A DNA stretch of 64,000 nucleotides from Schumannella luteola. Lineage in GTDB: Bacteria; Actinomycetota; Actinomycetes; Actinomycetales; Microbacteriaceae. Position numbers and translations under genes: made by a program. Below are positions 1 to 64,000 of this stretch, piece by piece; within the stretch, counting starts at the first letter, position 1; each line of letters starts with the position of its first letter. A model generated the notes under the pieces. That model was not told the origin of the DNA and made no database searches. It saw only the letters and a program-made list of their open reading frames with translations. The DNA is taken from positions 2,542,001 to 2,606,000 of the forward strand of contig NZ_JACBZY010000001.1 in assembly GCF_013408685.1 (NCBI RefSeq). The letters are read 5' to 3'.

Positions 1-288
1 CTCCTCGCCGAGACCGGGCCGCTCGCCGTGTCGAGCGCGAATCTCACCGGGAAGCCCGCCGCGATGACGGCCCAGGAGGCCGAGGAGATGCTCGGCGACA
101 GCGTCGCGGTCTACCTCGACGGCGGACCGGCGGGGGAGGGCTACGCGGATGCGGCGGCGAGCACCGGCTCGACGATCGTCGACGCGACGCTGCTCGACCA
201 CCCCGAGGGCAAGCTGCGCTTCCTGCGCCACGGCGTCATCCCCGACGACGAGATCATCCGCGTCGTGGGAGCCGATCGGTGCGAATAG
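1..288 (+). CDS. L-threonylcarbamoyladenylate synthase (Sua5/YrdC), C-terminal part
   Basis: Reading frame 1 is open from the first base of the window to TAG at 286-288, so only the last 95 codons are present and the true start lies upstream. The motif SSANLTG near the beginning matches the conserved SAN-[LF/LY]SG segment of Sua5/YrdC proteins. The family condenses threonine, bicarbonate and ATP to threonylcarbamoyl-AMP for the t6A37 tRNA modification. The stop overlaps the start of the next gene by 10 bp, so the two are co-transcribed. In actinobacteria this gene normally sits between prmC and the wecA/atp genes, which fits what follows here. Confidence 0.9.
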   Translation, partial: LLAETGPLAVSSANLTGKPAAMTAQEAEEMLGDSVAVYLDGGPAGEGYADAAASTGSTIVDATLLDHPEGKLRFLRHGVIPDDEIIRVVGADRCE

Positions 289-1601
289 TCTTCTACGTCC
301 TCGTCGCGGGCATCGCGGCGATCGTGACCTTCACGGTCGCGGTGCTGATCTACCGGCTCAGCCACAAGTACCGGCTGTACCCGAAGATCCGCGCCCGCGA
401 CGTGCACACCCGCCCGACGCCGCGCCTCGGCGGCATCGCGATGTTCGTCGGCGTGATCGCCGCCTTCGCGGTCGCCTCGAAGCTGCCGGCCTTCGAGCTC
501 GTGTTCTCCGACTCGGGCAAGATCCTGGGAGTGCTCGGCGCCGCGCTGCTCACGGTCGTGATCGGCGTGATCGACGATCTCATCGACCTCGACTGGGTCA
601 CGAAGCTCGCCGGCCAGGTCATCTCGGCCGCGCTGCTCGCCTGGCAGGGCGCCCAGCTCGCGTCGCTCCCGATCCCCGGCGGTCTGCTGATCGGCTCGCC
701 GTTCCTCTCGCTCGCGGCGACGATCTTCATCTGCATGCTCGTGATGAACGCGGTCAACTTCATCGACGGACTCGACGGCCTGGTGGCCGGTGTCGCGATC
801 ATCGCGAGCGGCGTGTTCTTCATCTACACCTACGTGCTCAGCGTCGGGCCGACCCAGACCGAGTACTTCAACCTGGCGTCCTTCCTCGCCGTGACGGTGA
901 TCGGCGTCTGCATCGGCTTCCTCCCGTTGAACTGGCGTCCAGCGAAGCTGTTCATGGGGGATGCGGGCGCCCTGCTCGTCGGTCTGCTCATGGCCGCCTC
1001 GACGATCGCCGCGACGGGCCAGCTCGATCCCGGCAACGTGACCGTGCAGGTGCCGACGCCCGACAGCGGCGTCGTGCTCGGCGGATCGGGGCTGCTCCCG
1101 GCGTTCATCCCGATCCTGCTGCCGTTCGCGGTGCTCATCGTGCCGCTCATGGACTTCGCCCTCGCCGTCACGCGGCGCCTGCGCGCCGGCAAGTCGCCGT
1201 TCAGCGCCGACCGCAAGCACCTGCACCACCGCCTGCTCGACATGGGCCACTCGCACCTGCACGCCGTGCTGATCTTCTACGGCTGGACGCTCGCCGCCTC
1301 GGTCGGCTGCCTGCTCTTCCTCTTCGTCGACTGGTGGTGGGCGCTCATCGTGACCGCGCTCGGATTCCTGGTCTGCGCGATCATCACCCTCTCGCCGCTC
1401 AGTCGGCGCAAGGCCGTCGAGGTCGCCGTGCAGAGCGCGAAGCCGGATGCGCAGCTCGCGCAGTACGACCCGCTCGACTCGGCCGCCCGCGACGACGAGG
1501 AGCCCACGGATGCGGCGGCCGAGGCCGCCCTCCGCCGCGTCGCGACCGGCGGCATCCCCCTGCCCGGCCGCACCGGCCGCCCGCCCCGACAGGAGCCCTG
1601 A
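279..1601 (+). CDS. WecA/MraY-family undecaprenyl-phosphate sugar-1-phosphate transferase
   Basis: A 440-residue polytopic membrane protein of glycosyltransferase family 4. This family moves a sugar-1-phosphate (usually GlcNAc-1-P) from UDP-sugar to undecaprenyl or decaprenyl phosphate, the first step of wall polymer assembly. Diagnostic motifs are visible in order: the NFIDGLDGL catalytic loop near residue 159, MGDAGALLVG near 226 and the HLHHRLLDMGHSH cytoplasmic loop near 314. About 60 C-terminal residues are hydrophilic and Ala-rich, longer than in MraY. The GTG start overlaps sua5 by 10 bp. Placement directly upstream of atpI/atpB is the standard actinobacterial arrangement. The exact sugar cannot be read from sequence. 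Confidence 0.92.
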   Translation: MRIVFYVLVAGIAAIVTFTVAVLIYRLSHKYRLYPKIRARDVHTRPTPRLGGIAMFVGVIAAFAVASKLPAFELVFSDSGKILGVLGAALLTVVIGVIDDLIDLDWVTKLAGQVISAALLAWQGAQLASLPIPGGLLIGSPFLSLAATIFICMLVMNAVNFIDGLDGLVAGVAIIASGVFFIYTYVLSVGPTQTEYFNLASFLAVTVIGVCIGFLPLNWRPAKLFMGDAGALLVGLLMAASTIAATGQLDPGNVTVQVPTPDSGVVLGGSGLLPAFIPILLPFAVLIVPLMDFALAVTRRLRAGKSPFSADRKHLHHRLLDMGHSHLHAVLIFYGWTLAASVGCLLFLFVDWWWALIVTALGFLVCAIITLSPLSRRKAVEVAVQSAKPDAQLAQYDPLDSAARDDEEPTDAAAEAALRRVATGGIPLPGRTGRPPRQEP

Positions 1602-1603
1602 TC

Positions 1604-2077
1604 GTGACCACCGCCCCGCTGTTCCGCCGCATCCTCCGTGACGGCGCGATCCTCGCCCTCGTCGTCGCCGTCCTCGGCGGCGGGATCGGGCTGATCGCGG
1701 CCGGGGTGCCCGGACTCCTCGGCGGTCTGATCGGCGCACTCGCCGCGGCCGTCTTCTTGGCCCTCACCGCCGCGAGCGTGCTGCTCGCGGGCCGGGTCAC
1801 CGGGGGAGACCTCGGCAGCCCGCTCTTCTTCGGCGTCGTGCTCGGCAGCTGGCTGCTCAAGCTCGTGCTGTTCCTGGTCTTCTCGATCCTCCTGCGCGGT
1901 CAGCCGTGGCTGAACCCCTACGTGTTCTTCATCACGGTCGTGGTGTCCGTGATGGGCTCGCTCGTCATCGATGTCGTCGCGTTCCAGAAGTCGCGCGTGC
2001 CCTACGTGGAGACCACGCTCCCGGGCGACGTGGACGGCGCTGACGCGCAGGCTGACGAGCCCCGCGGCGGTGTCTGA
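1604..2077 (+). CDS. AtpI-like membrane protein preceding the ATP synthase operon
   Basis: A 157-residue protein with four predicted membrane segments: a Gly/Leu-rich pair in the first 65 residues, then two around residues 70-125. A short charged tail follows. It starts at GTG two bases after the wecA stop, with AGGAG just upstream overlapping the wecA end. Size, topology and position immediately before atpB match ATP synthase protein I. That protein is reported to help c-ring assembly or Mg2+ handling, but it is poorly conserved in sequence, so the call rests mainly on context. The longer open frame extending upstream is only a shadow of wecA. Confidence 0.7.
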   Translation: MTTAPLFRRILRDGAILALVVAVLGGGIGLIAAGVPGLLGGLIGALAAAVFLALTAASVLLAGRVTGGDLGSPLFFGVVLGSWLLKLVLFLVFSILLRGQPWLNPYVFFITVVVSVMGSLVIDVVAFQKSRVPYVETTLPGDVDGADAQADEPRGGV

Positions 2078-2094
2078 CAGGTGTGAATCTCTGT

Positions 2095-2100
2095 TAGGGT
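2095..2100 (+). promoter_or_regulatory. Candidate -10 element of the atp operon
   Basis: TAGGGT matches the actinobacterial TAnnnT -10 pattern. It lies 48 bp before an AGGAG ribosome-binding site. A CTGACA at 2074-2079 could act as -35, but the spacing of 15 bp is short. Inferred by eye. Confidence 0.4.
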
Positions 2101-2183
2101 CGTCTCACCTCCCCGTTTGATCGTCGCGCGTCGGCGCGCCCCGATTCAGGAGAACTGCGCTGCTATTCAACGCCTTCACCTCT

Positions 2184-2978
2184 GTGCTTCCGTCTGCGAC
2201 CGATGACGGAGGTGACTCGTTCCACGGCCCCTCTCTGGACGAGTTCTTCCCCCAGGCCGTGCTCTTCGAGGGGACCCCCTTCGAGCTCAACCGGATCATG
2301 CTGATCCGCCTGCTCGTCATGGTCGTCATCGTCCTGCTCTTCTGGCTCGGGACCCGCCGGATGAAGGTGGTTCCGAGTCGCTTCCAGGCCGGCCTCGAGT
2401 TCCTGCTCGGCTTCGTCCGGAACAACATCATCATCGAGACCCTCGGTGAGAAGGACGGCAAGCGCTTCATGCCGATCCTGATGTCGATCTTCTTCCTGGT
2501 GCTCGGCCTCAATCTGACGGGCGTGATCCCGTTCCTGAACATCGCCGGCTCCTCGGTCGTCGGCCTTCCGCTCGTGCTCGCCGTCGTCGCCTGGATCCTG
2601 TTCATCTATGCCGGCATCCGCAAGCACCCGGGCGCGTTCTTCAAGAACTCGCTCTTCCCGTCGGGCGTGCCGTGGCCGCTGTACATCATCGTCACGCCGA
2701 TCGAGCTCATCTCGACCTTCATCCTCCGGCCCGTGACGCTCGCCATCCGTCTTCTGATGAACATGGTCGCCGGCCACATGCTGCTGGTGCTCTGCTTCTC
2801 GGCGACGCAGTTCTTCCTGTTCTCGCTGGGTGGCGCCTGGGGTCTCTTCTCCGTCGGCACCTTCGCCTTCGGCTTCGCCTTCACGCTCTTCGAGCTGCTG
2901 GTGGCAGCTCTGCAGGCCTACGTCTTCACCCTCCTCACCGCCGTCTACATCCAGCTCGCGCTGGCCGACGAGCACTAA
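2184..2978 (+). CDS. atpB: F1Fo ATP synthase subunit a
   Basis: Proton-channel subunit a of the Fo sector, 264 residues from the GTG at 2184, with five to six hydrophobic helices. The conserved helix motif LAIRLLMNMVAGH carries the essential arginine (R189 here, equivalent to E. coli aR210) facing the c-ring. FHGPSL and NITG-like segments (NLTGVIPF) are also family-typical. The start is uncertain: GTG 2184 has no ribosome-binding site, whereas AGGAG at 2148-2152 lies 7 bp before an in-frame CTG at 2160, which would add eight residues. First gene of the complete atpBEFHAGDC operon. Confidence 0.95.
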   Translation: MLPSATDDGGDSFHGPSLDEFFPQAVLFEGTPFELNRIMLIRLLVMVVIVLLFWLGTRRMKVVPSRFQAGLEFLLGFVRNNIIIETLGEKDGKRFMPILMSIFFLVLGLNLTGVIPFLNIAGSSVVGLPLVLAVVAWILFIYAGIRKHPGAFFKNSLFPSGVPWPLYIIVTPIELISTFILRPVTLAIRLLMNMVAGHMLLVLCFSATQFFLFSLGGAWGLFSVGTFAFGFAFTLFELLVAALQAYVFTLLTAVYIQLALADEH

Positions 2979-3032
2979 GAACGTCCAGGCATCCGGCCTC
3001 GGACTCCAGCCACCCTTTCGGAAGGAAACACA

Positions 3033-3257
3033 GTGAACCTCGCTGACGTCACCGGACACCTCGCCCCTCTCGCCTTCGGCATCGCCACGATCGGCCCGGC
3101 CATCGGTGTGGGCATCGTCGTGGGAAAGACCGTCGAGTCGGTCGCGCGCCAGCCCGAGCTGCAGGGCCGCCTCACCGGTCTGATGTTCCTCGGCATCGCC
3201 TTCACCGAGGCGCTCGCGTTCATCGCGATCGCCGTCGGCTTCATCCCGTTCCCGTAA
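3033..3257 (+). CDS. atpE: F1Fo ATP synthase subunit c
   Basis: A 74-residue hairpin of two membrane helices forming the rotating c-ring. Helix 1 carries the packed glycine stretch GPAIGVGIVVG (residues 21-31). The polar loop has R39-Q40-P41, and helix 2 carries the proton-binding carboxylate E59 in GIAFTEALAF, so it is a proton-type and not a sodium-type c subunit. The GTG start is preceded by GGAAGGAAA. Length and motifs are fully normal. Confidence 0.97.
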   Translation: MNLADVTGHLAPLAFGIATIGPAIGVGIVVGKTVESVARQPELQGRLTGLMFLGIAFTEALAFIAIAVGFIPFP

Positions 3258-3284
3258 GCCGCTCCCTAGCCTGAAGGAGGCGGG

Positions 3285-3848
3285 ATGCTCAACGCATTCC
3301 TCACCGCCGCCGCGGAGGAGACTCCGGCTCGCAATCCGCTGCTGCCTGAGATCTACGACATCGTCTGGTCGCTCGTGGTCTTCGCGATCGTCCTCGTGGT
3401 CTTCATCTGGAAGGTCGTGCCGCGTCTCAACGCCGCGCTCGACGCCCGACGGGACGCGATCGAGGGCGGGATCGAGCGCGCCGAGGCCGCTCAGGCCGAG
3501 GCCAGCGCCGCGCGCGACAACTACACCGCCCAGCTCGCCGAGGCGCGTGCCGAAGCCGGCCGCATCCGCGAGCAGGCCCGCACCGACGGTCAGAAGATCA
3601 TCGCCGAGCTCAAGCAGCAGGCGCAGGTCGAGGCCGATCGCATCACCGCGAACGCCCACGCGCAGATCGAGGCCGAGCGGTCCGCCGCTCTCGTCTCGCT
3701 CCGCAGCGAGGTCGGATCGCTCGCACTCGATCTCGCGTCGGGTGTCGTGGGCGAGGCGCTGAACGACGACGCGAAGTCGACCGCGCTCGTGGACCGCTTC
3801 CTCGCGGACCTCGAGGCCAGCGAGACGGCCGGCAAGGCAGGCAAGTAG
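3285..3848 (+). CDS. atpF: F1Fo ATP synthase subunit b
   Basis: A 187-residue peripheral stalk subunit. One N-terminal membrane helix (about residues 25-47, IVWSLVVFAIVLVVFIWKVV) is followed by a long charged Ala/Glu/Arg coiled coil, interrupted by almost nothing, up to the C-terminus. The start ATG has GGAGG upstream (tgaaggaggcgggatg). It abuts atpH with no gap. It links the Fo membrane part to F1 through subunit delta. Confidence 0.96.
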   Translation: MLNAFLTAAAEETPARNPLLPEIYDIVWSLVVFAIVLVVFIWKVVPRLNAALDARRDAIEGGIERAEAAQAEASAARDNYTAQLAEARAEAGRIREQARTDGQKIIAELKQQAQVEADRITANAHAQIEAERSAALVSLRSEVGSLALDLASGVVGEALNDDAKSTALVDRFLADLEASETAGKAGK

Positions 3849-4637
3849 ATGGGTTCCGCGACCAGGAGCGCGCTCGAGGCCGGCATCGCCGCCCTCGGCG
3901 CTCAGAAGGCGACCGCCGCGACCGGTGAGCAGCTGCTCTCGGCCGCGCGCGCCATCGACTCGTCGCTGCAGCTCCGCTCGCTCCTGGCCGATCCCGCCGT
4001 GAGCGGCGCCGACAAGCGCACGATCGTGTCGCGCGTGTTCGGCTCGCTGGAGGCGGCTGCCGCCGAGGTGCTTGTCGCCGCGGCGGAGCAGCGCTGGTCG
4101 TCGCCGTCCGACCTGGTCGACGGCGTCGAGGAGCTCGGCATCCGGGCGACCGTCTCGGCCGCGCCCAAGGGCGCCTCGGTCGAGCGGGAGCTGTTCGACG
4201 TGCAGCGTGTCGTGGCCAGCGACGCGGAGCTCGAGCTCGCTCTCAGCAGCAAGCTCGGCGACCCCGCCGCGAAGGCCGCGCTCGTCGACAAGCTGCTCGG
4301 GGGCAAGGCCTCGCCGGCGGCCGTCACGATCGTCGGACACCTCGTGCAGAGCCCGCGCGGTCGTCGCGTGCGTCAGACCCTGAGCCGCGCGGCGGAGATC
4401 GTGGCTTCGGCCTCGGGCGCCGTCGTCGCGACCGTCACTGTCGCGGCGCCGCTCGGCGCCGAGCAGCAGAAGCGCCTGGCCGCCTCGCTCGAGGCGCGGT
4501 ACGGAACCGCTCCGCAGCTCAACGTGATCATCGATCCGGCCGTCATCGGCGGGATCCGAGTGCAGATCGCCGATGATGTGATCGACGGCAGCGTCGTCTC
4601 GCGTCTCAACGATCTCCGAATCCAGCTCGCCGGCTGA
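3849..4637 (+). CDS. atpH: F1Fo ATP synthase subunit delta
   Basis: A 262-residue OSCP/delta subunit that caps the F1 head and binds the b-subunit stalk. The C-terminal part carries the family-typical segment VATVTVAAPL followed by IDPAVIGGIRVQIADDVIDGS, closely matching other delta subunits. At 262 residues it is longer than the E. coli protein (177), as is usual in actinobacteria, where an N-terminal extension is common. It starts directly after the atpF stop, so translation is probably coupled. Confidence 0.95.
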   Translation: MGSATRSALEAGIAALGAQKATAATGEQLLSAARAIDSSLQLRSLLADPAVSGADKRTIVSRVFGSLEAAAAEVLVAAAEQRWSSPSDLVDGVEELGIRATVSAAPKGASVERELFDVQRVVASDAELELALSSKLGDPAAKAALVDKLLGGKASPAAVTIVGHLVQSPRGRRVRQTLSRAAEIVASASGAVVATVTVAAPLGAEQQKRLAASLEARYGTAPQLNVIIDPAVIGGIRVQIADDVIDGSVVSRLNDLRIQLAG

Positions 4638-4661
4638 CCCGGCACACAGAACAGGAACCTC

Positions 4662-6299
4662 ATGGCAGACATCACGATCAGCCCCGACGAGATCCGCGCC
4701 GCGCTCAAGGACTTCGTCGCCGGCTACGAGCCGACGAAGGCCGGCACCACCGAGGTCGGCGTCGTCACCGATGCCGCTGACGGCATCGCGCACGTCGAGG
4801 GTCTCCCCGGCGTCATGGCGAACGAGCTCATCAAGTTCGCCGACGGCACGCTCGGCCTCGCCCTCAACCTCGACGAGGACGAGGTCGGCGTCATCGTGCT
4901 CGGCGAGTTCGACGGCATCCAGGAGGGCCAGCAGGTCACCCGCACCGGCGAGGTGCTCTCGGCGCCCGTCGGCGACGGATTCCTCGGTCGCGTCGTCGAC
5001 CCGCTCGGCAACCCGATCGACGGCCTCGGCGAGATCGCCGCGGAGGGTCGTCGTGCCCTCGAGCTCCAGGCTCCCGGCGTCATGCAGCGCAAGTCGGTGC
5101 ACGAGCCGCTGCAGACCGGTATCAAGGCCATCGACGCGATGATCCCCGTCGGCCGCGGCCAGCGTCAGCTGATCATCGGCGACCGCCAGACCGGCAAGAC
5201 GGCCATCGCGATCGACACGATCATCAACCAGAAGGCCAACTGGGAGTCGGGCGACGTCAACAAGCAGGTGCGCTGCATCTACGTCGCGATCGGCCAGAAG
5301 GGCTCGACCATCGCCTCGGTGAAGGGCGCGCTCGAGGACGCCGGTGCGATGGAGTACACCACCATCGTCGCGGCCCCCGCCTCCGACCCGGCCGGGTTCA
5401 AGTACCTCGCCCCCTACACCGGCTCGGCCATCGGCCAGCACTGGATGTACGGCGGCAAGCACGTGCTGATCATCTTCGACGACCTGTCGAAGCAGGCCGA
5501 GGCCTACCGTGCCGTGTCGCTGCTGCTCCGCCGCCCGCCGGGCCGCGAGGCGTACCCCGGTGACGTCTTCTACCTGCACTCGCGTCTGCTCGAGCGCTGC
5601 GCGAAGCTCTCCGACGAGCTGGGCGCCGGCTCGATGACCGGTCTGCCGATCATCGAGACCAAGGCGAACGACGTCTCGGCCTACATCCCGACCAACGTGA
5701 TCTCGATCACCGACGGTCAGATCTTCCTCCAGTCCGACCTCTTCAACGCCAACCAGCGTCCGGCGGTCGACGTGGGCATCTCGGTCTCGCGCGTGGGTGG
5801 CGACGCCCAGGTCAAGAGCATCAAGAAGGTCTCCGGCACGCTGAAGCTCGAGCTCGCGCAGTACCGCTCGCTCGAGGCCTTCGCGATGTTCGCGAGCGAC
5901 CTGGATGCGGCCAGCCGCCGCCAGCTCGCTCGTGGCGCCCGCCTCACCGAGCTGCTGCGCCAGCCGCAGTACTCGCCGTTCCCCGTCGAGCAGCAGGTCG
6001 TCTCGATCTGGGCCGGCACCAACGGCCACCTCGACGAGGTGCCGGTGGAGGACGTGCTGCGCTTCGAGCGCGAGTTCCTCGACTACCTCGGTCGCAACAC
6101 CGAGGTGCTGACCACGCTGCGCGACACGAACGTGCTCAGCGACGAGGTCGTCGAGCAGCTGGTGTCGAACATCGACACCTTCAAGCAGGAGTTCCAGGCG
6201 GGTGACGGCAGCGCCCTCGGCGCCCCCGGCACCGAGTCGAGCGACGAGCTCGCCGCCGAGGACATCAACCAGGAGAAGATCGTCAAGGGCCGTCGCTGA
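4662..6299 (+). CDS. atpA: F1Fo ATP synthase subunit alpha
   Basis: A 545-residue non-catalytic nucleotide-binding subunit of F1. The beta-barrel N-domain comes first, then the Walker A loop [13 protein letters not shown] (from residue 173), the Walker B segment [11 protein letters not shown], and the alpha-specific [11 protein letters not shown] stretch and arginine-finger region ([14 protein letters not shown]). About 35 acidic residues extend the C-terminus, as seen in other actinobacteria. A strong hairpin follows in the 101-bp gap before atpG. Confidence 0.98.
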
Positions 6300-6335
6300 C
6301 GCGACACCCCCACCGAGAACACCGCCGATGCGGTC

Positions 6336-6368
6336 GGCGGCTCGGGCGCTGAGAAGCCCCGAGCCGCC
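6336..6368 (+). other. Strong intra-operon hairpin between atpA and atpG
   Basis: GGCGGCTCGGG at 6336-6346 pairs perfectly with CCCGAGCCGCC at 6358-6368. Inside it, GCT and AGC pair around a GAGA tetraloop, with one bulged C. There is no U-tract downstream, so it is more likely a processing, stability or attenuation element than a full terminator. Confidence 0.6.
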
Positions 6369-6400
6369 GGGCCCGCACCGACAACAGACAAGGAAACGAC

Positions 6401-8793
<2,393 letters not shown>

Positions 8794-8795
8794 TC

Positions 8796-9056
8796 ATGGC
8801 CGACCTCAAGGTGAGCGTCGTCTCCGCCGACGCCGAACTCTGGTCGGGGTCCGCGCGACAGATCGTCGCGCGGACCACCGAGGGAGAGATCGGCATCCTG
8901 GCCGGACACGAGCCGATCCTCGCGATCCTCGCCCAGGGCGAGGTGCGTGTGACCACGACGGAGGGCGAGGTCGTCACCGCGAACGCGGCCGACGGCTTCC
9001 TCTCGGTCGACAACGACGTGGTGACGGTCGTCGCAGGCGACGCCACCCTCGTCTGA
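8796..9056 (+). CDS. atpC: F1Fo ATP synthase subunit epsilon
   Basis: An 86-residue epsilon subunit consisting of the N-terminal beta-sandwich only (KVSVVSADAELWSG, GEIGILAGHEPILAIL). The C-terminal two-helix inhibitory arm found in E. coli epsilon (about 138 residues) is absent, as in many high-GC actinobacteria. This implies that epsilon-mediated ATPase inhibition is weak or works differently. It follows atpD after two bases and closes the operon. Confidence 0.94.
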   Translation: MADLKVSVVSADAELWSGSARQIVARTTEGEIGILAGHEPILAILAQGEVRVTTTEGEVVTANAADGFLSVDNDVVTVVAGDATLV

Positions 9057-9069
9057 TCCGAGCATCGTC

Positions 9070-9591
9070 GTGCTGATCGCCATGGCCGGGCTTCCCGGCG
9101 TCGGCAAGAGCGCGATCGCGGATGCGATCGGCGAGCGACTCGGCCTCGCGGTCGTGTCGGTCGATCCGATCGAATCCGCGATCCTGCAGGCCGGCATCGA
9201 CGGCGATCAGCCGACGGGTCTCGCCGCCTATCTCGTGGCGGAGACCCTCGCTGATGCGGTGCTGCAGAGCGGACGCGGCGTGATCGTCGATGCCGTGAAC
9301 GCGGTGACGCCGGCGCGCGAGCAGTGGGTGCGCCTCGCTGCCCGCCGCGACGTCGCAGTCCGGTTCATCGCGGTCGAGTGCTCCGATCCGGAGGTGCATC
9401 GTTCGCGCCTGGAATCGCGTGAGCGCGACCTGGCTCCGCTCGAGGAGCCGACCTGGCACGCCGTCGAGCGCAGTCTCGACGAGTGGGAGGACTGGAGCGG
9501 CGAGTCCGCCGACGTGCGACGCCTGACGATCGACACGCTCCGCCCGCTCGAGGAGTGCGTCGCCGAGGCCGTGGAGTTCGTGCGCGCCTGA
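9070..9591 (+). CDS. P-loop kinase-like ATPase (AAA_33 type)
   Basis: A 173-residue protein beginning with a beta strand and an intact Walker A loop GLPGVGKSA (residues 8-16). VIVDAVN is a likely Walker B-type strand, and an Arg-rich lid follows (ESRERDLAPLEEP). The fold suggests a small-molecule or nucleotide kinase related to gluconate/chloramphenicol-type kinases. The substrate is unknown. It starts 13 bp after atpC and its stop overlaps the yaaA start by one base, so it may be read through from the atp operon. Confidence 0.7.
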   Translation: MLIAMAGLPGVGKSAIADAIGERLGLAVVSVDPIESAILQAGIDGDQPTGLAAYLVAETLADAVLQSGRGVIVDAVNAVTPAREQWVRLAARRDVAVRFIAVECSDPEVHRSRLESRERDLAPLEEPTWHAVERSLDEWEDWSGESADVRRLTIDTLRPLEECVAEAVEFVRA

Positions 9592-10343
9592 TGCTGCTGC
9601 TTCTGCCTCCCTCGGAGACGAAGCGTCGCGGCGGCTCGGGTTCCGGGCTGGATCTCGCCGCGCTGTCGTTCCCTGCTCTCACCGAGCACCGACGCGCGAC
9701 CCTCGCCGCGGTCGCCGAGCTCTCCCGAGATCTTCCCGCCGCCGCCCGAGCGCTCAAGCTCGGGCCGAAGTCGGCGGCGGATGCGGCGCTCAACGTCGAT
9801 CTCGCCGATGCGCCGACGATGCCGGCCATCGATCGTTTCGACGGCGTGCTCTACGAGTCGCTCGACGCCGCCTCGCTTGCGGCTCCGGCTCGCGCATGGC
9901 TCGGCCGCAGCGTCGTCGTGTCCTCGGCGCTGCTCGGGTTGGTGGGTGCTCTCGACCCGGTTCCGGCCTACCGGCTCAGCGCGGACTCGCGCCTGCCCGG
10001 TCTCTCCTTGGGCCGCCACTGGCGGGCCGCACAGACGGAGCTTCTCGCCGGAGTCGACGGCGTGGTGCTCGACCTGCGCTCGGAGGCGTACGCCGGCCTC
10101 GGCCCGGCGCCGGTGCGCGCCGACAGCGCCTACCTGCGCGTCGTGACCGAGGGCGCGGACGGCCGTGCTCGCGCGCTCAACCACTTCAACAAGGCCGCCA
10201 AGGGGCGTCTGACTCGCGCTCTCGCTGAGTCCGAGGTCGCACCCGCGTCGCTGGACGAGCTGCTCGCCTGGGCCGAGTCAGCCGGATTCGTTCTGCGCCG
10301 TGGTGCGGTGGGCGAGCTCGATCTGGTGGTCGAGCAGCCCTGA
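9591..10343 (+). CDS. yaaA: Peroxide stress protein YaaA (DUF328 family)
   Basis: A 250-residue cytosolic protein. It opens with MLLLLPPSETKRRGG, the hallmark N-terminus of YaaA, and contains FDGVLYESL, GLVGALDPVPAYRL and a C-terminal NHFNKAAKGRLTRAL segment, all diagnostic. In E. coli YaaA limits intracellular iron during hydrogen peroxide stress and binds DNA. The ATG shares one base with the upstream kinase stop (TGATG). The two repair genes downstream (tag, ogt) are convergent to it. The open frame extending 36 codons upstream lacks support. Confidence 0.92.
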   Translation: MLLLLPPSETKRRGGSGSGLDLAALSFPALTEHRRATLAAVAELSRDLPAAARALKLGPKSAADAALNVDLADAPTMPAIDRFDGVLYESLDAASLAAPARAWLGRSVVVSSALLGLVGALDPVPAYRLSADSRLPGLSLGRHWRAAQTELLAGVDGVVLDLRSEAYAGLGPAPVRADSAYLRVVTEGADGRARALNHFNKAAKGRLTRALAESEVAPASLDELLAWAESAGFVLRRGAVGELDLVVEQP

Positions 10344-10400
10344 CGTCGGCGGAGCGACGGCTCGGAGCGCGAAGTGTCGCCCGGGTTCGAGGCGGACCGG

Positions 10401-11003
10401 TCAGGCGACGTCGGCGCGCCAGCAGCCGGCGAGGTGGTCGTCGACCAGTCCGGCGGACTGCATGAGCGCATAGAACGTCGTCGGCCCGACGAACCGGAAC
10501 CCGAGCTTGCGGAGCTGCTTGCTCGCGGCGGTCGACTCGGCGGTGATCGCGGGGACGTCGTCGAAGGCTCGCGGTCGGTCGGCCGCCGCGCGGGCGGGCG
10601 GCGCGAAGCTCCAGACGAGCCGGTCGAGGGCGCCGGGGTCGTCGCGCACGAGGTCGGCGAGCGTGCGGGCGTTCGCGATCGTGGCGTCGATCTTCGCCCG
10701 GTTGCGGATGATGCCCGGGTCGGCGAGCAGCCGCACGACATCGTCGTCGTCGAAGGCGGCCACCGTCGTGATGTCGAAGTCGGCGAAGGCAGCGCGGAAG
10801 GTCGGCCGGCGGCGCAGGATCGTGATCCACGACAGGCCCGACTGGAAGGCCTCGAGACTCAGCTTCTCGAAGAGGGCGCGATCGCCGTGCAGCGGCCGCC
10901 CCCATTCCTCGTCGTGGTAGCGCTGGTACTCCGGGTCGTCGCCGCTCCAGCTGCAGCGGGCGACGCCGTCGGCGCCCGTGTGCAGCGCCGGGCGCTCCGT
11001 CAC
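10401..11003 (-). CDS. tag: DNA-3-methyladenine glycosylase I
   Basis: A 200-residue base-excision glycosylase removing 3-methyladenine. The Tag signature YHDEEWGRPLHGD is followed by FEKLSLEAFQSGLSW. The putative zinc ligands are all present: C17, H30, H190 and C194 (DDHLAGC). I chose the GTG at 11003 because it overlaps the ogt stop in a GTGA arrangement and yields the normal N-terminus. Forty further upstream residues in the open frame are Arg-rich shadow sequence. It is translationally coupled to ogt, giving a two-gene alkylation repair operon. Confidence 0.93.
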   Translation of the reverse strand: MTERPALHTGADGVARCSWSGDDPEYQRYHDEEWGRPLHGDRALFEKLSLEAFQSGLSWITILRRRPTFRAAFADFDITTVAAFDDDDVVRLLADPGIIRNRAKIDATIANARTLADLVRDDPGALDRLVWSFAPPARAAADRPRAFDDVPAITAESTAASKQLRKLGFRFVGPTTFYALMQSAGLVDDHLAGCWRADVA

Positions 11004-11581
11004 GCTGCGCTCTCGGCAGCGGCCTCGTCGAGGCCGAGAGCGAGTTCGACGGCGGTCTCGACCTCGCGGGTGCTGGGGAGCCGGAAGGGGATGCCCTCGT
11101 GCTCGAGCAGCCACGCCTTGGTCGCGACGCCCTCACCGGCGCTGTAGCCCGTGATGCGGCCGTCGCTCGCGAGCACGCGATGGCAGGGGACCAGGATGGG
11201 GACCGGATTCGCCCCGACGGCGCCGCCCACGGCGCGCCCCGCAGTGGCCCGGCCCGTGGCCCGGCCGAGGTCGCCGTAGGTCACGACCTCGCCCCATTCC
11301 AGGTCGACCAGCTCCTCCCACACTGAGGTCTGGAACGTCGTGCCGCCGAGCTTCACCGGCACGTCGAAGTCGCGCCGCGATCCGGCGAAGTACTCGTCGA
11401 GCTGCTCGGCCGCGCGATCGAGCACCGCGTCGCTCGACTCAGGCAGCTCGTCGTGCGGCAGCCGGCCACGGCACTCGATGCTGAGCGCCACGACGGCCTC
11501 GCCGTCGCCGACGAGTTCGAGCCGGCCGATGGGGGAGTCGACGCGACGCAGAGCGCGGGGGTTCTGGACGGTGGTCGTCAT
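11000..11581 (-). CDS. ogt: Methylated-DNA--protein-cysteine S-methyltransferase
   Basis: A 193-residue suicide repair protein that transfers O6-alkyl groups from guanine to its active-site cysteine. The motif VPCHRVLASDG contains the acceptor C133, and the helix-turn-helix with FQTSVWEEL and the YGDLGRATG segment are typical. It is the first gene of the ogt-tag operon. A TACCGT hexamer six bases before the ATG suggests a leaderless transcript. About 25 C-terminal residues after the usual end are Ala/Glu-rich. Confidence 0.95.
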   Translation of the reverse strand: MTTTVQNPRALRRVDSPIGRLELVGDGEAVVALSIECRGRLPHDELPESSDAVLDRAAEQLDEYFAGSRRDFDVPVKLGGTTFQTSVWEELVDLEWGEVVTYGDLGRATGRATAGRAVGGAVGANPVPILVPCHRVLASDGRITGYSAGEGVATKAWLLEHEGIPFRLPSTREVETAVELALGLDEAAAESAA

Positions 11582-11587
11582 GTGCTC

Positions 11588-11593
11588 ACGGTA
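11588..11593 (-). promoter_or_regulatory. Candidate -10 of leaderless ogt-tag transcript
   Basis: Read on the minus strand the sequence is TACCGT, six bases upstream of the ogt ATG at 11581. The short distance leaves no room for a leader with a ribosome-binding site. Confidence 0.4.
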
Positions 11594-11749
11594 GCGAGGG
11601 GCGCGGACATCCGGCCGGGTGATCCGTCCGCCCGTGGAGAACAGCTCGACGGCGGTGATGGGGAGGGATCATGATCGCGCGCGAGTCCGCGCGCGGCCGC
11701 CGCGCTCGCACGCCGATGCCGACCCGGGCGGCGTCCCCTCATCCCGTCC

Positions 11750-11755
11750 TAGGCT
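11750..11755 (+). promoter_or_regulatory. Candidate -10 of leaderless aldo/keto reductase transcript
   Basis: TAGGCT lies six bases before the GTG at 11762. No Shine-Dalgarno sequence is present in between. Transcription would begin at or next to the start codon. Confidence 0.5.
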
Positions 11756-11761
11756 GGCCTC

Positions 11762-12742
11762 GTGAGCATGGAATACCGCACCCTCGGCCGCTCGGGCCTC
11801 CGCGTCTCCGCCGTCGGCCTCGGCTGCAACAACCTCGGCCGCACCGGCACCCTGACCTTCGAGCAGGAGGGCGCCGACGCCGTCGTGGGCGCGGCGATCG
11901 ACGCCGGCGTGACACTCTTCGACACCGCCGACATGTACGGCGCCGAGTACGGTCTGAGCGAGCGGATGCTGGGGCGCGCACTCGGCTCGCGCCGTGATGA
12001 GGTCGTCGTCGCGACCAAGTTCGGCCACTCCGGCTACCCGGCTCCCATCAGCGGGTGGGGTGCGAAGGGCTCGCGCCGCTACATCCGCCAGGCCGTCGAG
12101 GGCTCGCTCAGCCGCCTCGGAACCGACCGGATCGACCTCTACCAGCTGCACACGCCCGACCCGATCACGCCGATCGACGAGACTCTTGCGGCGCTCGACG
12201 AGCTCGTGAAGGAGGGGAAGGTGCTCTACATCGGGCACTCGAACCTCTCGGGCTGGCAGCTCGCCGAGGCCGAGCTCACCGCTCAGCTGCTCGGAACCGC
12301 GCACTTCGTCTCGGCGCAGAACGAGTACAGCCTTCTCGAGCGCGGCGTCGAGCAGGAACTGCTGCCGGCGGCCGAGCACTTCGGTGTCGGCTTCCTGCCG
12401 TACTTCCCGCTCGCGAACGGTCTGTTCAGTGGCAAGTTCTCGCGCACCGAGCGCCCCGCCGACACCCGCATCTCCCGCCAGCGCCCCCATATCGCCGACA
12501 ATGCCCCGTGGGATGCGATCGAGGCGATGACGGCGTTCGCGGCCGAGCGCGGCGTGACGATCCTCGAGGCGACGATCGGCTGGCTGCTGGCTCAGCCGGC
12601 GCTGACCAGTGTGATCGCGGGAGCGACGAAGCCGGAGCAGATCCAGCAGAACGCGGCCGCCGCCTCCGCCTGGACCCCCGACGTCGAGGAGGTCAGCGCG
12701 ATCTCGCGGCTGTTCCCGGCATCGGCCGCAGTCGCCGACTGA
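11762..12742 (+). CDS. Aldo/keto reductase
   Basis: A 326-residue NADPH-dependent oxidoreductase of the AKR superfamily (TIM barrel). The N-terminal RTLGRSGLRVSAVGLGCNN and the catalytic residues D54, Y59 (DTADMYG) and K86 (ATKFG) are present, as is the LYQLHTPDP strand carrying the active-site His. The C-terminal GATKPEQIQQNAAAA forms the cofactor 2'-phosphate site. The substrate is undetermined. Either GTG 11762 or ATG 11768 could start the protein. The promoter hexamer placement favours GTG. Confidence 0.93.
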   Translation: MSMEYRTLGRSGLRVSAVGLGCNNLGRTGTLTFEQEGADAVVGAAIDAGVTLFDTADMYGAEYGLSERMLGRALGSRRDEVVVATKFGHSGYPAPISGWGAKGSRRYIRQAVEGSLSRLGTDRIDLYQLHTPDPITPIDETLAALDELVKEGKVLYIGHSNLSGWQLAEAELTAQLLGTAHFVSAQNEYSLLERGVEQELLPAAEHFGVGFLPYFPLANGLFSGKFSRTERPADTRISRQRPHIADNAPWDAIEAMTAFAAERGVTILEATIGWLLAQPALTSVIAGATKPEQIQQNAAAASAWTPDVEEVSAISRLFPASAAVAD

Positions 12743-12763
12743 GCGACCCGGACTGCCGCCAGG

Positions 12764-13327
12764 TCAGGGGTTCAGCACCGCGAGCGCGGCGTTGAGCGTC
12801 GTCGCGTAGAGCACCCACGCCCAGTAGGGGATGAGGAGCAGCGCGGCCAGGCGCCGCACGGGCCAGAACCGCAGCATCGTCACCAGTACCGCGGCGTCGA
12901 GCAGCACGATGATCGCGAGTCCGATCCAGAGCGCCGCCGGCCCGGCGAACGGGTAGAGCCCGAAGAACACCGGCGTCCAGACGGCGTTGAGCACGAGTTG
13001 GGCGACGTACGCTCCCAGTGCACGCCGAGCGAGGCGACGCCCGGGCTCGCCGTCGCGATCCCGGCGCAGCCAGACGAGCCAGGCGGCGACGGACATGAGC
13101 GAGTACAGCACCGTCCAGACCGGGCCGAAGACGGCGTTCGGCGGAGTCCAGAAGGCCTTGTCGGCATCCGCGTACCAGCCCTGCACGTTCTGCAGCGTGG
13201 CGAGGGATCCGAGGGCGGCGACCGCGAAGGAGATCGCGAGGAACACCACCAGCATTCCGATCGCGGCCGCGGGACCGGTTCCGGCCGAGCGGCGGGGGAG
13301 CGAGGACGGGGCGGATGCGGTGCTCAT
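12764..13327 (-). CDS. TspO/MBR family tryptophan-rich sensory protein
   Basis: A 187-residue membrane protein with five predicted helices. The TspO hallmark KAFWTPPNAVFGPVWTVLY is followed by SVAAWLVW, and later LVLNAVWTPVFFGLYPF and LLIPYWAWVLYATTLN, which place it firmly in TspO/MBR. Family members bind porphyrins and can modulate tetrapyrrole metabolism or oxidative stress. The N-terminus is extended by about 20 Ser/Ala-rich residues. A TAGCGT hexamer six bases before the ATG suggests a leaderless mRNA, and a 38-bp perfect palindrome lies just upstream. Confidence 0.92.
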   Translation of the reverse strand: MSTASAPSSLPRRSAGTGPAAAIGMLVVFLAISFAVAALGSLATLQNVQGWYADADKAFWTPPNAVFGPVWTVLYSLMSVAAWLVWLRRDRDGEPGRRLARRALGAYVAQLVLNAVWTPVFFGLYPFAGPAALWIGLAIIVLLDAAVLVTMLRFWPVRRLAALLLIPYWAWVLYATTLNAALAVLNP

Positions 13328-13333
13328 GCCCCG

Positions 13334-13339
13334 ACGCTA
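13334..13339 (-). promoter_or_regulatory. Candidate -10 of tspO transcript
   Basis: On the minus strand TAGCGT, separated by six bases (CGGGGC) from the tspO ATG. The -35 region would fall inside the palindrome at 13344-13381. Confidence 0.45.
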
Positions 13340-13343
13340 CGAA

Positions 13344-13381
13344 GAGAGGGCGGCTCCCGCGATCGCGGGAGCCGCCCTCTC
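13344..13381 (-). terminator. Terminator hairpin of yceI (38-bp perfect palindrome)
   Basis: Two 19-nt arms are exact inverted copies with no spacer. The central pairs would form the loop. It lies 18 bp after the yceI stop on the minus strand and only five bp upstream of the putative tspO -10, so it may also act as an operator. Confidence 0.75.
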
Positions 13382-13398
13382 AGGGGAAGCGGAGGTCG

Positions 13399-13950
13399 TT
13401 ACTTCTGCAGGACGAACTGCAGCTCGAAGCTCAGCGTGACGTCGTCGCCGAGGGTGACGCCGCCGGCCTCGAGGGCGGCGTTCCAGCTGACGCCGAAGTC
13501 GTGACGGTTGATCTTGGTGGTCGCCTCGAGGCCCGCCTTGGTCTGGCCGTAGCCGTCGACGACGACGCCGCCCAGCTCGCCCTTGAGGGTGACGGCCTTG
13601 GTGACGCCGCGCAGCGTGAGCTCGCCCTCGGCGGTGAAGTCGTCGCCGTCGAGCACGACCGAGGTCGAGCGGAAGGTCGCGGTGGGGTGCTCGTCGACCT
13701 GGAAGAAGTCGCTCGTGCGCAGGTGCTCGTCGCGCTGGGCCTGGTTGGTGTTGACGCTCGCGACGTCGATGGTCGCGTCGACGGTCAGGTCGGCGGCGGT
13801 CTCGCCGGCGGTGATGGTGACGTCGAAGGTCTCGAAGCTGCCGCGCACCTTGCTGATCGCGAGGTGGCGCACGCTGAAGTTCAGCGCCGAGTGCGTGGGG
13901 TCGAGCTTCCAGGTGCCGGTGGCGAAGTCGGGGTGAGTCTGAGTGGTCAT
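13399..13950 (-). CDS. YceI family protein
   Basis: A 183-residue lipocalin-like beta-barrel protein. GTWKLDPTHSALNFSVRHL at the N-terminus, SVNTNQAQRDEHLRTSDFFQVDE in the middle and DVTLSFELQFVLQK at the end are classic YceI features. The family binds long polyisoprenoid chains or similar lipids. Without a signal peptide this copy is probably cytoplasmic, as is common in actinobacteria. The ATG at 13950 gives the normal N-terminus. The frame continues upstream, but into an operator-rich intergenic region. Confidence 0.93.
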   Translation of the reverse strand: MTTQTHPDFATGTWKLDPTHSALNFSVRHLAISKVRGSFETFDVTITAGETAADLTVDATIDVASVNTNQAQRDEHLRTSDFFQVDEHPTATFRSTSVVLDGDDFTAEGELTLRGVTKAVTLKGELGGVVVDGYGQTKAGLEATTKINRHDFGVSWNAALEAGGVTLGDDVTLSFELQFVLQK

Positions 13951-13954
13951 GAAT

Positions 13955-13970
13955 CCATGCAATCGCATGG
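13955..13970. promoter_or_regulatory. Inverted repeat immediately upstream of yceI
   Basis: CCATGC-AATC-GCATGG is a perfect six-base inverted repeat. It overlaps a second, ATGGAA-CCGGA-TTCCAT, at 13967-13983. Both lie within 35 bp of the yceI start codon and look like operator half-sites. The regulator is unknown. Confidence 0.4.
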
Positions 13971-13999
13971 AACCGGATTCCATTCCCCGAATCGCCGAA

Positions 14000-14013
14000 A
14001 TGTTTCGGAACAT
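14000..14013. promoter_or_regulatory. Palindromic motif ATGTTTCGGAACAT upstream of yceI
   Basis: An imperfect dyad 50 bp upstream of yceI. Its first 13 bases match the potD-upstream motif at 33939-33951 with a single mismatch. Confidence 0.4.
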
Positions 14014-14015
14014 GA

Positions 14016-14051
14016 CATGACGGCCCGGGATGAGCATCCCGGGCCGTCATG
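14016..14051 (-). terminator. Terminator hairpin of the aminotransferase gene
   Basis: A 16-bp perfect stem (14016-14031 with 14036-14051) closes over a GAGC loop. It lies 35 bp after the aminotransferase stop on the minus strand. Confidence 0.75.
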
Positions 14052-14085
14052 GTCAGCGCGCGCAGCGCGGCAGCGGATCAGCCGA

Positions 14086-15498
14086 TCAGAGTCGCGTCCA
14101 CGCCTCGGTCAGCACGCCGCGCAGGATGCCCTCGATCTCGTCGAACTCCTTCGGCCCGATCGTGAGCGGCGGGGCGAGCTGAATGACGGGGTCGCCGCGG
14201 TCGTCGGCGCGGCAGTAGAGGCCGGCGTCGTAGAGCGCCTTCGAGAGGAAGCCGCGCAGCAGGCGCTCCGACTCGTCGTCGTCGAAGGTCTCCTTGGTCG
14301 CCTTGTCCTTCACCAGCTCGATGCCGAAGAAGTAGCCGTCGCCGCGCACGTCGCCGACGATCGGCAGATCGGTGAGCCGCTCGAGAGCAGCGCGGAAGAG
14401 CGGCGAGTTCTGCCGCACGTTCTCGTTGAGCCCCTCCTCCTCGAAGATGTCGAGATTCTCGAGCGCCACGGCGGCCGAGACCGGGTGCCCGCCGAAGGTG
14501 TAGCCGTGGTAGAAGCTCGTGTTGCCGGTGCGGAAGGGCTCGTAGATGCGGTCGCTGATGATCGTCGCGCCGATCGGCGAATAACCCGAGGTCATCGCCT
14601 TGGCGCAGGTGATCATGTCGGGCTGGAAGCCGTAGGCGTCGGCGGCGAACATGTGGCCGATGCGCCCGAAGGCGCAGATGACCTCGTCCGAGACGAGCAG
14701 CACGTCGTACTGGTCGCAGATCTCGCGCACCCGGCGGAAGTAGCTGGGCGGCGGCGGGAAGCATCCACCCGAGTTCTGAACCGGCTCGAGGAAGACGGCG
14801 GCGACGGTCTCGGGACCTTCGAAGAGGATCATCTCCTCGATGCGGTTGGCAGCCCAGAGACCGAAGGCCTCGGCGTCGGCGCCCTGCGCATCGCCCACGA
14901 AGCCCATCTCGTTCGCGCGGTAGGCGTTGGTGTTGGGCACGCGGAAGCCGCCGGGCGTGATCGGCTCGAACATCTCCTTCATGGCGGGGATGCCGGTGAT
15001 GGCGAGCGCGCCCTGCGGGGTGCCGTGGTAGGCGACCGCGCGCGAGATGACCTTGTGCTTGGTCGGGCGGCCCTGCAGCTTCCAGTAGTACTTCGCGAGC
15101 TTGAAGGCGGTCTCGACCGCCTCACCGCCGCCGGTGGAGAAGAAGACGCGGTTCAGGTCGCCCGGGGCGTAGTCGGCCAGGCGGTCGGCCAGCTCGATCG
15201 CGGCGGGGTGGGCATAGCTCCAGATCGGGAAGAAGGCGAGCTCTTCGGCCTGCTTCGCGGCGACCTCGGCCAGGCGTCGGCGCCCGTGTCCGGCGGCGAC
15301 CACGAAGAGCCCGGAGAGCCCGTCGATGTACTGCTTGCCCTTGGCGTCCCAGATGTGGTGCCCCTCGCCCTTGACGATGATGGGAACGCCGTGCTCCATC
15401 GTCGACTGGCGCGAGAAGTGCATCCAGAGGTGGTCTTTGGCCTTCTGCTGAAGAGCGGCCTCGTTCAGCGTCGTCGTGGTGTCGGTCATCGGTATCAC
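14086..15498 (-). CDS. Class III PLP-dependent aminotransferase
   Basis: A 470-residue fold-type I omega-aminotransferase. The small-domain start HLWMHFSRQST, the cofactor loop FSTGGGEAVETAFKLA, the DEVICAFGRIG segment and the Schiff-base lysine in TCAKAMTSGYSPIGA are intact. The closest named relatives are probably the aspartate aminotransferase family / putrescine- or beta-alanine:pyruvate aminotransferases. The amino donor is inferred, not shown. The GTG at 15498 overlaps the Lrp stop (GTGA), so the pair is translationally coupled. An ATG nine bases inside is an alternative start. Confidence 0.9.
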   Translation of the reverse strand: MIPMTDTTTTLNEAALQQKAKDHLWMHFSRQSTMEHGVPIIVKGEGHHIWDAKGKQYIDGLSGLFVVAAGHGRRRLAEVAAKQAEELAFFPIWSYAHPAAIELADRLADYAPGDLNRVFFSTGGGEAVETAFKLAKYYWKLQGRPTKHKVISRAVAYHGTPQGALAITGIPAMKEMFEPITPGGFRVPNTNAYRANEMGFVGDAQGADAEAFGLWAANRIEEMILFEGPETVAAVFLEPVQNSGGCFPPPPSYFRRVREICDQYDVLLVSDEVICAFGRIGHMFAADAYGFQPDMITCAKAMTSGYSPIGATIISDRIYEPFRTGNTSFYHGYTFGGHPVSAAVALENLDIFEEEGLNENVRQNSPLFRAALERLTDLPIVGDVRGDGYFFGIELVKDKATKETFDDDESERLLRGFLSKALYDAGLYCRADDRGDPVIQLAPPLTIGPKEFDEIEGILRGVLTEAWTRL

Positions 15499-15962
15499 CG
15501 TGTTCCCCAGTTGTAGAACTGCTTGTGGAGTCGCAGGTAGACGAACGTCTCCGTCGATTGCACCCCGTCGATCCCGCGGATGCGCTTGTTGAGCAGGTCG
15601 ATCAGGTCGTCGTCGTTCTCGCAGACCACTTCGGCGAGGATGTCGAAGCTGCCGGCGGTGAGGACGACGTAGTCGACGGCCGGGATGGCTCCGATCTCCT
15701 CGGCCACCGCGGTGGTGTCGCCGGAGACGCGGATGCCGATCATGGCCTGGCGGTAGAACCCGAGCTGCATCGGGTCGGTCACCGCCACGACCTGCATCAC
15801 ACCGGCGTCGGTGAGCTTCTGCACACGCTGGCGGACGGCGGCCTCGCTGAGACCGACGGCTTTGCCGATCTCGGAGTAGGAGCGTCGTCCGTCGGTCTGC
15901 AGCTGCTCGATGATCGCCTTCGACACATCGTCGAGGACGAGCGGGCGCGAACGGGGTGCCAT
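15495..15962 (-). CDS. Lrp/AsnC family transcriptional regulator
   Basis: A 155-residue one-component regulator. Residues about 15-60 form the Lrp helix-turn-helix (GRRSYSEIGKAVGLSEAAV). The RAM amino-acid-binding domain follows from residue 75, with the typical VVLTAGSFDILAEVVCENDD strand. It ends with the Microbacteriaceae-like LRLHKQFYNWGTR. It overlaps the downstream aminotransferase by four bases and probably controls that gene in response to its amino-acid or amine substrate. It is divergent from the FHA-PP2C cluster. Confidence 0.92.
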   Translation of the reverse strand: MAPRSRPLVLDDVSKAIIEQLQTDGRRSYSEIGKAVGLSEAAVRQRVQKLTDAGVMQVVAVTDPMQLGFYRQAMIGIRVSGDTTAVAEEIGAIPAVDYVVLTAGSFDILAEVVCENDDDLIDLLNKRIRGIDGVQSTETFVYLRLHKQFYNWGTR

Positions 15963-16138
15963 GTCCAGATCATGACAGCGTGGCGGGGCCGAGACAAGCG
16001 GATCCGCAGGATGTCGCCGACGAGGCCACGGATTCCGAACCGAGCGGCGCGGTGCTCGAGGGCTCGGACGCGGCCGGCGGCAGGCCGGGCTGCGGACGGA
16101 TCGGTCTCCCCGTGAGGCGGATGCCCGATGATGGGGTG

Positions 16139-16699
16139 ATGCACGCGGACGACGAGGACACGCGCCCGGGCGCCGTGATGCCGCTCTCGCCGCCGCCGGT
16201 GCGTCGCGACGACCTCGACGACACGGTGCAGCTGAGCACGCAGACGCGGCACCGGCTGCTGCGGGAGCCCGCGGGCCTCGCGGCGTCGCCGCCCGCGGCC
16301 CGGGCTCCGCAGCCCACCGCCCATCTGACGCTTCGAGTGAGTGTCGGGGGCGCCGCGCCGCTTCCGCTGAGCGCGCCGGTCATCGTCGGCCGGGCGCCTC
16401 GGGCGCCGCGCATCCCCGACGGTCTCGCCCCGGTTCTGGTGCGGGTCGCATCCCCGCTCGGCGAGATCAGCTCGGCGCACGTCGAGCTCACCGAGGTCGG
16501 CGCGGCGGTGGTCGTGCGCGACCTGCGGTCGACGAACGGCACCCGCGTGCTGGCGCCGGGCACGGCGGCGCGGATGCTGGGGCCGGGGGAGTCGGCGGTG
16601 GTTCCGCCGGGTACGGTGATCGAGCTGGGCGACGGTGTCGCCCTCGAGGTGCTGGCGCCCGGAGTCGCCGCGCCGCAGGACGGGGAGGAACCGCGATGA
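16139..16699 (+). CDS. FHA domain protein
   Basis: A 186-residue cytoplasmic protein: about 60 disordered Pro/Ala/Arg-rich residues, then one forkhead-associated domain (roughly residues 70-180). The phosphothreonine-binding residues are in place: the Arg in VIVGRA, Ser/His in ISSAHVEL and Asn in STNGT. FHA domains read phosphothreonine marks. Here the gene overlaps PP2C phosphatase by four bases (ATGA) and is followed by a Ser/Thr kinase, so it is a likely reader in the same circuit. A start at GTG 16136 is possible. The upstream open frame reaches into the Lrp start region and is unsupported. Confidence 0.88.
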   Translation: MHADDEDTRPGAVMPLSPPPVRRDDLDDTVQLSTQTRHRLLREPAGLAASPPAARAPQPTAHLTLRVSVGGAAPLPLSAPVIVGRAPRAPRIPDGLAPVLVRVASPLGEISSAHVELTEVGAAVVVRDLRSTNGTRVLAPGTAARMLGPGESAVVPPGTVIELGDGVALEVLAPGVAAPQDGEEPR

Positions 16700-17466
16700 C
16701 GGTGCTGGGCGAGTACACGGGCGAGATCGCGATCGAGGTCGACGGGGCGGAGCCGGTGCGTCTGGCCTGGGGTGTCGCGAGCGACATCGGCCGCCGCCGC
16801 CAGAACAACGAGGACAGCGCCGTGGTCAAGCCGCCGCTGTTCGCCGTGGCCGACGGGATGGGCGGCCACGCCGCTGGAGACCTCGCCTCGAAGGCCGCTG
16901 TCGTGCGCCTCGACGAGCACGAGCGCGGCGCGCTCGGCACCGAGGACGAGGTGATCGCCCACCTCGAGGACGCGGTCGCCGACATCGCCGAGGTCGCCGC
17001 CGGGGTGCCGGCCGGCGCCGGGACGACCGTGACCGGCGTGGTGCTCGCCGCCGGCGAGGAGGCGCCCGAGCTGCTCGTCTTCAACCTCGGCGACAGCCGC
17101 ACCTACGGCTTCTCGGGCAACGAGCTGCGCCGCATCACGGTCGACCACTCCGTCGTGCAGGAACTCGTCGACGCCGGGGCGATCAGCGAGGCCGAGGCCG
17201 AGTTCCACCCCGAGAGCAACGTCATCACCCGGGCCCTCGGCTTCGCCGAGCATCCGGAGCCCGACTTCACGCGCATCCCCGTGCAGAGCGGCATGCGTCT
17301 GCTGATCTGCTCCGACGGCCTCACCCGCGAGGTCGAGGACGCGCACATCCGACTGCATCTCAGCGCCGGTCTCGACCCGCTCGTGACCGCCGATGCGCTC
17401 GTCGACGCGGCGCTGGCCTCGGGCGGCCGCGACAACATCACGGTGCTCATCGTCGACGTCGGCTGA
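16696..17466 (+). CDS. PP2C-type serine/threonine protein phosphatase
   Basis: A 256-residue metal-dependent phosphatase (PPM family). The conserved motifs occur in order: SDIGRRRQNNEDS, AVADGMGGHAAGD (metal-binding Asp and Gly), NLGDSRTYGF, ICSDGLTREVED and SGGRDNITVLIVD. No transmembrane helix is present, unlike PstP, so it is soluble. Coupled to the FHA gene by an ATGA overlap and 154 bp upstream of the kinase gene, it is the natural antagonist of that kinase, like PrpC of the bifidobacterial PFNA cluster. Confidence 0.95.
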   Translation: MTVLGEYTGEIAIEVDGAEPVRLAWGVASDIGRRRQNNEDSAVVKPPLFAVADGMGGHAAGDLASKAAVVRLDEHERGALGTEDEVIAHLEDAVADIAEVAAGVPAGAGTTVTGVVLAAGEEAPELLVFNLGDSRTYGFSGNELRRITVDHSVVQELVDAGAISEAEAEFHPESNVITRALGFAEHPEPDFTRIPVQSGMRLLICSDGLTREVEDAHIRLHLSAGLDPLVTADALVDAALASGGRDNITVLIVDVG

Positions 17467-17583
17467 CGCCGCTCCGGCGAGTCGCCGGGCGCCCGTCACC
17501 GCGCCGCGCGCCCCCCGATCCGGGGCGGCGCGCGATCGCCCCCCGTTCGGGGGTGGTGCCCGGGATGGGCGGGTGCGCCTGCC

Positions 17584-17589
17584 TACAAT
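17584..17589 (+). promoter_or_regulatory. Candidate -10 upstream of the Ser/Thr kinase
   Basis: TACAAT fits the TAnnnT consensus and lies 31 bp before the TTG start, with a strong AGGAGAGGGGGA ribosome-binding site between. This suggests that the kinase-to-FHA genes can be transcribed separately from FHA-PP2C. GC-rich potential stems occupy the rest of the 154-bp gap. Confidence 0.45.
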
Positions 17590-17620
17590 CGCAACGAGTC
17601 TCGAGGAGAGGGGGACGATC

Positions 17621-19069
17621 TTGGCGCGCCGTCTGCCGTCTCAGCCCCCTGTGCTGCCCGGGTTCTCGTTCGTCCACATCCTCGGATCCGGCGGCTTCGC
17701 CGACGTGTTCCTCTACGAGCAGAACATGCCGCGGCGGCAGGTCGCGGTCAAGGTGCTGCTCAACGAGGTCGTCAACGAGAACGTGCGCCAGATGTTCCAG
17801 GCCGAGGCGAACCTCATGGGCCAGGTCAGCGCGCACCCCTCCGTGCTCACGGTGCACTCGGCCGGCGTCTCGGCCGACGGACGGCCCTACCTCGTGATGG
17901 AGCTCTGCTCGGCGATGCTGAGCGAGCGCTACCGACGCGAGCGCATCCCCGTGCCCGAGATCCTCCGCGTCGCCGTGACGATCGGCAGCGCGATCGAGAC
18001 CGCGCACCGCACGGGCGTGCTGCACCGTGACATCAAGCCCTCGAACATCCTGCTCACCGCCTACGGACACCCCGTGCTGAGCGACTTCGGCATCGCCTCG
18101 ACGCTGAGCACCGATGTGATCGAGGAGTCGATCGGGCTCTCGATCCCGTGGTCGGCCCCCGAGGTGCTCATGGATGAGACGACGGGAACCGTCGCCTCGG
18201 AGGTGTGGGCCTTCGCCGCCACCATCTACTCGCTGCTCGCCGGACGCTCGCCGTTCGAGATCCCGGACGGCGCCAACAGCTCCGCCGACCTGATGGGCCG
18301 CATCAACCGCGGCCGCCCGCAGCCGATCGGCCGCCCGGATGTGCCGGCCAGCCTCGAGCAGGCGCTGCGGCGCGCGATGTCGCGGCGTCCGGAGCAGCGC
18401 CCCGGCAGCATCATCGAGCTCGTGCGCGAGCTGCAGCTGGTCGAGTCGGAGCTGGGCGTCGCGCAGACGCCGATCGAGCTGGCGATGGACGAATGGGCGC
18501 TGTCGACGGCGGGCGATCTGGGGGAGCGCACGCGCCTCCGCGCTGCACCCGGCGCGGCGGCTCCCGCCGGCGGCTCCCGCCGACGACGACGGCGCGCGGC
18601 GGCCGCCGCGGTCGCGGGCTCCGGTGATCAGCCGGAGGCGGCTCGCAGCGCCCCGCGCGAGTCGGGCGGGGCGGTCCCGTCGTCGGGCCGCGCCGGCGCC
18701 GCGGGCGGACGCCGCGGTCCGAACGGCTGGCTGATCGGCACCATCGCGGCGCTCGTCGCCGTGATCGGCGTCATCGTCGGCGTGCTCGTGTACTCGACTC
18801 AGGATGCGCAGTCGATCCCGCGCGTCGCCGACATCCGCGACAGTCAGTCGAACGGCACGGTGCGTTTCAGCTGGGATGACCCGGGGCTCGGTTCCGGCGA
18901 CCGCTACTCGGTCGCCGTCGATGACGACACGCCGAGCTTCCAGCAGGCGAACTCCTTCAAGGTGGATGCGGCCGCCGGCTCGACCGTCTGCATCACCGTG
19001 ACCGTCAACCGCGGCGGGCGCGCCGGCGAGCCGAGCTCGCCGAAGTGCGTCGACATCGTGGCGGGCTGA
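17621..19069 (+). CDS. Membrane Ser/Thr protein kinase with FN3-like ectodomain
   Basis: A 482-residue Hanks-type kinase. The kinase domain spans about residues 15-280: the Gly loop GSGGFADVF, lysine K44 in VAVKVL, catalytic D137 in HRDIKPSNILL, and DFGIAS. A basic, Ala/Gly-rich linker precedes one membrane helix at about 368-391. The remaining 90 extracytoplasmic residues look like a single fibronectin type III-like sandwich (TVRFSWDDP, ITVTVNRGGRAGEPSSP), not PASTA repeats. The TTG start is chosen because a strong ribosome-binding site lies six bases upstream. Probably homologous in role to Pkb2 of the bifidobacterial PFNA cluster. Confidence 0.93.
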   Translation: MARRLPSQPPVLPGFSFVHILGSGGFADVFLYEQNMPRRQVAVKVLLNEVVNENVRQMFQAEANLMGQVSAHPSVLTVHSAGVSADGRPYLVMELCSAMLSERYRRERIPVPEILRVAVTIGSAIETAHRTGVLHRDIKPSNILLTAYGHPVLSDFGIASTLSTDVIEESIGLSIPWSAPEVLMDETTGTVASEVWAFAATIYSLLAGRSPFEIPDGANSSADLMGRINRGRPQPIGRPDVPASLEQALRRAMSRRPEQRPGSIIELVRELQLVESELGVAQTPIELAMDEWALSTAGDLGERTRLRAAPGAAAPAGGSRRRRRRAAAAAVAGSGDQPEAARSAPRESGGAVPSSGRAGAAGGRRGPNGWLIGTIAALVAVIGVIVGVLVYSTQDAQSIPRVADIRDSQSNGTVRFSWDDPGLGSGDRYSVAVDDDTPSFQQANSFKVDAAAGSTVCITVTVNRGGRAGEPSSPKCVDIVAG

Positions 19070-19076
19070 GGTCGAC

Positions 19077-22000
19077 ATGAGACGCTGGCTCGCAGCCCGC
19101 AAGGGCGCTGTGGCGACCGCGCTGAGCGGAACCGTCATCACCGCCGTGGTGGCGGCCGGCGCCATCCTCTCGAACGGCTACTCGGCGCAGCAGCTCGACC
19201 TCGATCCCGGCTCGGTCTGGGTGGTCAACGACGCCGAGCAGGCCGTCGGCCGCGTGAACACCCAGGTGCGCGAGCTCGACTCGGTCGTGCGCACGACCGG
19301 CACCGACGTCGAGGTGCTGCAGCACGACGACACCGTGCTCGTGGTCGACCGCAGCAATGCGGCGCTCGATGTGCTCGACCCCGCGACGGGGGAGCTGGGC
19401 GAGACGGTGGCGCTGCCGCCCGAGCAGCCCGAGGCCTGGCTCGCCGGCGACAACGTCGTCATCATGGCGCGCGGCACCGGCGAGGTCTGGATCGTGCCCG
19501 TCGCCGACCTGCAGAGCTTCGACCCCTCGGCCGAGGCGCAGCTCACCTTCGGCAAGGGCTCGGTCGCGGCCGTCGATCCCGACGGCGTCCTCTGGGCCTA
19601 CGGGCCGTCGACGGGCGAGGTGTACCGCGTCGACGCCGCCGCCGGCGCGCTCAAGGCCGACAGCCGCTGGCCCGTCGACCTTCCCCGCGACGACGACAGC
19701 TACGGCATCACCGCGGTCGACGGACGCTGGGCGGTGCTCGACGCGGATGCGCGTCGCATCGCCATGCAGGACCGCGGCGTCGTCGGGCTGCCGACGTCGC
19801 TCGGCGCCGCGAGCGCCCTCGTCGTGCAGCAGCCCACCTCCTCGCCCGAGAACGCGGTGCTCGTCGCCGGGAGCGGGGGACTGGTGTCGGTGCCCTTCGA
19901 TGACGGAGCCGTGCGCCGACTCGTGAGCCGCGACGGCGGTGCCGCGGCGGCTCCGGTGGTGCTCGGCGAGTGCCGCTACGCGGCCTGGGCCGGCGGCGCG
20001 GCCTGGCGTCAGTGCACGGGCTCGAGCGAACGCGATCTCGACCTCGAGAAGCTCGGCGGATCGGCGTCGCTGGTGTTCGTGCGCGACGGCAAGCGCCTCG
20101 TGCTGAACGACGTGCGCACCGGGCGCAGCTGGGCGGTGCAGCACGACGGCGAGCTCATCGACAACTGGACGGAGCTGCTCAAGAAGGACGACCAGCAGCA
20201 GATCGTCGACGCCGACGAGGACACCCCGCCCGAGGTGGCCGAGAAGCAGGAGCCGCCGGTCGCCGTCGACGACGAGTTCGGCGCGCGCCCCGGTCGGGCG
20301 ACCGTGCTGCCGGTGCTGCTCAACGACTACGACCCCAACGGCGACGTGCTCGTCATCGACTCGGCGGATGCCCTGCCCGAGCAGCAGGGCCGACTCGACC
20401 TGATCAACCGCAACCAGCAGCTGCTGCTGACCCTGCCGGCCGAGGCGAGCGGCGCGCTGTCGTTCGGCTACACGATCTCCGACGGGCACGGCGGATTCGC
20501 GTCGGCGACGGTGCGGGTGACGGTGCGCCAGCCCGGGGAGAACTCGCCGCCGGTGCAGGTGCGCGCCTCCAAGACGACGGTGCGCGCGGGCGGCGAGGTC
20601 ACGACCCAGGTGCTGGGCGACTGGATCGACCCGGACGGCGATGCGATGTACGTGCGCGGCGCATCGGTGCCGGCACCCGACCGGGTCAGCTCGAAGCCGG
20701 ATGGCGCGGTGCTGTTCTCCGACCTCGGCGAGGGCGGCGACCTCAAGACGGTGACGCTCGTGGTCTCCGACGGCATCGCCGACGGCACCGGCTCGCTCGC
20801 CATCACGGTGCGGGCCGCCGGTCAGGTGCCGATCATCGCCGATCCGTTCCCCGTGATCGCCTACGCGGGCCAGACCATCACGGTCTCGCCGCTCGAGCAC
20901 GTGCGCGGCGGCAACGGGGCGGTGCGCCTCAACGCGGTCCCGGCGAAGTCGGGCGCCACGGTCGTGCCGAGCTTCGACTCCGGCACCTTCACCTTCGTCA
21001 GCGACCAGGTGCGCACGCACAACCTCGAGTACGTGGTCACCGACGGCACGCAGACCGTCACCGGTCAGGTGCGCATCGAGGTGCTGCTGCCGCCCGACGC
21101 GAATGCGAAGCCGATCACGATCCCGAAGACGGTGTTCGTGCATCCGCTCGACAGCCAGACCCTCGATGTCGCCGGCAGCGACAAGGACCCGGCGGGCGGG
21201 GTGCTCATGGTGACGGCGCTGACGGACGTGCCGCCCGGGCAGCTGCAGGCCGAGGTGCTCGAGCAGCGCTCGGTGCGGGTCACGCTCACGACGCCTCTCG
21301 AGCACGCCGTGACGTTCGGCTACCGCATCACCAACGGCCTCGCCGAGTCGACGGGCACGATCACGGTCGTGCAGATCCCGTTCCCGAGCGTCGTGCAGCC
21401 GCCGATCGCGCGCGACGACACCGCGACCGTGCGCGTCGGCGACATCATCGACATCCCCGTGCTCGACAACGACGAGCAGCCGGACGGCCAGGAGATCACG
21501 CTCGACCCCGTGCTGCCGCGCGACGTGCCCTCGGGATCGGGGCTGCTGTTCGCGTCAGGTGACCGGCTGCGATTCCTGGCACCGTCGCAGGCCGGCACCT
21601 TCACCGCCGCGTACCAGATCAGCTCCCTCGGGCAGACGGCCCAGGCCGAGGTGAAGATCTCGGTGCGCGAGCGCGACACCGCGACCAACAACCCGCCGGT
21701 GCCGCGCCAGGTGACCGCGCGCGCGATCGCGGGCGAGACCGTCGACATCCGCATCCCGCTCGATGGCATCGACCCGGATGGCGACTCCGTGCAGCTGCTC
21801 GGCCTCGCGACGAACCCCGAGAAGGGCTCCGTCACCTCGACCACGGCGACCGGCATCGTCTACCAGGCGGGCGCCTACTCGAGCGGAACCGACACCTTCA
21901 CCTACACGGTCATGGACGGACTCGGGGCGCGGGCCACCGGCACCATCCGCGTCGGCATCGCGGCGCGCGTCGACGCCGGTCGCAACCCCGTCGCGGTGCC

Positions 22001-25000
22001 CGACGCCGTCACAGCACGCCCGGGCACGACCGTGACGATCCCGGTGCTCGACAACGACTCCGACCCCGACGGCGGGCAGCTCAGCGTGACCGCGGTCACC
22101 CCGAACGACGCGACCGTCAAGGCGAACGTGGTGGATGCGCGCTACGTGCGCGTGCAGGTGCCGCGCGATGAGGGCACCTACGGCCTCGTGTACACGATCG
22201 AGAACGCCACGGGCGGCACCGCCTCCGACTTCATCACGCTCACCGTGGCGACCGATGCGCCCCTGTCGCGTCCGGTCGCCGACGACACCGTGCTCACCGT
22301 CACCGATGTGCTCGGCAAGCGCACGATCAGCGTGCCCGTGCTCGACAACGTGTTCTTCGCCGACGGGGCGGTGTCGAGTCTCGGGGTGGAGCTGCTCTCC
22401 GGCTACTCCTCGGATGCCCGCGTGCTCGCCGACAAGCGCATCCGCGTCACGGTGGGCGACGCCAGTCAGATCATCCCCTTCGCGGTCGTGCACCCCAAGG
22501 ACCCGAACGTGCGCGCCTACGCCTTCCTGCGCGTGCCCGGCTACGACGATGCGCTCCCGCAGATCGACACCCGCGCGCCGAAGATCACCGTGCGCAGCGA
22601 ATCGACCGTGCGCATCGACCTCAACGACTACGTCGTCGCGCTCGGCGGCACGCGCGTGCGGCTCACCGACAGCAGCAGCGTGCGGGCGACCCACGCCGAC
22701 GGCAGCAGCCTCGTCGTCGACGACGACACCCTGCAGTACACCTCTGCCGATCAGTACTTCGGCCCGGCGTCGATCTCCTTCGAGGTCGCCGACGGCGACC
22801 CGACCGACCCGAAGACGCGCAGTGCCGTGCTGTCGCTGCCGATCCAGGTCGAGCCGCGCCAGAACCAGCCTCCGGTCTTCACCGGTGCGAGCCTCGAGTT
22901 CGAACCCGGTCAGCAGCGCGAGGTCGACCTGGTGCGCCTGACGAACTACCCCTACGCGAAAGACCTCGACGAGCTCGCCTACTCGCTCGCCGGCGGCAGC
23001 CCGGGCGGGTTCCGCGTGCAGGTGAACGGGCAGCGGCTCGTCATCACCGCCGACGACTCCGCGGCGAAGGGCACGCAGGCCTCGGTCACGCTCGGCGTGC
23101 GCGACCGCGACAACACCGGCACCGCCGGGCGCATCCAGCTTAAGGTCGTCTCGTCGACGAGACCGCTGGTGCGGCCCGTCGCCGACCAGGCGATCGCCCA
23201 GCGCGGGCAGACCACCACCGTCGACGTGCTCGCGAACGACCTCGCGAACAATCCCTTCCCGGGCAGCCCGCTGCGGGTGATGGATGTGCGCGGACTCGAC
23301 TCGGCGTCGCTGCCGGCCGGCGTCAAGGTCACTCCGAGCGCCGACAACAGCAGGCTCACCGTCCAGGTGGCGGCCTCGGCCGCGCCCGGCGACACGAACC
23401 TGCAGTACCAGGTGGCCGACGCCACCCGCGATCCCGACCGCTACGTCTGGGGCAGTGTGCGCATCTCGGTGCAGGACCGCCCCGACCCGGTCAGCGGCGT
23501 GCGCGTGACCGAGTTCGGCGACCGCAGCCTGCGCATCGGCTTCTCGCCCGGGCCGGCCAACAACTCGCCGATCACCTCCTACGAGGTCGCGCTGACCCGC
23601 GGCGACGGCAGCGTCACCACGACGAAGTGCAGCGGCTCCTCGTCGTGCAAGGTCACGACCCCGGGCAACGGGCCGAGCAACGCCGTCGGCGTCAGCGTCA
23701 CCGCGATCAACGCGATCGGCCGCTCGGACGCGACGGCGCTGGCCGGCACGATCTGGTCGGACATCATCCCGCCGGCGCCCACCTCGCTGAACTCGACGCC
23801 GCTCGACACGGGGCTGCGCGTCACCTGGACCAAGCCCGACGCCGACGCCGCGGGCAGCCCGATCACCTACTACGTCGTCACCGTCGGGGGCATCTCGCGC
23901 ACCGTCTCGGTCGATCCGGGCGACGCGACCGGCACCGCCTACTCCGCGTCGGTGACCGGAACGTCGATCATCAACGGCAGTTCCGTCGGCTACACCGTGA
24001 GCGCCCGCAACAGCGCCCCGAACTCGCTCGCCGTCTGGAACGAAGCGGCCGGCACGGGGACGCCGGCCGGCGCGCCGATCGCGACCACCTCGCCGAGCGC
24101 CTCCGGGGTGGGCACTGCGCAGGTGACCCTGGGATGGTCCGGCGTCTTCTCGCCCAACGGAAGCGACATCCGGCGCTACTACGCGGTCGCCTACGTCGCC
24201 GGGGGAGCCGTGCCCGTCTGCACGGTCACCGGCGTCGACACCGGGAATCCGATGGTCAGCGTCGAGCCGACGGGCGCGAAGGTCGATCGTCTCGACAGCA
24301 GCTTCACCTCGACGACCTTCACCGGGCTCACGACCGACACCAGCTATCTGCTCGTCGTCTTCGCCTACAACCGCCAGGGCTGCACCCCCTCGGCCTCGAT
24401 CCCGTTCACGCCGCGCGTCGTTCCGCCGCGCGTGACCGCCGTGAATGCCGTCGCGCCCGATCCGGCCGCGGCGGCGGGTGACGGCCTCGGCGACTTCAGC
24501 CTGGGCAGCGACTCGGTGTCGCCCGCCGGCGCCTACGACGTCGTGCGCTACCGACTGAGCGGCGACGGCGTCGACTCCACCGTGATGGGGCCGGTCACGC
24601 CCGGCCAGAACGCCTACCTGCGCGCCAGCAACGGCTCGCACTACGGCAAGCGGGTGTCGCTCGAGGTGCAGGGCTGCAAGAAGTACGGCGAGCTGGTCTC
24701 CTCCAGCAATCCGGACGGCCTGCTGTGCAACCCGAACTTCTCGGACCCCGTGGAGATCGGCGTGCCGGTGCGGCTGGCCATCGACGGGATCACGCACGAC
24801 ACGCCCGACGGCATCACCAGCGTCACCACGACATGGTCGTGGACCTCCACCAGCTTCAGCCCGGTCTACGACAGAGTTGAGGTCAGCTGCGACGGACGGT
24901 CCACCTGGACCGCCCTGAACGACGCCGGCCCCGGAAGCTGCGTCGGCGACAGCCCCCTGCCCCTCCTGACCGGCTGGAAGCCGCTCATCATCCGGATCAC

Positions 25001-25040
25001 CTCCGGCGGACAGACCTACGAACGGAGCTACCAGTGGTAG
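19077..25040 (+). CDS. Giant surface protein with Ig/cadherin-like repeats and FN3 domains
   Basis: A 1987-residue protein. Residues about 13-35 are one membrane helix or uncleaved signal. About 40-370 may be a beta-propeller (repeats such as LVVDRSNAALDVLDPATGELG, DPDGVLWAYGPSTGEVYRV). From about 386 to 1467 I count eleven repeats of roughly 95 residues with the theme PxAxDD..VLxND.DPDG..ItYTVxDG, typical of Ig-like/cadherin-like tandem domains. From 1468 come three or more FN3 domains (PDPVSGVRVTEFG, IPPAPTSLNSTPL, PAGAPIATTSPSA) and a Cys-containing tail. No LPXTG-type signal, so it is anchored by the N-terminus. It overlaps moxR by 7 bp. A likely ligand- or wall-binding scaffold of the cluster. 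Confidence 0.9.
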   Translation: MRRWLAARKGAVATALSGTVITAVVAAGAILSNGYSAQQLDLDPGSVWVVNDAEQAVGRVNTQVRELDSVVRTTGTDVEVLQHDDTVLVVDRSNAALDVLDPATGELGETVALPPEQPEAWLAGDNVVIMARGTGEVWIVPVADLQSFDPSAEAQLTFGKGSVAAVDPDGVLWAYGPSTGEVYRVDAAAGALKADSRWPVDLPRDDDSYGITAVDGRWAVLDADARRIAMQDRGVVGLPTSLGAASALVVQQPTSSPENAVLVAGSGGLVSVPFDDGAVRRLVSRDGGAAAAPVVLGECRYAAWAGGAAWRQCTGSSERDLDLEKLGGSASLVFVRDGKRLVLNDVRTGRSWAVQHDGELIDNWTELLKKDDQQQIVDADEDTPPEVAEKQEPPVAVDDEFGARPGRATVLPVLLNDYDPNGDVLVIDSADALPEQQGRLDLINRNQQLLLTLPAEASGALSFGYTISDGHGGFASATVRVTVRQPGENSPPVQVRASKTTVRAGGEVTTQVLGDWIDPDGDAMYVRGASVPAPDRVSSKPDGAVLFSDLGEGGDLKTVTLVVSDGIADGTGSLAITVRAAGQVPIIADPFPVIAYAGQTITVSPLEHVRGGNGAVRLNAVPAKSGATVVPSFDSGTFTFVSDQVRTHNLEYVVTDGTQTVTGQVRIEVLLPPDANAKPITIPKTVFVHPLDSQTLDVAGSDKDPAGGVLMVTALTDVPPGQLQAEVLEQRSVRVTLTTPLEHAVTFGYRITNGLAESTGTITVVQIPFPSVVQPPIARDDTATVRVGDIIDIPVLDNDEQPDGQEITLDPVLPRDVPSGSGLLFASGDRLRFLAPSQAGTFTAAYQISSLGQTAQAEVKISVRERDTATNNPPVPRQVTARAIAGETVDIRIPLDGIDPDGDSVQLLGLATNPEKGSVTSTTATGIVYQAGAYSSGTDTFTYTVMDGLGARATGTIRVGIAARVDAGRNPVAVPDAVTARPGTTVTIPVLDNDSDPDGGQLSVTAVTPNDATVKANVVDARYVRVQVPRDEGTYGLVYTIENATGGTASDFITLTVATDAPLSRPVADDTVLTVTDVLGKRTISVPVLDNVFFADGAVSSLGVELLSGYSSDARVLADKRIRVTVGDASQIIPFAVVHPKDPNVRAYAFLRVPGYDDALPQIDTRAPKITVRSESTVRIDLNDYVVALGGTRVRLTDSSSVRATHADGSSLVVDDDTLQYTSADQYFGPASISFEVADGDPTDPKTRSAVLSLPIQVEPRQNQPPVFTGASLEFEPGQQREVDLVRLTNYPYAKDLDELAYSLAGGSPGGFRVQVNGQRLVITADDSAAKGTQASVTLGVRDRDNTGTAGRIQLKVVSSTRPLVRPVADQAIAQRGQTTTVDVLANDLANNPFPGSPLRVMDVRGLDSASLPAGVKVTPSADNSRLTVQVAASAAPGDTNLQYQVADATRDPDRYVWGSVRISVQDRPDPVSGVRVTEFGDRSLRIGFSPGPANNSPITSYEVALTRGDGSVTTTKCSGSSSCKVTTPGNGPSNAVGVSVTAINAIGRSDATALAGTIWSDIIPPAPTSLNSTPLDTGLRVTWTKPDADAAGSPITYYVVTVGGISRTVSVDPGDATGTAYSASVTGTSIINGSSVGYTVSARNSAPNSLAVWNEAAGTGTPAGAPIATTSPSASGVGTAQVTLGWSGVFSPNGSDIRRYYAVAYVAGGAVPVCTVTGVDTGNPMVSVEPTGAKVDRLDSSFTSTTFTGLTTDTSYLLVVFAYNRQGCTPSASIPFTPRVVPPRVTAVNAVAPDPAAAAGDGLGDFSLGSDSVSPAGAYDVVRYRLSGDGVDSTVMGPVTPGQNAYLRASNGSHYGKRVSLEVQGCKKYGELVSSSNPDGLLCNPNFSDPVEIGVPVRLAIDGITHDTPDGITSVTTTWSWTSTSFSPVYDRVEVSCDGRSTWTALNDAGPGSCVGDSPLPLLTGWKPLIIRITSGGQTYERSYQW

Positions 25041-26041
25041 ACGGCACGACGGCGTTCCCCGCCCAGCGCGTGACCATGACGGCCGAGCAGGCCACCTGGT
25101 ACCAGGACACCTTCGCGCGCCTCGTCGCCAACGTCGAGAACGTGCTCGTCGGCAAGACCTTCGTCGTCCGCCTCGGCTTCGTCGCCTTGCTCAGCGAAGG
25201 CCACCTGCTGCTCGAGGACTCGCCCGGCACCGGCAAGACCTCGCTGGCCCGCGCGATCGCGCAGAGCGTCGAGGGCAGCTCGAGCCGCATCCAGTTCACG
25301 CCCGACCTGCTGCCCGGCGACATCACCGGCGTCAGCATCTACGACCAGCGCAGCGGCGCCTTCGAGTTCCACCTCGGGCCGGTGTTCGCGAACATCGTGC
25401 TCGCCGACGAGATCAACCGCGCCTCGCCGAAGACGCAGGCCGCGCTGCTCGAGGTCATGGAGGAGCGCCACATCACCGCCGACGGCGTCGAGCACTCGGT
25501 GGATGCGCCGTTCATGGTCATCGCGACCCAGAACCCGATCGAGCAGGCCGGCACCTACCGCCTGCCCGAGGCGCAGCTCGACCGCTTCCTGCTCAAGGCG
25601 TCGATCGGATACCCCGACCACGCCTCGACCCTCCGCATCCTCGAATCGGCGGGCACCCGTTCGCACGAGGTGCGCCTCGACCCGGTGATCGGCGCGCAGC
25701 AGGTCGTCGAGCTGGCCCGCCTCGCCCGCACGGTGCACGTCGACCCGACCATCAACGACTACGTCTCGCGCCTGGTCGAGGCGACGCGCACCGCGACCGA
25801 GGTGCGCCTCGGCGGCAGCGTGCGCGCGGCGCTCGCGCTCATCCGCGCCTCGAAGACCCTCGCGGCCGCCTCGGGACGTCACTACGTCATCCCCGACGAC
25901 GTGAAGGCGCTGGCCGAGCCGGTGCTCGCGCACCGCCTCGTGCTCGACCCCGAGGCGGAGTTCGACGGCGTCACGACCTCGGGCGTCATCTCCCAGATCC
26001 TCATCGAGACCCCGCCGCCGAGCGATCGGCAAGCCGTGTGA
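25034..26041 (+). CDS. MoxR-family AAA+ ATPase (first copy)
   Basis: A 335-residue MoxR ATPase. Walker A is LEDSPGTGKTSLARA (about residues 56-70), Walker B is IVLADEINRASPKTQAALLEVMEE, sensor 1 is FMVIATQNPIEQAGTYRLPEAQLDRF, and a lid domain follows. MoxR proteins act as chaperone-like partners of DUF58/VWA proteins. The GTG lies inside the end of the giant FN3 gene and the stop overlaps the DUF58 gene by four bases, so translation of the three is coupled. Confidence 0.95.
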   Translation: MVDGTTAFPAQRVTMTAEQATWYQDTFARLVANVENVLVGKTFVVRLGFVALLSEGHLLLEDSPGTGKTSLARAIAQSVEGSSSRIQFTPDLLPGDITGVSIYDQRSGAFEFHLGPVFANIVLADEINRASPKTQAALLEVMEERHITADGVEHSVDAPFMVIATQNPIEQAGTYRLPEAQLDRFLLKASIGYPDHASTLRILESAGTRSHEVRLDPVIGAQQVVELARLARTVHVDPTINDYVSRLVEATRTATEVRLGGSVRAALALIRASKTLAAASGRHYVIPDDVKALAEPVLAHRLVLDPEAEFDGVTTSGVISQILIETPPPSDRQAV

Positions 26042-27453
26042 GCGCACCCGGCTCACCGCGCAGCACCGGGTCGCCCCGCGGAGCGACCCAGCGCACCGGC
26101 ACGCGCTCGCTCGACCCGCACACCCGCACCGACACGCTCAGCAACACGCGCACCCGCATCGTCGGCGCGCGCACCGGCGTGCTCGCGGACGGGGTCGTCG
26201 GCGTCGTGCGGATCGGGCGGCGGGTCGGCGATGCGGTCGGCGACGTCGCCCGCCGGGTGTCGTCGGTCGTCACCACGCTCGGCTGGGTCGTGCTCGCACT
26301 GCTCATCGCCGCGGGCCTCGTCGGCTACGTGCTGCTCGGCTGGGTCGAGGCGGTCGTGCTGTTCTGGATCGCGATCGTGCTCGTGCTCGTCGCGGTCGTG
26401 TCGCTGATCGGCCGCAACGCCTTCGCCGTGACGCTCGAGCTCGAACGGCACAAGGTGGTCGTGGGCGAGCCGGCCACCGCGGCGATCAGCGTGCGCAGCA
26501 CCGGCGCGCACCGCTCGCTCGGCGCGACCGCCGAGATCCCCGTCGGCGACGGACTCGCCGAGGCGGCGATCCCGAGCCTCCGCCGCGACGGGGTGCACCG
26601 CCAGGAGTTCGCGGTGCCGACCGGGCGACGTGGCGTCGTGCCGATCGGCCCGGTGCGCACGGTGCGCGCCGACCCGGTCGGTCTGGTGCGTCGCGAGCTC
26701 ATCTGGACCGGCCGCGAGGAGCTCGTCGTGCACCCGCGCACGATCGCCATCCCCTCGACCAGCACGGGCCTCATCCGCGACCTCGAGGGTGCGGCGACCA
26801 CCGACCTCACGCCGAGCGATGTGTCCTTCCACGCGCTGCGCGAGTATCAGGCGGGGGATGATCGGCGTTACATCCACTGGAAGTCCACCGCGAAGACCGG
26901 CACCTACATGGTGCGGCAGTTCGAGCAGACCCGCCGCAGCCACCTCGTCGTCGGGCTGAGCACCGCCGAGGCGGACTATCTCGATGCGGAGGAGTTCGAG
27001 CTCGCCGTGAGCGTCGCCGGCAGCCTCGGCGTGCGCGCGATCCGCGACGGGCGCACCGTCTCGGTGGTCGTGGGCGAGAAGACGCCCGAGTTCGCGAAGC
27101 GCCGTGTCTACGCCGTGCGTCCGCTCTCGACGGTGCGCCCGGGCCGCCTGCTCGACGATCTCGCCGTCGTCGCCTCCGACGAGAACGCGCTGCCGGTGCG
27201 CGACGTCGCCCGTGTGATCGCCGACACCGTCACCGGCGTCTCGATCGCCTTCCTGGTGACCGGCTCCCGCACGGCGCTGGCCGACCTGCGAGCGGCATCC
27301 GCGGCGTTCCCCGCCGACGTCGAGGTCGTCGCGGTCGTCTGCGATCCGGATGCGCGGCCGGGTCTGCGTCGGGTTCCGGGCCTCAACGTGCTGCGGGTCG
27401 GCCTGCTCGACGACCTGCGGCAGTCCCTCGCCCGTGCGGCGGCGGTGTCATGA
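26038..27453 (+). CDS. DUF58 protein (first copy, membrane-bound)
   Basis: A 471-residue protein. Two adjacent hydrophobic helices lie at about residues 80-125, followed by a beta-rich segment and then the DUF58 signature FHALREYQAGDDRRYIHWKS with TYMVRQFEQT. The C-terminal third is a VWA-like Rossmann region. DUF58 proteins partner MoxR ATPases. This copy differs from the second one (48655-49542) by its membrane anchor and N-terminal basic tail. Overlaps moxR and the transglutaminase-fold gene by four bases each. Confidence 0.92.
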   Translation: MSAPGSPRSTGSPRGATQRTGTRSLDPHTRTDTLSNTRTRIVGARTGVLADGVVGVVRIGRRVGDAVGDVARRVSSVVTTLGWVVLALLIAAGLVGYVLLGWVEAVVLFWIAIVLVLVAVVSLIGRNAFAVTLELERHKVVVGEPATAAISVRSTGAHRSLGATAEIPVGDGLAEAAIPSLRRDGVHRQEFAVPTGRRGVVPIGPVRTVRADPVGLVRRELIWTGREELVVHPRTIAIPSTSTGLIRDLEGAATTDLTPSDVSFHALREYQAGDDRRYIHWKSTAKTGTYMVRQFEQTRRSHLVVGLSTAEADYLDAEEFELAVSVAGSLGVRAIRDGRTVSVVVGEKTPEFAKRRVYAVRPLSTVRPGRLLDDLAVVASDENALPVRDVARVIADTVTGVSIAFLVTGSRTALADLRAASAAFPADVEVVAVVCDPDARPGLRRVPGLNVLRVGLLDDLRQSLARAAAVS

Positions 27454-29786
27454 GCACCCGGACCGCTGCGCCGGCGCGCGGCCGGACGCGCACCCGCGAA
27501 CGGCTGCGTCCGCTGTTCGCCGTCACGACCATCCTCATCTTCTGGGCGCTCATCGCGATCGGCGCGGCCGGGTTCTGGCCCGTCTACCGCGACCTGAGCT
27601 TCGTCGTCGCGGCCGGCGGCGCCGTGCTGGTCGGCACGCTGCTGGCGGTCGTCGCCGCCGTGTTCCGCTGGCGGGCCTGGGCGCTCATGCTCGCCGCCTT
27701 CCTCGCCTTCCTCGCGACCGGGGTTCCGCTCGCGGTGCCCTCGCAGGCGGCGCGCGGCGTCGTGCCCACGGTCGAGGGTCTGACCTCGCTCGTGTCGGGC
27801 GTCGCCCTCGGCTGGCGGCAGCTGCTCACCATCACGCTGCCGGTCGGCGACTACCAGGCGCTTCTCGTGCCGGCGTTCGCGTCGATCCTCGTCGCCACCG
27901 TCGTCGGGCTCTCGGTCGGGCTGCGCGCCCGTCACGGCGAGCTCGGCGCGATCCCGCCGGCCGTCGTGCTCGTGCTCGGGATCGCCTTCGGGCCCGAGCG
28001 GGCCGCGTTCGGCGGCGCTCTCGCCGGCGGAGCCCTCGCGATCACGCTGATCTGGTGCGTCTGGCGCCGCGCCGCGCGACGACGCGAGGCCGTGCGCCGA
28101 CTGCTCGGCTCCTCGGCGGCCGCGTCGGAGCGATCGCTCGGCACACGGTCGCTCGCCGCCGCCCTCGCCATCCTGCTGCTCGCCGGCGCCGGATCCGGCG
28201 TCGCCGCCGTGCAGCTCGCGCCCGGCGTGCCGCGTGCGGTGCTGCGCACGGCCGTCGTGCAGCCCGTCGACCCGCGCGACTACGCGAGCCCGCTCGCCGC
28301 CTTCCGCGGCTACCTGAAAGACGGCGCCGACGAGGACACGATGCTGCGCGTCAGCGGCCTCGGCGAAGGCCAGCGCATCCGCATCGCCACCCTCGATGCC
28401 TACGACGGCGTCGTCTACCGCAGCGGAACCGGCAACGCCGACGGCGGCTCGGGCAGCTTCGTCCGCGTGCCGACGAGCCTCGACCGCTCGGGCGACCAGG
28501 GGCAGCCGATCTCCGTCTCCATCCAGGTGGCCGACTATCGCGGAGTCTGGCTCCCCACCGTGGGCGATCTGACCTCCGTCGACTTCTCGGGCTCCGACGC
28601 GGAGGCGCTGCGTGGACGCTTCTACTACGACCGCGTCAGCGGCACCGGCGCCGTCCTCGGCGGTGTCGGCGCGGGCGACAGCTACCGCGTCGACGCGATC
28701 GAGCCGAGCACGCCGACGGCCGTGCAGCTCGCCGCGGCGACGCCCGGATCGGCGCGCGTGCCGGCGGCGAAGTCGGTTCCGGATGCCGTCGGCACCCGGG
28801 TCGAGGAGTACACCGCGGGTCAGTCGACGCCGGGACGTCAGCTGCAGGCCGTGCTCGACGGCCTGCGCCGCGACGGCTACATCAGCCACGGCATCGAGCC
28901 CACCGAGCCCCCCAGTCGCTCGGGTCACTCCGCCGAGCGCATCAGCGACCTGCTGACCTCGCCGCTCATGATCGGCGACGCCGAGCAGTACGCGGTCGCG
29001 GCCTCGCTCATGGCGCGGCAGATCGGCTTCCCGACGCGCGTCGTGGTCGGCTTCGTGCCGTCGGACGAGCATCCCGGCGTCATCCTCGGCTCCGACATCT
29101 CGGCATGGATCGAGGTGAACACGGCCGAGTATGGCTGGGTCTCGCTCGACCCGGTGCCGGAGGTGCGCCCGATCCCGGAGGCGCCGCCGCAGGACCCGAC
29201 GCAGATCTCCCGCCCGCAGACCCCGGTCGAGCCGCCGCCGGACGAGCCGGACCCGCGCACCACGCAGAAGACGCCCGACACCACGCAGCAGCCGGACGCG
29301 CCCGACGACGCCTGGCTGCAGGTGATCCTCGCCGTGCTGCGCATCGCCGGGCCCATCGCCCTGCTGCTCGGCCTGCTCGCCTCGCCTTTCCTCGTGGTGG
29401 TGGCCGCGAAGGCGCGCCGGCGTCGACTGCGACGCCGCGCGCGGAGGCCGCTCGATCGCATCAGCGGCGCCTGGGACGAGTTCCGCGACGCCGCGATCGA
29501 CCGCGGCTTCGCCGACATCCCCGCCGCGACGCGCACCGAGTTCGCGGAATCGGTCGGCCTCGCTCAGTCGCGCACTCTGGCGGCTGTCGCCGACCGTGCC
29601 GTCTTCTCCTCCGACGTGGTCGAGCCGGCCGAGGCGGAGCGGATGTGGCGCGCCCTGCGCGAACTCGACAACTCGCTCGATCGCGGCCTGACGCGATGGC
29701 AGCGCATCCGCGCCCGCATCTCCCTGCGGTCGCTCGGCGGCTACTCTGTGCGGAGGCTGCTGCGAGGCAGGAGGACCCGACGATGA
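27450..29786 (+). CDS. Transglutaminase-fold membrane protein, catalytic residues replaced
   Basis: A 778-residue TgpA-type protein: about six membrane helices in residues 25-260, a large extracytoplasmic part with the transglutaminase core at about 500-570, a Pro-rich stalk, one more membrane helix near 625-650, and a basic cytoplasmic tail. The core aligns with the family, but the position of the nucleophilic Cys (usual GxCExxA) reads GDAEQYA, with Ala at 511. The His of HAWxEV is Ser 551 (SDISAWIEV). Only Asp 567 (SLDPV) remains. It is therefore probably a non-enzymatic binding module. Coupled to its neighbours on both sides by ATGA-type overlaps. Confidence 0.88.
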   Translation: MSTRTAAPARGRTRTRERLRPLFAVTTILIFWALIAIGAAGFWPVYRDLSFVVAAGGAVLVGTLLAVVAAVFRWRAWALMLAAFLAFLATGVPLAVPSQAARGVVPTVEGLTSLVSGVALGWRQLLTITLPVGDYQALLVPAFASILVATVVGLSVGLRARHGELGAIPPAVVLVLGIAFGPERAAFGGALAGGALAITLIWCVWRRAARRREAVRRLLGSSAAASERSLGTRSLAAALAILLLAGAGSGVAAVQLAPGVPRAVLRTAVVQPVDPRDYASPLAAFRGYLKDGADEDTMLRVSGLGEGQRIRIATLDAYDGVVYRSGTGNADGGSGSFVRVPTSLDRSGDQGQPISVSIQVADYRGVWLPTVGDLTSVDFSGSDAEALRGRFYYDRVSGTGAVLGGVGAGDSYRVDAIEPSTPTAVQLAAATPGSARVPAAKSVPDAVGTRVEEYTAGQSTPGRQLQAVLDGLRRDGYISHGIEPTEPPSRSGHSAERISDLLTSPLMIGDAEQYAVAASLMARQIGFPTRVVVGFVPSDEHPGVILGSDISAWIEVNTAEYGWVSLDPVPEVRPIPEAPPQDPTQISRPQTPVEPPPDEPDPRTTQKTPDTTQQPDAPDDAWLQVILAVLRIAGPIALLLGLLASPFLVVVAAKARRRRLRRRARRPLDRISGAWDEFRDAAIDRGFADIPAATRTEFAESVGLAQSRTLAAVADRAVFSSDVVEPAEAERMWRALRELDNSLDRGLTRWQRIRARISLRSLGGYSVRRLLRGRRTRR

Positions 29787-30997
29787 ACTGCCGATTCTGC
29801 GGCAGCGCCCTGCCGTCCGGCGCGCTGTTCTGCGGCGAGTGCGGCCGCCCTGCCGCGGCGAGCCCGACCGGGCAGCCGGTGATCGTCGAGCCCACGCCGG
29901 TGATCGAACGTGCCGAGGTCCAGCCGGCCGCTGTCCAGGAGGCCGCGGTCCAGCCGACCGCGGTCGGAGCCGCTCAGCCCCACGGTGACGTAGCTCGGGA
30001 CGGTGCGGCCGAGGCAGGCGCGTACGAAGCTGCTCACGTGCCTCGCGATGCGGACGCGCCCGGGGCCTTCCACGGGGTGCCGGCGCGCGCTGCACGTCCC
30101 GTGCCGGTGCAGTTGCCAGACGAGTTCCCCGAGTCGGCCGCGTCGGCGGACGCCGGCTACGGACGGCACAGCGGCCCGGTGGCGGCGGAGCGCGTGCCGG
30201 ATCCCGTCGCATCGTCGGAGCCGGCACCGGACGAGCGCCGGCCCGTCGACGCGCCTCCGGCCCTCGTCAGCCCGCTGACGGATTCGGCGATCGACGTGCC
30301 GAGGGCAGACCCGACGCCGGCCCCGGTCGAGGCGCCGGCCGAGCCGCCGCATCGCTCGTCGGGTCGCCGATCCGCCACCGACCCGCTCCCGGCCCCTCCC
30401 GGCGGAGGATCATGGCCGAGCGGGCCGGTGACGCCGCCGCCCGCCGACCCGCCCGCCGTCGCGTCGCCCCCGGCCGTTCCTTCCGCGGCCGTCGGGCCCG
30501 AGGCCGCGCCTCCGCGCGTCGCGCCGGCTCCGAGCGAGCCTCTGCTGCCGGTGCCGGACATCCCGGTGCTGCGACCCCAGGTCGCGCCGGGTCTGCCGCA
30601 GCTTCCCGACGGACAGCGCGAGGTGGCGATCGACCTCGAAGACACCCGCCTGGTGAGCCGTTCGCCGCGCCCGGCGAGCTGGGTTCTGCAGTTCTCGACG
30701 GGGGAGTCGTTCACGGTCAGCGGCAGCGGGCTGATCGGACGCAATCCCTCGGCGCAGCCGGCGGAGTTCATGGATCAGCTCGTCCCGCTCTTCGACGCCG
30801 GCAAGTCGGTGTCGAAGACCCATCTCGAGTTCGGCCAGGACGAGGGCCGCTTCTGGGTGAGTGATCGCTACTCGACGAACGGGTCCGTCATCCGCCCGCC
30901 GGATTCGGAGCCGCGGCGTTGCGAGCCCGGCAGACGCTACCTGGTGTCGCGCGGCACGCGCGTTGACATCGGCGAGCAGTTCTTCGTCGTGAGCTGA
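29783..30997 (+). CDS. Zinc-ribbon and FHA domain protein
   Basis: A 404-residue protein. Residues 1-22 form a double-cysteine zinc ribbon (C3, C6, C17, C20). A 270-residue disordered linker very rich in Pro, Ala and Val follows, and a C-terminal FHA domain spans about 295-404 (SGSGLIGRNP, SVSKTHLEF, YSTNGSVI). The linker contains some Thr and Ser that could be phosphorylated by the cluster kinase, which is inference. ATGA overlap with the transglutaminase-fold gene. It is the second phosphothreonine reader of the cluster and sits next to the FtsK-like motor, reminiscent of FHA components of type VII secretion systems. Confidence 0.88.
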   Translation: MNCRFCGSALPSGALFCGECGRPAAASPTGQPVIVEPTPVIERAEVQPAAVQEAAVQPTAVGAAQPHGDVARDGAAEAGAYEAAHVPRDADAPGAFHGVPARAARPVPVQLPDEFPESAASADAGYGRHSGPVAAERVPDPVASSEPAPDERRPVDAPPALVSPLTDSAIDVPRADPTPAPVEAPAEPPHRSSGRRSATDPLPAPPGGGSWPSGPVTPPPADPPAVASPPAVPSAAVGPEAAPPRVAPAPSEPLLPVPDIPVLRPQVAPGLPQLPDGQREVAIDLEDTRLVSRSPRPASWVLQFSTGESFTVSGSGLIGRNPSAQPAEFMDQLVPLFDAGKSVSKTHLEFGQDEGRFWVSDRYSTNGSVIRPPDSEPRRCEPGRRYLVSRGTRVDIGEQFFVVS

Positions 30998-31084
30998 TCC
31001 CTCCCCAGGGTCGCCGCCGGCCGGTTCTCCCCGATCCGCGCTCGTCCGGCGTCACGGCCGGGTTCGACCGGCTGAACTGGGGGA

Positions 31085-33877
31085 GTGCTTCTGCTTCCTC
31101 ACCCGCGTCGCTTCGATCTCCCGCGGGTCGACGCACCGCCGTCCCGATCCGGTCTGCCGCTCCTCGGCGCGCTCGCGCCCCTGGTGATGGCGGTCGTGCT
31201 CTGGGCCGTGACGCAGTCGATCTTCTCCCTGCTGATCGGGCTGCTGAGCCCGGTGCTGGCTTTCGCCGGACTGCTGGACCGGCGGCTCAGCGCACGCCGA
31301 CAGCGGCGTGACGAGGCGGCTCGCGTGCGGAAGGAGCTCGCCGCACTCGAGCGCCGGCTCTCCGACCATCTGGACGCCGAGCGCGACCGACTCGCCCGGG
31401 CCGCGCGGGGGCCGGCTCGGGTCGGCGCCGGCGCGACGCTCCGGGGCGACGCACTCGAGATGCCGATCGCCCTCGGATCGGCGCAGCTGCCGTCGGCGCT
31501 GGAGTGGCCGACCGACGATCTCGGGCGGCTGCCGGCTGTGCTCGCGGCTGAGGCGCGTGAGGTCATGCGGCGTTCCGACCGCGTTCGCGGCCCGGTCGTC
31601 GTGGATGCGAGGGGCGGGCTCGCCGTGACGATCGAGGGTGACGCGGATGCCGGAGCGACCGGCGCCGCCGTGCGGAGGGCGCTCGCCCTGCGCTGCGCGC
31701 TGGCGCTGCCGGATGACTGGGATCTCCTGGCGCCCGAGGGAGAGGACTGGTGCCGGGGGCTCGCGCGACGGGTGACCACCGCGTCCCCGCCGGAGCAGGG
31801 CGAACCGGTCTCGGGCGGGGAGTGGGTGCTCACCGGGCCGGCGGGCGAGATCCGGATCGGCGTCCCGGAGCGAGCGAGTTCGGCCGCGATGCGCCTCACC
31901 ATCGGCGTCGACGACGCCATGCTGGCAGGCGACGGCGTGACGCATCGGCTGGCGGCGTTCCGACCCCAGCGGGTGAGCCGGGCGCAGGCTGCGCTCGCGA
32001 TCGCCGCCCGGGACCGCGACACATCGCCGGGCGCGACCGCCGGCGAGCTCCCCGCGTCGGTGGACTACGACGAGCTCGCCGGGGTCGTGGGGCGCGCGGG
32101 CGGACTCGCGGCGCCGCTCGGGCTCGCCGTCGATGGGCGCCCCGTGCTCGTCGATCTCGTGGACGACGGTCCGCACGCGATCGTCGGCGGCACCACCGGG
32201 TCGGGCAAGAGCGAGCTGCTCGTCACCTGGGTTCTCGGCATGGCCGCACGAACCCCGCCTTCGCAGCTCTCGCTGCTGCTCGTCGACTTCAAGGGCGGTG
32301 CCGCGTTCGCACCGCTGGAGCAGCTGCCCCACGTCGTCGGTGTGCTGAGCGATCTCGATTCGCAGGCCGCCCGACGAGCCGTCGTGAGCCTGCGCACCGA
32401 ACTGCTGCGCCGCGAGCGGATGCTCGCCGAGCGACGTGCGCGGTCGATCGAGGAGCTCGATCCGGGGTTGATGCCGCGGCTCGTCGTGGTCGTCGACGAA
32501 TTCGCCGCGCTCATCGCGGAGCAGCCCGAGCTCGGCGCGGTCGTGACCGATCTCGCCGCGCGCGGTCGATCGCTCGGCATCCACCTGGTGCTCTGCACCC
32601 AGCGGCCGGCCGGGATCGTGAAGGACGCCGTGCTCGCGAACGCGACGCTGCGGGTGAGTCTGCGGGTGAACAACCGCCACGACAGCAGCTCGGTGATCGG
32701 CAGCGACGCCGCGGCCGAGCTGCCGAGCCTGCCGCGCGGGCGCGGCGTGCTGGCGGTCGAGGGCCGGCCGGTGCCGATGCAGGTCGCCCGCGCGACGGAG
32801 TCCGACATCGCCGCGGTTTCCGAGAACTGGCGCGGAGCGCCGACCGCCGCCGCCTTCTGGACCCCGGGGCTGCCGAAGCTGGTCACGCGAGCCGACCTGG
32901 TGAGCCTCCCGGCTCCGCCCGCCCCTGGGCTCGTCTTCGGGCTCGTCGATCTCCCGGAGCAGCAGAGGATCGGCGCGGCCGTCTACGACCCGGCGGTCGA
33001 CGGCCATCTGCTCGTCATCGGCGGGCGCGGCGCGGGCACGACGACGACGCTCGCGGCGATCGCGGAAGCCGCCGGAGCTGCCGCGCTCGTCGGATCGAGC
33101 TGCCTTCCGGACGCGTGGGCGCTCATCCAGCGCGTCGCCGATCTCCCGAGCGCGCCGTCGAAGCACGCAGCCGGGCCGCTCCTGCTCGTCGACGACGTCG
33201 ACCGACTGCTCGACGAAGCCGGCGACGAGGCCCGGGTCGACCTCGCCGCGCTCCTCGTGCGGGCCGCACGCTCGCTCGAGGTCGGCGGGGGCGCCCTCGT
33301 GCTGGGCGCCTCCCGTCCGCTCGGCGGCGTCTCGACGCTGAACTCGGCGATCGACCGGCGCCTGCTCCTCGCGCTCCCGTCGCGCGAGGACCACGTGATG
33401 GCGGGCGGAGACGGTCGGGACTGGTCGGTCCGACGTCGACCCGGATCCGGCATCTGGGGCGGCGCTGAGATCCAGGTCGCGACGGCTCCCGCCCCGCCCG
33501 CCCACGAGATCGAGGTCGCGCGCGTGGCACTCGACCCGACGCAGACCCTCGCGATCGCCACGGGTCGAGTCGGCGTCGTGCGCGAAGGGCTTCGGCACGC
33601 CGGGACGACCACGCTGACCCTCGACGATGTCGACCGTCAGGGCGGCGCTCTGCCGCTCGGGATCCCCGTCATCGGCGACATCGACGACTGGCTCGCCGAC
33701 TTCGGCGCGCTCGATCGCGCACGTCGCAGCGGCCGCCTGCTCGTCCACGCGGCATCCCCGGCCGACGTCCGCGCCCTCACCCGCATCCGTCGACCGCTGC
33801 CGCCGCTCGACCCGCGCCGCGACGAGGCCTGGTGCATCGACGGCCGAGAGGTGACCAGGGTGACGACGCCGTGGTGA
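31085..33877 (+). CDS. EccC/EssC-like FtsK/SpoIIIE ATPase
   Basis: A 930-residue membrane ATPase. Two N-terminal helices (about 22-62) precede a charged coiled segment and an EccC-like domain. ATPase domain 1 has intact Walker A GGTTGSGKSE (from residue 368), Walker B LLVDFKGG, and the family phrase LPHVVGVLSDLDS. Domain 2 keeps LLLVDDVDR, but its P-loop reads GGRGAGTTTT (646-655) with Thr instead of Lys, so it is degenerate. This matches type VII secretion motors more than chromosome-translocating FtsK (no gamma domain). No WXG100 or EccB/D/E genes are nearby. GTG 31085 has no spaced ribosome-binding site. GGGGGAG is correctly spaced only for the CTG at 31091. Confidence 0.88.
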   Translation: MLLLPHPRRFDLPRVDAPPSRSGLPLLGALAPLVMAVVLWAVTQSIFSLLIGLLSPVLAFAGLLDRRLSARRQRRDEAARVRKELAALERRLSDHLDAERDRLARAARGPARVGAGATLRGDALEMPIALGSAQLPSALEWPTDDLGRLPAVLAAEAREVMRRSDRVRGPVVVDARGGLAVTIEGDADAGATGAAVRRALALRCALALPDDWDLLAPEGEDWCRGLARRVTTASPPEQGEPVSGGEWVLTGPAGEIRIGVPERASSAAMRLTIGVDDAMLAGDGVTHRLAAFRPQRVSRAQAALAIAARDRDTSPGATAGELPASVDYDELAGVVGRAGGLAAPLGLAVDGRPVLVDLVDDGPHAIVGGTTGSGKSELLVTWVLGMAARTPPSQLSLLLVDFKGGAAFAPLEQLPHVVGVLSDLDSQAARRAVVSLRTELLRRERMLAERRARSIEELDPGLMPRLVVVVDEFAALIAEQPELGAVVTDLAARGRSLGIHLVLCTQRPAGIVKDAVLANATLRVSLRVNNRHDSSSVIGSDAAAELPSLPRGRGVLAVEGRPVPMQVARATESDIAAVSENWRGAPTAAAFWTPGLPKLVTRADLVSLPAPPAPGLVFGLVDLPEQQRIGAAVYDPAVDGHLLVIGGRGAGTTTTLAAIAEAAGAAALVGSSCLPDAWALIQRVADLPSAPSKHAAGPLLLVDDVDRLLDEAGDEARVDLAALLVRAARSLEVGGGALVLGASRPLGGVSTLNSAIDRRLLLALPSREDHVMAGGDGRDWSVRRRPGSGIWGGAEIQVATAPAPPAHEIEVARVALDPTQTLAIATGRVGVVREGLRHAGTTTLTLDDVDRQGGALPLGIPVIGDIDDWLADFGALDRARRSGRLLVHAASPADVRALTRIRRPLPPLDPRRDEAWCIDGREVTRVTTPW

Positions 33878-33895
33878 GCGCGCACGCAACCGATC

Positions 33896-33914
33896 GACCC
33901 CGTCTTCGGGGGTC
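33896..33914 (+). terminator. Candidate terminator after the EssC-like gene
   Basis: GACCCCG pairs with CGGGGGTC around a TCTT loop, with one extra G. It lies 19 bp after the stop codon. There is no T-tract. Confidence 0.5.
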
Positions 33915-33938
33915 AGCGCGCGCGATCGCGTGAAATCT

Positions 33939-33951
33939 ATGTTTCGAAACA
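33939..33951. promoter_or_regulatory. Palindromic operator-like motif upstream of potD
   Basis: TGTTTCGAAACA (33940-33951) is a perfect 12-bp palindrome about 93 bp before the potD start. A related GGAACATG lies 14 bp downstream. The same core occurs upstream of yceI. A possible -10 (CACTAT, 33996-34001) follows. The binding protein is unknown. Confidence 0.45.
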
Positions 33952-34043
33952 GCGCGATCCGCGGAACATGCCTAGGCGGGAATGCGGGCTTGTGTCACTA
34001 TCGACCCACGGCCGCCGGGCCGTGTCACGACGAGGAGACCCCG

Positions 34044-35252
34044 ATGCCCCGACCCCTTCCCGCCGACCCGGTCATCCGCCAGCTGGTCCAGCAGGCGCGA
34101 CGCACCCAGTTCAGCCGCCGGCAGGTCTTCGCCGGCGCGGGCATCGGAGCGGGGGCTCTCGCTCTCGCGGCCTGCTCGACGCCGGCCGCCGAACTGAAGC
34201 CGGCGAAGGACGACTCGGCGTCGGACAAGACCATGGTCTGGGCGAACTGGCCCGATTACCTCGACGTCGACGACGCGAAGAAGCACCCCACCCTCGAGAA
34301 GTTCGCGCAGCAGACCGGCATCAAGGTCGACTACCGCGAAGACGTCGACGACAACAACAGCTACTTCGCCAAGGTGCGCGACCAGCTGCTCAAGGGCGCC
34401 GACATCGGCGCCGACACCGTGTGCCTCACCGAGTGGATGGTCGCCCGCCTCGTACGCGCCGGCTACGTGCAGGAGCTCGACAAGGCGAACATCCCCAACG
34501 CGAAGAATCTCGTCTCGACGCTCGCGAGCCCCGACTTCGACCCCGACCGCTCGCGCTCGCTGCCGTGGCAGGGCGGCTTCGCCGGCATCGCCTGGAACAC
34601 CGAGCAGGTCGGCGAGCTGAAGCAGGTCTCCGATCTCTGGAAGCCCGAGCTCGCCGGCCGCGTCGGCGTGCTCTCCGAGATGCGCGACACGATCGGCCTC
34701 ATCCTGCTCGAGCAGGGCGTCGACATCAGCGGCGACAAGTGGGGCGCCGACGAGTTCGGCAAGGCGATGGACGAGTTCAAGAAGCAGCTCTCGAACAAGC
34801 AGATCCGCAACGTCAAGGGCAACTCGTACACCGAGGACCTCGCCAACGGCGACACGCTCGCGGCCATCTGCTGGTCGGGCGACATCACCCTGCTCAACGG
34901 CGAGATCGGCTACGAGAAGTTCAAGTTCGTCGTCCCCGAGACCGGGGGCACGATCTGGAACGACACCTTCGTCGTGCCGATGGGTGCGACGCACAAGGCG
35001 AACGCCGAGAAGCTCATGAACTACTACTACGAGCCAGAGGTCGCCGCCGAGGTCGCCGCCTACGTCAACTACGTCACCCCGGTCGAGGGAGCCGCCGCGG
35101 CGGCTGCCGCGATCGACCCGCAGCTCGCCGAGAACCAGCTCATCTTCCCGAACGCCGAGACGCTCAAGACCGTGCACACCTTCCGCACGTTGTCGGCCGA
35201 AGAGGACCAGGCCTTCACGCAGGAGTTCCAGCGCGCCCTGCTCGGCGCCTGA
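34044..35252 (+). CDS. potD: Spermidine/putrescine-type ABC transporter substrate-binding lipoprotein
   Basis: A 402-residue exported binding protein. The N-terminal SRRQVFAGAG resembles a twin-arginine signal and ends in a lipobox (LALAAC), so it is probably a Tat-dependent lipoprotein. The mature part begins TMVWANWPDYLD, typical of PotD/PotF proteins, and carries LTEWMVARLVRAGYVQ and AAICWSGDITLL segments of the family. The ATG at 34044 has GAGGAG upstream. The frame extends 38 codons further but lacks support. First gene of potDABC. Polyamine specificity is inferred from family resemblance. Confidence 0.9.
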   Translation: MPRPLPADPVIRQLVQQARRTQFSRRQVFAGAGIGAGALALAACSTPAAELKPAKDDSASDKTMVWANWPDYLDVDDAKKHPTLEKFAQQTGIKVDYREDVDDNNSYFAKVRDQLLKGADIGADTVCLTEWMVARLVRAGYVQELDKANIPNAKNLVSTLASPDFDPDRSRSLPWQGGFAGIAWNTEQVGELKQVSDLWKPELAGRVGVLSEMRDTIGLILLEQGVDISGDKWGADEFGKAMDEFKKQLSNKQIRNVKGNSYTEDLANGDTLAAICWSGDITLLNGEIGYEKFKFVVPETGGTIWNDTFVVPMGATHKANAEKLMNYYYEPEVAAEVAAYVNYVTPVEGAAAAAAAIDPQLAENQLIFPNAETLKTVHTFRTLSAEEDQAFTQEFQRALLGA

Positions 35253-36451
35253 TGGCGGCCTTCGACGAGGCCGGAGCCGACCTCGAGCTCCGCCAGATCA
35301 CCAAGACCTTCCCCGGCTTCACCGCGATCGATCAGCTCGACCTCACGATTCCCGCCGGGTCGTTCTTCGCACTGCTCGGGCCCTCCGGCTGCGGCAAGAC
35401 CACGACCCTGCGTCTCGTCGCCGGGCTCGAGGAGCCGACCTCGGGGCGGGTCGTGATCGGCGGCCGCGACGTGACGACGACGAAGCCGCACGAGCGACCC
35501 GTCAACACGGTCTTCCAGAGCTATGCGCTGTTCCCGCACATGACCGTGCAGGGCAACGTCGAATTCGGCCTCCGACGTCGCGGAGCGAAGGATGCCGCCG
35601 GGCGGGCCGCCGAGGCCCTGCGCCTGGTGCAGCTCGACCACCTCGCCGCGCGTCGCCCCTCGCAGCTCTCCGGCGGGCAGCAGCAGCGCGTCGCCCTCGC
35701 GCGCGCGATCGTGAACAGGCCGGCTCTGCTCCTCCTCGACGAGCCGCTCGGCGCGCTCGACCTGAAGCTGCGCCGCGAGATGCAGCTCGAGCTGAAGGCG
35801 ATCCAGGCCGAGGTCGGCCTCACCTTCCTGCACGTGACGCACGATCAGGAGGAGGCCATGACCATGGCCGACACGGTCGCCGTCATGAACCACGGCCGCA
35901 TCGAGCAGATGGGATCGCCGCAGGAGCTCTACGAGCTGCCCCGCACCGCCTTCGTCGCGAACTTCCTCGGCCAGTCGAACCTGCTGACCGGCGATGTCGT
36001 CAGCTCCTCTGATGACGCGACCGTCGTGGACGTGGCGGGCAGCCGCATCGCCGTGCCGACCGCGCGCGCGCAGCGCACCAGCGGCACGGTGACCGTCGGG
36101 GTGCGGCCCGAGAAGCTGCTGCTGGTCACCGATGAGCCGAAGGCGAAGACCGGCGTCAACGTGATCGGCCCCGGCCGCATCACCGACACCTCCTTCGCCG
36201 GCGTCAGCACCCAGTACGTCGTCGAGTTCCCCGAGAACCCGGCCCTGCCGGCCGTGACGGTGTTCGCTCAGAACCTGGTCTTCGGCTCGACGCTGAACCC
36301 CGGCGCCGAGGTCTGGGTCACCTGGTCGGCCGACCACAGCTTCGGTCTCGCTGATGCCGCCACGCCCGGCTCGAGCTTCGCCGCCGAGGCCGGTCGCGGC
36401 AGCGAGTCCAGCGAATCCAGTGACGCCGCGGCCGCCGCGGCGGAGGACTGA
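35252..36451 (+). CDS. potA: Polyamine-type ABC transporter ATP-binding protein
   Basis: A 399-residue ATPase subunit. Walker A GPSGCGKTTTLRL, Q-loop VFQSYALFPHMTV, signature LSGGQQQRVALARA, Walker B LLLLDEPLGALD and switch HVTHDQEEAM are intact. A C-terminal TOBE regulatory domain (VGVRPEKLLLV) follows, with an extra Ser/Ala-rich tail. The ATG shares one base with the potD stop (TGATG). It energises the two permeases that follow. Confidence 0.95.
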   Translation: MAAFDEAGADLELRQITKTFPGFTAIDQLDLTIPAGSFFALLGPSGCGKTTTLRLVAGLEEPTSGRVVIGGRDVTTTKPHERPVNTVFQSYALFPHMTVQGNVEFGLRRRGAKDAAGRAAEALRLVQLDHLAARRPSQLSGGQQQRVALARAIVNRPALLLLDEPLGALDLKLRREMQLELKAIQAEVGLTFLHVTHDQEEAMTMADTVAVMNHGRIEQMGSPQELYELPRTAFVANFLGQSNLLTGDVVSSSDDATVVDVAGSRIAVPTARAQRTSGTVTVGVRPEKLLLVTDEPKAKTGVNVIGPGRITDTSFAGVSTQYVVEFPENPALPAVTVFAQNLVFGSTLNPGAEVWVTWSADHSFGLADAATPGSSFAAEAGRGSESSESSDAAAAAAED

Positions 36452-36452
36452 C

Positions 36453-37373
36453 ATGGCGTTCGGCGCCTTCGCGGGCGGCCCCGCGGCGGCTCCCGGGGTC
36501 GCCGCGGCACAGCGGAAGAGCCGCATCGTGCTGCTGCTGCTCCTGCCGGGCGTGATCTACCTGGCGATCACCTACGTCGCCCCGCTCATCTCGCTCGTGC
36601 TGACGAGCCTGCAGTCGCCGAGCCCCGACTTCGCGATCGGGTCGTACGTGTACGGCTTCAACGTGAACAACTACGTCGTCGCCCTGCAGACCTACGCGCC
36701 GGTGCTCGGGCGCTCGTTCCTGTTCGCGCTGACGGCGACCGTGCTGACGCTCGTGATCGGCTACCCGCTCGCGTACTTCATCGGCGTGACCCTGCGGCGC
36801 TTCCCGTTGCTGCAGAGCCTCGCGCTCGTGCTCGTCATCGCGCCGTTCTTCATCAGCTTCCTGCTGCGCACGCTCGCCTGGAAGCAGATCTTCTCCGACG
36901 AGGGCCCGGTCGTCTCCTTCCTGCAGGGGCTCTCGCTGCTGCCGCACGACGCGCACCTCACCGGCACGCCGTTCATGGTGATCTTCGGCCTCACCTACAA
37001 CTTCCTGCCCTTCACCGTGCTGCCGATGTACACCTCGCTCGAGCGCCTCGACCTGCGCTACCTCGAAGCCGCCTCCGACCTCTACGCGAGCCGCTGGCAC
37101 TCCTTCTGGCGCGTGACCTTCCCGCTCTCGCTGCCCGGCGTCGTCTCGGGCACGCTGCTGACCTTCATCCCGGCGACCGGCGACTACATCAACGCGAGCC
37201 CGAGCTTCCTCGGCGGGCTCGACACGGCGATGATCGGCAACGTGATCGAGCAGAACTTCCTGGTGCTGCAGAACTATCCGGCCGCGGCGGCGATGTCGAT
37301 CGTGCTCATGGTGGCGATCCTCATCCCGGTCGCGGTGTACGTCAGCGCGACGAAGACGGAGGACCTGCTGTGA
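36453..37373 (+). CDS. potB: Polyamine-type ABC transporter permease (PotB-like)
   Basis: A 306-residue inner membrane permease with six predicted helices and the binding-protein-dependent transport signature EAASDLYASRWHSFWRVTFP (EAA loop) that contacts PotA. The first 20 residues are Ala/Gly-rich and cytoplasmic. The start ATG lies one base after the potA stop. The family forms a heterodimeric channel with PotC, encoded next with a four-base overlap. Confidence 0.93.
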   Translation: MAFGAFAGGPAAAPGVAAAQRKSRIVLLLLLPGVIYLAITYVAPLISLVLTSLQSPSPDFAIGSYVYGFNVNNYVVALQTYAPVLGRSFLFALTATVLTLVIGYPLAYFIGVTLRRFPLLQSLALVLVIAPFFISFLLRTLAWKQIFSDEGPVVSFLQGLSLLPHDAHLTGTPFMVIFGLTYNFLPFTVLPMYTSLERLDLRYLEAASDLYASRWHSFWRVTFPLSLPGVVSGTLLTFIPATGDYINASPSFLGGLDTAMIGNVIEQNFLVLQNYPAAAAMSIVLMVAILIPVAVYVSATKTEDLL

Positions 37374-38167
37374 CCGGCCGATTCCGCGGCTGGGGCGTCG
37401 CCGTCTACTCGATCGTCGTCTTCGCGATCCTGCTCGTGCCGATCGGCTACACGGTGCTGTTCTCGTTCAACGACTCGCGGCGCACGAACATCATCTGGCG
37501 CGGCTTCACGCTCGACAACTGGACCGGCATCTGCGACGACGCCCGTGTCTGCGGCGCCTTCGGGGCGAGCATCGGCGTCGGCAGCGCGGCGACGCTCGTC
37601 GCCTGCGCACTCGGCACCGCGATCGCGATCGCCCTCGTGCGCTTCCGATTCCGGTTCCGCAATGCCCTGACGATCCTGCTGTTCCTGCCGATGGCGACAC
37701 CGGAGATCGTGCTCGGCGCGGGCCTCTCCTCGCAGCTGGTCAACCTCGGCATCGAGAAGAACCTCGTCACGGTGACGATCGCCCACGTCATGTTCTGCAT
37801 CAGCTTCGTGGTCGTGACGGTCCGCGCCCGCGCCGCCTCGCTCGATCCGGCGCTGGAGGAGGCCGGTCGCGACCTCTACGGCTCGCCGGCGCAGGTCTTC
37901 TGGCGGGTGACCTTCCCGCTGCTGCTGCCCGGCATCGTAGCGGCGGCGCTGCTCAGCTTCGCGCTGAGCTTCGACGACTTCATCATCACGAATTTCGTGT
38001 CGGGCAGCGCCGAGACGCTTCCGAAGTACATCTACATCGCGGCCGCGCGCGGCATCCCGGCGCAGGCGAACGTGTTCGCCTCGCTGATCTTCTTCCTCGC
38101 GATCGCCGCGGTCATCACGATCAGCCTGATCGGCGCCGCGCGGCGCAAGCGGCTGCTGCGCGGCTGA
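37370..38167 (+). CDS. potC: Polyamine-type ABC transporter permease (PotC-like)
   Basis: A 265-residue permease with six helices and the EAA loop EEAGRDLYGSPAQVFWRVTF. The segment FSFNDSRRTNIIWRGFTLDNW after helix 1 is characteristic of PotC/YdcV proteins. GTGA overlap with potB. It completes the potDABC operon. Confidence 0.93.
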   Translation: MTGRFRGWGVAVYSIVVFAILLVPIGYTVLFSFNDSRRTNIIWRGFTLDNWTGICDDARVCGAFGASIGVGSAATLVACALGTAIAIALVRFRFRFRNALTILLFLPMATPEIVLGAGLSSQLVNLGIEKNLVTVTIAHVMFCISFVVVTVRARAASLDPALEEAGRDLYGSPAQVFWRVTFPLLLPGIVAAALLSFALSFDDFIITNFVSGSAETLPKYIYIAAARGIPAQANVFASLIFFLAIAAVITISLIGAARRKRLLRG

Positions 38168-38195
38168 CCGGGCGGGCCCGTGTGAGAGTGGCCGC

Positions 38196-38669
38196 ATGAC
38201 CGAGACGGAGATCCTCGACCACCTGCGCGACCTCGACGACGTCGTGGTGCAGACCGCCGGCCCCGGCGACGGCTCGCCCGAGGCGGCGTGGGGAGACAGC
38301 TTCGCGACCGTCGGCGCTGGCCGCTCGCTGGCCGAGCGCGGACAGCCCTTCACGACCGTCGTGACGAAGGACTACCCGGGCTTCGATGCGGTGTCCGCGC
38401 TGTCAGCCCCGGGTCGCTTCCGCGTCAACGTGCAGCTCGATCGCGCGACGTTCCGCTCGAGCTTCGGCTTCGCGCCGCGGGAGGCGGGGTCGCATCTCGA
38501 CGGCATCGACTTCGCCGAGTCGGATGTGCTGCTGCCGCATCCGACCTACGCCGGGCAGAGCTGGGCCTGCGTGGTGCTGCCGGGAGAGCGCACCTCCGAC
38601 CTGCTGCGCGACCTGGTCGACCGCGCGCACGCCGCGGCCCTCGCCCGCCTCGCCCGGCGGGCCGAGTAG
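38196..38669 (+). CDS. DUF6194 family protein
   Basis: A 157-residue soluble protein. It fits the DUF6194 pattern: an N-terminal helix (EILDHLRDL), AWGDSFATVG, a strand-rich middle FRVNVQLDRATFRSSFG, HPTYAGQSWACVV and a C-terminal helix. The function of the family is unknown. It is 28 bp after potC, with GAGAGT six bases before the ATG, so it may be either in the pot operon or separately transcribed. It converges on the asparaginase gene with a 14-bp gap. Confidence 0.75.
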   Translation: MTETEILDHLRDLDDVVVQTAGPGDGSPEAAWGDSFATVGAGRSLAERGQPFTTVVTKDYPGFDAVSALSAPGRFRVNVQLDRATFRSSFGFAPREAGSHLDGIDFAESDVLLPHPTYAGQSWACVVLPGERTSDLLRDLVDRAHAAALARLARRAE

Positions 38670-38683
38670 CGGCGGGCCCGGGA

Positions 38684-39646
38684 TCAGACCAGCAGGCGCC
38701 AGGTGCCGACCGGCTGCCCGCCCCCGAGCATCGGGGGAGCGGTGCGCTCGAGCGTCTCGGCGAGGGCGCCCGGATCGAGGCGGCTGTGGCGGGCGAGCAG
38801 GCTCAGCGCGACGAGGCTGCCCACGCGACCGGAGCCGTCGAGCACCTTCACCGCCGCGCTCGTGCCGTCCTGTGCGACCGCGATGTAGTAGCCCTCGGCG
38901 CCGAGCTTCGCGAAGACGCCGAGGTTCTCGACGGCGACGGTGTTGTCGCGACCGGGGCCGTCGATCGCCCAGGGGTGCGCGCGCACGGCCGAGGCGATCA
39001 CGCTGGGTCCGTTCGCGACGCGGCTCGCCGCGCGCGCCATCCCGACCGGGGTGATGGCGTGCACCGGTGCACCGCAGCCGTCGACGCCGCTGTGCGCGAT
39101 GGCTTCTCCGGCGCTCTCCTCGACGATCTCGGCGATCGAGCGCTGCAGCGGATGCGACGGGTCGAGGTAGTCGTCGATCGACCAGCCCGCGTGCACGCAC
39201 GCGGCGAGGAAGGCGGCGTGCTTGCCGGAGCAGTTCATGGCGACGCGGCGCTTCTCGCCCGCGTCCCGCCCGGAGGCGGCGTCGAGCGGCCAGTCCGGCG
39301 GGCACTGCAGGTCGTCGGCGCTGAGTCCGGCGCCGAGCAGGGTGCGCTCGACGACCTCGATGTGACGCGAGGTGCCGCCGTGGCTCGCGGTCGCGAGCGC
39401 GATCTGCTCCTGGTCGAGCCGAACACCGGTCGCCAGCGCGGCCGTCGCCTGCAGGGGCTTGAGCGAGGAGCGGGGGTAGATGGCGGCCGAGGCGTCGCCG
39501 TGGGCCTCGAGCACCTCGCCCGAGGGGGAGACGACGACGGCGACGCCCAGGTGGCGCGACTCGTCGAGACCTGATCGGTCGACGACCGCCAGTTCGACCG
39601 AGCCGGCGGCGGTGAGCGGATGCGGGGCGAAGGGCTGGTCCGTCAT
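38684..39646 (-). CDS. L-asparaginase II family protein
   Basis: A 320-residue protein of the asparaginase_II (AnsA, thermolabile/Rhizobium-type) family, distinct from the E. coli AnsB fold. Recognisable segments are YPRSSLKPLQA (with the family SxxK pair), ASHGGTSRHIEVVER, MNCSGKHAAFLAACV and GVDGCGAPVHAITP. It would hydrolyse asparagine to aspartate and ammonia in the cytoplasm. The ATG at 39646 is eight bases from a TAGACT -10, so the transcript is likely leaderless. Thirty-seven upstream codons in the open frame are unsupported. Confidence 0.93.
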   Translation of the reverse strand: MTDQPFAPHPLTAAGSVELAVVDRSGLDESRHLGVAVVVSPSGEVLEAHGDASAAIYPRSSLKPLQATAALATGVRLDQEQIALATASHGGTSRHIEVVERTLLGAGLSADDLQCPPDWPLDAASGRDAGEKRRVAMNCSGKHAAFLAACVHAGWSIDDYLDPSHPLQRSIAEIVEESAGEAIAHSGVDGCGAPVHAITPVGMARAASRVANGPSVIASAVRAHPWAIDGPGRDNTVAVENLGVFAKLGAEGYYIAVAQDGTSAAVKVLDGSGRVGSLVALSLLARHSRLDPGALAETLERTAPPMLGGGQPVGTWRLLV

Positions 39647-39654
39647 GATGATCG

Positions 39655-39660
39655 AGTCTA
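39655..39660 (-). promoter_or_regulatory. Candidate -10 of leaderless asparaginase transcript
   Basis: TAGACT on the minus strand, eight bases before the ATG at 39646. The divergent OsmC gene starts only 36 bp away. Confidence 0.5.
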
Positions 39661-39695
39661 TTGATCGGCGCCGACACCGCCGGAGGGGACGGACG

Positions 39696-40178
39696 ATGCG
39701 CTTCGAGCACGGCTTCCGGGTGCAGCTGGAGTGGACGGGCGACCTCGGCCGCGGCACGGCGGATGCGCGCGCCTACAGCCGCGAGCACGTGCTGCGGGCG
39801 GAGGGGCACCACGAGATCCGCGGTTCGGCGGATCGGGTCTTCCACGGCGACGCCGCGCTCTGGAACCCCGAGCAGATGCTGCTCGGCGCCCTGAGCCAGT
39901 GCCACCTGCTCGCCTACCTCTACGAAGCGGCCGCGAACGGGGTCGTCGTGGTCGGCTACACCGACGACGCGACGGCCACGCTCAAGACCGAGGCGGATGG
40001 CTCGGGAGCGGTGACCGAGGCGGTGCTGCGTCCGGTCGTCACGATCGCGGCCGGAGACCCCGGGCTCGCCCAGCGCCTGCACGACTCCGCGAAGTCGAAG
40101 TGCTTCATCGCGAACAGCGTCGCCTTCCCCGTGCGGCACGAGCCGGTCGTGCTGCTCGCGGACGATCCGCTGAGCTGA
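39696..40178 (+). CDS. OsmC family protein
   Basis: A 160-residue OsmC/Ohr-fold protein. The ALSQCHLLAYLYEAA helix carries the first conserved Cys, and SAKSKCFIANSV near the end carries the second, giving the two-cysteine peroxidase pair of the family. The NPEQMLLGAL motif precedes the first. OsmC proteins reduce organic hydroperoxides using dithiols. The ATG at 39696 has GGAGGGG upstream. It is divergent from asparaginase. Confidence 0.92.
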   Translation: MRFEHGFRVQLEWTGDLGRGTADARAYSREHVLRAEGHHEIRGSADRVFHGDAALWNPEQMLLGALSQCHLLAYLYEAAANGVVVVGYTDDATATLKTEADGSGAVTEAVLRPVVTIAAGDPGLAQRLHDSAKSKCFIANSVAFPVRHEPVVLLADDPLS

Positions 40179-40283
40179 GCGGCTCGCGACCACGGCACGC
40201 GCCGCCGGCACTGCGCCCCCTGCGCCGCGTCCGCCCTCGGCGAACCCGGCACGGCCCCTCTCCCGTCTCGCGGTGTCGCGCAC

Positions 40284-40289
40284 TAGCGT
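40284..40289 (+). promoter_or_regulatory. Candidate -10 of leaderless regulator transcript
   Basis: TAGCGT lies seven bases before the ATG at 40297 with no ribosome-binding site between. Confidence 0.5.
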
Positions 40290-40296
40290 CGGCCTC

Positions 40297-40656
40297 ATGC
40301 TCCTGAGGCACGCCGTCGGCGCCGCGCTGCGCCGCATCCGTCTGGACTCGGGTCGCACCCTGCGCGAGGTCGCGCACGACGCGGCGATCTCGATGCCCTA
40401 CCTCTCCGAGATCGAGCGTGGTCGCAAGGAGCCCTCGAGCGAGGTGCTCGCCGGTCTGTGCCGGGCGCTCGGACTGACGATCCTCGATCTGCTGCGCGAA
40501 GCCGGCGTCGAGGCGGGTGCGCAGGCCCCGGTGGTCGATCTCGCCGAGCGCCGCGAGGCGCGCATCAGCGTGCTGCGTGCGCCTGGCGCCCCGTCGTCGA
40601 TCCGGCACGGCGGCGACGCGGGATCGACTTCCCACGACGTGCTGCTCGCGGCCTGA
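40297..40656 (+). CDS. XRE-family regulator, ClgR-like
   Basis: A 119-residue DNA-binding protein. The helix-turn-helix (about residues 10-65) runs GRTLREVAHDAAISMPYLSEIERGRKEPSSEVLAGLC, very close to ClgR/PopR-type regulators, which control clp protease genes in actinobacteria. It is somewhat divergent (MPYLSEIERG instead of LGYLSEVERG), so it may be a paralogue. The extreme C-terminus is LLAA, similar to ClpP-degradable ends. ATG 40297 is preferred over GTG 40273 because it gives the family N-terminus MLLRHAVGAALRRIR. Confidence 0.85.
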   Translation: MLLRHAVGAALRRIRLDSGRTLREVAHDAAISMPYLSEIERGRKEPSSEVLAGLCRALGLTILDLLREAGVEAGAQAPVVDLAERREARISVLRAPGAPSSIRHGGDAGSTSHDVLLAA

Positions 40657-40710
40657 GAGACGGTTCGACCGCACCGCGCGACCCCAGCGCACACGAGCTC
40701 CCCCCACGCG

Positions 40711-40748
40711 GAACGAGCGCCGCACCCGATCGGGTACGGCGCTCGTTC
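40711..40748. terminator. Bidirectional terminator between the XRE gene and gabT
   Basis: A 12-bp perfect stem (40711-40722 with 40737-40748) encloses ACCCGATCGGGT, itself a palindrome, so an 18-bp near-continuous hairpin can form. It is midway between two convergent genes. Confidence 0.8.
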
Positions 40749-40782
40749 GCTGTCGCGGAGCAGGCGGATGCGGCCGGCAGGC

Positions 40783-42108
40783 TCAGCCGAGCCGCGCGAG
40801 CGCCTCCTCGATGACGGTCGCGGCGTCGTCGATGAGCTCCTCGCTGATCACGACGCTCGGCAGCAGGCGCAGCACGCTGTCCCAGCTGCCGGCATCCAGC
40901 GGGATGACGCCGTTCGCGGTCGCGTGCTTCAGCACGGCCTTCAGCGCCTCGGGGTTCGGCTCGCGGGTGCCGGGCTTGACGAGCTCGATGCCGAACATGG
41001 CGCCCTTGCCGCGCACCTCGCCGACGACGGCGAACTTCTCGGCCCAGTCGCCGATGCGCGCCCAGAGCGCCTTCTCGACGCGCTGCGCCTCGCCGATGAG
41101 GTTCTCGCGCTCGATGACCTCGAAGGTCGCGAGGGCGGCCGCGGTCGAGACCGGGTTGCCGCCGAAGGTGCCGCCGACGCCGCCGGGCTGCACCGCGTCC
41201 ATGACCTCGGCGCGGCCGGTGACCGCGGCGAGCGGGAAGCCGCCCGCGATGCCCTTGGCCGTGGTGATGATGTCGGGCACGACGCCGTGGTGCTCGATCG
41301 AGTACCAGGCGCCCGTGCGGGCGATGCCGGCCTGGATCTCGTCGGCGACGAAGAGGATGCCGTTCTCCTCGCAGAAGGCCTTGATGGCCTGGAAGTAGCC
41401 GTCGGCGGGGATGATGATGCCGCCGTCGCCCTGGATCGGCTCGACGAAGAAGGCCGCGACCTCCTCCGCGCCGATGTGGGTGCGGATGTAGTCGATCGTC
41501 TTGGCCGCCGCCTCCTCGCCGGTGAGTCCGTCGCGGAAGGGGTAGCTGATCGGCACCGAGTAGAGGTCGCCGGGGAACGGCCCCATGCCGGCGCGCTCCG
41601 GCCAGGGGCGGTAGGTCATCGCCATGGTCAGGTTGGTGCGGCCGTGGAAGGCGTGATCGAGGCTGAGGATGACGCGGCGTCCGGTGAACTTGCGCGCGAT
41701 CTTGACCGCGTTCTCGACGGCCTCGGCGCCGGAGTTGACGAGCACGCTGCGCTTCTCGAAGTCGCCGGGGGTGATCTCGGCGAGCTTCTCGGCGACGCGC
41801 ACGTAGTTCTCGTACGGGGTGACGGTGAAGAGCGTGTGGGTGAGCTTGGTCGCCTGCTCCGCGGCGGCCGCGGCGACGTCGGCGTTGGCGTGGCCGATCG
41901 TGGTGACGCCGATGCCGCAGCCGAGGTCGATGAGCTGGTTGCCGTCGACATCGACCAGGATCGCTCCCGAGCCGCGCTCCATGTAGATGTTCGCGAGCGT
42001 GCCGGCACCGCGCGAGACCGAGGCCTCGCGGCGGGCCTGCAGGGCGACCGAGTTCGGGCCGGGGAGTTCGGTGACGAGCTTGCGCTCCTGGGGCACGCTG
42101 AAGTCCAT
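40783..42108 (-). CDS. gabT: 4-aminobutyrate--2-oxoglutarate aminotransferase
   Basis: A 441-residue class III aminotransferase. Features are LIDLGCGIGVTTIGHAN, the PLP-phosphate loop VNSGAEAVENAVKIAR, DHAFHGRTNLTMA, FVADEIQAGIARTG and the Schiff-base lysine in TTAKGIAGGFPLAAV. These match GabT, which converts GABA to succinate semialdehyde. The ATG at 42108 is set by a TAGGCT -10 seven bases upstream. No gabD or gabP is next to it. With the pot transporter 6 kb away it could serve polyamine/GABA use. Confidence 0.93.
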   Translation of the reverse strand: MDFSVPQERKLVTELPGPNSVALQARREASVSRGAGTLANIYMERGSGAILVDVDGNQLIDLGCGIGVTTIGHANADVAAAAAEQATKLTHTLFTVTPYENYVRVAEKLAEITPGDFEKRSVLVNSGAEAVENAVKIARKFTGRRVILSLDHAFHGRTNLTMAMTYRPWPERAGMGPFPGDLYSVPISYPFRDGLTGEEAAAKTIDYIRTHIGAEEVAAFFVEPIQGDGGIIIPADGYFQAIKAFCEENGILFVADEIQAGIARTGAWYSIEHHGVVPDIITTAKGIAGGFPLAAVTGRAEVMDAVQPGGVGGTFGGNPVSTAAALATFEVIERENLIGEAQRVEKALWARIGDWAEKFAVVGEVRGKGAMFGIELVKPGTREPNPEALKAVLKHATANGVIPLDAGSWDSVLRLLPSVVISEELIDDAATVIEEALARLG

Positions 42109-42115
42109 GCGGTCG

Positions 42116-42121
42116 AGCCTA
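42116..42121 (-). promoter_or_regulatory. Candidate -10 of leaderless gabT transcript
   Basis: TAGGCT on the minus strand, separated by seven bases from the gabT ATG. Confidence 0.55.
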
Positions 42122-42265
42122 GGCGCTCGGCCGGGCTCGCTCGCGCAGGGGCGCCCGCGGCGATGGGACCGCACTGGCGCCTGGTCGCGTCACTGCGCAC
42201 AGGAGGGCGTCACGTCATGTGGGGCAGACTGGTCACGATCCCGCCCTCGACTCGAAGGTCTGCGC

Positions 42266-43261
42266 ATGCGCCTCGCCCGCCCCGTCATCCCCGCTCTCGC
42301 CGCCGCCGGCATCCTCGTCGCGACCCTCGCCGGCTGCAGCACGCCCGAGAAGGGCGACCCGGGCGACGCCGCCCTCAGCTGCCCCGCCGCCGGCGACGCG
42401 TCGAAGGCGGTCGAGGTGAAGGTCGGCGACAGCGCGGATGCGGCGCCGAAGGTCAGCTTCGACGCCCCGCTGAAGACCGACGCCACTCAGGCGACGGTGA
42501 TCAAGGAGGGCAAGGGCGCCGCGATCACCGAGAAGGACAGCGTCAAGGTGCGCTTCACCTTCGTCAACGGCACCACCGGCAAGGCGCTGGGCGCGACCGG
42601 CTACGACGGCTCGGCGGTCGAGACGCTGCCGATGACCAGCACCCAGGTGCCCGCCGGCCTGCGCAAGGCCGTGCTGTGCGCCAAGCCCGGCGCGATCATC
42701 GCCGCGGTGATCCCGCCTGACGACGGCTTCGGCGCGACCGGCGCGGGCGAGCTGAAGGCCGACGACACGCTCGTCGCGGTCGCGGATGTGATCGGCATCA
42801 TCAAGGACAAGGCCGACGGCAAGAGCGTCGACCCGGGCGCCGAGTTCCCGAAGGTGACCCTGAAGAAGTCGGGCGAGCCCGAGGTCGAGCTGCCGAAGGA
42901 GGTCGTCGAGCCGGCGACCACCCTGGTGGGCCAGCTCAAGCAGGGCGACGGCGCGACGGTCGCCGAGGGCGACACCGTGACGGTGCAGTACAAGGGCATC
43001 GACTGGAACACCGGCAAGACCTTCGACGCGAGCTGGACCCGCGGTCAGACCGCGAGCTTCCCGACGACCGGCGTGATCGCCGGCTTCTCGAAGGCGCTCG
43101 TCGGTCAGAAGGTCGGCTCGCAGGTCATCGCCATCATCCCGCCGGCCGAGGGCTACGGCGCCTCGGGCGGCCAGCCGAGCGCCGGCATCGCGGCGACCGA
43201 CACGCTGATCTTCGTCGTCGACATCCTCGACACCGGCGCGACCGCCTCGACGCAGGGCTGA
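42266..43261 (+). CDS. FKBP-type peptidyl-prolyl isomerase lipoprotein with two FKBP-like domains
   Basis: A 331-residue secreted lipoprotein: a signal peptide ending in a lipobox (ATLAGC), then two FKBP-like domains. The second (about residues 215-322) has the canonical [36 protein letters not shown] and IPPAEGYG. The first (about 70-180) keeps the outline ([23 protein letters not shown]) but lacks several active-site aromatic residues and may be structural. Likely folds exported proteins at the membrane surface. Placed directly before dxr (2-bp gap). Confidence 0.9.
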
Positions 43262-43263
43262 TC

Positions 43264-44349
43264 GTGTCGCGCCGCGTCGTCATCCTCGGCAGCACGGGCT
43301 CGATCGGCGAGCAGGCGCTCGACGTGATCCGGCGCAATCCGGAGCGATTCGAGGTCGTCGGGCTCGCGACGGGCACGAACCGCGAGCGGCTCGAGCAGCA
43401 GGGCGCCGACTTCGCGGTGGATGCGCTGGCGCTCGGCGTCGACGAGGCGGTGCAGCTGGTGCGCGACATCGAGGCGGATGTCGTGCTCAACGGCATCACC
43501 GGCTCGGTCGGTCTCGCGCCGACGCTGGCGGCGCTGGAGACCGGGGCGAGCCTGGCTCTCGCGAACAAGGAGAGCCTCATCGTCGGCGGTCCGCTCGTGA
43601 CGGCCGCCGCGGCGCCGGGTCAGATCGTGCCGGTCGACTCCGAGCACTCGGCGATCGCGCAGGCGCTGCGCGCGGGGGAGGCGCACGAGGTGCGGCGGCT
43701 GGTGCTGACCGCGTCGGGCGGTCCCTTCCGCGGGCGCAGCCGGGAGTCGCTCGCGGCGGTGACCCCGGCGGAGGCGCTCGCGCATCCGACCTGGGACATG
43801 GGCCTCGTCGTGACGACGAACTCGTCGACGCTCGTGAACAAGGGCCTCGAGGTGATCGAGGCGCACCTGCTTTTCGATGTGCCCTACGACCGCATCGCCG
43901 TCACCGTGCACCCGCAGTCGATCGTGCACTCGATGGTCGAGTTCATCGACGGCTCGACGATCGCGCAGGCCTCGCCGCCCGACATGCGGCTGCCGATCTC
44001 GCTCGGCCTCGCCTGGCCCGAGCGCGTCTCGGGGGTCGGCGCGCCGCTCGATTGGACGACCGCCTCGGCGTGGACCTTCGAGCCGCTCGACGATGAGGCC
44101 TTCCCCGCGGTCGCCCTGGCGAAGCGCGTCGGCACCGCCGGCGGCACCTACCCGGCGGTCTTCAACGCGGCGAACGAGCAGGCGGTGCACGCCTTCCACG
44201 CGGGGCGCATCGGGTATCTCGACATCCTCGACACGGTGGATGACGTGGTCGACCGCCACGAGCCGGCGGCGACGCTGGACCTCGACGCGGTGCTCGAGGC
44301 GGAGCGCTGGGCCCGCGAGCAGGCCGACGCGCTCATCGCCCGCGCATGA
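43264..44349 (+). CDS. dxr: 1-deoxy-D-xylulose 5-phosphate reductoisomerase
   Basis: A 361-residue NADPH-dependent enzyme of the MEP isoprenoid pathway (DXP to MEP). The NADPH loop [28 protein letters not shown], the metal-binding [17 protein letters not shown] and HPTWDMG motifs are all present. The GTG start is two bases after the FKBP stop. With rseP and ispG downstream this is the usual dxr-rseP-ispG block. Confidence 0.97.
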
Positions 44350-44443
44350 GGAGACCGCCTGCGACGACTGTCGTCGGACGCCGTCCAGGGCGGACATAGC
44401 CGACACCCCAGCACGCGGGGGCGCGCTCCCAGCGTCGCGCGCG

Positions 44444-44449
44444 TAGCCT
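44444..44449 (+). promoter_or_regulatory. Candidate -10 of leaderless rseP transcript
   Basis: TAGCCT ends seven bases before the GTG at 44457, with no Shine-Dalgarno sequence between them. The 107-bp gap after dxr is consistent with a separate promoter. Confidence 0.5.
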
Positions 44450-44456
44450 TCCCGAC

Positions 44457-45923
44457 GTGGAGTCCGTGCTGCTGTTCATCCTGGGCGTCGTCATCGTGGC
44501 GCTCGGCGTCGCCATCTCGATCGGGCTCCACGAGTTCGGCCACCTGATCCCGGCGAAGATCTTCGGCGTCAAGGTCGGCCAGTGGATGATCGGCTTCGGC
44601 CCGACGATCTTGTCGCGCAAGGTGGGCGAGACCGAGTACGGCGTGAAGGCGATCCCGCTCGGCGGCTACATCTCGATGGCGGGCATGTACCCGCCGGAGA
44701 AGCCGCGGAAGCGCCGCTGGGGTCGGCGTGAGACCTCGTCGGACGCGCTCGACGCCGAGCTGGCCGCCGAGTCGCTGCTCGCGCCGGGAGCGGTCGAGGA
44801 CGCCGGCATCGGCGCCCGCGCGACGCGGTCGGACGCGGAGGGCGCATCCACCACGGTCCGCAGCTCCACGACCGGGTTCTTCGACACGCTCGTGCAGGAG
44901 GGTGAGAATGCCGGCGACGAGCTCGACCCCGCCGACGCCGATCGGGTCTTCTACAAGCTCTCGCCGTGGAAGCGCATCATCGTCATGCTCGGCGGTCCGA
45001 CCATGAACCTTCTGATCGGCATCGCCTGCACGGCGATCGTGCTCTGCGGCTTCGGGCTCCCGACCTCGAGCACCACGATCGCCTCGGTGAGCAAGTGCGT
45101 GGTGCCGTCGACCGCGAGCGACACCAGCAGCTGCGACGGCCTGGACCCCTCGCCCGCCGCGGCGGCCGGGTTCAAGCCCGGCGATCGCCTGGTCAGCGTC
45201 AACGGCACCGCGGTGACGAGCTGGGATCAGTCGACCGCGATCATCCGCAAGTCGCTCGGCGACCCGGTCACGGTGGTCGTCGACCGCGACGGCGCGCGCA
45301 AGACCCTGTCGCTGACTCCGATCCCGAACACGGTCGTGGTCGTCGACGACGCCGGGAACCCCGTCAAGAACGCCGACGGCTCGTACAAGACCGAGACGGT
45401 CGGCTTCATCGGCATCGTGTCCCAGCAGCAGCAGGAGGCGCAGTCGCCGGCGACGGTGCTGCCGTACGTCTGGCACAACGTGACCGCGGTCGGCAACGTC
45501 ATCCTCAACTTCCCCGACCGCATCGTCGGCGTCGCGAAGGCGGCCTTCGGCGGGGGAGAACGCGACGCGAACGGCCCGATCGGGCTGATCGGCGTCGGCC
45601 GCATCGCCGGCGAGATCTCGTCGAGCGACCAGACCCCGGTCGCGGCCCGCGCGCAGAGCCTGATCAGCCTGATCGGCGGCGTCAACATCGCCCTCTTCGT
45701 CTTCAACCTGATCCCGCTGCTGCCGCTCGACGGCGGCCACGTGCTCGGCGCGATCTGGGAGTCGCTGCGCCGGCGCGTCGCGAAGCTGTTCAAGCGTCCC
45801 GACCCGGGTCCCTTCGACCTGTCGCGGCTCATCCCGCTGACGATGGTGATCGTCGTGGTCCTCGGCGCGACGAGCCTGCTGCTCATGTACGCCGACATCG
45901 TCAACCCGGTGAAGCTGTCCTGA
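44457..45923 (+). CDS. rseP: RIP-type site-2 membrane metalloprotease (M50, RseP/Rip1)
   Basis: A 488-residue intramembrane zinc protease. The HEFGH motif (H25, H29) lies in the first helix and the third zinc ligand in [12 protein letters not shown] near residue 423. A PDZ domain is at about 215-290 ([15 protein letters not shown]). Between helix 1 and the PDZ domain there is an unusually long hydrophilic insert (about residues 80-165), rich in Arg, Ala and Ser. The enzyme cleaves membrane-bound anti-sigma factors and other substrates. GTG start. Confidence 0.95.
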
Positions 45924-45968
45924 CGCTGAGCGCCGTGCGCCGTCCAGACAGCCGTCACCTCACCCGCG

Positions 45969-45974
45969 TAACCT
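45969..45974 (+). promoter_or_regulatory. Candidate -10 of leaderless ispG transcript
   Basis: TAACCT is followed by seven bases and the ATG of ispG. No ribosome-binding site is seen. Confidence 0.5.
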
Positions 45975-45981
45975 GACGACC

Positions 45982-47136
45982 ATGCCCGCTCTCAACATCG
46001 GGATGCCGAAACCGGCTCCCGAGGTGCTCGCCCCCCGCCGCAAGTCCCGCCAGATCAAGGTGGGCAAGGTGCTGGTCGGCGGCGACGCCCCCGTCAGCGT
46101 CCAGTCGATGACCACGACGCCGACCACGAACATCAACGCGACGCTGCAGCAGATCGCCGAGCTCACCGCCTCGGGCTGCGACATCGTGCGGGTGGCCTGC
46201 CCGAGCCAGGACGACGCGGATGTGCTGCACATCATCGCGAAGAAGAGCCAGATCCCGGTCATCGCCGACATCCACTTCCAGCCGAAGTACGTCTTCCAGG
46301 CGATCGACGCCGGCTGCGCCGCGGTGCGCGTCAACCCGGGCAACATCCGCAAGTTCGACGACCAGGTCGGCGCGATCGCGAAGGCCGCGAAGGATGCGGG
46401 CGTGAGCCTGCGCATCGGCGTCAACGCCGGCTCGCTCGACCGCCGCCTGCTCGAGAAGTACGGCAAGGCCACGCCGGAGGCGCTCGTCGAGAGCGCGGTC
46501 TGGGAGGCGAGCCTGTTCGAAGAGCACGACTTCCACGACTTCAAGATCTCGGTCAAGCACAACGACCCGATCGTCATGGTGAAGGCCTACCGTCAGCTCG
46601 CCGAGCGCGGCGACTGGCCGCTGCACCTCGGCGTGACCGAGGCGGGCCCGGCGTTCCAGGGCACGATCAAGAGCGCGACCGCCTTCGGCATCCTGCTCAG
46701 CGAGGGCATCGGCGACACGATCCGCGTCTCGCTCTCGGCGCCGCCCGCCGAGGAGGTCAAGGTCGGCCTGCAGATCCTGCAGTCGCTCAACCTACGCGAG
46801 CGCAAGCTCGAGATCGTCTCCTGCCCCTCGTGCGGTCGCGCCCAGGTCGACGTCTACTCGCTCGCCGACAACGTGACCGAGGGGCTCAAGCACGTGACCG
46901 TGCCTCTGCGCGTCGCCGTCATGGGCTGCGTCGTCAACGGACCGGGCGAGGCACGCGAGGCCGACCTCGGCGTCGCCTCGGGCAACGGCAAGGGTCAGAT
47001 CTTCGTCAAGGGCGAGGTCATCAAGACCGTGCCGGAGTCGGAGATCGTCGAGACCCTGATCTTCGAGGCCCAGCGCCTCGCCGACGAGATGGGAGCGGAT
47101 GCTCCGGTCGGCTCGCCGGAGGTCGTCACGTCCTGA
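45982..47136 (+). CDS. ispG: 4-hydroxy-3-methylbut-2-en-1-yl diphosphate synthase (flavodoxin)
   Basis: A 384-residue 4Fe-4S enzyme of the MEP pathway (MEcPP to HMBPP). The TIM-barrel part has [20 protein letters not shown] and RVNPGNI. The iron-sulfur cluster ligands are C281 and C284 (SCPSCGR) and C316 ([11 protein letters not shown]), plus a downstream Glu. Length is normal. The Bat-type cluster separates it from proS, which often lies close to ispG in relatives. Confidence 0.97.
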
Positions 47137-47223
47137 TCCGCCGCGCGGCCCACCGCATGGGCACGCGTCCCCATCGTCAGCCCACACCCGCTCCCGCAGA
47201 ATTCGAGAGAACGTCCGGTCGCC

Positions 47224-47229
47224 TAGGCT
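47224..47229 (+). promoter_or_regulatory. Candidate -10 of the Bat-type operon
   Basis: TAGGCT lies 37 bp before the GTG at 47267. Here, unlike in the leaderless genes, a good ribosome-binding site (GGAGGA) sits in the leader. Confidence 0.45.
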
Positions 47230-47266
47230 CGACTGGACACCTGCCGCCCCTCCCGGAGGAAGATCA

Positions 47267-48649
47267 GTGACCGACCCCGCACCGCAGAGCCCCGCACCGC
47301 AGCCGAACACCGGCTGGTCGGCGCCCGGTCACCCCGTCGCGCCGGGCGGCCAGCCGGCGCAGCCCGCTCAGGCTCCGCAGCCCGGGCACGCCGCTCCCGC
47401 AGGCCAGCCGGCTCCTGCAGGCCAGCCGGCGCCCGCCGGTCAGCCCGCCCCGGCTCCCGCAGCCGCACCGGCGGCGGCTCCCGCAGCTGCTCCGGCGGCT
47501 GCTCCCGCGGCTGCTCCCGCGGCCCCGGCGCCGGTCGGCCAGCCGGTGCAGCAGCAGGTGCCCATCCGCCACGACGGCACCGAGCCCGGCTTCGGGCCCA
47601 CCCCGACGCCGACCGCGGCGAGCGAGGCTGCCGCGGCAGCCGCGGCGCCACGCGTCTCCGAGGTGCAGCTGACCGACGCCGACCTGCAGCGCTCCGCCCG
47701 CATCGTGCAGCGGATGTCGGCGGCCTTCGCCCGCAAGGTCGTCGGCCAGCAGGCCCTGCGCACGAGCATCATGACCGCGCTGGTCGCGGGCGGGCACATC
47801 CTGCTCGAGAGCGTCCCCGGTCTCGCCAAGTCGACCGCGGCCGGCACGCTCGCGACGGCCGTGCAGGCGGAGTTCCGCCGCATCCAGTGCACGCCCGACC
47901 TGCTGCCCAGCGACATCCTCGGCACCCAGATCTACGACGCGCCGAACTCGCGCTTCGTCACCCAGCTCGGCCCGGTGCACGCCAACATCGTGCTGCTCGA
48001 CGAGATCAACCGCTCGAGCGCGAAGACGCAGAGCGCGATGCTCGAGGCGATGCAGGAGCGTCAGACCTCGATCGGCGGCACGATCTACCCGTTGCCCGAG
48101 CCCTTCCTGGTCATCGCGACGCAGAACCCGATCGAGCAGGAGGGCACGTACCTGCTGCCCGAGGCGCAGCTCGACCGCTTCCTGCTCAAGGAGGTGCTCG
48201 ACTACCCGAACCCGGCCGACGAGTTCGAGATCCTGCGCCGCATCGACAGCGGCGTCTTCGACCGCGACGACCACGACCCGGATCCGCTGACGCTCGACGA
48301 CGTGCGCTTCATCCAGCAGGCCGGACAGAAGGTCTTCGTCGCCGACCAGGTGCGTCAGTACCTGATCGCCATCGTGCAGGCGACCCGCAACCCCGCCTCG
48401 GTCATCAACGCCGACTGGGCCCGCCTGGTCGACTACGGCGCGAGCCCCCGTGCCTCGATCGCCTTCCTGCAGGCCGCCCGTGCGCTGGCCCTGCTGCAGG
48501 GCCGCGGCTACGTCATCCCCGAAGACGTCAAGCAGCTCTCGCGCCGCGTGCTCGGCCACCGCGTCGTGCTGACCTTCGAGGCGGATGCCCTCGAGGTCAC
48601 GTCGTGGCAGATCATCGACGCGATCGTGGCCGCGATCCCGACCCCGTAA
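47267..48649 (+). CDS. MoxR-family AAA+ ATPase (second copy) with Pro/Ala-rich N-terminal extension
   Basis: A 460-residue ATPase. The first 128 residues are disordered, composed of Pro, Ala, Gln and Gly with repeats of GQPAPA and PAAA. The MoxR core follows: Walker A ESVPGLAKSTAAG near 184, Walker B VLLDEINRSSAKTQSAMLEAMQE, FLVIATQNPIEQEGTYLLPEAQ and a lid domain. The GTG start has GGAGGA six bases upstream. It heads a six-gene cluster (MoxR, DUF58, small membrane protein, VWA, VWA, TPR-like) resembling the Bat operon. Confidence 0.94.
   Translation: MTDPAPQSPAPQPNTGWSAPGHPVAPGGQPAQPAQAPQPGHAAPAGQPAPAGQPAPAGQPAPAPAAAPAAAPAAAPAAAPAAAPAAPAPVGQPVQQQVPIRHDGTEPGFGPTPTPTAASEAAAAAAAPRVSEVQLTDADLQRSARIVQRMSAAFARKVVGQQALRTSIMTALVAGGHILLESVPGLAKSTAAGTLATAVQAEFRRIQCTPDLLPSDILGTQIYDAPNSRFVTQLGPVHANIVLLDEINRSSAKTQSAMLEAMQERQTSIGGTIYPLPEPFLVIATQNPIEQEGTYLLPEAQLDRFLLKEVLDYPNPADEFEILRRIDSGVFDRDDHDPDPLTLDDVRFIQQAGQKVFVADQVRQYLIAIVQATRNPASVINADWARLVDYGASPRASIAFLQAARALALLQGRGYVIPEDVKQLSRRVLGHRVVLTFEADALEVTSWQIIDAIVAAIPTP
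47390..47545 (+). repeat. Coding low-complexity Pro/Ala repeat in the second moxR
   Basis: Tandem codon repeats encoding GQPAPA (four or five copies) then PAAA (five copies). Slippage-prone and likely variable between strains. Confidence 0.7.
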
Positions 48650-48654
48650 GCGGC

Positions 48655-49542
48655 ATGGCCTCCCTGCTCCCGCGCGTCAAGTCGCGGCTGTTCATCCACG
48701 CCAACCGACGCACCACGAACCTGCTCGACGGCGCGTACGCCTCGCTGCACGTCGGTCGCAGTCTCGACTTCGACGACCTGCGCGTCTACGTGCCCGGCGA
48801 CCAGGTCGAGGACATCGACTGGAAGGCGACCGCCCGCACCGGGCAGCCGCTCGTGAAGCGCTACCTGCAGACGCGGCGTCAGGATGTGCTCTTCCTCGTC
48901 GACACCGGGCGGGGGATGGCGGCGGTCGCCGAGGGCGGCGAGGCCAAGCGCGACCTCGCGATCGACATCGTCGGCGTGCTCGGCTTCCTCGCCCTGAAGC
49001 ACGGCGACTCGGTCGGCATGATCACGCATGCCGACGGGCGCGTGCGGGTGCGTCCGCCGAAGTCGACCGAGGGCTACCTCGAATCGCTGCTGCGCGGCAT
49101 CCGCGACGAGACGACGCTCGACGGCGAGCAGAGCGACATCACCGAGCTGCTGCGCCACGTCGCGCGGGTGCTGCGCAACCGCGGCATCCTCGTGGTCGTC
49201 GCCGACGACCTGATGCCGCCCGACGACCTCGACGACACGCTCAAGGCTCTCGGCGTGCGCCACGAGCTGCTGTGGATCACCGTCGCCGACCTCGATCTGA
49301 TCTCCGGCGACGGCAGCCGTCGTCAGATCGTCGGCGTCGAAGACGATCAGCTCATCCCGACGATCTTCCGCTCCGACCGCAAGCTGCGCCGCCTCTACGC
49401 CGAGGCCGCGACGTGGCGCATCGACTCGCAGCGCACCTTCTTCACCCGGCTCGCCGTCTCGCACGCCCGCGTCGGCAGCATCGACGCGGTCGTTCCGACG
49501 CTGCTCAACCTGCTGAGGAGGCGCTCCCGTGCCGGCATCTGA
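48655..49542 (+). CDS. DUF58 protein (second copy, soluble)
   Basis: A 295-residue cytoplasmic protein. DUF58 signature: SLDFDDLRVYVPGDQVEDIDWKA followed by VKRYLQTRRQDVLFLVDTG, which continues into a VWA-like fold whose metal site is degenerate (DTGRGM). No membrane helix, in contrast to the first copy at 26038-27453. Starts six bases after the moxR stop. Confidence 0.92.
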   Translation: MASLLPRVKSRLFIHANRRTTNLLDGAYASLHVGRSLDFDDLRVYVPGDQVEDIDWKATARTGQPLVKRYLQTRRQDVLFLVDTGRGMAAVAEGGEAKRDLAIDIVGVLGFLALKHGDSVGMITHADGRVRVRPPKSTEGYLESLLRGIRDETTLDGEQSDITELLRHVARVLRNRGILVVVADDLMPPDDLDDTLKALGVRHELLWITVADLDLISGDGSRRQIVGVEDDQLIPTIFRSDRKLRRLYAEAATWRIDSQRTFFTRLAVSHARVGSIDAVVPTLLNLLRRRSRAGI

Positions 49543-49581
49543 GCGTCGTGGCGTCGCGGACTCCGGGGGAGGTGCGCGGTC

Positions 49582-50064
49582 ATGAACGACCCCGTCGACC
49601 CGTACTTCCCGCCCCAGGTCTACGACTGGTTCTGGTGGATCATCCTGCCGGTCTTCCTGCTGCTGCTGGCGGCCTGGATCATCCTGTCGCGCGTGATCGC
49701 GAAGCGCGCCGCGCGCCCCGTCGAGGCGCCGCCGGCCCCGGTGATCAAGCGCTACGTGCCCCCGCCGGACGCGGGCCCGAAGGCCTTCGCGCGCATCGAC
49801 CGCGTGCGTCGGCAGTTCGAGGCCGGCGACATCGACACCCGCGACGCGCACATCGAGCTCAGTGAGATCGTGCGCGACTTCGGCTACCAGCGCACCGGCA
49901 TCGACGCGCGCAGCATGACCCTCGAGGAGCTGCGCGAGAGCCGGCTGGTGCCGATCGCCGACGCCGTCTCGGGCTGGTACCCGATCGCGTTCGCGCCCGA
50001 TGCCGACGAGGACATCGGACCGGCGCTCGATTCCGCGAGAGGAGTGGTGCAGGCATGGAGCTAG
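49582..50064 (+). CDS. Small single-pass membrane protein of the Bat-type cluster
   Basis: A 160-residue protein with one N-terminal hydrophobic helix (about 15-37, WFWWIILPVFLLLLAAWII) and a soluble domain with a helical core (FARIDRVRRQFEAGDI, HIELSEIVRDFGYQRTG). I do not recognise a named family with certainty. Position and topology correspond to the DUF4381-like gene between the DUF58 and VWA genes in other Bat operons. Its end overlaps the next gene by ten bases. Confidence 0.75.
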   Translation: MNDPVDPYFPPQVYDWFWWIILPVFLLLLAAWIILSRVIAKRAARPVEAPPAPVIKRYVPPPDAGPKAFARIDRVRRQFEAGDIDTRDAHIELSEIVRDFGYQRTGIDARSMTLEELRESRLVPIADAVSGWYPIAFAPDADEDIGPALDSARGVVQAWS

Positions 50065-51071
50065 TCTTCGGCTGGATGCCGTTCGCCCTGCTGGGGCTCG
50101 TGGTCGCCGGCTTCGCGGTCTACCTGATCGTGTCGCGCGGCCGTCGCCGTCGTAGCGACACGACCGTCCTGGCCGCCGCCCACGTCGAGCGTCTGTTCGC
50201 CCTGCCCGAGTACCGCAGGGCGTATCGCCGCGGCCGCGTGCTGTTCGCGGGGCTCATCGCGGTGAGTCTCTTCGCGCTCAGCGGTCTCGCCATCGTCGCC
50301 GCGCGTCCGGTCACCACCGACGTGGTCACCACCGAGACCGCGAATCGCGACATCGTGCTCTGCCTCGACGTCTCCGGGTCGATGCTCGGCGACGACGCCG
50401 AGGTGCTCGACCAGTTCCGCACGATCGCGAAGGGCTTCTCGGGTGAGCGCATCTCGCTCGTCATCTGGAACGCCTCCGCCGTGCAGGTCTTCCCGCTCAC
50501 CGACGACTACAGCTACGTCGACGAGCAGCTGAAGACGGTGGCGGATGCGGCGGCCGAGGCCGATCGCCTCGGCTACTACCCGGACCCGCAGGAGGGCAGC
50601 TTCGATCTGTTGAGCGGCACCCTGCTCGGCAGCGGCTCGTCGCTCATCGGCGACGGTCTGGCCAGCTGCGTGCTGCGCTTCGACAACACCGACTCGGAGC
50701 GCTCGCGCACGGTGCTGCTCGCGACCGACAACGAGCTCTACGGCGAGCCGCTCGTCACGCTCGACGAGGCGTCGAGGTTCGCGCAGGAGCGCAAGGTGCG
50801 GGTCTACGCGCTGACGCCGTCGTTCCTCGGCATCTCCACGCCGGAGAAGCGCGAGCTCGAGCAGGAGTCGGAGGCCACCGGCGGCAAGCTGTTCGGCCTC
50901 GACGACGCCCGCGCGGCCGATGAGATCGTCAAGCGCGTGCTCGCCGATCAGGCGTCGAAGCTCAAGGGCACGCCGCGCCTGGTCATCACCGACGAGCCGG
51001 GCGGCGCCCTCGTGGTCGGCATCCTCGCGGTCTGGCTTGTCGCCTTCATCGGATGGAGGATGCGCACGTGA
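50055..51071 (+). CDS. VWA domain membrane protein (BatA-like)
   Basis: A 338-residue protein: N-terminal helix (about 7-27), a second helix at about 60-80, then an extracytoplasmic von Willebrand A domain with an intact MIDAS motif DVSGSM, and a C-terminal helix (about 315-333). This topology is that of BatA/BatB proteins. VWA domains bind partners through a divalent metal, and MoxR ATPases are thought to remodel them. Confidence 0.92.
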   Translation: MELVFGWMPFALLGLVVAGFAVYLIVSRGRRRRSDTTVLAAAHVERLFALPEYRRAYRRGRVLFAGLIAVSLFALSGLAIVAARPVTTDVVTTETANRDIVLCLDVSGSMLGDDAEVLDQFRTIAKGFSGERISLVIWNASAVQVFPLTDDYSYVDEQLKTVADAAAEADRLGYYPDPQEGSFDLLSGTLLGSGSSLIGDGLASCVLRFDNTDSERSRTVLLATDNELYGEPLVTLDEASRFAQERKVRVYALTPSFLGISTPEKRELEQESEATGGKLFGLDDARAADEIVKRVLADQASKLKGTPRLVITDEPGGALVVGILAVWLVAFIGWRMRT

Positions 51072-52150
51072 TCTTCGACCCGGTCATCAGCATCGGCTGG
51101 ATCGTCGTCCTGCTGATCCCGCCGCTCGTCTTCACGGTCTGGCAGATCGTGCGGGCCGGGGGGATGCGCTCGCGCATCTCGCCGATCCGGCGCCTCGTCG
51201 CGGTGCTCCTGCTCGGCGTCGCCGCGCTCGGACCGGCGATCCCCGGCGGCACGACGAAGGAGATCCGCTCCGACGTCGACGTGTTCATCGTCATGGACAC
51301 CACGACGAGCTCCAACGCCGAGGACTACGGCGACGGGCGCACCCGTCTCGACCTGATGAAGCAGGACCTGCGGTCGGTCGTCGAGCAGTACGGCGGCGCG
51401 CGCTACAGCCTGATCACCTTCGACAGCGCCGCGCAGGTGCGGGTTCCGCTCATCGCCGATCCGGATGCGCTGCTCTCCCTCGCCGACACCCTGCAGGTCG
51501 AGATCACCGACTACTCGCAGGGCTCGACGCCCTACCAGGCGAACGATCTGCTCGCGGAGCGCCTGCAGTCCTCGCGCAAGGAGCACGCCTCACGGGTGCG
51601 CGTCGTGGTCTACATGGGCGACGGCGAGCAGACGGCGACGGTCGACGGGGCTCAGAGCTTCTCGGCTGCGAAGGGGCTCTTCGACGCCGGCGCCGTGCTC
51701 GGCTACGGCACGGCGCAGGGCGGCCCGATGCGCGAGAACAACCCCGAGATCTTCGTCGACGACCAGTACGACGAGCTCTACAGCGACCCCAACGCGCCCC
51801 CGTCGACCCCGCCGCAGCCGGACCCCTCGGCGAGCCCGACCGAGCCGCCGTACCTGGTCGATCCCACGACCGGCCAGCCCGCGATCTCGAAGATCGACGA
51901 GACCGTGCTGAAGAAGATCGCCTCCGACCTCGGAGTCGGGTACCAGCATCGTGCGCCAGGCTCATCGCCGACGCTGCCCGATGTGGGCAATCGCCTCGGC
52001 GAGCAGGTCGAGGTGAAGAAGCTGTCGATCGCCGAGCGCCTGTACTGGGTCCCCGCGATCGCGGCGTTCCTGCTGCTGGCGTGGGAGCTCTTCATCGGCT
52101 GGCGTCAGCTGTCGGAGCTCCGCACCGCGAAGCCGAAGAAGGTGAACTGA
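51068..52150 (+). CDS. VWA domain membrane protein (BatB-like)
   Basis: A 360-residue protein with helices at about 8-28 and 42-62, a VWA domain with MIDAS-like DTTTS, a Pro-rich loop and a C-terminal helix (about 325-345). GTG 51068 is the start: GGAGGA sits seven bases upstream and the codon overlaps the previous stop (GTGA). The ATG at 51053, five codons upstream, lacks a ribosome-binding site. Pairs with the preceding VWA protein. Confidence 0.92.
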   Translation: MIFDPVISIGWIVVLLIPPLVFTVWQIVRAGGMRSRISPIRRLVAVLLLGVAALGPAIPGGTTKEIRSDVDVFIVMDTTTSSNAEDYGDGRTRLDLMKQDLRSVVEQYGGARYSLITFDSAAQVRVPLIADPDALLSLADTLQVEITDYSQGSTPYQANDLLAERLQSSRKEHASRVRVVVYMGDGEQTATVDGAQSFSAAKGLFDAGAVLGYGTAQGGPMRENNPEIFVDDQYDELYSDPNAPPSTPPQPDPSASPTEPPYLVDPTTGQPAISKIDETVLKKIASDLGVGYQHRAPGSSPTLPDVGNRLGEQVEVKKLSIAERLYWVPAIAAFLLLAWELFIGWRQLSELRTAKPKKVN

Positions 52151-52151
52151 G

Positions 52152-53141
52152 ATGAGCGCCACCGCCGAGAAGGACGTCCCGACCGTCGAGGTCGAGGCCG
52201 AGCCGGCCACTGGACCCGGCACGCCGTGGGCGCGGCTGATCGCGCCCTCCGAAGACGCCCGCCGCCTGCGCCGGCGCATGCTCGGCGTCTCGCTGCTGCT
52301 CGTCGTGCCGGTCGGGCTGTTCGCGGTCGGCACCTTCGTCAACGCGATCATCCAGCTCGGGGTGTCGAACTCCTACGACCAGAAGGACTATCGCGCGGCC
52401 GTCAGCTGGGCGCGCTGGGGCGTGAGTCTCAATCCGATCGATCAGTACCTGCCGCACTACAACCTGGGCACCGCCTACGGTCAGGCGGATCTGCTGCCGG
52501 AGTCGAAGAAGGAGCTCGCGACCTCGGTGCAGAACGCCGGCTCGATCGAGCAGTACTGCCCGGCCGTCGCGAACCTCGAGCTCACGACCGAGAAGATCGG
52601 GGATGCCGCGAAGGCCGCCGGGCAGACCGACGACGCGCGCGCCGCCTGGTTCGAGGCCCGCGATCAGTGGCAGATGGCCGTCGACAAGGACTGCGCGGAG
52701 TCGAAGCCCTTCGTGAAGAAGGGCGAGTCGTCGATCGAGCGCCTCAACAAGAAGCTCGAGGAGTCGGGCGGGGCCGACCAGAACCAGGACCCCAATCAGG
52801 ACCCGAGCCAGGATCCGAATCAGGACCCGAGCCAGGGCGGGCAGGGCGGCCAGCCCTCCGGTCAGCCGAGCAGCGGCTCGGGTCAGCCGTCGGACCAGCC
52901 GGGCGGCGGTTCGGGTCAGCCGTCGGGGCAGCCCTCGGGACAGCCGAGCAACGGATCCGGCCAGCCGGGCGACGACTCCGGGGGCGGCGGGTCGAACGGC
53001 AGCGACGACGGCGACTCGAGCAAGACGCTCGGCGACAAGCTCGGGGAGCTGAAGGGCCGCGACGAGCAGGCCGGTCGCAACCGCGACCAGCACGGCGACG
53101 AGAACAGCTCCGGCGGGTCGCGCTCCGACAAGCCCTGGTGA
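52152..53141 (+). CDS. TPR-like membrane protein with low-complexity tail (BatC-like)
   Basis: A 329-residue protein. One membrane helix lies at about residues 44-70, then a helical region with TPR-like pairs ([39 protein letters not shown]) to about 205. The final 120 residues are disordered: alternating NQDPSQDP repeats, GQPSGQPS repeats, then a Gly/Ser/Asp tail ending KPW. TPR proteins close Bat operons. This is the last gene of the cluster, 46 bp before proS. Confidence 0.82.
52779..52990 (+). repeat. Coding repeats QDPN/QDPS and GQPS
   Basis: Short-unit tandem repeats in the tail of the TPR-like gene. First about four or five copies of a QDP(N/S) unit, then repeated GQPS units. Confidence 0.75.
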
Positions 53142-53174
53142 GCCGTTCCGGCGTGCCGGGAGCCGCGCTCTCGG

Positions 53175-53180
53175 TACGCT
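53175..53180 (+). promoter_or_regulatory. Candidate -10 of proS
   Basis: TACGCT is seven bases before GTG 53188. GGAG at 53181-53184 could still act as a very close ribosome-binding site, so leaderless initiation is not certain here. Confidence 0.45.
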
Positions 53181-53187
53181 GGAGCAC

Positions 53188-54951
53188 GTGCCCACACGCC
53201 TGACTCGTCTCTTCGTCCGCACGCTGCGCGATGACCCCGCCGATGCCGAGGTCGCCAGCCACCAGCTGCTGGTGCGCGCCGGCTACATCCGCCGCCAGGC
53301 CCCGGGTGTGTTCGCGTGGCTGCCGCTCGGTCTGCGCGTGAAGGCGCGCATCGAGACCATCATCCGCGAGGAGATGGATGCGGCCGGCGCGCAGGAGGTG
53401 CATTTCCCGGCGCTGCTGCCGCGCGAGCCCTACGAGACCACCGGCCGCTGGGAAGAGTACGGCGACGGCATCTTCCGCCTGCAGGACCGCAAGGGCGCCG
53501 ACTACCTGCTGGCTCCCACGCACGAGGAGGTCTTCACCCTGCTGGTGAAGGATCTCTACTCCTCGTACAAGGACCTGCCGCTGACGATCTTCCAGATCCA
53601 GGACAAGTACCGCGACGAGGCCCGCCCGCGTGCCGGCCTGCTGCGCGGTCGCGAGTTCACGATGAAGGACGCGTACTCCTTCGACGCCTCGGACGCAGGT
53701 CTGGATGCGAGCTACCAGGCCCAGCGCGACGCCTACGAGCGCATCTTCACCCGTCTCGGTCTCGAGTACGTGATCGTGCAGGCCGACGCCGGCGCGATGG
53801 GCGGCTCGCGCTCGGAGGAGTTCCTGCACCCCACCCCGATCGGCGAAGACACCTTCGTGCGCTCGGAGGGCGGCTACACCGCGAACGTCGAGGCCTTCAC
53901 GACGGTCGCGCCGCCCTCGCGCGACTCCACGGGCCTCACTCCGGCGGAGGTGCTCGACACCCCGAACACGCCCACCATCCAGACCCTGGTGGATCTCGCG
54001 AACGAGAAGCACCCGCGCCCGGATGGTCGGGCTTGGACGGCCGCCGACACCCTCAAGAACGTCGTGCTCGCCCTCACGCACCTCGACGGCAGCCGCGAGC
54101 TCGTCGTGGTCGGTGTTCCCGGCGACCGCGAGGTCGACACCAAGCGCGCCGAGGTCGCCTTCGCGCCGGCCGAGATCGAGGCGGCGACCGAGGCGGACTT
54201 CCTCAAACACCCGGGCCTCGTGAAGGGCTACATCGGTCCGTGGTCGCCCGAGGGCGCCGTGCTCGGCGAGGAGTCGGCCACCGGCATCCGCTTCGTCGTC
54301 GACCCGCGTGTGGTCGAGGGATCGGGTTGGATCACCGGCGCGAACAGCGACGGTCGGCACGTCTTCGGCCTGGTCGCCGGTCGCGACTTCGACTGGGACG
54401 GCGTCGTCGAGACCGCCGAGGTCAAGGAGGGCGATCCCGCCCCCGACGGCTCGGGTCCCGTGCACCTCGAGCGCGGCATGGAGATCGGCCACGTGTTCCA
54501 GCTCGGCCGCAAGTACGCCGAGGCCCTGGGGCTCAAGGTGCTCGACGAGAACGGCAAGCTCGTCACCGTCACGATGGGCTCGTACGGCATCGGCGTGACG
54601 CGCATCCTCGCCGCGATCGCCGAGACGACGCACGACGACCGCGGCCTGCTCTGGCCGAAGGAGGTCGCGCCCTTCGACGTGCACGTGGTCGCGACGGGCA
54701 AGGACGAGGTCGCCTTCGACCTGGCCGAGAAGCTCAGCGCCGAATTCGAGGCCGCCGGCCACGACGTGCTGTTCGACGACCGACCGAAGGTCTCGCCCGG
54801 CGTCAAGTTCGGCGACGCCGAGCTGCTCGGCGTGCCGATCATCGTGATCGCCGGTCGCAACGCAGGCGAAGGCGTGGTCGAGTTCTGGGACCGCCGCAGC
54901 GGCGAGCGCCGTGACGTGCCCGCGAGTGAGGTCGCGGCGCTGCTCGGCTGA
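53188..54951 (+). CDS. proS: Prolyl-tRNA synthetase
   Basis: A 587-residue class II aminoacyl-tRNA synthetase of the bacterial type with an editing insertion. Motif 1 ([16 protein letters not shown]), motif 2 ([24 protein letters not shown] region) and motif 3 ([13 protein letters not shown]) are intact. The insertion domain lies at about 225-410 and the anticodon-binding domain at the C-terminus ([11 protein letters not shown]-like [13 protein letters not shown]). GTG start. Confidence 0.97.
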
Positions 54952-54983
54952 GCGGCGTCGCCGGCGCGCGGCGGAGGAACGAG

Positions 54984-55013
54984 AAGGGCCCCGGGAGAGA
55001 TCCCGGGGCCCTT
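54984..55013. terminator. Bidirectional terminator between proS and the metallophosphoesterase gene
   Basis: A 13-bp perfect stem (AAGGGCCCCGGGA with its complement) closes over a GAGA loop, flanked by A and T residues on both sides. It serves both convergent genes. Confidence 0.85.
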
Positions 55014-55032
55014 CCTGTCGTCAGTCCTGCGG

Positions 55033-57660
55033 TCAGTCGCTCTCGACGGAGCCTCCGACAGCGCTTCCGACAGCGCTTCCGCCGGCGAGGCGCCGGCGTC
55101 GCAGAGCGGTGACGCCCACGGCGACGAGGCCCGTCACCAGCAGGAGCGCCGCAGCGATCAGCCCGGCCTGGGCGCTGACGCCGGTGGCGGCGAGGCCGTC
55201 GCGTCCGCTGGTTCCGGAGCCGGCATCCGCGGCGCCGTTCGAGCCGCCGGCCGAGCCGGAGCCCGCGCCGCTGTCACCGGAACCCGGGTCGCCGACCGCC
55301 GCGACGGTGAAGCCGCCGGTCAGCGGGCTCGACACGCGCGTGCCGAAGCCCTGCACCAGCGCGTAGCGGTACGCCCCGGCCGTGAGCCCGGTCGGTCCGA
55401 CGGCCGTCGAGGCACGTCCGGCGCCGGCGGCGCCGCCGCTGCCTGCGGTGATGAGAGGGATGATCCACTCGCCCTTCTCGCTCACGGTGGCGGTGCCCTG
55501 CACGTCGCCGCTCAGGCTGACGGTCGCGCCGGGCGCTCCGGTCCCCGAGAGGGAGGTCACCGCCTGCACGGTTCCGGTCGGGGCCGAGGTCGTGAAGCCC
55601 GCGTCGAGTGCGGGACGGGCCGTGAGCCAGTCGGACGCGCCCGTCGGATGGTCGATCACGCGGGTCTCGCCGATGCAGCCGGCCCAGCCGTTGCGGGCCT
55701 TGTCGTCGACGAAGTCGGCGCCGAGGATCCAGGGCATGGTCTCCTCGATGCTCTGACCGCCGGTGTCGCGGCCGTTGCGCAGCACCGGGGCGCCGTCGAC
55801 GTACATGGTCGTGGTGCCGGCCTCGGCGTCGTTGACGATCGCGACGTGCGACCAGCGGCCGGGGATGATCTCGCCCGACCAGGCCGTGCGGTCGCCCTTG
55901 GTGGTGTCGGCGGGCACCTCGGTCCACTGGAACTCGCGCAGGTTCGACAGGCCGAGTGCCGCCGGGGAGGCGGTGTAGTCCCAGCGGCTGACCGGCATGC
56001 CGTCGAGGTGCGAGCGGTTGCCCGAGCGCACGACGGCCTTCATCCAGCCGTTCTTGGTCGCGGTCCAGGCCTCGTCGATCTTGACGAAGCTCTCGATCGT
56101 GTAGCCCTTCTCGAGCTTGTGCTTGTTCGCCGCGGCGCCGGCCTCGGTCGCGAGGTAGCTGAAGCGTCCGGTCGTCTGGTCGGAGTTCGCGAAGCAGACC
56201 GCACCCGACGACGAGAACGGATCACCCTGCGGGATCAGCGTCACGTCGTCGACCTGCGCGCCGGTCGAACCCGACTCGGCGATCGAGACGCGGTGCAGGT
56301 CGGAGTCGCCCGCGACATCCGCGAAGACCTGGCCCTCGGCCACCGGGCCGGGGGCTCCATCGAAGCGCCAGTGCGCCACCGTGCCGTCGACGCGGCGGTA
56401 GTCGCCGGCGCCGCCCGCCTCGACCCGGGTGGAGGCCGGGGGAGCGGTGAAGCCGTCGGTGAACAGCGAGGTGGCCTTCGCCGACAGGTCGCCCTGGTCG
56501 GCCGGGCCGTCGCTGAAGCCGGGCGCGAAGCGCGCGAAGCGCTGGCCGAAGTCGAGCGGCAGCTCGAACTGGTTGCCGTCGGCGGTCATCATCGGCTGGT
56601 CGTAGGAGGTCAGCGCGTCGGTCGGCTTGGAGAGCACCCACGGGGAGCCCGTGCGGGCGACGATGCGGTCGCCGCTGAGGTCGAACTCGAGCAGGCCGAG
56701 GTAGCCGTTGCCGCCTTCGTAGGCCATCTGGTAGTCCCAGAGGATCTCGGTGACCGGGTTGCCGAAGTCGTTGGTCTTCGTCAGTCGGGTCGCGCCGTGG
56801 AAGTGGCCGTTCAGGGTGAGGAAGACCTGGTCGTGGCTGCGGATGAAGCCGTCCCAGAGACGCAGGCCGTAGCCGGTCTCCGACGGGCTGACGCCGTCCG
56901 CGGCGATGTTGAGCACCTCGTGGCTGGTCATGATGACCGGCACGTCGGGATGCTGCTTCAGCACCGAGTCGGCCCAGGCGAGGGTCTCGTCGGAGGCGCG
57001 CCAGCTCAGCTGCAGCAGCATGAAGGTCTGGCCCTGCGCCTCGAACAGGCTGTAGCGGTTGAGGCCGGTGCTGTCGGCGCCGCCGAAGGCGTCCTGCTCC
57101 GCTGCGCGCGAGACCGGGAAGTGCTGCAGATAGGGCTCCCTCGCGAGGTCGTAGCTCGTGTCCATCTTGTTGTCGGAGCTGTCGAGCACGTCGTGGTTTC
57201 CGGGCTGGATCGAGTACGGGATCTTCGCGTCCTCGAGCACCGTCATGGCGCGATCGGCGGCATCCCACTCGCCCGACTGGCCGACCTGGTCGACGACGTC
57301 GCCGAGGTGCGCGACGAAGGGGATGTTGAGCTCGTCGGCGTGGTCGGCGATCCACTGCGTCTGGGTCTGGAAGGGATCCTTGCCGTAGCGCGGCACGAAC
57401 TCGGAGGCCGAGTAGCGCGAGTAGAACTGGGTGTCGGGCAGCACGGCGAGCGTGAAGCGCGAGCCCTGGTCGGCAGCGGCCGCACGAGGCGCGGCGGGCG
57501 CCGTGGCCGCGCTCGCGCTGTCGACCGCGGGAGCGGCGGCGAGAGAGGCGACGACGCCGGCGGCGGCGAGTGCGGCGACGGCGCCCAGGGCGCGTCGGGT
57601 CGGGGCCGCGGAGTGCGGCGACGTGGCGTGCCCGCGGGCACGGAACGGTGAACGGATCAC
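55033..57660 (-). CDS. Exported metallophosphoesterase with LamG-like domain and LAATG wall-sorting signal
   Basis: An 875-residue secreted protein. An Arg-Arg-containing signal peptide (TRRALGAVAALAAAGVV) is followed by a calcineurin-like phosphoesterase domain with the metal motifs VLPDTQFYS, HLGDVVDQ, GNHD, MTSHE and GHFHG. A concanavalin/LamG-like domain (about 480-720) and an Ig-like bacterial domain follow, then a Gly/Ser linker. LAATG at 823-827, a hydrophobic helix and RRRR form a class E sortase signal, unusually followed by an 18-residue tail. The GTG at 57660 has GAGGA five bases upstream. The substrate is unknown. Confidence 0.88.
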   Translation of the reverse strand: MIRSPFRARGHATSPHSAAPTRRALGAVAALAAAGVVASLAAAPAVDSASAATAPAAPRAAAADQGSRFTLAVLPDTQFYSRYSASEFVPRYGKDPFQTQTQWIADHADELNIPFVAHLGDVVDQVGQSGEWDAADRAMTVLEDAKIPYSIQPGNHDVLDSSDNKMDTSYDLAREPYLQHFPVSRAAEQDAFGGADSTGLNRYSLFEAQGQTFMLLQLSWRASDETLAWADSVLKQHPDVPVIMTSHEVLNIAADGVSPSETGYGLRLWDGFIRSHDQVFLTLNGHFHGATRLTKTNDFGNPVTEILWDYQMAYEGGNGYLGLLEFDLSGDRIVARTGSPWVLSKPTDALTSYDQPMMTADGNQFELPLDFGQRFARFAPGFSDGPADQGDLSAKATSLFTDGFTAPPASTRVEAGGAGDYRRVDGTVAHWRFDGAPGPVAEGQVFADVAGDSDLHRVSIAESGSTGAQVDDVTLIPQGDPFSSSGAVCFANSDQTTGRFSYLATEAGAAANKHKLEKGYTIESFVKIDEAWTATKNGWMKAVVRSGNRSHLDGMPVSRWDYTASPAALGLSNLREFQWTEVPADTTKGDRTAWSGEIIPGRWSHVAIVNDAEAGTTTMYVDGAPVLRNGRDTGGQSIEETMPWILGADFVDDKARNGWAGCIGETRVIDHPTGASDWLTARPALDAGFTTSAPTGTVQAVTSLSGTGAPGATVSLSGDVQGTATVSEKGEWIIPLITAGSGGAAGAGRASTAVGPTGLTAGAYRYALVQGFGTRVSSPLTGGFTVAAVGDPGSGDSGAGSGSAGGSNGAADAGSGTSGRDGLAATGVSAQAGLIAAALLLVTGLVAVGVTALRRRRLAGGSAVGSAVGGSVESD

Positions 57661-57802
57661 GGGGGTCCTCGTGGTCTCGATGGTGGTGGTGTGCGCCGCG
57701 ATCGCGGAGCGTGACAACGCTGTCATCGGGCTGTGAACCGGCTATGTCCTCCGGGTGACCGACAGTCGTAGTCGACGGCGTGGTCGGCGTCGGAGCATCG
57801 GC

Positions 57803-57808
57803 TAGGCT
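57803..57808 (+). promoter_or_regulatory. Candidate -10 of nusA
   Basis: TAGGCT, 56 bp before the nusA ATG. The leader also contains a small hairpin (CGCACCC with GGGTGCG, 57816-57837). Indicates an own promoter for nusA. Confidence 0.4.
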
Positions 57809-57863
57809 GATCAGTCGCACCCCGGGTTCCGGGTGCGTCATCTGAATAGCGGGAGGCCCTCTC

Positions 57864-58844
57864 ATGGACATCGACCTCGGAGTGCTGCGGCTCATGGAAC
57901 GCGAGCGGGAGATCCCGTTCGACGAGCTGGTGCAGATCATCGAGCAGGCGATCCTCACGGCCTACCTCAAGCACGTCGACCAGGGCCCCGACTTCCGCGC
58001 CCGCGTCGAGCTCGACCGCAAGAGCGGCCACGTCAAGGTCTTCGTGCCCGAGCTCGATGACGACGGCGAGCAGATCGGCGAGGCCGTCGACGAGCCCGAC
58101 GACTTCGGCCGCATCGCCGCCTTCGCCGCCAAGCAGGTCATCAACCAGCGCCTGCGCGACATCGGCGACGACAAGGTGCTCGGCGAGTTCCGCAACAAGG
58201 AGGGCGACATCGTCGCCGGCGTGATCCAGCAGGGCCCGAACCCGCGCATGATCCACATCGACCTCGGCACGATCGAGGCGATCCTGCCGCCCGAAGAGCA
58301 GGTGCCGGGCGAGGAGTACGTGCACGGCCAGCGCATCCGCGTCTACGTCACGAGCGTCGCCAAGGGCCTCAAGGGGCCCTCGATCACCGTCAGCCGCACC
58401 CACCCGGGCCTCGTGCGCAAGCTCTTCGCACTCGAGGTGCCCGAGATCGCCTCGGGCCTGGTCGAGATCGCCTCCCTCGCCCGCGAGGCCGGCCACCGCA
58501 CGAAGCTCGCCGTGCGCGCGACCGAGCCCGGCATCAACGCCAAGGGCGCCTGCATCGGCGAGCTCGGCCAGCGCGTGCGCGCGGTGACCGCCGAGCTCGG
58601 CGCCGAGAAGATCGACATCGTCGACTGGTCGGGCGACCTCGCCACGTTCGTCGCGAGCGCGCTGTCGCCCGCCAAGGTCACGAGCGCCTTCGTCGTCGAC
58701 GAGTCGCTCAAGGCCGTGCGCGCCCTCGTGCCCGACTACCAGCTCTCGCTCGCGATCGGCAAGGAGGGGCAGAACGCTCGCCTGGCCGCCAAGCTGACCG
58801 GCGCGCGCATCGACATCCAGCCCGACTCCGTCATGGAGAGCTGA
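57864..58844 (+). CDS. nusA: Transcription termination/antitermination factor NusA
   Basis: A 326-residue NusA: N-terminal RNA polymerase-binding domain ([16 protein letters not shown]), S1 domain (about 125-195), KH1 ([18 protein letters not shown]) and KH2 ([19 protein letters not shown]). It lacks the C-terminal acidic repeats of E. coli NusA, as is normal for actinobacteria. GGGAGG lies upstream of the ATG. Unusually, rimP is not upstream and the next same-strand gene, ylxR, is 2 kb away, beyond two reverse-strand genes. Confidence 0.96.
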
Positions 58845-58882
58845 GCGGCTCAGCCGCGGCCGACACCGCGTCGGCGCGATTC

Positions 58883-58918
58883 CGGCCCATCGGACGCCCT
58901 CTGGCGTGCGGTGGGCCG
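58883..58918. terminator. Bidirectional terminator between nusA and nadR
   Basis: CGGCCCA (58883-58889) pairs with TGGGCCG (58912-58918), and ACGCC with GGCGT inside, around a CTCT loop. TT follows. It separates nusA transcription from the convergent nadR-pnuC pair. Confidence 0.75.
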
Positions 58919-58938
58919 TTCGCGTCCGTACGCGAGGG

Positions 58939-60078
58939 CTAAGCCAGGATCGTGGGCTCGTCCCAGGGCGGGCTCGCGAAGCTGCGGCGGTGGGCGAGCA
59001 GCGCATCCACCGCCCGCGTCGCGTAGTCGAGGCGCTCCTCGTGACTGCCGCGCAGCAGGATCCACGAGGCGCCGCGGCGGGTGAGCTCGTCGACGAACCA
59101 GCCGGTCATGGCGGGCCGGATGTGCTCGCCGTCACGCCAGCCGTCGTCCACGAAGGGCACGTCGACGTGGTCCGTGACCAGGTAGAGGTCACGGCGGGGG
59201 AGCGTGGCGCCGCCGGCCGTCGCCGAGGCGATGCTGTGCTCGCCGACGTAGCGCCGCTCCCAGAGGGTCGTCGCGAAGGCGTCGGTATCGGCGATCACGA
59301 GAGGCAGAGCCAGGGCGGCCTCCTCCTCGCGCGCGTTCTGCTCGTGGGCGATGAGCGCGAAGTGCTCGGGCCGCCAGACCAGGTCGTCCATGCTCGGCGC
59401 CGGTCGGCCCGCGGTCTCGGCCGCGACGCTCGCCTCGGCGTGCAGGAGGTAGGTGAACTCGCGGCCGTACTCGGGCACCGCGGCGAGGCCCGGATGCGGC
59501 CAGCGGGGATGATCGCGGTAGTGCGCCGCGAGCGCGTCGGCGAGGGTCGTCGTGCCCGTGGACTCGGCTCCCACCACGATCACGCGCGTCGCGAGACCGC
59601 GTCGCGTCGTCTCCGGCAGCAGCTGCCAGTTCGCGAGCAGGTCGCCGCGCACCGCGGTGCCGCTGACGCGCACACCGGAGCGGCGCGCGTCATGCGTGAC
59701 CGCCCGGGCGCCGAGGCGACGCGCGAGCTCCTCGCCGTAGCCCTCCGAGGTGAAGACGACGTCGAGCGAGCCCATCCCTGCGGCGCGGACGGCCGCCGAC
59801 ATCCGGGCCGACTCCGCGACCCACGCCGCCTCGCTGTCGTAGTCGACGGCGCCGTCGTCCGGCAGTCCGATGATGGTCACCCCGGGCAGCGCCGAGGTGG
59901 CCTCGCGCAGCCAGGCGACGCGGTCGTCGAGCGGGATCGACTCGATCGTGCTCGCCAGCACGAGCACCGCCAGCGCATCCACCTCTCCGGCAGCGCGCTC
60001 GATGAGCGCGAGGTGGCCGAGATGGGGCGGGTAGAACTTGCCGATCACGAGTCCGGTGGTGGATGCCGTGCCGGTCAT
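58939..60078 (-). CDS. nadR: NadR-like bifunctional NMN adenylyltransferase / ribosylnicotinamide kinase
   Basis: A 379-residue protein of two domains. Residues 8-155 form a nucleotidyltransferase with GKFYPPHLGH (HxGH at 19-22) and the RVSGTAVRGD motif, expected to make NAD+ from NMN. Residues 165-370 form the nicotinamide riboside kinase domain. Its P-loop reads GAESTGTTTL (170-179), with Thr in place of the canonical Lys at 176. The helix-turn-helix repressor domain of enterobacterial NadR is missing. Overlaps pnuC by four bases (ATGA). The ATG at 60078 gives the correct N-terminus. Confidence 0.92.
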   Translation of the reverse strand: MTGTASTTGLVIGKFYPPHLGHLALIERAAGEVDALAVLVLASTIESIPLDDRVAWLREATSALPGVTIIGLPDDGAVDYDSEAAWVAESARMSAAVRAAGMGSLDVVFTSEGYGEELARRLGARAVTHDARRSGVRVSGTAVRGDLLANWQLLPETTRRGLATRVIVVGAESTGTTTLADALAAHYRDHPRWPHPGLAAVPEYGREFTYLLHAEASVAAETAGRPAPSMDDLVWRPEHFALIAHEQNAREEEAALALPLVIADTDAFATTLWERRYVGEHSIASATAGGATLPRRDLYLVTDHVDVPFVDDGWRDGEHIRPAMTGWFVDELTRRGASWILLRGSHEERLDYATRAVDALLAHRRSFASPPWDEPTILA

Positions 60079-60764
60079 GCGGGGATCGCCGCAGGATCGG
60101 CGGAGCGTCCGGCGACCGCCTGCTGCCGACGCCAGTCGCGCCGCCAGCCGACGAGGCCGTAGACGCAGAGCGCGAGGAAGCCCGTGTAGAGGATCGCGGT
60201 CAGGTAGAGGTGCTTGACGATGTAGAGCGGAACGGAGACGAGGTCGACCGCGATCCAGATCCACCAGTGCTCGAGCACCTTGCGTGCCTGCAGCCAGGTC
60301 GCGACGAGCGAGGCGCTGAGCACGAAGGCGTCAGGCCAGGGAACGGCGGAGTCGGTCTCGGTCGCGAGCAGCCAGGCGACCGCGACCGTGCCCAGCGCCG
60401 TCGCGACGAGGGCGATCACGACGTCGCGGCGCCCGGCGCGCTGGATCGGCGCGAGCAGGGCATCCGCTCCGCCGCCGCCGCGGCGGCGGCGCGCCCAGAC
60501 GATCCAGCCGTAGACGCCGAGCACGAAGAACACGGCCTGCAGGCTCGCGTCGGCGTAGAGCCCGGCACCGAAGAACAGCAGCAGGAACGCCAGATTGTTC
60601 ACGAGCCCCACCGGCCAGTTCCAGATCCACTGCCGGCTCACCGCCCACACGCACAGCGCGCCGGTGACGAAGCCGAAGATCTCGAGCACCGTGACGTGCT
60701 CGCCGAGGATCGTGAACAGGGGCAGATTCAGGAGGTCGAGCGCGGCATCCATACGAGCGCTCAT
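60075..60764 (-). CDS. pnuC: Nicotinamide riboside transporter PnuC
   Basis: A 229-residue membrane protein with about seven helices. The PnuC signature is visible (SRQWIWNWPVGLVNNLAFLLLF, with the Trp/Asn substrate residues) plus ALQAVFF-like SLQAVFFVLGVYGWIVW and EHWWIWIAVDLVSVPLYIVK. It facilitates nicotinamide riboside uptake, driven by phosphorylation by the downstream NadR kinase. Either ATG 60764 or ATG 60752 may start it. Neither has a strong ribosome-binding site. Confidence 0.93.
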   Translation of the reverse strand: MSARMDAALDLLNLPLFTILGEHVTVLEIFGFVTGALCVWAVSRQWIWNWPVGLVNNLAFLLLFFGAGLYADASLQAVFFVLGVYGWIVWARRRRGGGGADALLAPIQRAGRRDVVIALVATALGTVAVAWLLATETDSAVPWPDAFVLSASLVATWLQARKVLEHWWIWIAVDLVSVPLYIVKHLYLTAILYTGFLALCVYGLVGWRRDWRRQQAVAGRSADPAAIPA

Positions 60765-60805
60765 TCTGCCGGTCGGCCGGCCCGTCGAGCCACCGCGACA
60801 CCGCC

Positions 60806-60839
60806 GCGGAGCGTGATCGTCCGCTCTCGGCGGAGCGTG
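60806..60839. promoter_or_regulatory. Direct repeat between pnuC and ylxR
   Basis: GCGGAGCGTG occurs at 60806-60815 and again at 60830-60839, 24 bp apart, in the divergent pnuC/ylxR promoter region. It could be a tandem operator. No known regulator is recognised. Confidence 0.3.
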
Positions 60840-60853
60840 CCGCGCCGCGCCGG

Positions 60854-60859
60854 TAGCCT
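60854..60859 (+). promoter_or_regulatory. Candidate -10 of the ylxR-infB transcript
   Basis: TAGCCT, nine bases before the ylxR ATG at 60869. A second TAGACT at 60889-60894 lies inside the first codons. Suggests that ylxR-infB has its own promoter after separation from nusA. Confidence 0.4.
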
Positions 60860-60868
60860 GGCGGACAC

Positions 60869-61159
60869 ATGGACACCGTCGAGCACGTTAGACTGACCCC
60901 TGTCAGAACCTGCCTGGGTTGCCGGCAGCGTGCTCCCCGAACCTCTCTTCTGAGGTTCGCCGCGCGCGACGGACGGGTCGTGGCCGATGCCGCGACACGA
61001 CTCCCGGGCCGAGGAGCCTGGGTGCATCCGCATCTCGGGTGCATCGAGACCGCCCTCCACCGCCGGGCCTTCGGGCGCGCGCTGCGTGAGCCCGGTCTCG
61101 ACACCTCACTGGTTCCGACGACGGCAGAGGATCTCGCCCGATGCGGATCCCAGGACTGA
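60869..61159 (+). CDS. ylxR: YlxR family RNA-binding protein (RnpM)
   Basis: A 96-residue YlxR protein. PVRTCLGCRQRAPRTSLLRF and GRGAWVHPHLGCIETALHRRAFGRAL are the family's two conserved blocks. YlxR (RnpM) binds RNA and has been linked to RNase P modulation. It normally sits between nusA and infB. Here nusA is displaced. The ATG at 60869 is the only plausible start codon. Confidence 0.93.
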   Translation: MDTVEHVRLTPVRTCLGCRQRAPRTSLLRFAARDGRVVADAATRLPGRGAWVHPHLGCIETALHRRAFGRALREPGLDTSLVPTTAEDLARCGSQD

Positions 61160-61221
61160 AACGGTCTGAAGAGCATGGACAAGTAATGAGCGGCTCGAGA
61201 TGAGTTCCGTCATTCGATGAC

Positions 61222-61243
61222 GTCCACCCTGTCCGGGGTGGAC
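61222..61243 (+). other. Hairpin in the infB leader
   Basis: GTCCACCC (61222-61229) pairs with GGGTGGAC (61236-61243) around a six-base loop. It ends eight bases before the AGGAG of infB, so it may modulate initiation. Confidence 0.5.
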
Positions 61244-61259
61244 CCCCGACAGGAGAATT

Positions 61260-64000
61260 GTGGCCAACCCACGCGTACACGAGATCGCGAATGAACTCGG
61301 GATCGACAGCAAGCTTGCGATGGACAAGCTCAAGGACATGGGCGAGTTCGTCAAGAGTCCTTCGAGCTCCATCGCCCCGCCGGTCGCGCGCCGCCTGAAG
61401 GCAGCGCTCGAGGCCGACGGTGTGAAGGTCGAGGCGAAGCCCGCCTCGTCCGCCCCCAAGCCCGGCCCGCGCCCCGCGCCCGCCGCGCCGAAGCCGGCCG
61501 CGGCACCTGCCGCCCCGGCCGCCGAGAAGCCCGCAGCCCCGGCTGCCGCTCCGGCCTCCGCCGAGAAGCCGGCCGCCCAGGCGCCGAGCGCCCCCGCGGC
61601 GCCCAAGCCCGGCGGCGCCCGTCCGGCTTCGCCCCAGCAGGGTGGCGACGCTGGCAGCGCTCCGCGTCCCGGTGGGGCCCGCCCCGCCGGTGCCCCGCGC
61701 CCCGGCAACAACCCCTTCGCCTCGAGCCAGGGGATGGCTCGCCCCGGCGCCCCGCGCCCGGGCAACAACCCCTTCTCGTCGAGCCAGGGCATGCCGCGTC
61801 CCGGCGGCGGCGCGGGCATCCCGCGTCCGGCCGCTCCGCGTCCCGGAGCGCCCCGTCCGGGTGCTCCGCGTCCCGGCGCCCCGCGCCCGGGCGCTCCGCG
61901 TCCCGGCGGCCCCGGTCGTCCCGGTGCTCCGTTCCAGCAGCGTCCCGGCGGCCCCGGTCGTCCCGGCGGCGCTCCCGGCGGTGCCGGCGGCGGCGGTCCC
62001 CGTCCGGGCGGCGGCTTCGCCGGTCGCCCCGGTGGCGGCGGCGGTCGCGGTGGTCGTGGCAACACGGCCGGCGCCTTCGGTCGTGGCGGCGGCAAGAGCC
62101 GTGCCCGCAAGTCGAAGCGGACGAAGCGCGCCGAATTCGAGATGCGGGATGCCCCGCAGCTCGGCGGCGTCGCGATCCCTCGCGGCAACGGCGCGGTCCT
62201 GCGTCTGCGTCGCGGCGCCTCGATCAGCGACCTCGCGGACAAGATCGAGAACCTGACGAAGATCCCGGTGCAGCCGGGTGCGCTCGTCACGGCGCTGTTC
62301 CACCTCGGTGAGATGGCGACCGCGACCGAGTCGCTCGACGAGGCGACCTTCGGCATCCTCGGCGAGGAGCTGGGCTACAAGATCCAGGTCGTCTCGCCCG
62401 AGGACGAGGACAAGGAGCTCCTCGAGGCCTTCGACATCGACATCGAGCAGGAGCTCGCCGACGAGGACGACGAGGATCTCGAGATCCGTCCTCCGGTGGT
62501 CACCGTCATGGGTCACGTCGACCACGGAAAGACCAAGCTGCTCGACGCGATCCGCCAGGCGAACGTCGTCGCGGGCGAGGCCGGTGGCATCACGCAGCAC
62601 ATCGGCGCCTACCAGGTGTGGACGGAGCACGAGGAGATCGAGCGCGCCATCACCTTCATCGACACCCCGGGTCACGAGGCGTTCACCGCCATGCGCGCCC
62701 GTGGTGCGCAGGTGACCGACATCGCGATCCTCGTGGTCGCGGCCGACGACGGCATCATGCCGCAGACGGTGGAGGCGCTGAACCACGCCCAGGCGGCGAA
62801 CGTGCCGATCGTGGTCGCGGTCAACAAGATCGACAAGGAGGGGGCCAACCCCGCCAAGGTGCGCCAGCAGCTCACCGAGTTCGGTCTCGTGGCCGAGGAG
62901 TACGGCGGCGACACGATGTTCGTCGACGTCTCGGCGATCCAGAAGAAGGGCATCACCGAGCTCCTGGATGCGGTCCTGCTGACCGCCGACGCCGGTCTCG
63001 ACCTGCGCGCGAACCCGAACAAGGACGCCCGCGGTGTCGCCATCGAGGCGAAGCTCGACAAGGGACGCGGCGCCGTGGCGACCGTGCTCATCCAGTCGGG
63101 AACGCTGCGCGTCGGCGACGCGATCGTCGCGGGAACGGCCTACGGCCGCGTCCGCGCGATGCACGACGAGAACGGCGACGCGGTCGAGGAGGCCTGGCCT
63201 TCGCGTCCGGTGCAGGTGCAGGGTCTGTCGACCGTGCCCCGCGCCGGCGACACCTTCCTCGTCACCGAGGAGGACCGCACGGCCCGTCAGATCGCCGAGA
63301 AGCGCGAAGCCGCTCAGCGCAACGCCCAGCTGGCCAAGGCCCGCAAGCGCATCTCGCTCGAGGACTTCACCCGCGCTCTCGAAGAGGGCAAGGTCGAGTC
63401 GCTCAACCTCATCATCAAGGGTGATGTCTCCGGTGCCGTCGAGGCGCTCGAGGAGGCCCTGCTCAAGATCGAGGTCGACGACAGCGTCCAGCTGCGCATC
63501 CTGCACCGCGGTGTCGGTGCCGTCACCGAGTCGGACATCGACCTGGCGACGATCGACAACGCGATCGTCATCGGCTTCAACGTCCGCCCCGACGTCAAGG
63601 CCCGCGAGCGCGCTGCGCGCGAGGGCATCGACGTGCGCTTCTACTCGGTCATCTACTCCGCGCTCGACGACATCGAGTCGTCGCTCAAGGGCATGCTCAA
63701 GCCGGAGTACGAAGAGGTCCAGTCGGGTGTCGCCGAGATCCGCGAGGTGTTCCGCTCCTCGAAGTTCGGCAACATCGCCGGTGTGCTCGTCCGCTCGGGC
63801 ACCATCACCCGCAACGCGAAGGCGCGGGTCATCCGCGACGGCGTCGTGGTGGGCGACAACCTCGCGATCGAGTCGCTGCGTCGTTTCAAGGACGACGTCA
63901 CCGAGGTCAAGACGGACTTCGAGGCCGGTATCGGGCTCGGCAAGTTCAACGACATCCAGATCGGCGACGAGATCGAGACCATCGAGATGAAGGAGAAGCC
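61260..64000 (+). CDS. infB: Translation initiation factor IF-2, 3' end missing
   Basis: The reading frame is open from GTG 61260 to the end of the window (913 codons), so the C-terminus lies beyond. N-terminal IF2 helical domain ([20 protein letters not shown]), then a 220-residue Pro/Gly/Arg/Ala-rich linker. The G domain follows with [12 protein letters not shown] (about 419), DTPGHEAF and VNKIDK, and then the EF-Tu-like domains. IF-2 places fMet-tRNA on the ribosome. AGGAG is four bases before the GTG. Confidence 0.97.
61440..62095 (+). repeat. Coding low-complexity linker of infB
   Basis: Ala/Pro-rich, then repeated PRPGAPRPG and PGGPGRP units, then a Gly/Arg tract. Typical of actinobacterial IF-2. 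It mimics short direct repeats at the DNA level. Confidence 0.8.

Follow-up and report, generated by a model that had tools for sequence, protein, structure and literature searches.

Why do genes resembling the bifidobacterial PFNA operon stand beside a type VII-like motor ATPase in Schumannella luteola? The locus comprises nine genes on the + strand at 16139-33877 of the window, the 64,000-nt stretch of S. luteola DNA analysed here, in the order FHA, PP2C, kinase, Ig/FN3, MoxR, DUF58, transglutaminase-fold (TG), zinc-ribbon-FHA (ZnFHA) and EccC/EssC-like ATPase. We favour, at a probability of roughly one half (0.52), the reading that its products form an envelope machine under phosphorylation control that descends from an actinobacterial type VII secretion system (T7SS) or is its sister.

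Layout and protein parts of the cluster

The initial annotation described nine co-directional genes, most of them joined by 4-7 bp overlaps, and we find domain matches for each gene that agree with the sequence, and overlaps of this length at five of the eight junctions. FHA/PP2C, MoxR/DUF58, DUF58/TG and TG/ZnFHA overlap by 4 bp each, and Ig/FN3 and MoxR by 7 bp, provided that MoxR starts at the GTG at 25034; gaps of 154, 7 and 87 bp separate PP2C from the kinase, the kinase from Ig/FN3, and ZnFHA from the ATPase, respectively. A GA-rich stretch precedes the TTG start of the kinase at 17621, a GTG at 17573 is a possible alternative start, and promoter and terminator scans returned none of either.

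According to PMC8430577 and PMC6803598, the bifidobacterial PFNA operon contains pkb2, fn3, aaa-atp, duf58 and tgm, to which some species add prpC, a hypothetical gene and fha. All five core genes stand in the window in this order and on one strand, so that the earlier description of a PFNA-like cluster stands, and PP2C and FHA genes are clustered in some of those species too; the window differs in having PP2C and an FHA gene ahead of the kinase, with ZnFHA and the EccC/EssC-like ATPase at the other end. The FHA genes had also been put forward as a new extension of PFNA, a claim that is not supported, as the B. longum PFNA cluster already includes fha as well as prpC (PMC8430577). The same review calls the cluster unique to bifidobacteria, and the words FtsK and type VII are absent from its text; a PFNA-type cluster is not unique to bifidobacteria.

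FHA protein 1 (186 aa; 16139..16699; Pfam FHA, 23.5 bits) has GR, SSAH and STNG, which we take from the FHA consensus to be phosphothreonine-binding residues, and is followed by a PP2C-type phosphatase (256 aa; 16696..17466; PP2C_2, 40.4 bits). The Ser/Thr kinase (17621..19069; Pkinase, 126.7 bits) retains all of its VAVK, HRD, DFG and APE motifs, and hydropathy places a single transmembrane helix at about 372-390, followed by a short extracytoplasmic part. The ZnFHA protein (29783..30997) combines an N-terminal zinc ribbon (CxxC...CxxC; Zn_Ribbon_1, 20.4 bits, below the cut-off of 25), a long linker, and a C-terminal FHA domain (24.0 bits) with GR, SKTH and STNG; only 4 of 17 order-level stretches, and none of 21 paralogue loci, show this zinc-ribbon-plus-FHA pattern.

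The Ig/FN3 envelope protein (1987 aa; 19077..25040; six Big_9 and two fn3 stretches) has one transmembrane helix by hydropathy, at its N-terminus, and none at its C-terminus; its N-terminal region is beta-rich with a weak profile match to a surface-layer protein, and the single-sequence structure model of this region is poor (pLDDT 48) and supports the beta-rich character only. MoxR (25034..26041; AAA_3, 205.6 bits) has intact nucleotide-binding motifs, with PGxGK[ST] and DE[ILV]NR in 67 of 67 relatives, and the DUF58 protein (26038..27453; 42.2 bits) has a membrane segment at about 106-124. The TG gene encodes a TgpA-type polytopic membrane protein (27450..29786; TgpA_N, 59.8 bits). The transglutaminase fold assigned to it earlier is confirmed (Transglut_core, 52.4 bits), but its catalytic residues are gone: the window protein lacks both Cys and His, and across 70 aligned rows, the window included, the Cys is found in none and the His in four. 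Seven sequences of family f4, one of them among those 70 rows, read GDSEQYA at this site. The literature presumes a transglutaminase-like enzyme with a catalytic Cys in PFNA; the window protein is not one, and this casts doubt on the enzyme activity (transglutaminase or cysteine protease) assumed for the cluster. MoxR, DUF58 and transglutaminase (TgpA) form a known trio, according to PMC6803598, which cites Wong and Houry 2012; the window's middle three genes differ from it in that the fold has no catalytic Cys and the trio is embedded in a signalling and motor cluster.

The motor ATPase and its association with the cluster

The product of the last gene (31085..33877; FtsK_SpoIIIE, 111.7 bits) is, as judged from its sequence, homologous to EccC/EssC and has both membrane helices and a pair of ATPase domains. 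It scores 213.8 bits against NCBIfam EssC (TIGR03928), for which the equivalog cut-off is far higher at 778. N-terminal membrane helices lead into an EccC-like N-terminal cytoplasmic domain and the two ATPase domains, the first intact and the second, in the window copy, without its Walker lysine. Residues 6-800 align to EssC 223-1299 and residues 800-930 are unmatched, leaving no counterpart of the third and last ATPase domain of EssC; Pfam finds no FHA domain in the protein, FHA being carried by the adjacent gene instead. The window therefore has the EccC/EssC-family membrane ATPase that marks a T7SS, and not the full set of NTPase domains. Phylogenetically, the window-type ATPases form a clade (28 rows, support 100) that is sister to EccC plus EssC, with support of only 83-84, and the window protein is not nested within the EssC of complete systems. 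Short EccC-like ATPases of families f4, f7, f10 and f13 fall outside this clade, and no other cluster genes were convincingly detected near them in the stretches examined.

The FtsK_SpoIIIE domain, together with matches of the PADLOC mad6 and mad8 models to the kinase and the ATPase, could point to a DNA translocase of the FtsK type or to a component of a MADS-like defence system. However, the best PDB match of the ATPase, which AlphaFold2 models at pLDDT 89.8, is EccC 4nh0 (E 8.7e-33), the closest solved structures being EccC/EssC, ahead of FtsK; eight cluster proteins scanned gave no other MADS model match (with 25 of 34 kinase matches listed), and the partner genes encode envelope proteins. 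We consider this reading very improbable, and reject it on the structural matches and the missing further MADS matches.

How tightly is the motor tied to the cluster? Using the transglutaminase-fold gene (E<=1e-30, low-scoring rows left out of the count) as the marker of the cluster, we searched 149 Microbacteriaceae genomes and find the ATPase (E<=1e-66) in 91 among the matches listed. Among these same matches, 59 of the 91 ATPase genes follow the transglutaminase-fold gene on its own strand, at a distance of 53-5469 bp, and the two genes co-occur more often than expected (Fisher p 6.5e-7 over the 149 genomes, kinship ignored); in 46 of 80 named loci the transglutaminase-fold gene is upstream of the ATPase. 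All 22 ATPase-bearing relatives compared (L060, L063 and L078-L097) have kinase, Ig/FN3, MoxR, DUF58, TG and ATPase in the same order. Of these loci, 21 also have PP2C, 18 the C-terminal FHA gene and 17 FHA1; two of the five that lack FHA1 are stretches starting inside PP2C. The proposed co-conservation of motor and cluster is thus real, but it is not obligate: among the matches listed, a window-type transglutaminase gene occurs without such an ATPase (E<=1e-66) in 17 of 82 genomes, 32 of the 91 ATPases do not adjoin the transglutaminase-fold gene, and in five genomes with the ATPase no transglutaminase gene matches at E<=1e-30 (G254 by absence among the matches listed).

These exceptions lend some weight to a rival reading, which we regard as rather unlikely, that two units are neighbours by chance, namely a PFNA sensor/adhesin operon and a PP2C-FHA-ATPase signalling unit with a task of its own, whose ATPase would not act on the scaffold. 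Consistent with this, PP2C adjoins the ATPase, and Ig/FN3, MoxR, DUF58 and TG genes do not, in 24 of 25 detached loci examined, and PMC8430577 describes the bifidobacterial cluster as a sensing/adhesion operon. The strong co-occurrence and repeated adjacency argue against it, as does the fate of PP2C in six of the eight genomes that have both the cluster and a detached ATPase: in those examined, PP2C adjoins the ATPase in 6/6 and is absent from the cluster stretch in 5/6.

Several observations stand apart. Of five cluster proteins compared, the ATPase has diverged furthest (mean identity 39%), and its pairwise-identity correlations with other cluster proteins (0.36-0.58) have no control and are set aside. 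A scan of conserved downstream genes that might encode substrates turned up many ORF families, some of them evident antisense shadows; one 77-aa family lies 186-562 bp downstream in 22 loci and is absent from the window.

Type VII context in other families and in the same genome

The kinase, Ig/FN3, MoxR, DUF58 and TG genes are, by their predicted products, of the kind that adjoins full EssC elsewhere, mostly with WXG100. Of 59 genomes from other families that carry the transglutaminase gene, 20 have a full-length EssC within 15 kb among the matches listed, against a rough chance expectation of about one genome; this count omitted ATPase rows from genomes with no transglutaminase row and a few second rows on other contigs. 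Eight other families have similar genes within this distance of full-length EssC. All 13 EssC-linked loci examined contain kinase, PP2C, MoxR, DUF58 and TG with EssC; Ig/FN3 is present in 12 (only its first part in G062) and was not found in G114, and WXG100 genes are near 10. In a draw of 197 genomes across the phylum, such an EssC occurs in seven, the transglutaminase gene in eight and both in five, all five within 13 kb (Fisher p 4.9e-7). The S. luteola genome itself has two further such clusters, each beside type VII genes. That similar genes stand with EssC in other families speaks against a chance pairing of two units; on the other side, 39 of the 59 order-level genomes have no EssC within 15 kb among the matches listed, including all seven of family f4, which have no EccC-like match within that distance of the cluster (one f4 genome, G078, has an EssC about 33 kb away).

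WXG100 and EccB had been noted as absent from the locus, and so they are, although both occur elsewhere in the genome. An HMM scan of small ORFs, in the window and at 38 loci with a window-type cluster (the detached-ATPase loci L158-L177 not among them), gave no WXG100 match; as a control, the model matched 19 times elsewhere (one gene counted twice) and never in shuffled decoys. It matched in only 1 of 80 named loci, and among 20 Microbacteriaceae paralogue loci, followed to about 5 kb past TG, we find WXG100 in one and EssC in none. EccB is encoded only at 618 kb and 733 kb, and Pfam matches to the WXG100, YukD and EsaA families are absent among the cluster proteins. The window copy is reduced: its motor has neither the last ATPase domain of EssC nor an FHA region like that of EssC, and there is no WXG100 nearby.

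WXG100 proteins encoded elsewhere could nonetheless be substrates in trans, as six WXG100 genes in this genome score over the cut-off and one of them, an orphan at 2012600-2012854 (2.01 Mb), lies away from the three other T7SS-type ATPase loci; the substrates would be either this orphan or WXG100 proteins of the other T7SS loci. The last ATPase domain in EccC binds the WXG100 export signal, and the window ATPase has no such domain. The title of PDB entry 4n1a names ATPases 2 and 3 with a signal peptide. Given also the zero matches in 38 window-type loci and the single one in 80 named loci, we judge substrates in trans quite improbable. With the third ATPase domain missing and WXG100 absent from the locus, a WXG100 protein encoded there is probably not the cargo.

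A putative kinase-gated type VII relative

Two described systems offer points of comparison. T7SSd, known from Olsenella and Bifidobacterium (PMC11217815), resembles the window, by architecture only, in its transmembrane Ser/Thr kinase (TsdD) and its very large Ig-like envelope protein (TsdI); an EssC-family ATPase and a phosphothreonine-type FHA are present in both. It differs in having the WXG100 protein TsdA, an EssC-fused FHA, four NTPase domains, TsdH, and a C-terminal transmembrane helix in TsdI, whereas the window giant has Ig domains and a single, N-terminal helix. Nowhere does that paper use the words MoxR, DUF58 or transglutaminase. T7SSb (PMC9600267) has a membrane-anchored kinase fold (the pseudokinase EssB/YukC), the motor EssC/YukB, and EsaA/YueB, and the pseudokinase domain of YukC copurifies with the YukB FHA region. 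In contrast, the window kinase keeps its active-site motifs and the FHA its phospho-binding residues, so a kinase-FHA contact could here be switchable. PMC8430577 reports that Pkb2 phosphorylates the PFNA MoxR.

Our favoured reading, a phosphorylation-controlled envelope machine, could work as follows. The transmembrane kinase, with a topology like that of EssB/YukC and an intact active site, would phosphorylate itself or a partner, and PP2C would reverse this. The ZnFHA protein may provide in trans an FHA function that in EssC is part of the motor itself, docking the motor to phosphothreonine made by the kinase; it is not a split-off EssC domain, since homologues of this C-terminal-FHA protein also adjoin FHA-fused EssC. 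MoxR and DUF58 would assemble the membrane part, with the dead transglutaminase protein as a membrane base and the Ig/FN3 protein as an envelope-spanning scaffold, which the motor would either erect or use as a conduit for cargo. Export, and any substrate, we infer; the initial idea that the Ig/FN3 scaffold may itself be exported stays conjectural.

The nine-gene cluster looks like a conserved, stripped-down type VII relative. Because kinase, PP2C, MoxR, DUF58 and TG genes adjoin full-length EssC in other families, mostly with Ig/FN3 and WXG100 genes, PFNA clusters in turn seem to be the envelope module of a kinase-regulated T7SS. More speculatively, and at rather less than even odds, PFNA may be the envelope-spanning core of an undescribed kinase-gated type VII subtype of Actinomycetota, with an active kinase in place of EssB, an Ig/FN3 giant in place of EsaA, and the dead transglutaminase with MoxR/DUF58 as the membrane base; the window copy would then be an offshoot that lacks WXG100, has a reduced motor, takes its FHA in trans, and moves or erects a different cargo.

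Among the open-licence papers listed by our literature searches, none links PFNA genes with type VII secretion. If PFNA is such a core, the bifidobacterial immunomodulator FN3 would be part of a secretion system rather than a free-standing adhesin. This would link work on PFNA/FN3 immunomodulation in bifidobacteria with type VII secretion, and would provide a genetic handle on the question of whether contacts between kinase and FHA act as an on/off switch for a type VII motor.

The window cluster and its motor ATPase

The nine-gene, same-strand cluster proposed in the initial annotation is borne out by open reading frames and domain matches, with FHA1, PP2C, the kinase, the Ig/FN3 protein, MoxR, DUF58, the transglutaminase-fold protein (TG), the zinc-ribbon-FHA protein and the ATPase occupying 16139-33877 of the + strand in a window of 71% G+C, from a genome assembled as a single 3.75-Mb contig. 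An AsnC-type regulator and an aminotransferase lie upstream on the opposite strand, and spermidine/putrescine-type ABC transporter genes (window 33930-38167) follow directly downstream; neither WXG100 nor EccB is found near the cluster. The kinase has one membrane helix and retains the VAVK, HRD, DFG and APE motifs, while both FHA domains keep GR, S-x-x-H or SKTH, and NG, which we take to be phosphothreonine-binding residues. The window is among the 63 loci, out of 80, with a shared ORF family immediately 3' of the ATPase, on the ABC transporter side, which is read as synteny outside the system. A conserved ORF of ~77 aa, which the window lacks, lies 186-562 bp past the ATPase in 22 of the 80 loci; it may be a genuine small gene or a shadow.

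The ATPase (930 aa) scores 213.8 bits against the NCBIfam EssC model, far under the equivalog cut-off, and is by profile and predicted fold an EccC/EssC homologue: the best solved matches of a 63-sequence profile are EccC (4nh0, E 2.1e-101), then YukB and EccC5, and an AlphaFold2 model (pLDDT 89.8, pTM 0.72) matches the EccC cytoplasmic domain in Foldseek (E 8.7e-33). Alignment to a profile of eight sequences places residues 6-800 on 223-1299 of a 1553-aa EssC encoded in the same genome. Compared with that EssC, the ATPase is without the FHA region at the N-terminus and the final ATPase domain, and nothing in EssC corresponds to its residues 800-930. All 63 sequences share the Walker A GKS of ATPase 1; 48 of them keep the Walker lysine of ATPase 2, which the window protein has lost. 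In the ATPase tree, window-type sequences group together (28 rows, support 100) as a clade adjacent to the EssC/EccC group (support 83-84) rather than within it.

Other short EccC-like ATPases occur at loci L064-L076 (families f4, f7, f10 and f13), stretches in which the other cluster genes have no convincing match and the WXG100 model has none. An FHA motif is in-frame with those of L069 (f10) and L066 (f13), and the genes adjoining those of L073 (f4) and L069 are presumably WhiB-like.

Conservation within the family and a transglutaminase fold without catalytic residues

The titled names among 80 named ATPase relatives (closest, Schumannella soli, 66% identity) are, as we take them, Microbacteriaceae, and the window's family, f1, is therefore called Microbacteriaceae. 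Among 149 sampled f1 genomes we find the ATPase in 91 (E<=1e-66) and TG in 123 (E<=1e-30). The ATPase lies 53-5469 bp past TG on the same strand in 59 of the 91 genomes and elsewhere in 32; of the 82 genomes with a high-scoring TG (>=460 bits), 65 carry the ATPase, next to TG in 57 and detached in 8, and 17 lack it (Fisher p 6.5e-7 for co-occurrence, without phylogenetic correction). Five genomes have the ATPase with no TG match (G132, G204, G206, G218 and, among the matches listed, G254).

We examined 22 f1 clusters with the ATPase, 16 without an adjacent ATPase and 25 detached ATPase loci. The order kinase, Ig/FN3, MoxR, DUF58, TG, ATPase holds in all 22 ATPase-bearing clusters, which also have PP2C (21/22), the C-terminal FHA gene (18/22) and FHA1 (17/22). 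PP2C is close upstream of the detached ATPase in 24 of 25 loci (exception, L169), with a zinc-ribbon-FHA gene in eight and FHA1 in four. For six of the eight genomes that pair a cluster with a detached ATPase, both loci were examined (clusters L108-L113): PP2C accompanies the ATPase in all six and is missing from the cluster stretch in five, L113 having it there too. Within flanks of <=10 kb, some shortened by contig ends, the 80 named loci show TG upstream in 46, PP2C without TG in 25 and neither in nine. The sole WXG100 model match in these 80 loci, L225:4170-4538, is on the opposite strand, ~4.5 kb upstream of the ATPase.

An alignment of the window TG (27450-29786) with 69 relatives, its catalytic columns placed by the motif of the fold, has A, E, D, Q, G or S and never C (0/70) at the cysteine, and H in only 4/70 at the histidine; by these residues the 70 proteins are a conserved pseudo-enzyme. 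The seven sequences of f4, a family with small genomes, read GDSEQYA at the site, in clusters ordered kinase-FN3-MoxR-DUF58-transglutaminase, which is the published bifidobacterial PFNA order, with PP2C after in three of the seven listings. The PFNA product has been presumed to be a cysteine protease or transglutaminase (PMC8430577, PMC6803598); for the proteins examined here that label is therefore doubtful.

PFNA-type genes beside full-length EssC

TG is matched (E<=1e-12) in 67 of 119 order-level genomes, 59 of them outside f1. In at least 20 of these 59, from eight families (f5, f6, f8, f9, f10, f12, f13 and f17), TG has an EssC match within 15 kb (open frame, 1465-1649 aa), on the same strand in 20/20; the other 39 have none among the matches listed, where the E<=1e-40 cut-off, that listing and fragmented contigs allow misses. 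Kinase, PP2C, MoxR, DUF58, TG and EssC are all matched in the 13 linked loci examined (genomes G005, G007, G008, G009, G011, G022, G038, G062, G070, G085, G090, G100 and G114), and the Ig/FN3 protein in 12, covering in G062 only query residues 16-364, the first third of a thousand; G114 has no such match in a stretch reaching ~14 kb past MoxR. WXG100 genes occur in 10 of the 13 and were not found in G005, G007 and G070, using a model built here that gives no match to shuffled decoys.

Across 197 genomes drawn from the whole phylum, that of the window among them, EssC of this type (E<=1e-120) is found in seven, TG (E<=1e-25) in eight and both in five (G000, the window's own, G005, G353, G388 and G454; Fisher p 4.9e-7), within 13 kb of each other in all five and on opposite strands in three. 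EssC occurs without TG in G348 and G427, and TG without EssC in G016, G364 and G420; the G454 and G388 loci were also examined, in part. A 231-269-aa protein is seen upstream of EssC, and in L148 upstream of the Ig/FN3 gene (L139:6220-6915, L141:6669-7388, L145:8865-9584, L148:7541-8350, L153:10042-10776); by eye it has an FHA-like N-terminus and a possible winged-helix C-terminus. Those of L139 and L148 were scanned against Pfam and gave no match.

The window's own genome holds two further PFNA-type clusters, each adjoining type VII genes. The second (1728-1744 kb; region examined, 1728-1753 kb, L116 and L117) comprises PP2C, FHA, kinase, a 1856-aa Ig/FN3 protein, MoxR, DUF58 and a transglutaminase fold, with a WXG100 gene (48.7 bits) 114 bp past it and, beyond, on the other strand, the 1553-aa FHA-EssC and a T7SS_signal-domain protein. 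The third (737-752 kb; region, 696-752 kb, L259, L115 and L258) comprises kinase, Ig/FN3, MoxR, DUF58, TG, FHA and PP2C and adjoins four WXG100 matches, EccB, two subtilase-type proteases and a ~1700-aa EccC-type ATPase. EccC and EccB are also encoded at 612-619 kb, which is a fourth T7SS-type locus. The main MoxR paralogue clade (17 rows, 100/99) stands apart from window-type rows, so neither of these copies is a recent duplicate.

Relation to type VII secretion

T7SSd and T7SSe, the systems predicted by Garrett and colleagues, resemble these clusters in that they combine a kinase with a giant Ig protein and an EssC that bears FHA (PMC11217815); none of the terms MoxR, DUF58 or transglutaminase appears in the text of that paper. 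Among the open-licence PubMed Central papers listed by our searches, we found none linking PFNA genes with type VII secretion; the sole bacterial paper there with both terms uses 'type VII' for ABC transporters and notes that a mycobacterial moxR operon resembles PFNA (PMC12067865).

What the sequences establish is gene content, conservation, domain make-up and motif integrity; how the cluster works is inferred from these. In the most likely scheme, the kinase would autophosphorylate or phosphorylate a partner; an FHA protein would read the mark and recruit or gate the motor, and PP2C would reset it; MoxR and DUF58 may assemble membrane proteins, with the Ig/FN3 protein as a putative envelope scaffold. 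Copurification of the YukB FHA region with the YukC pseudokinase domain in T7SSb (PMC9600267) is an experimental precedent for FHA-to-kinase contact, and kinase-to-MoxR phosphorylation is reported in B. longum (PMC8430577).

The type VII connection drawn in the initial annotation gains support from relatives, where EssC and WXG100 sit beside PFNA-type genes, and less from the window itself. Two type VII features tested, a full ATPase and WXG100 at the locus, are lacking in the window copy, which is therefore called a new variant rather than a member of the type VII systems, and one that probably functions as they do.
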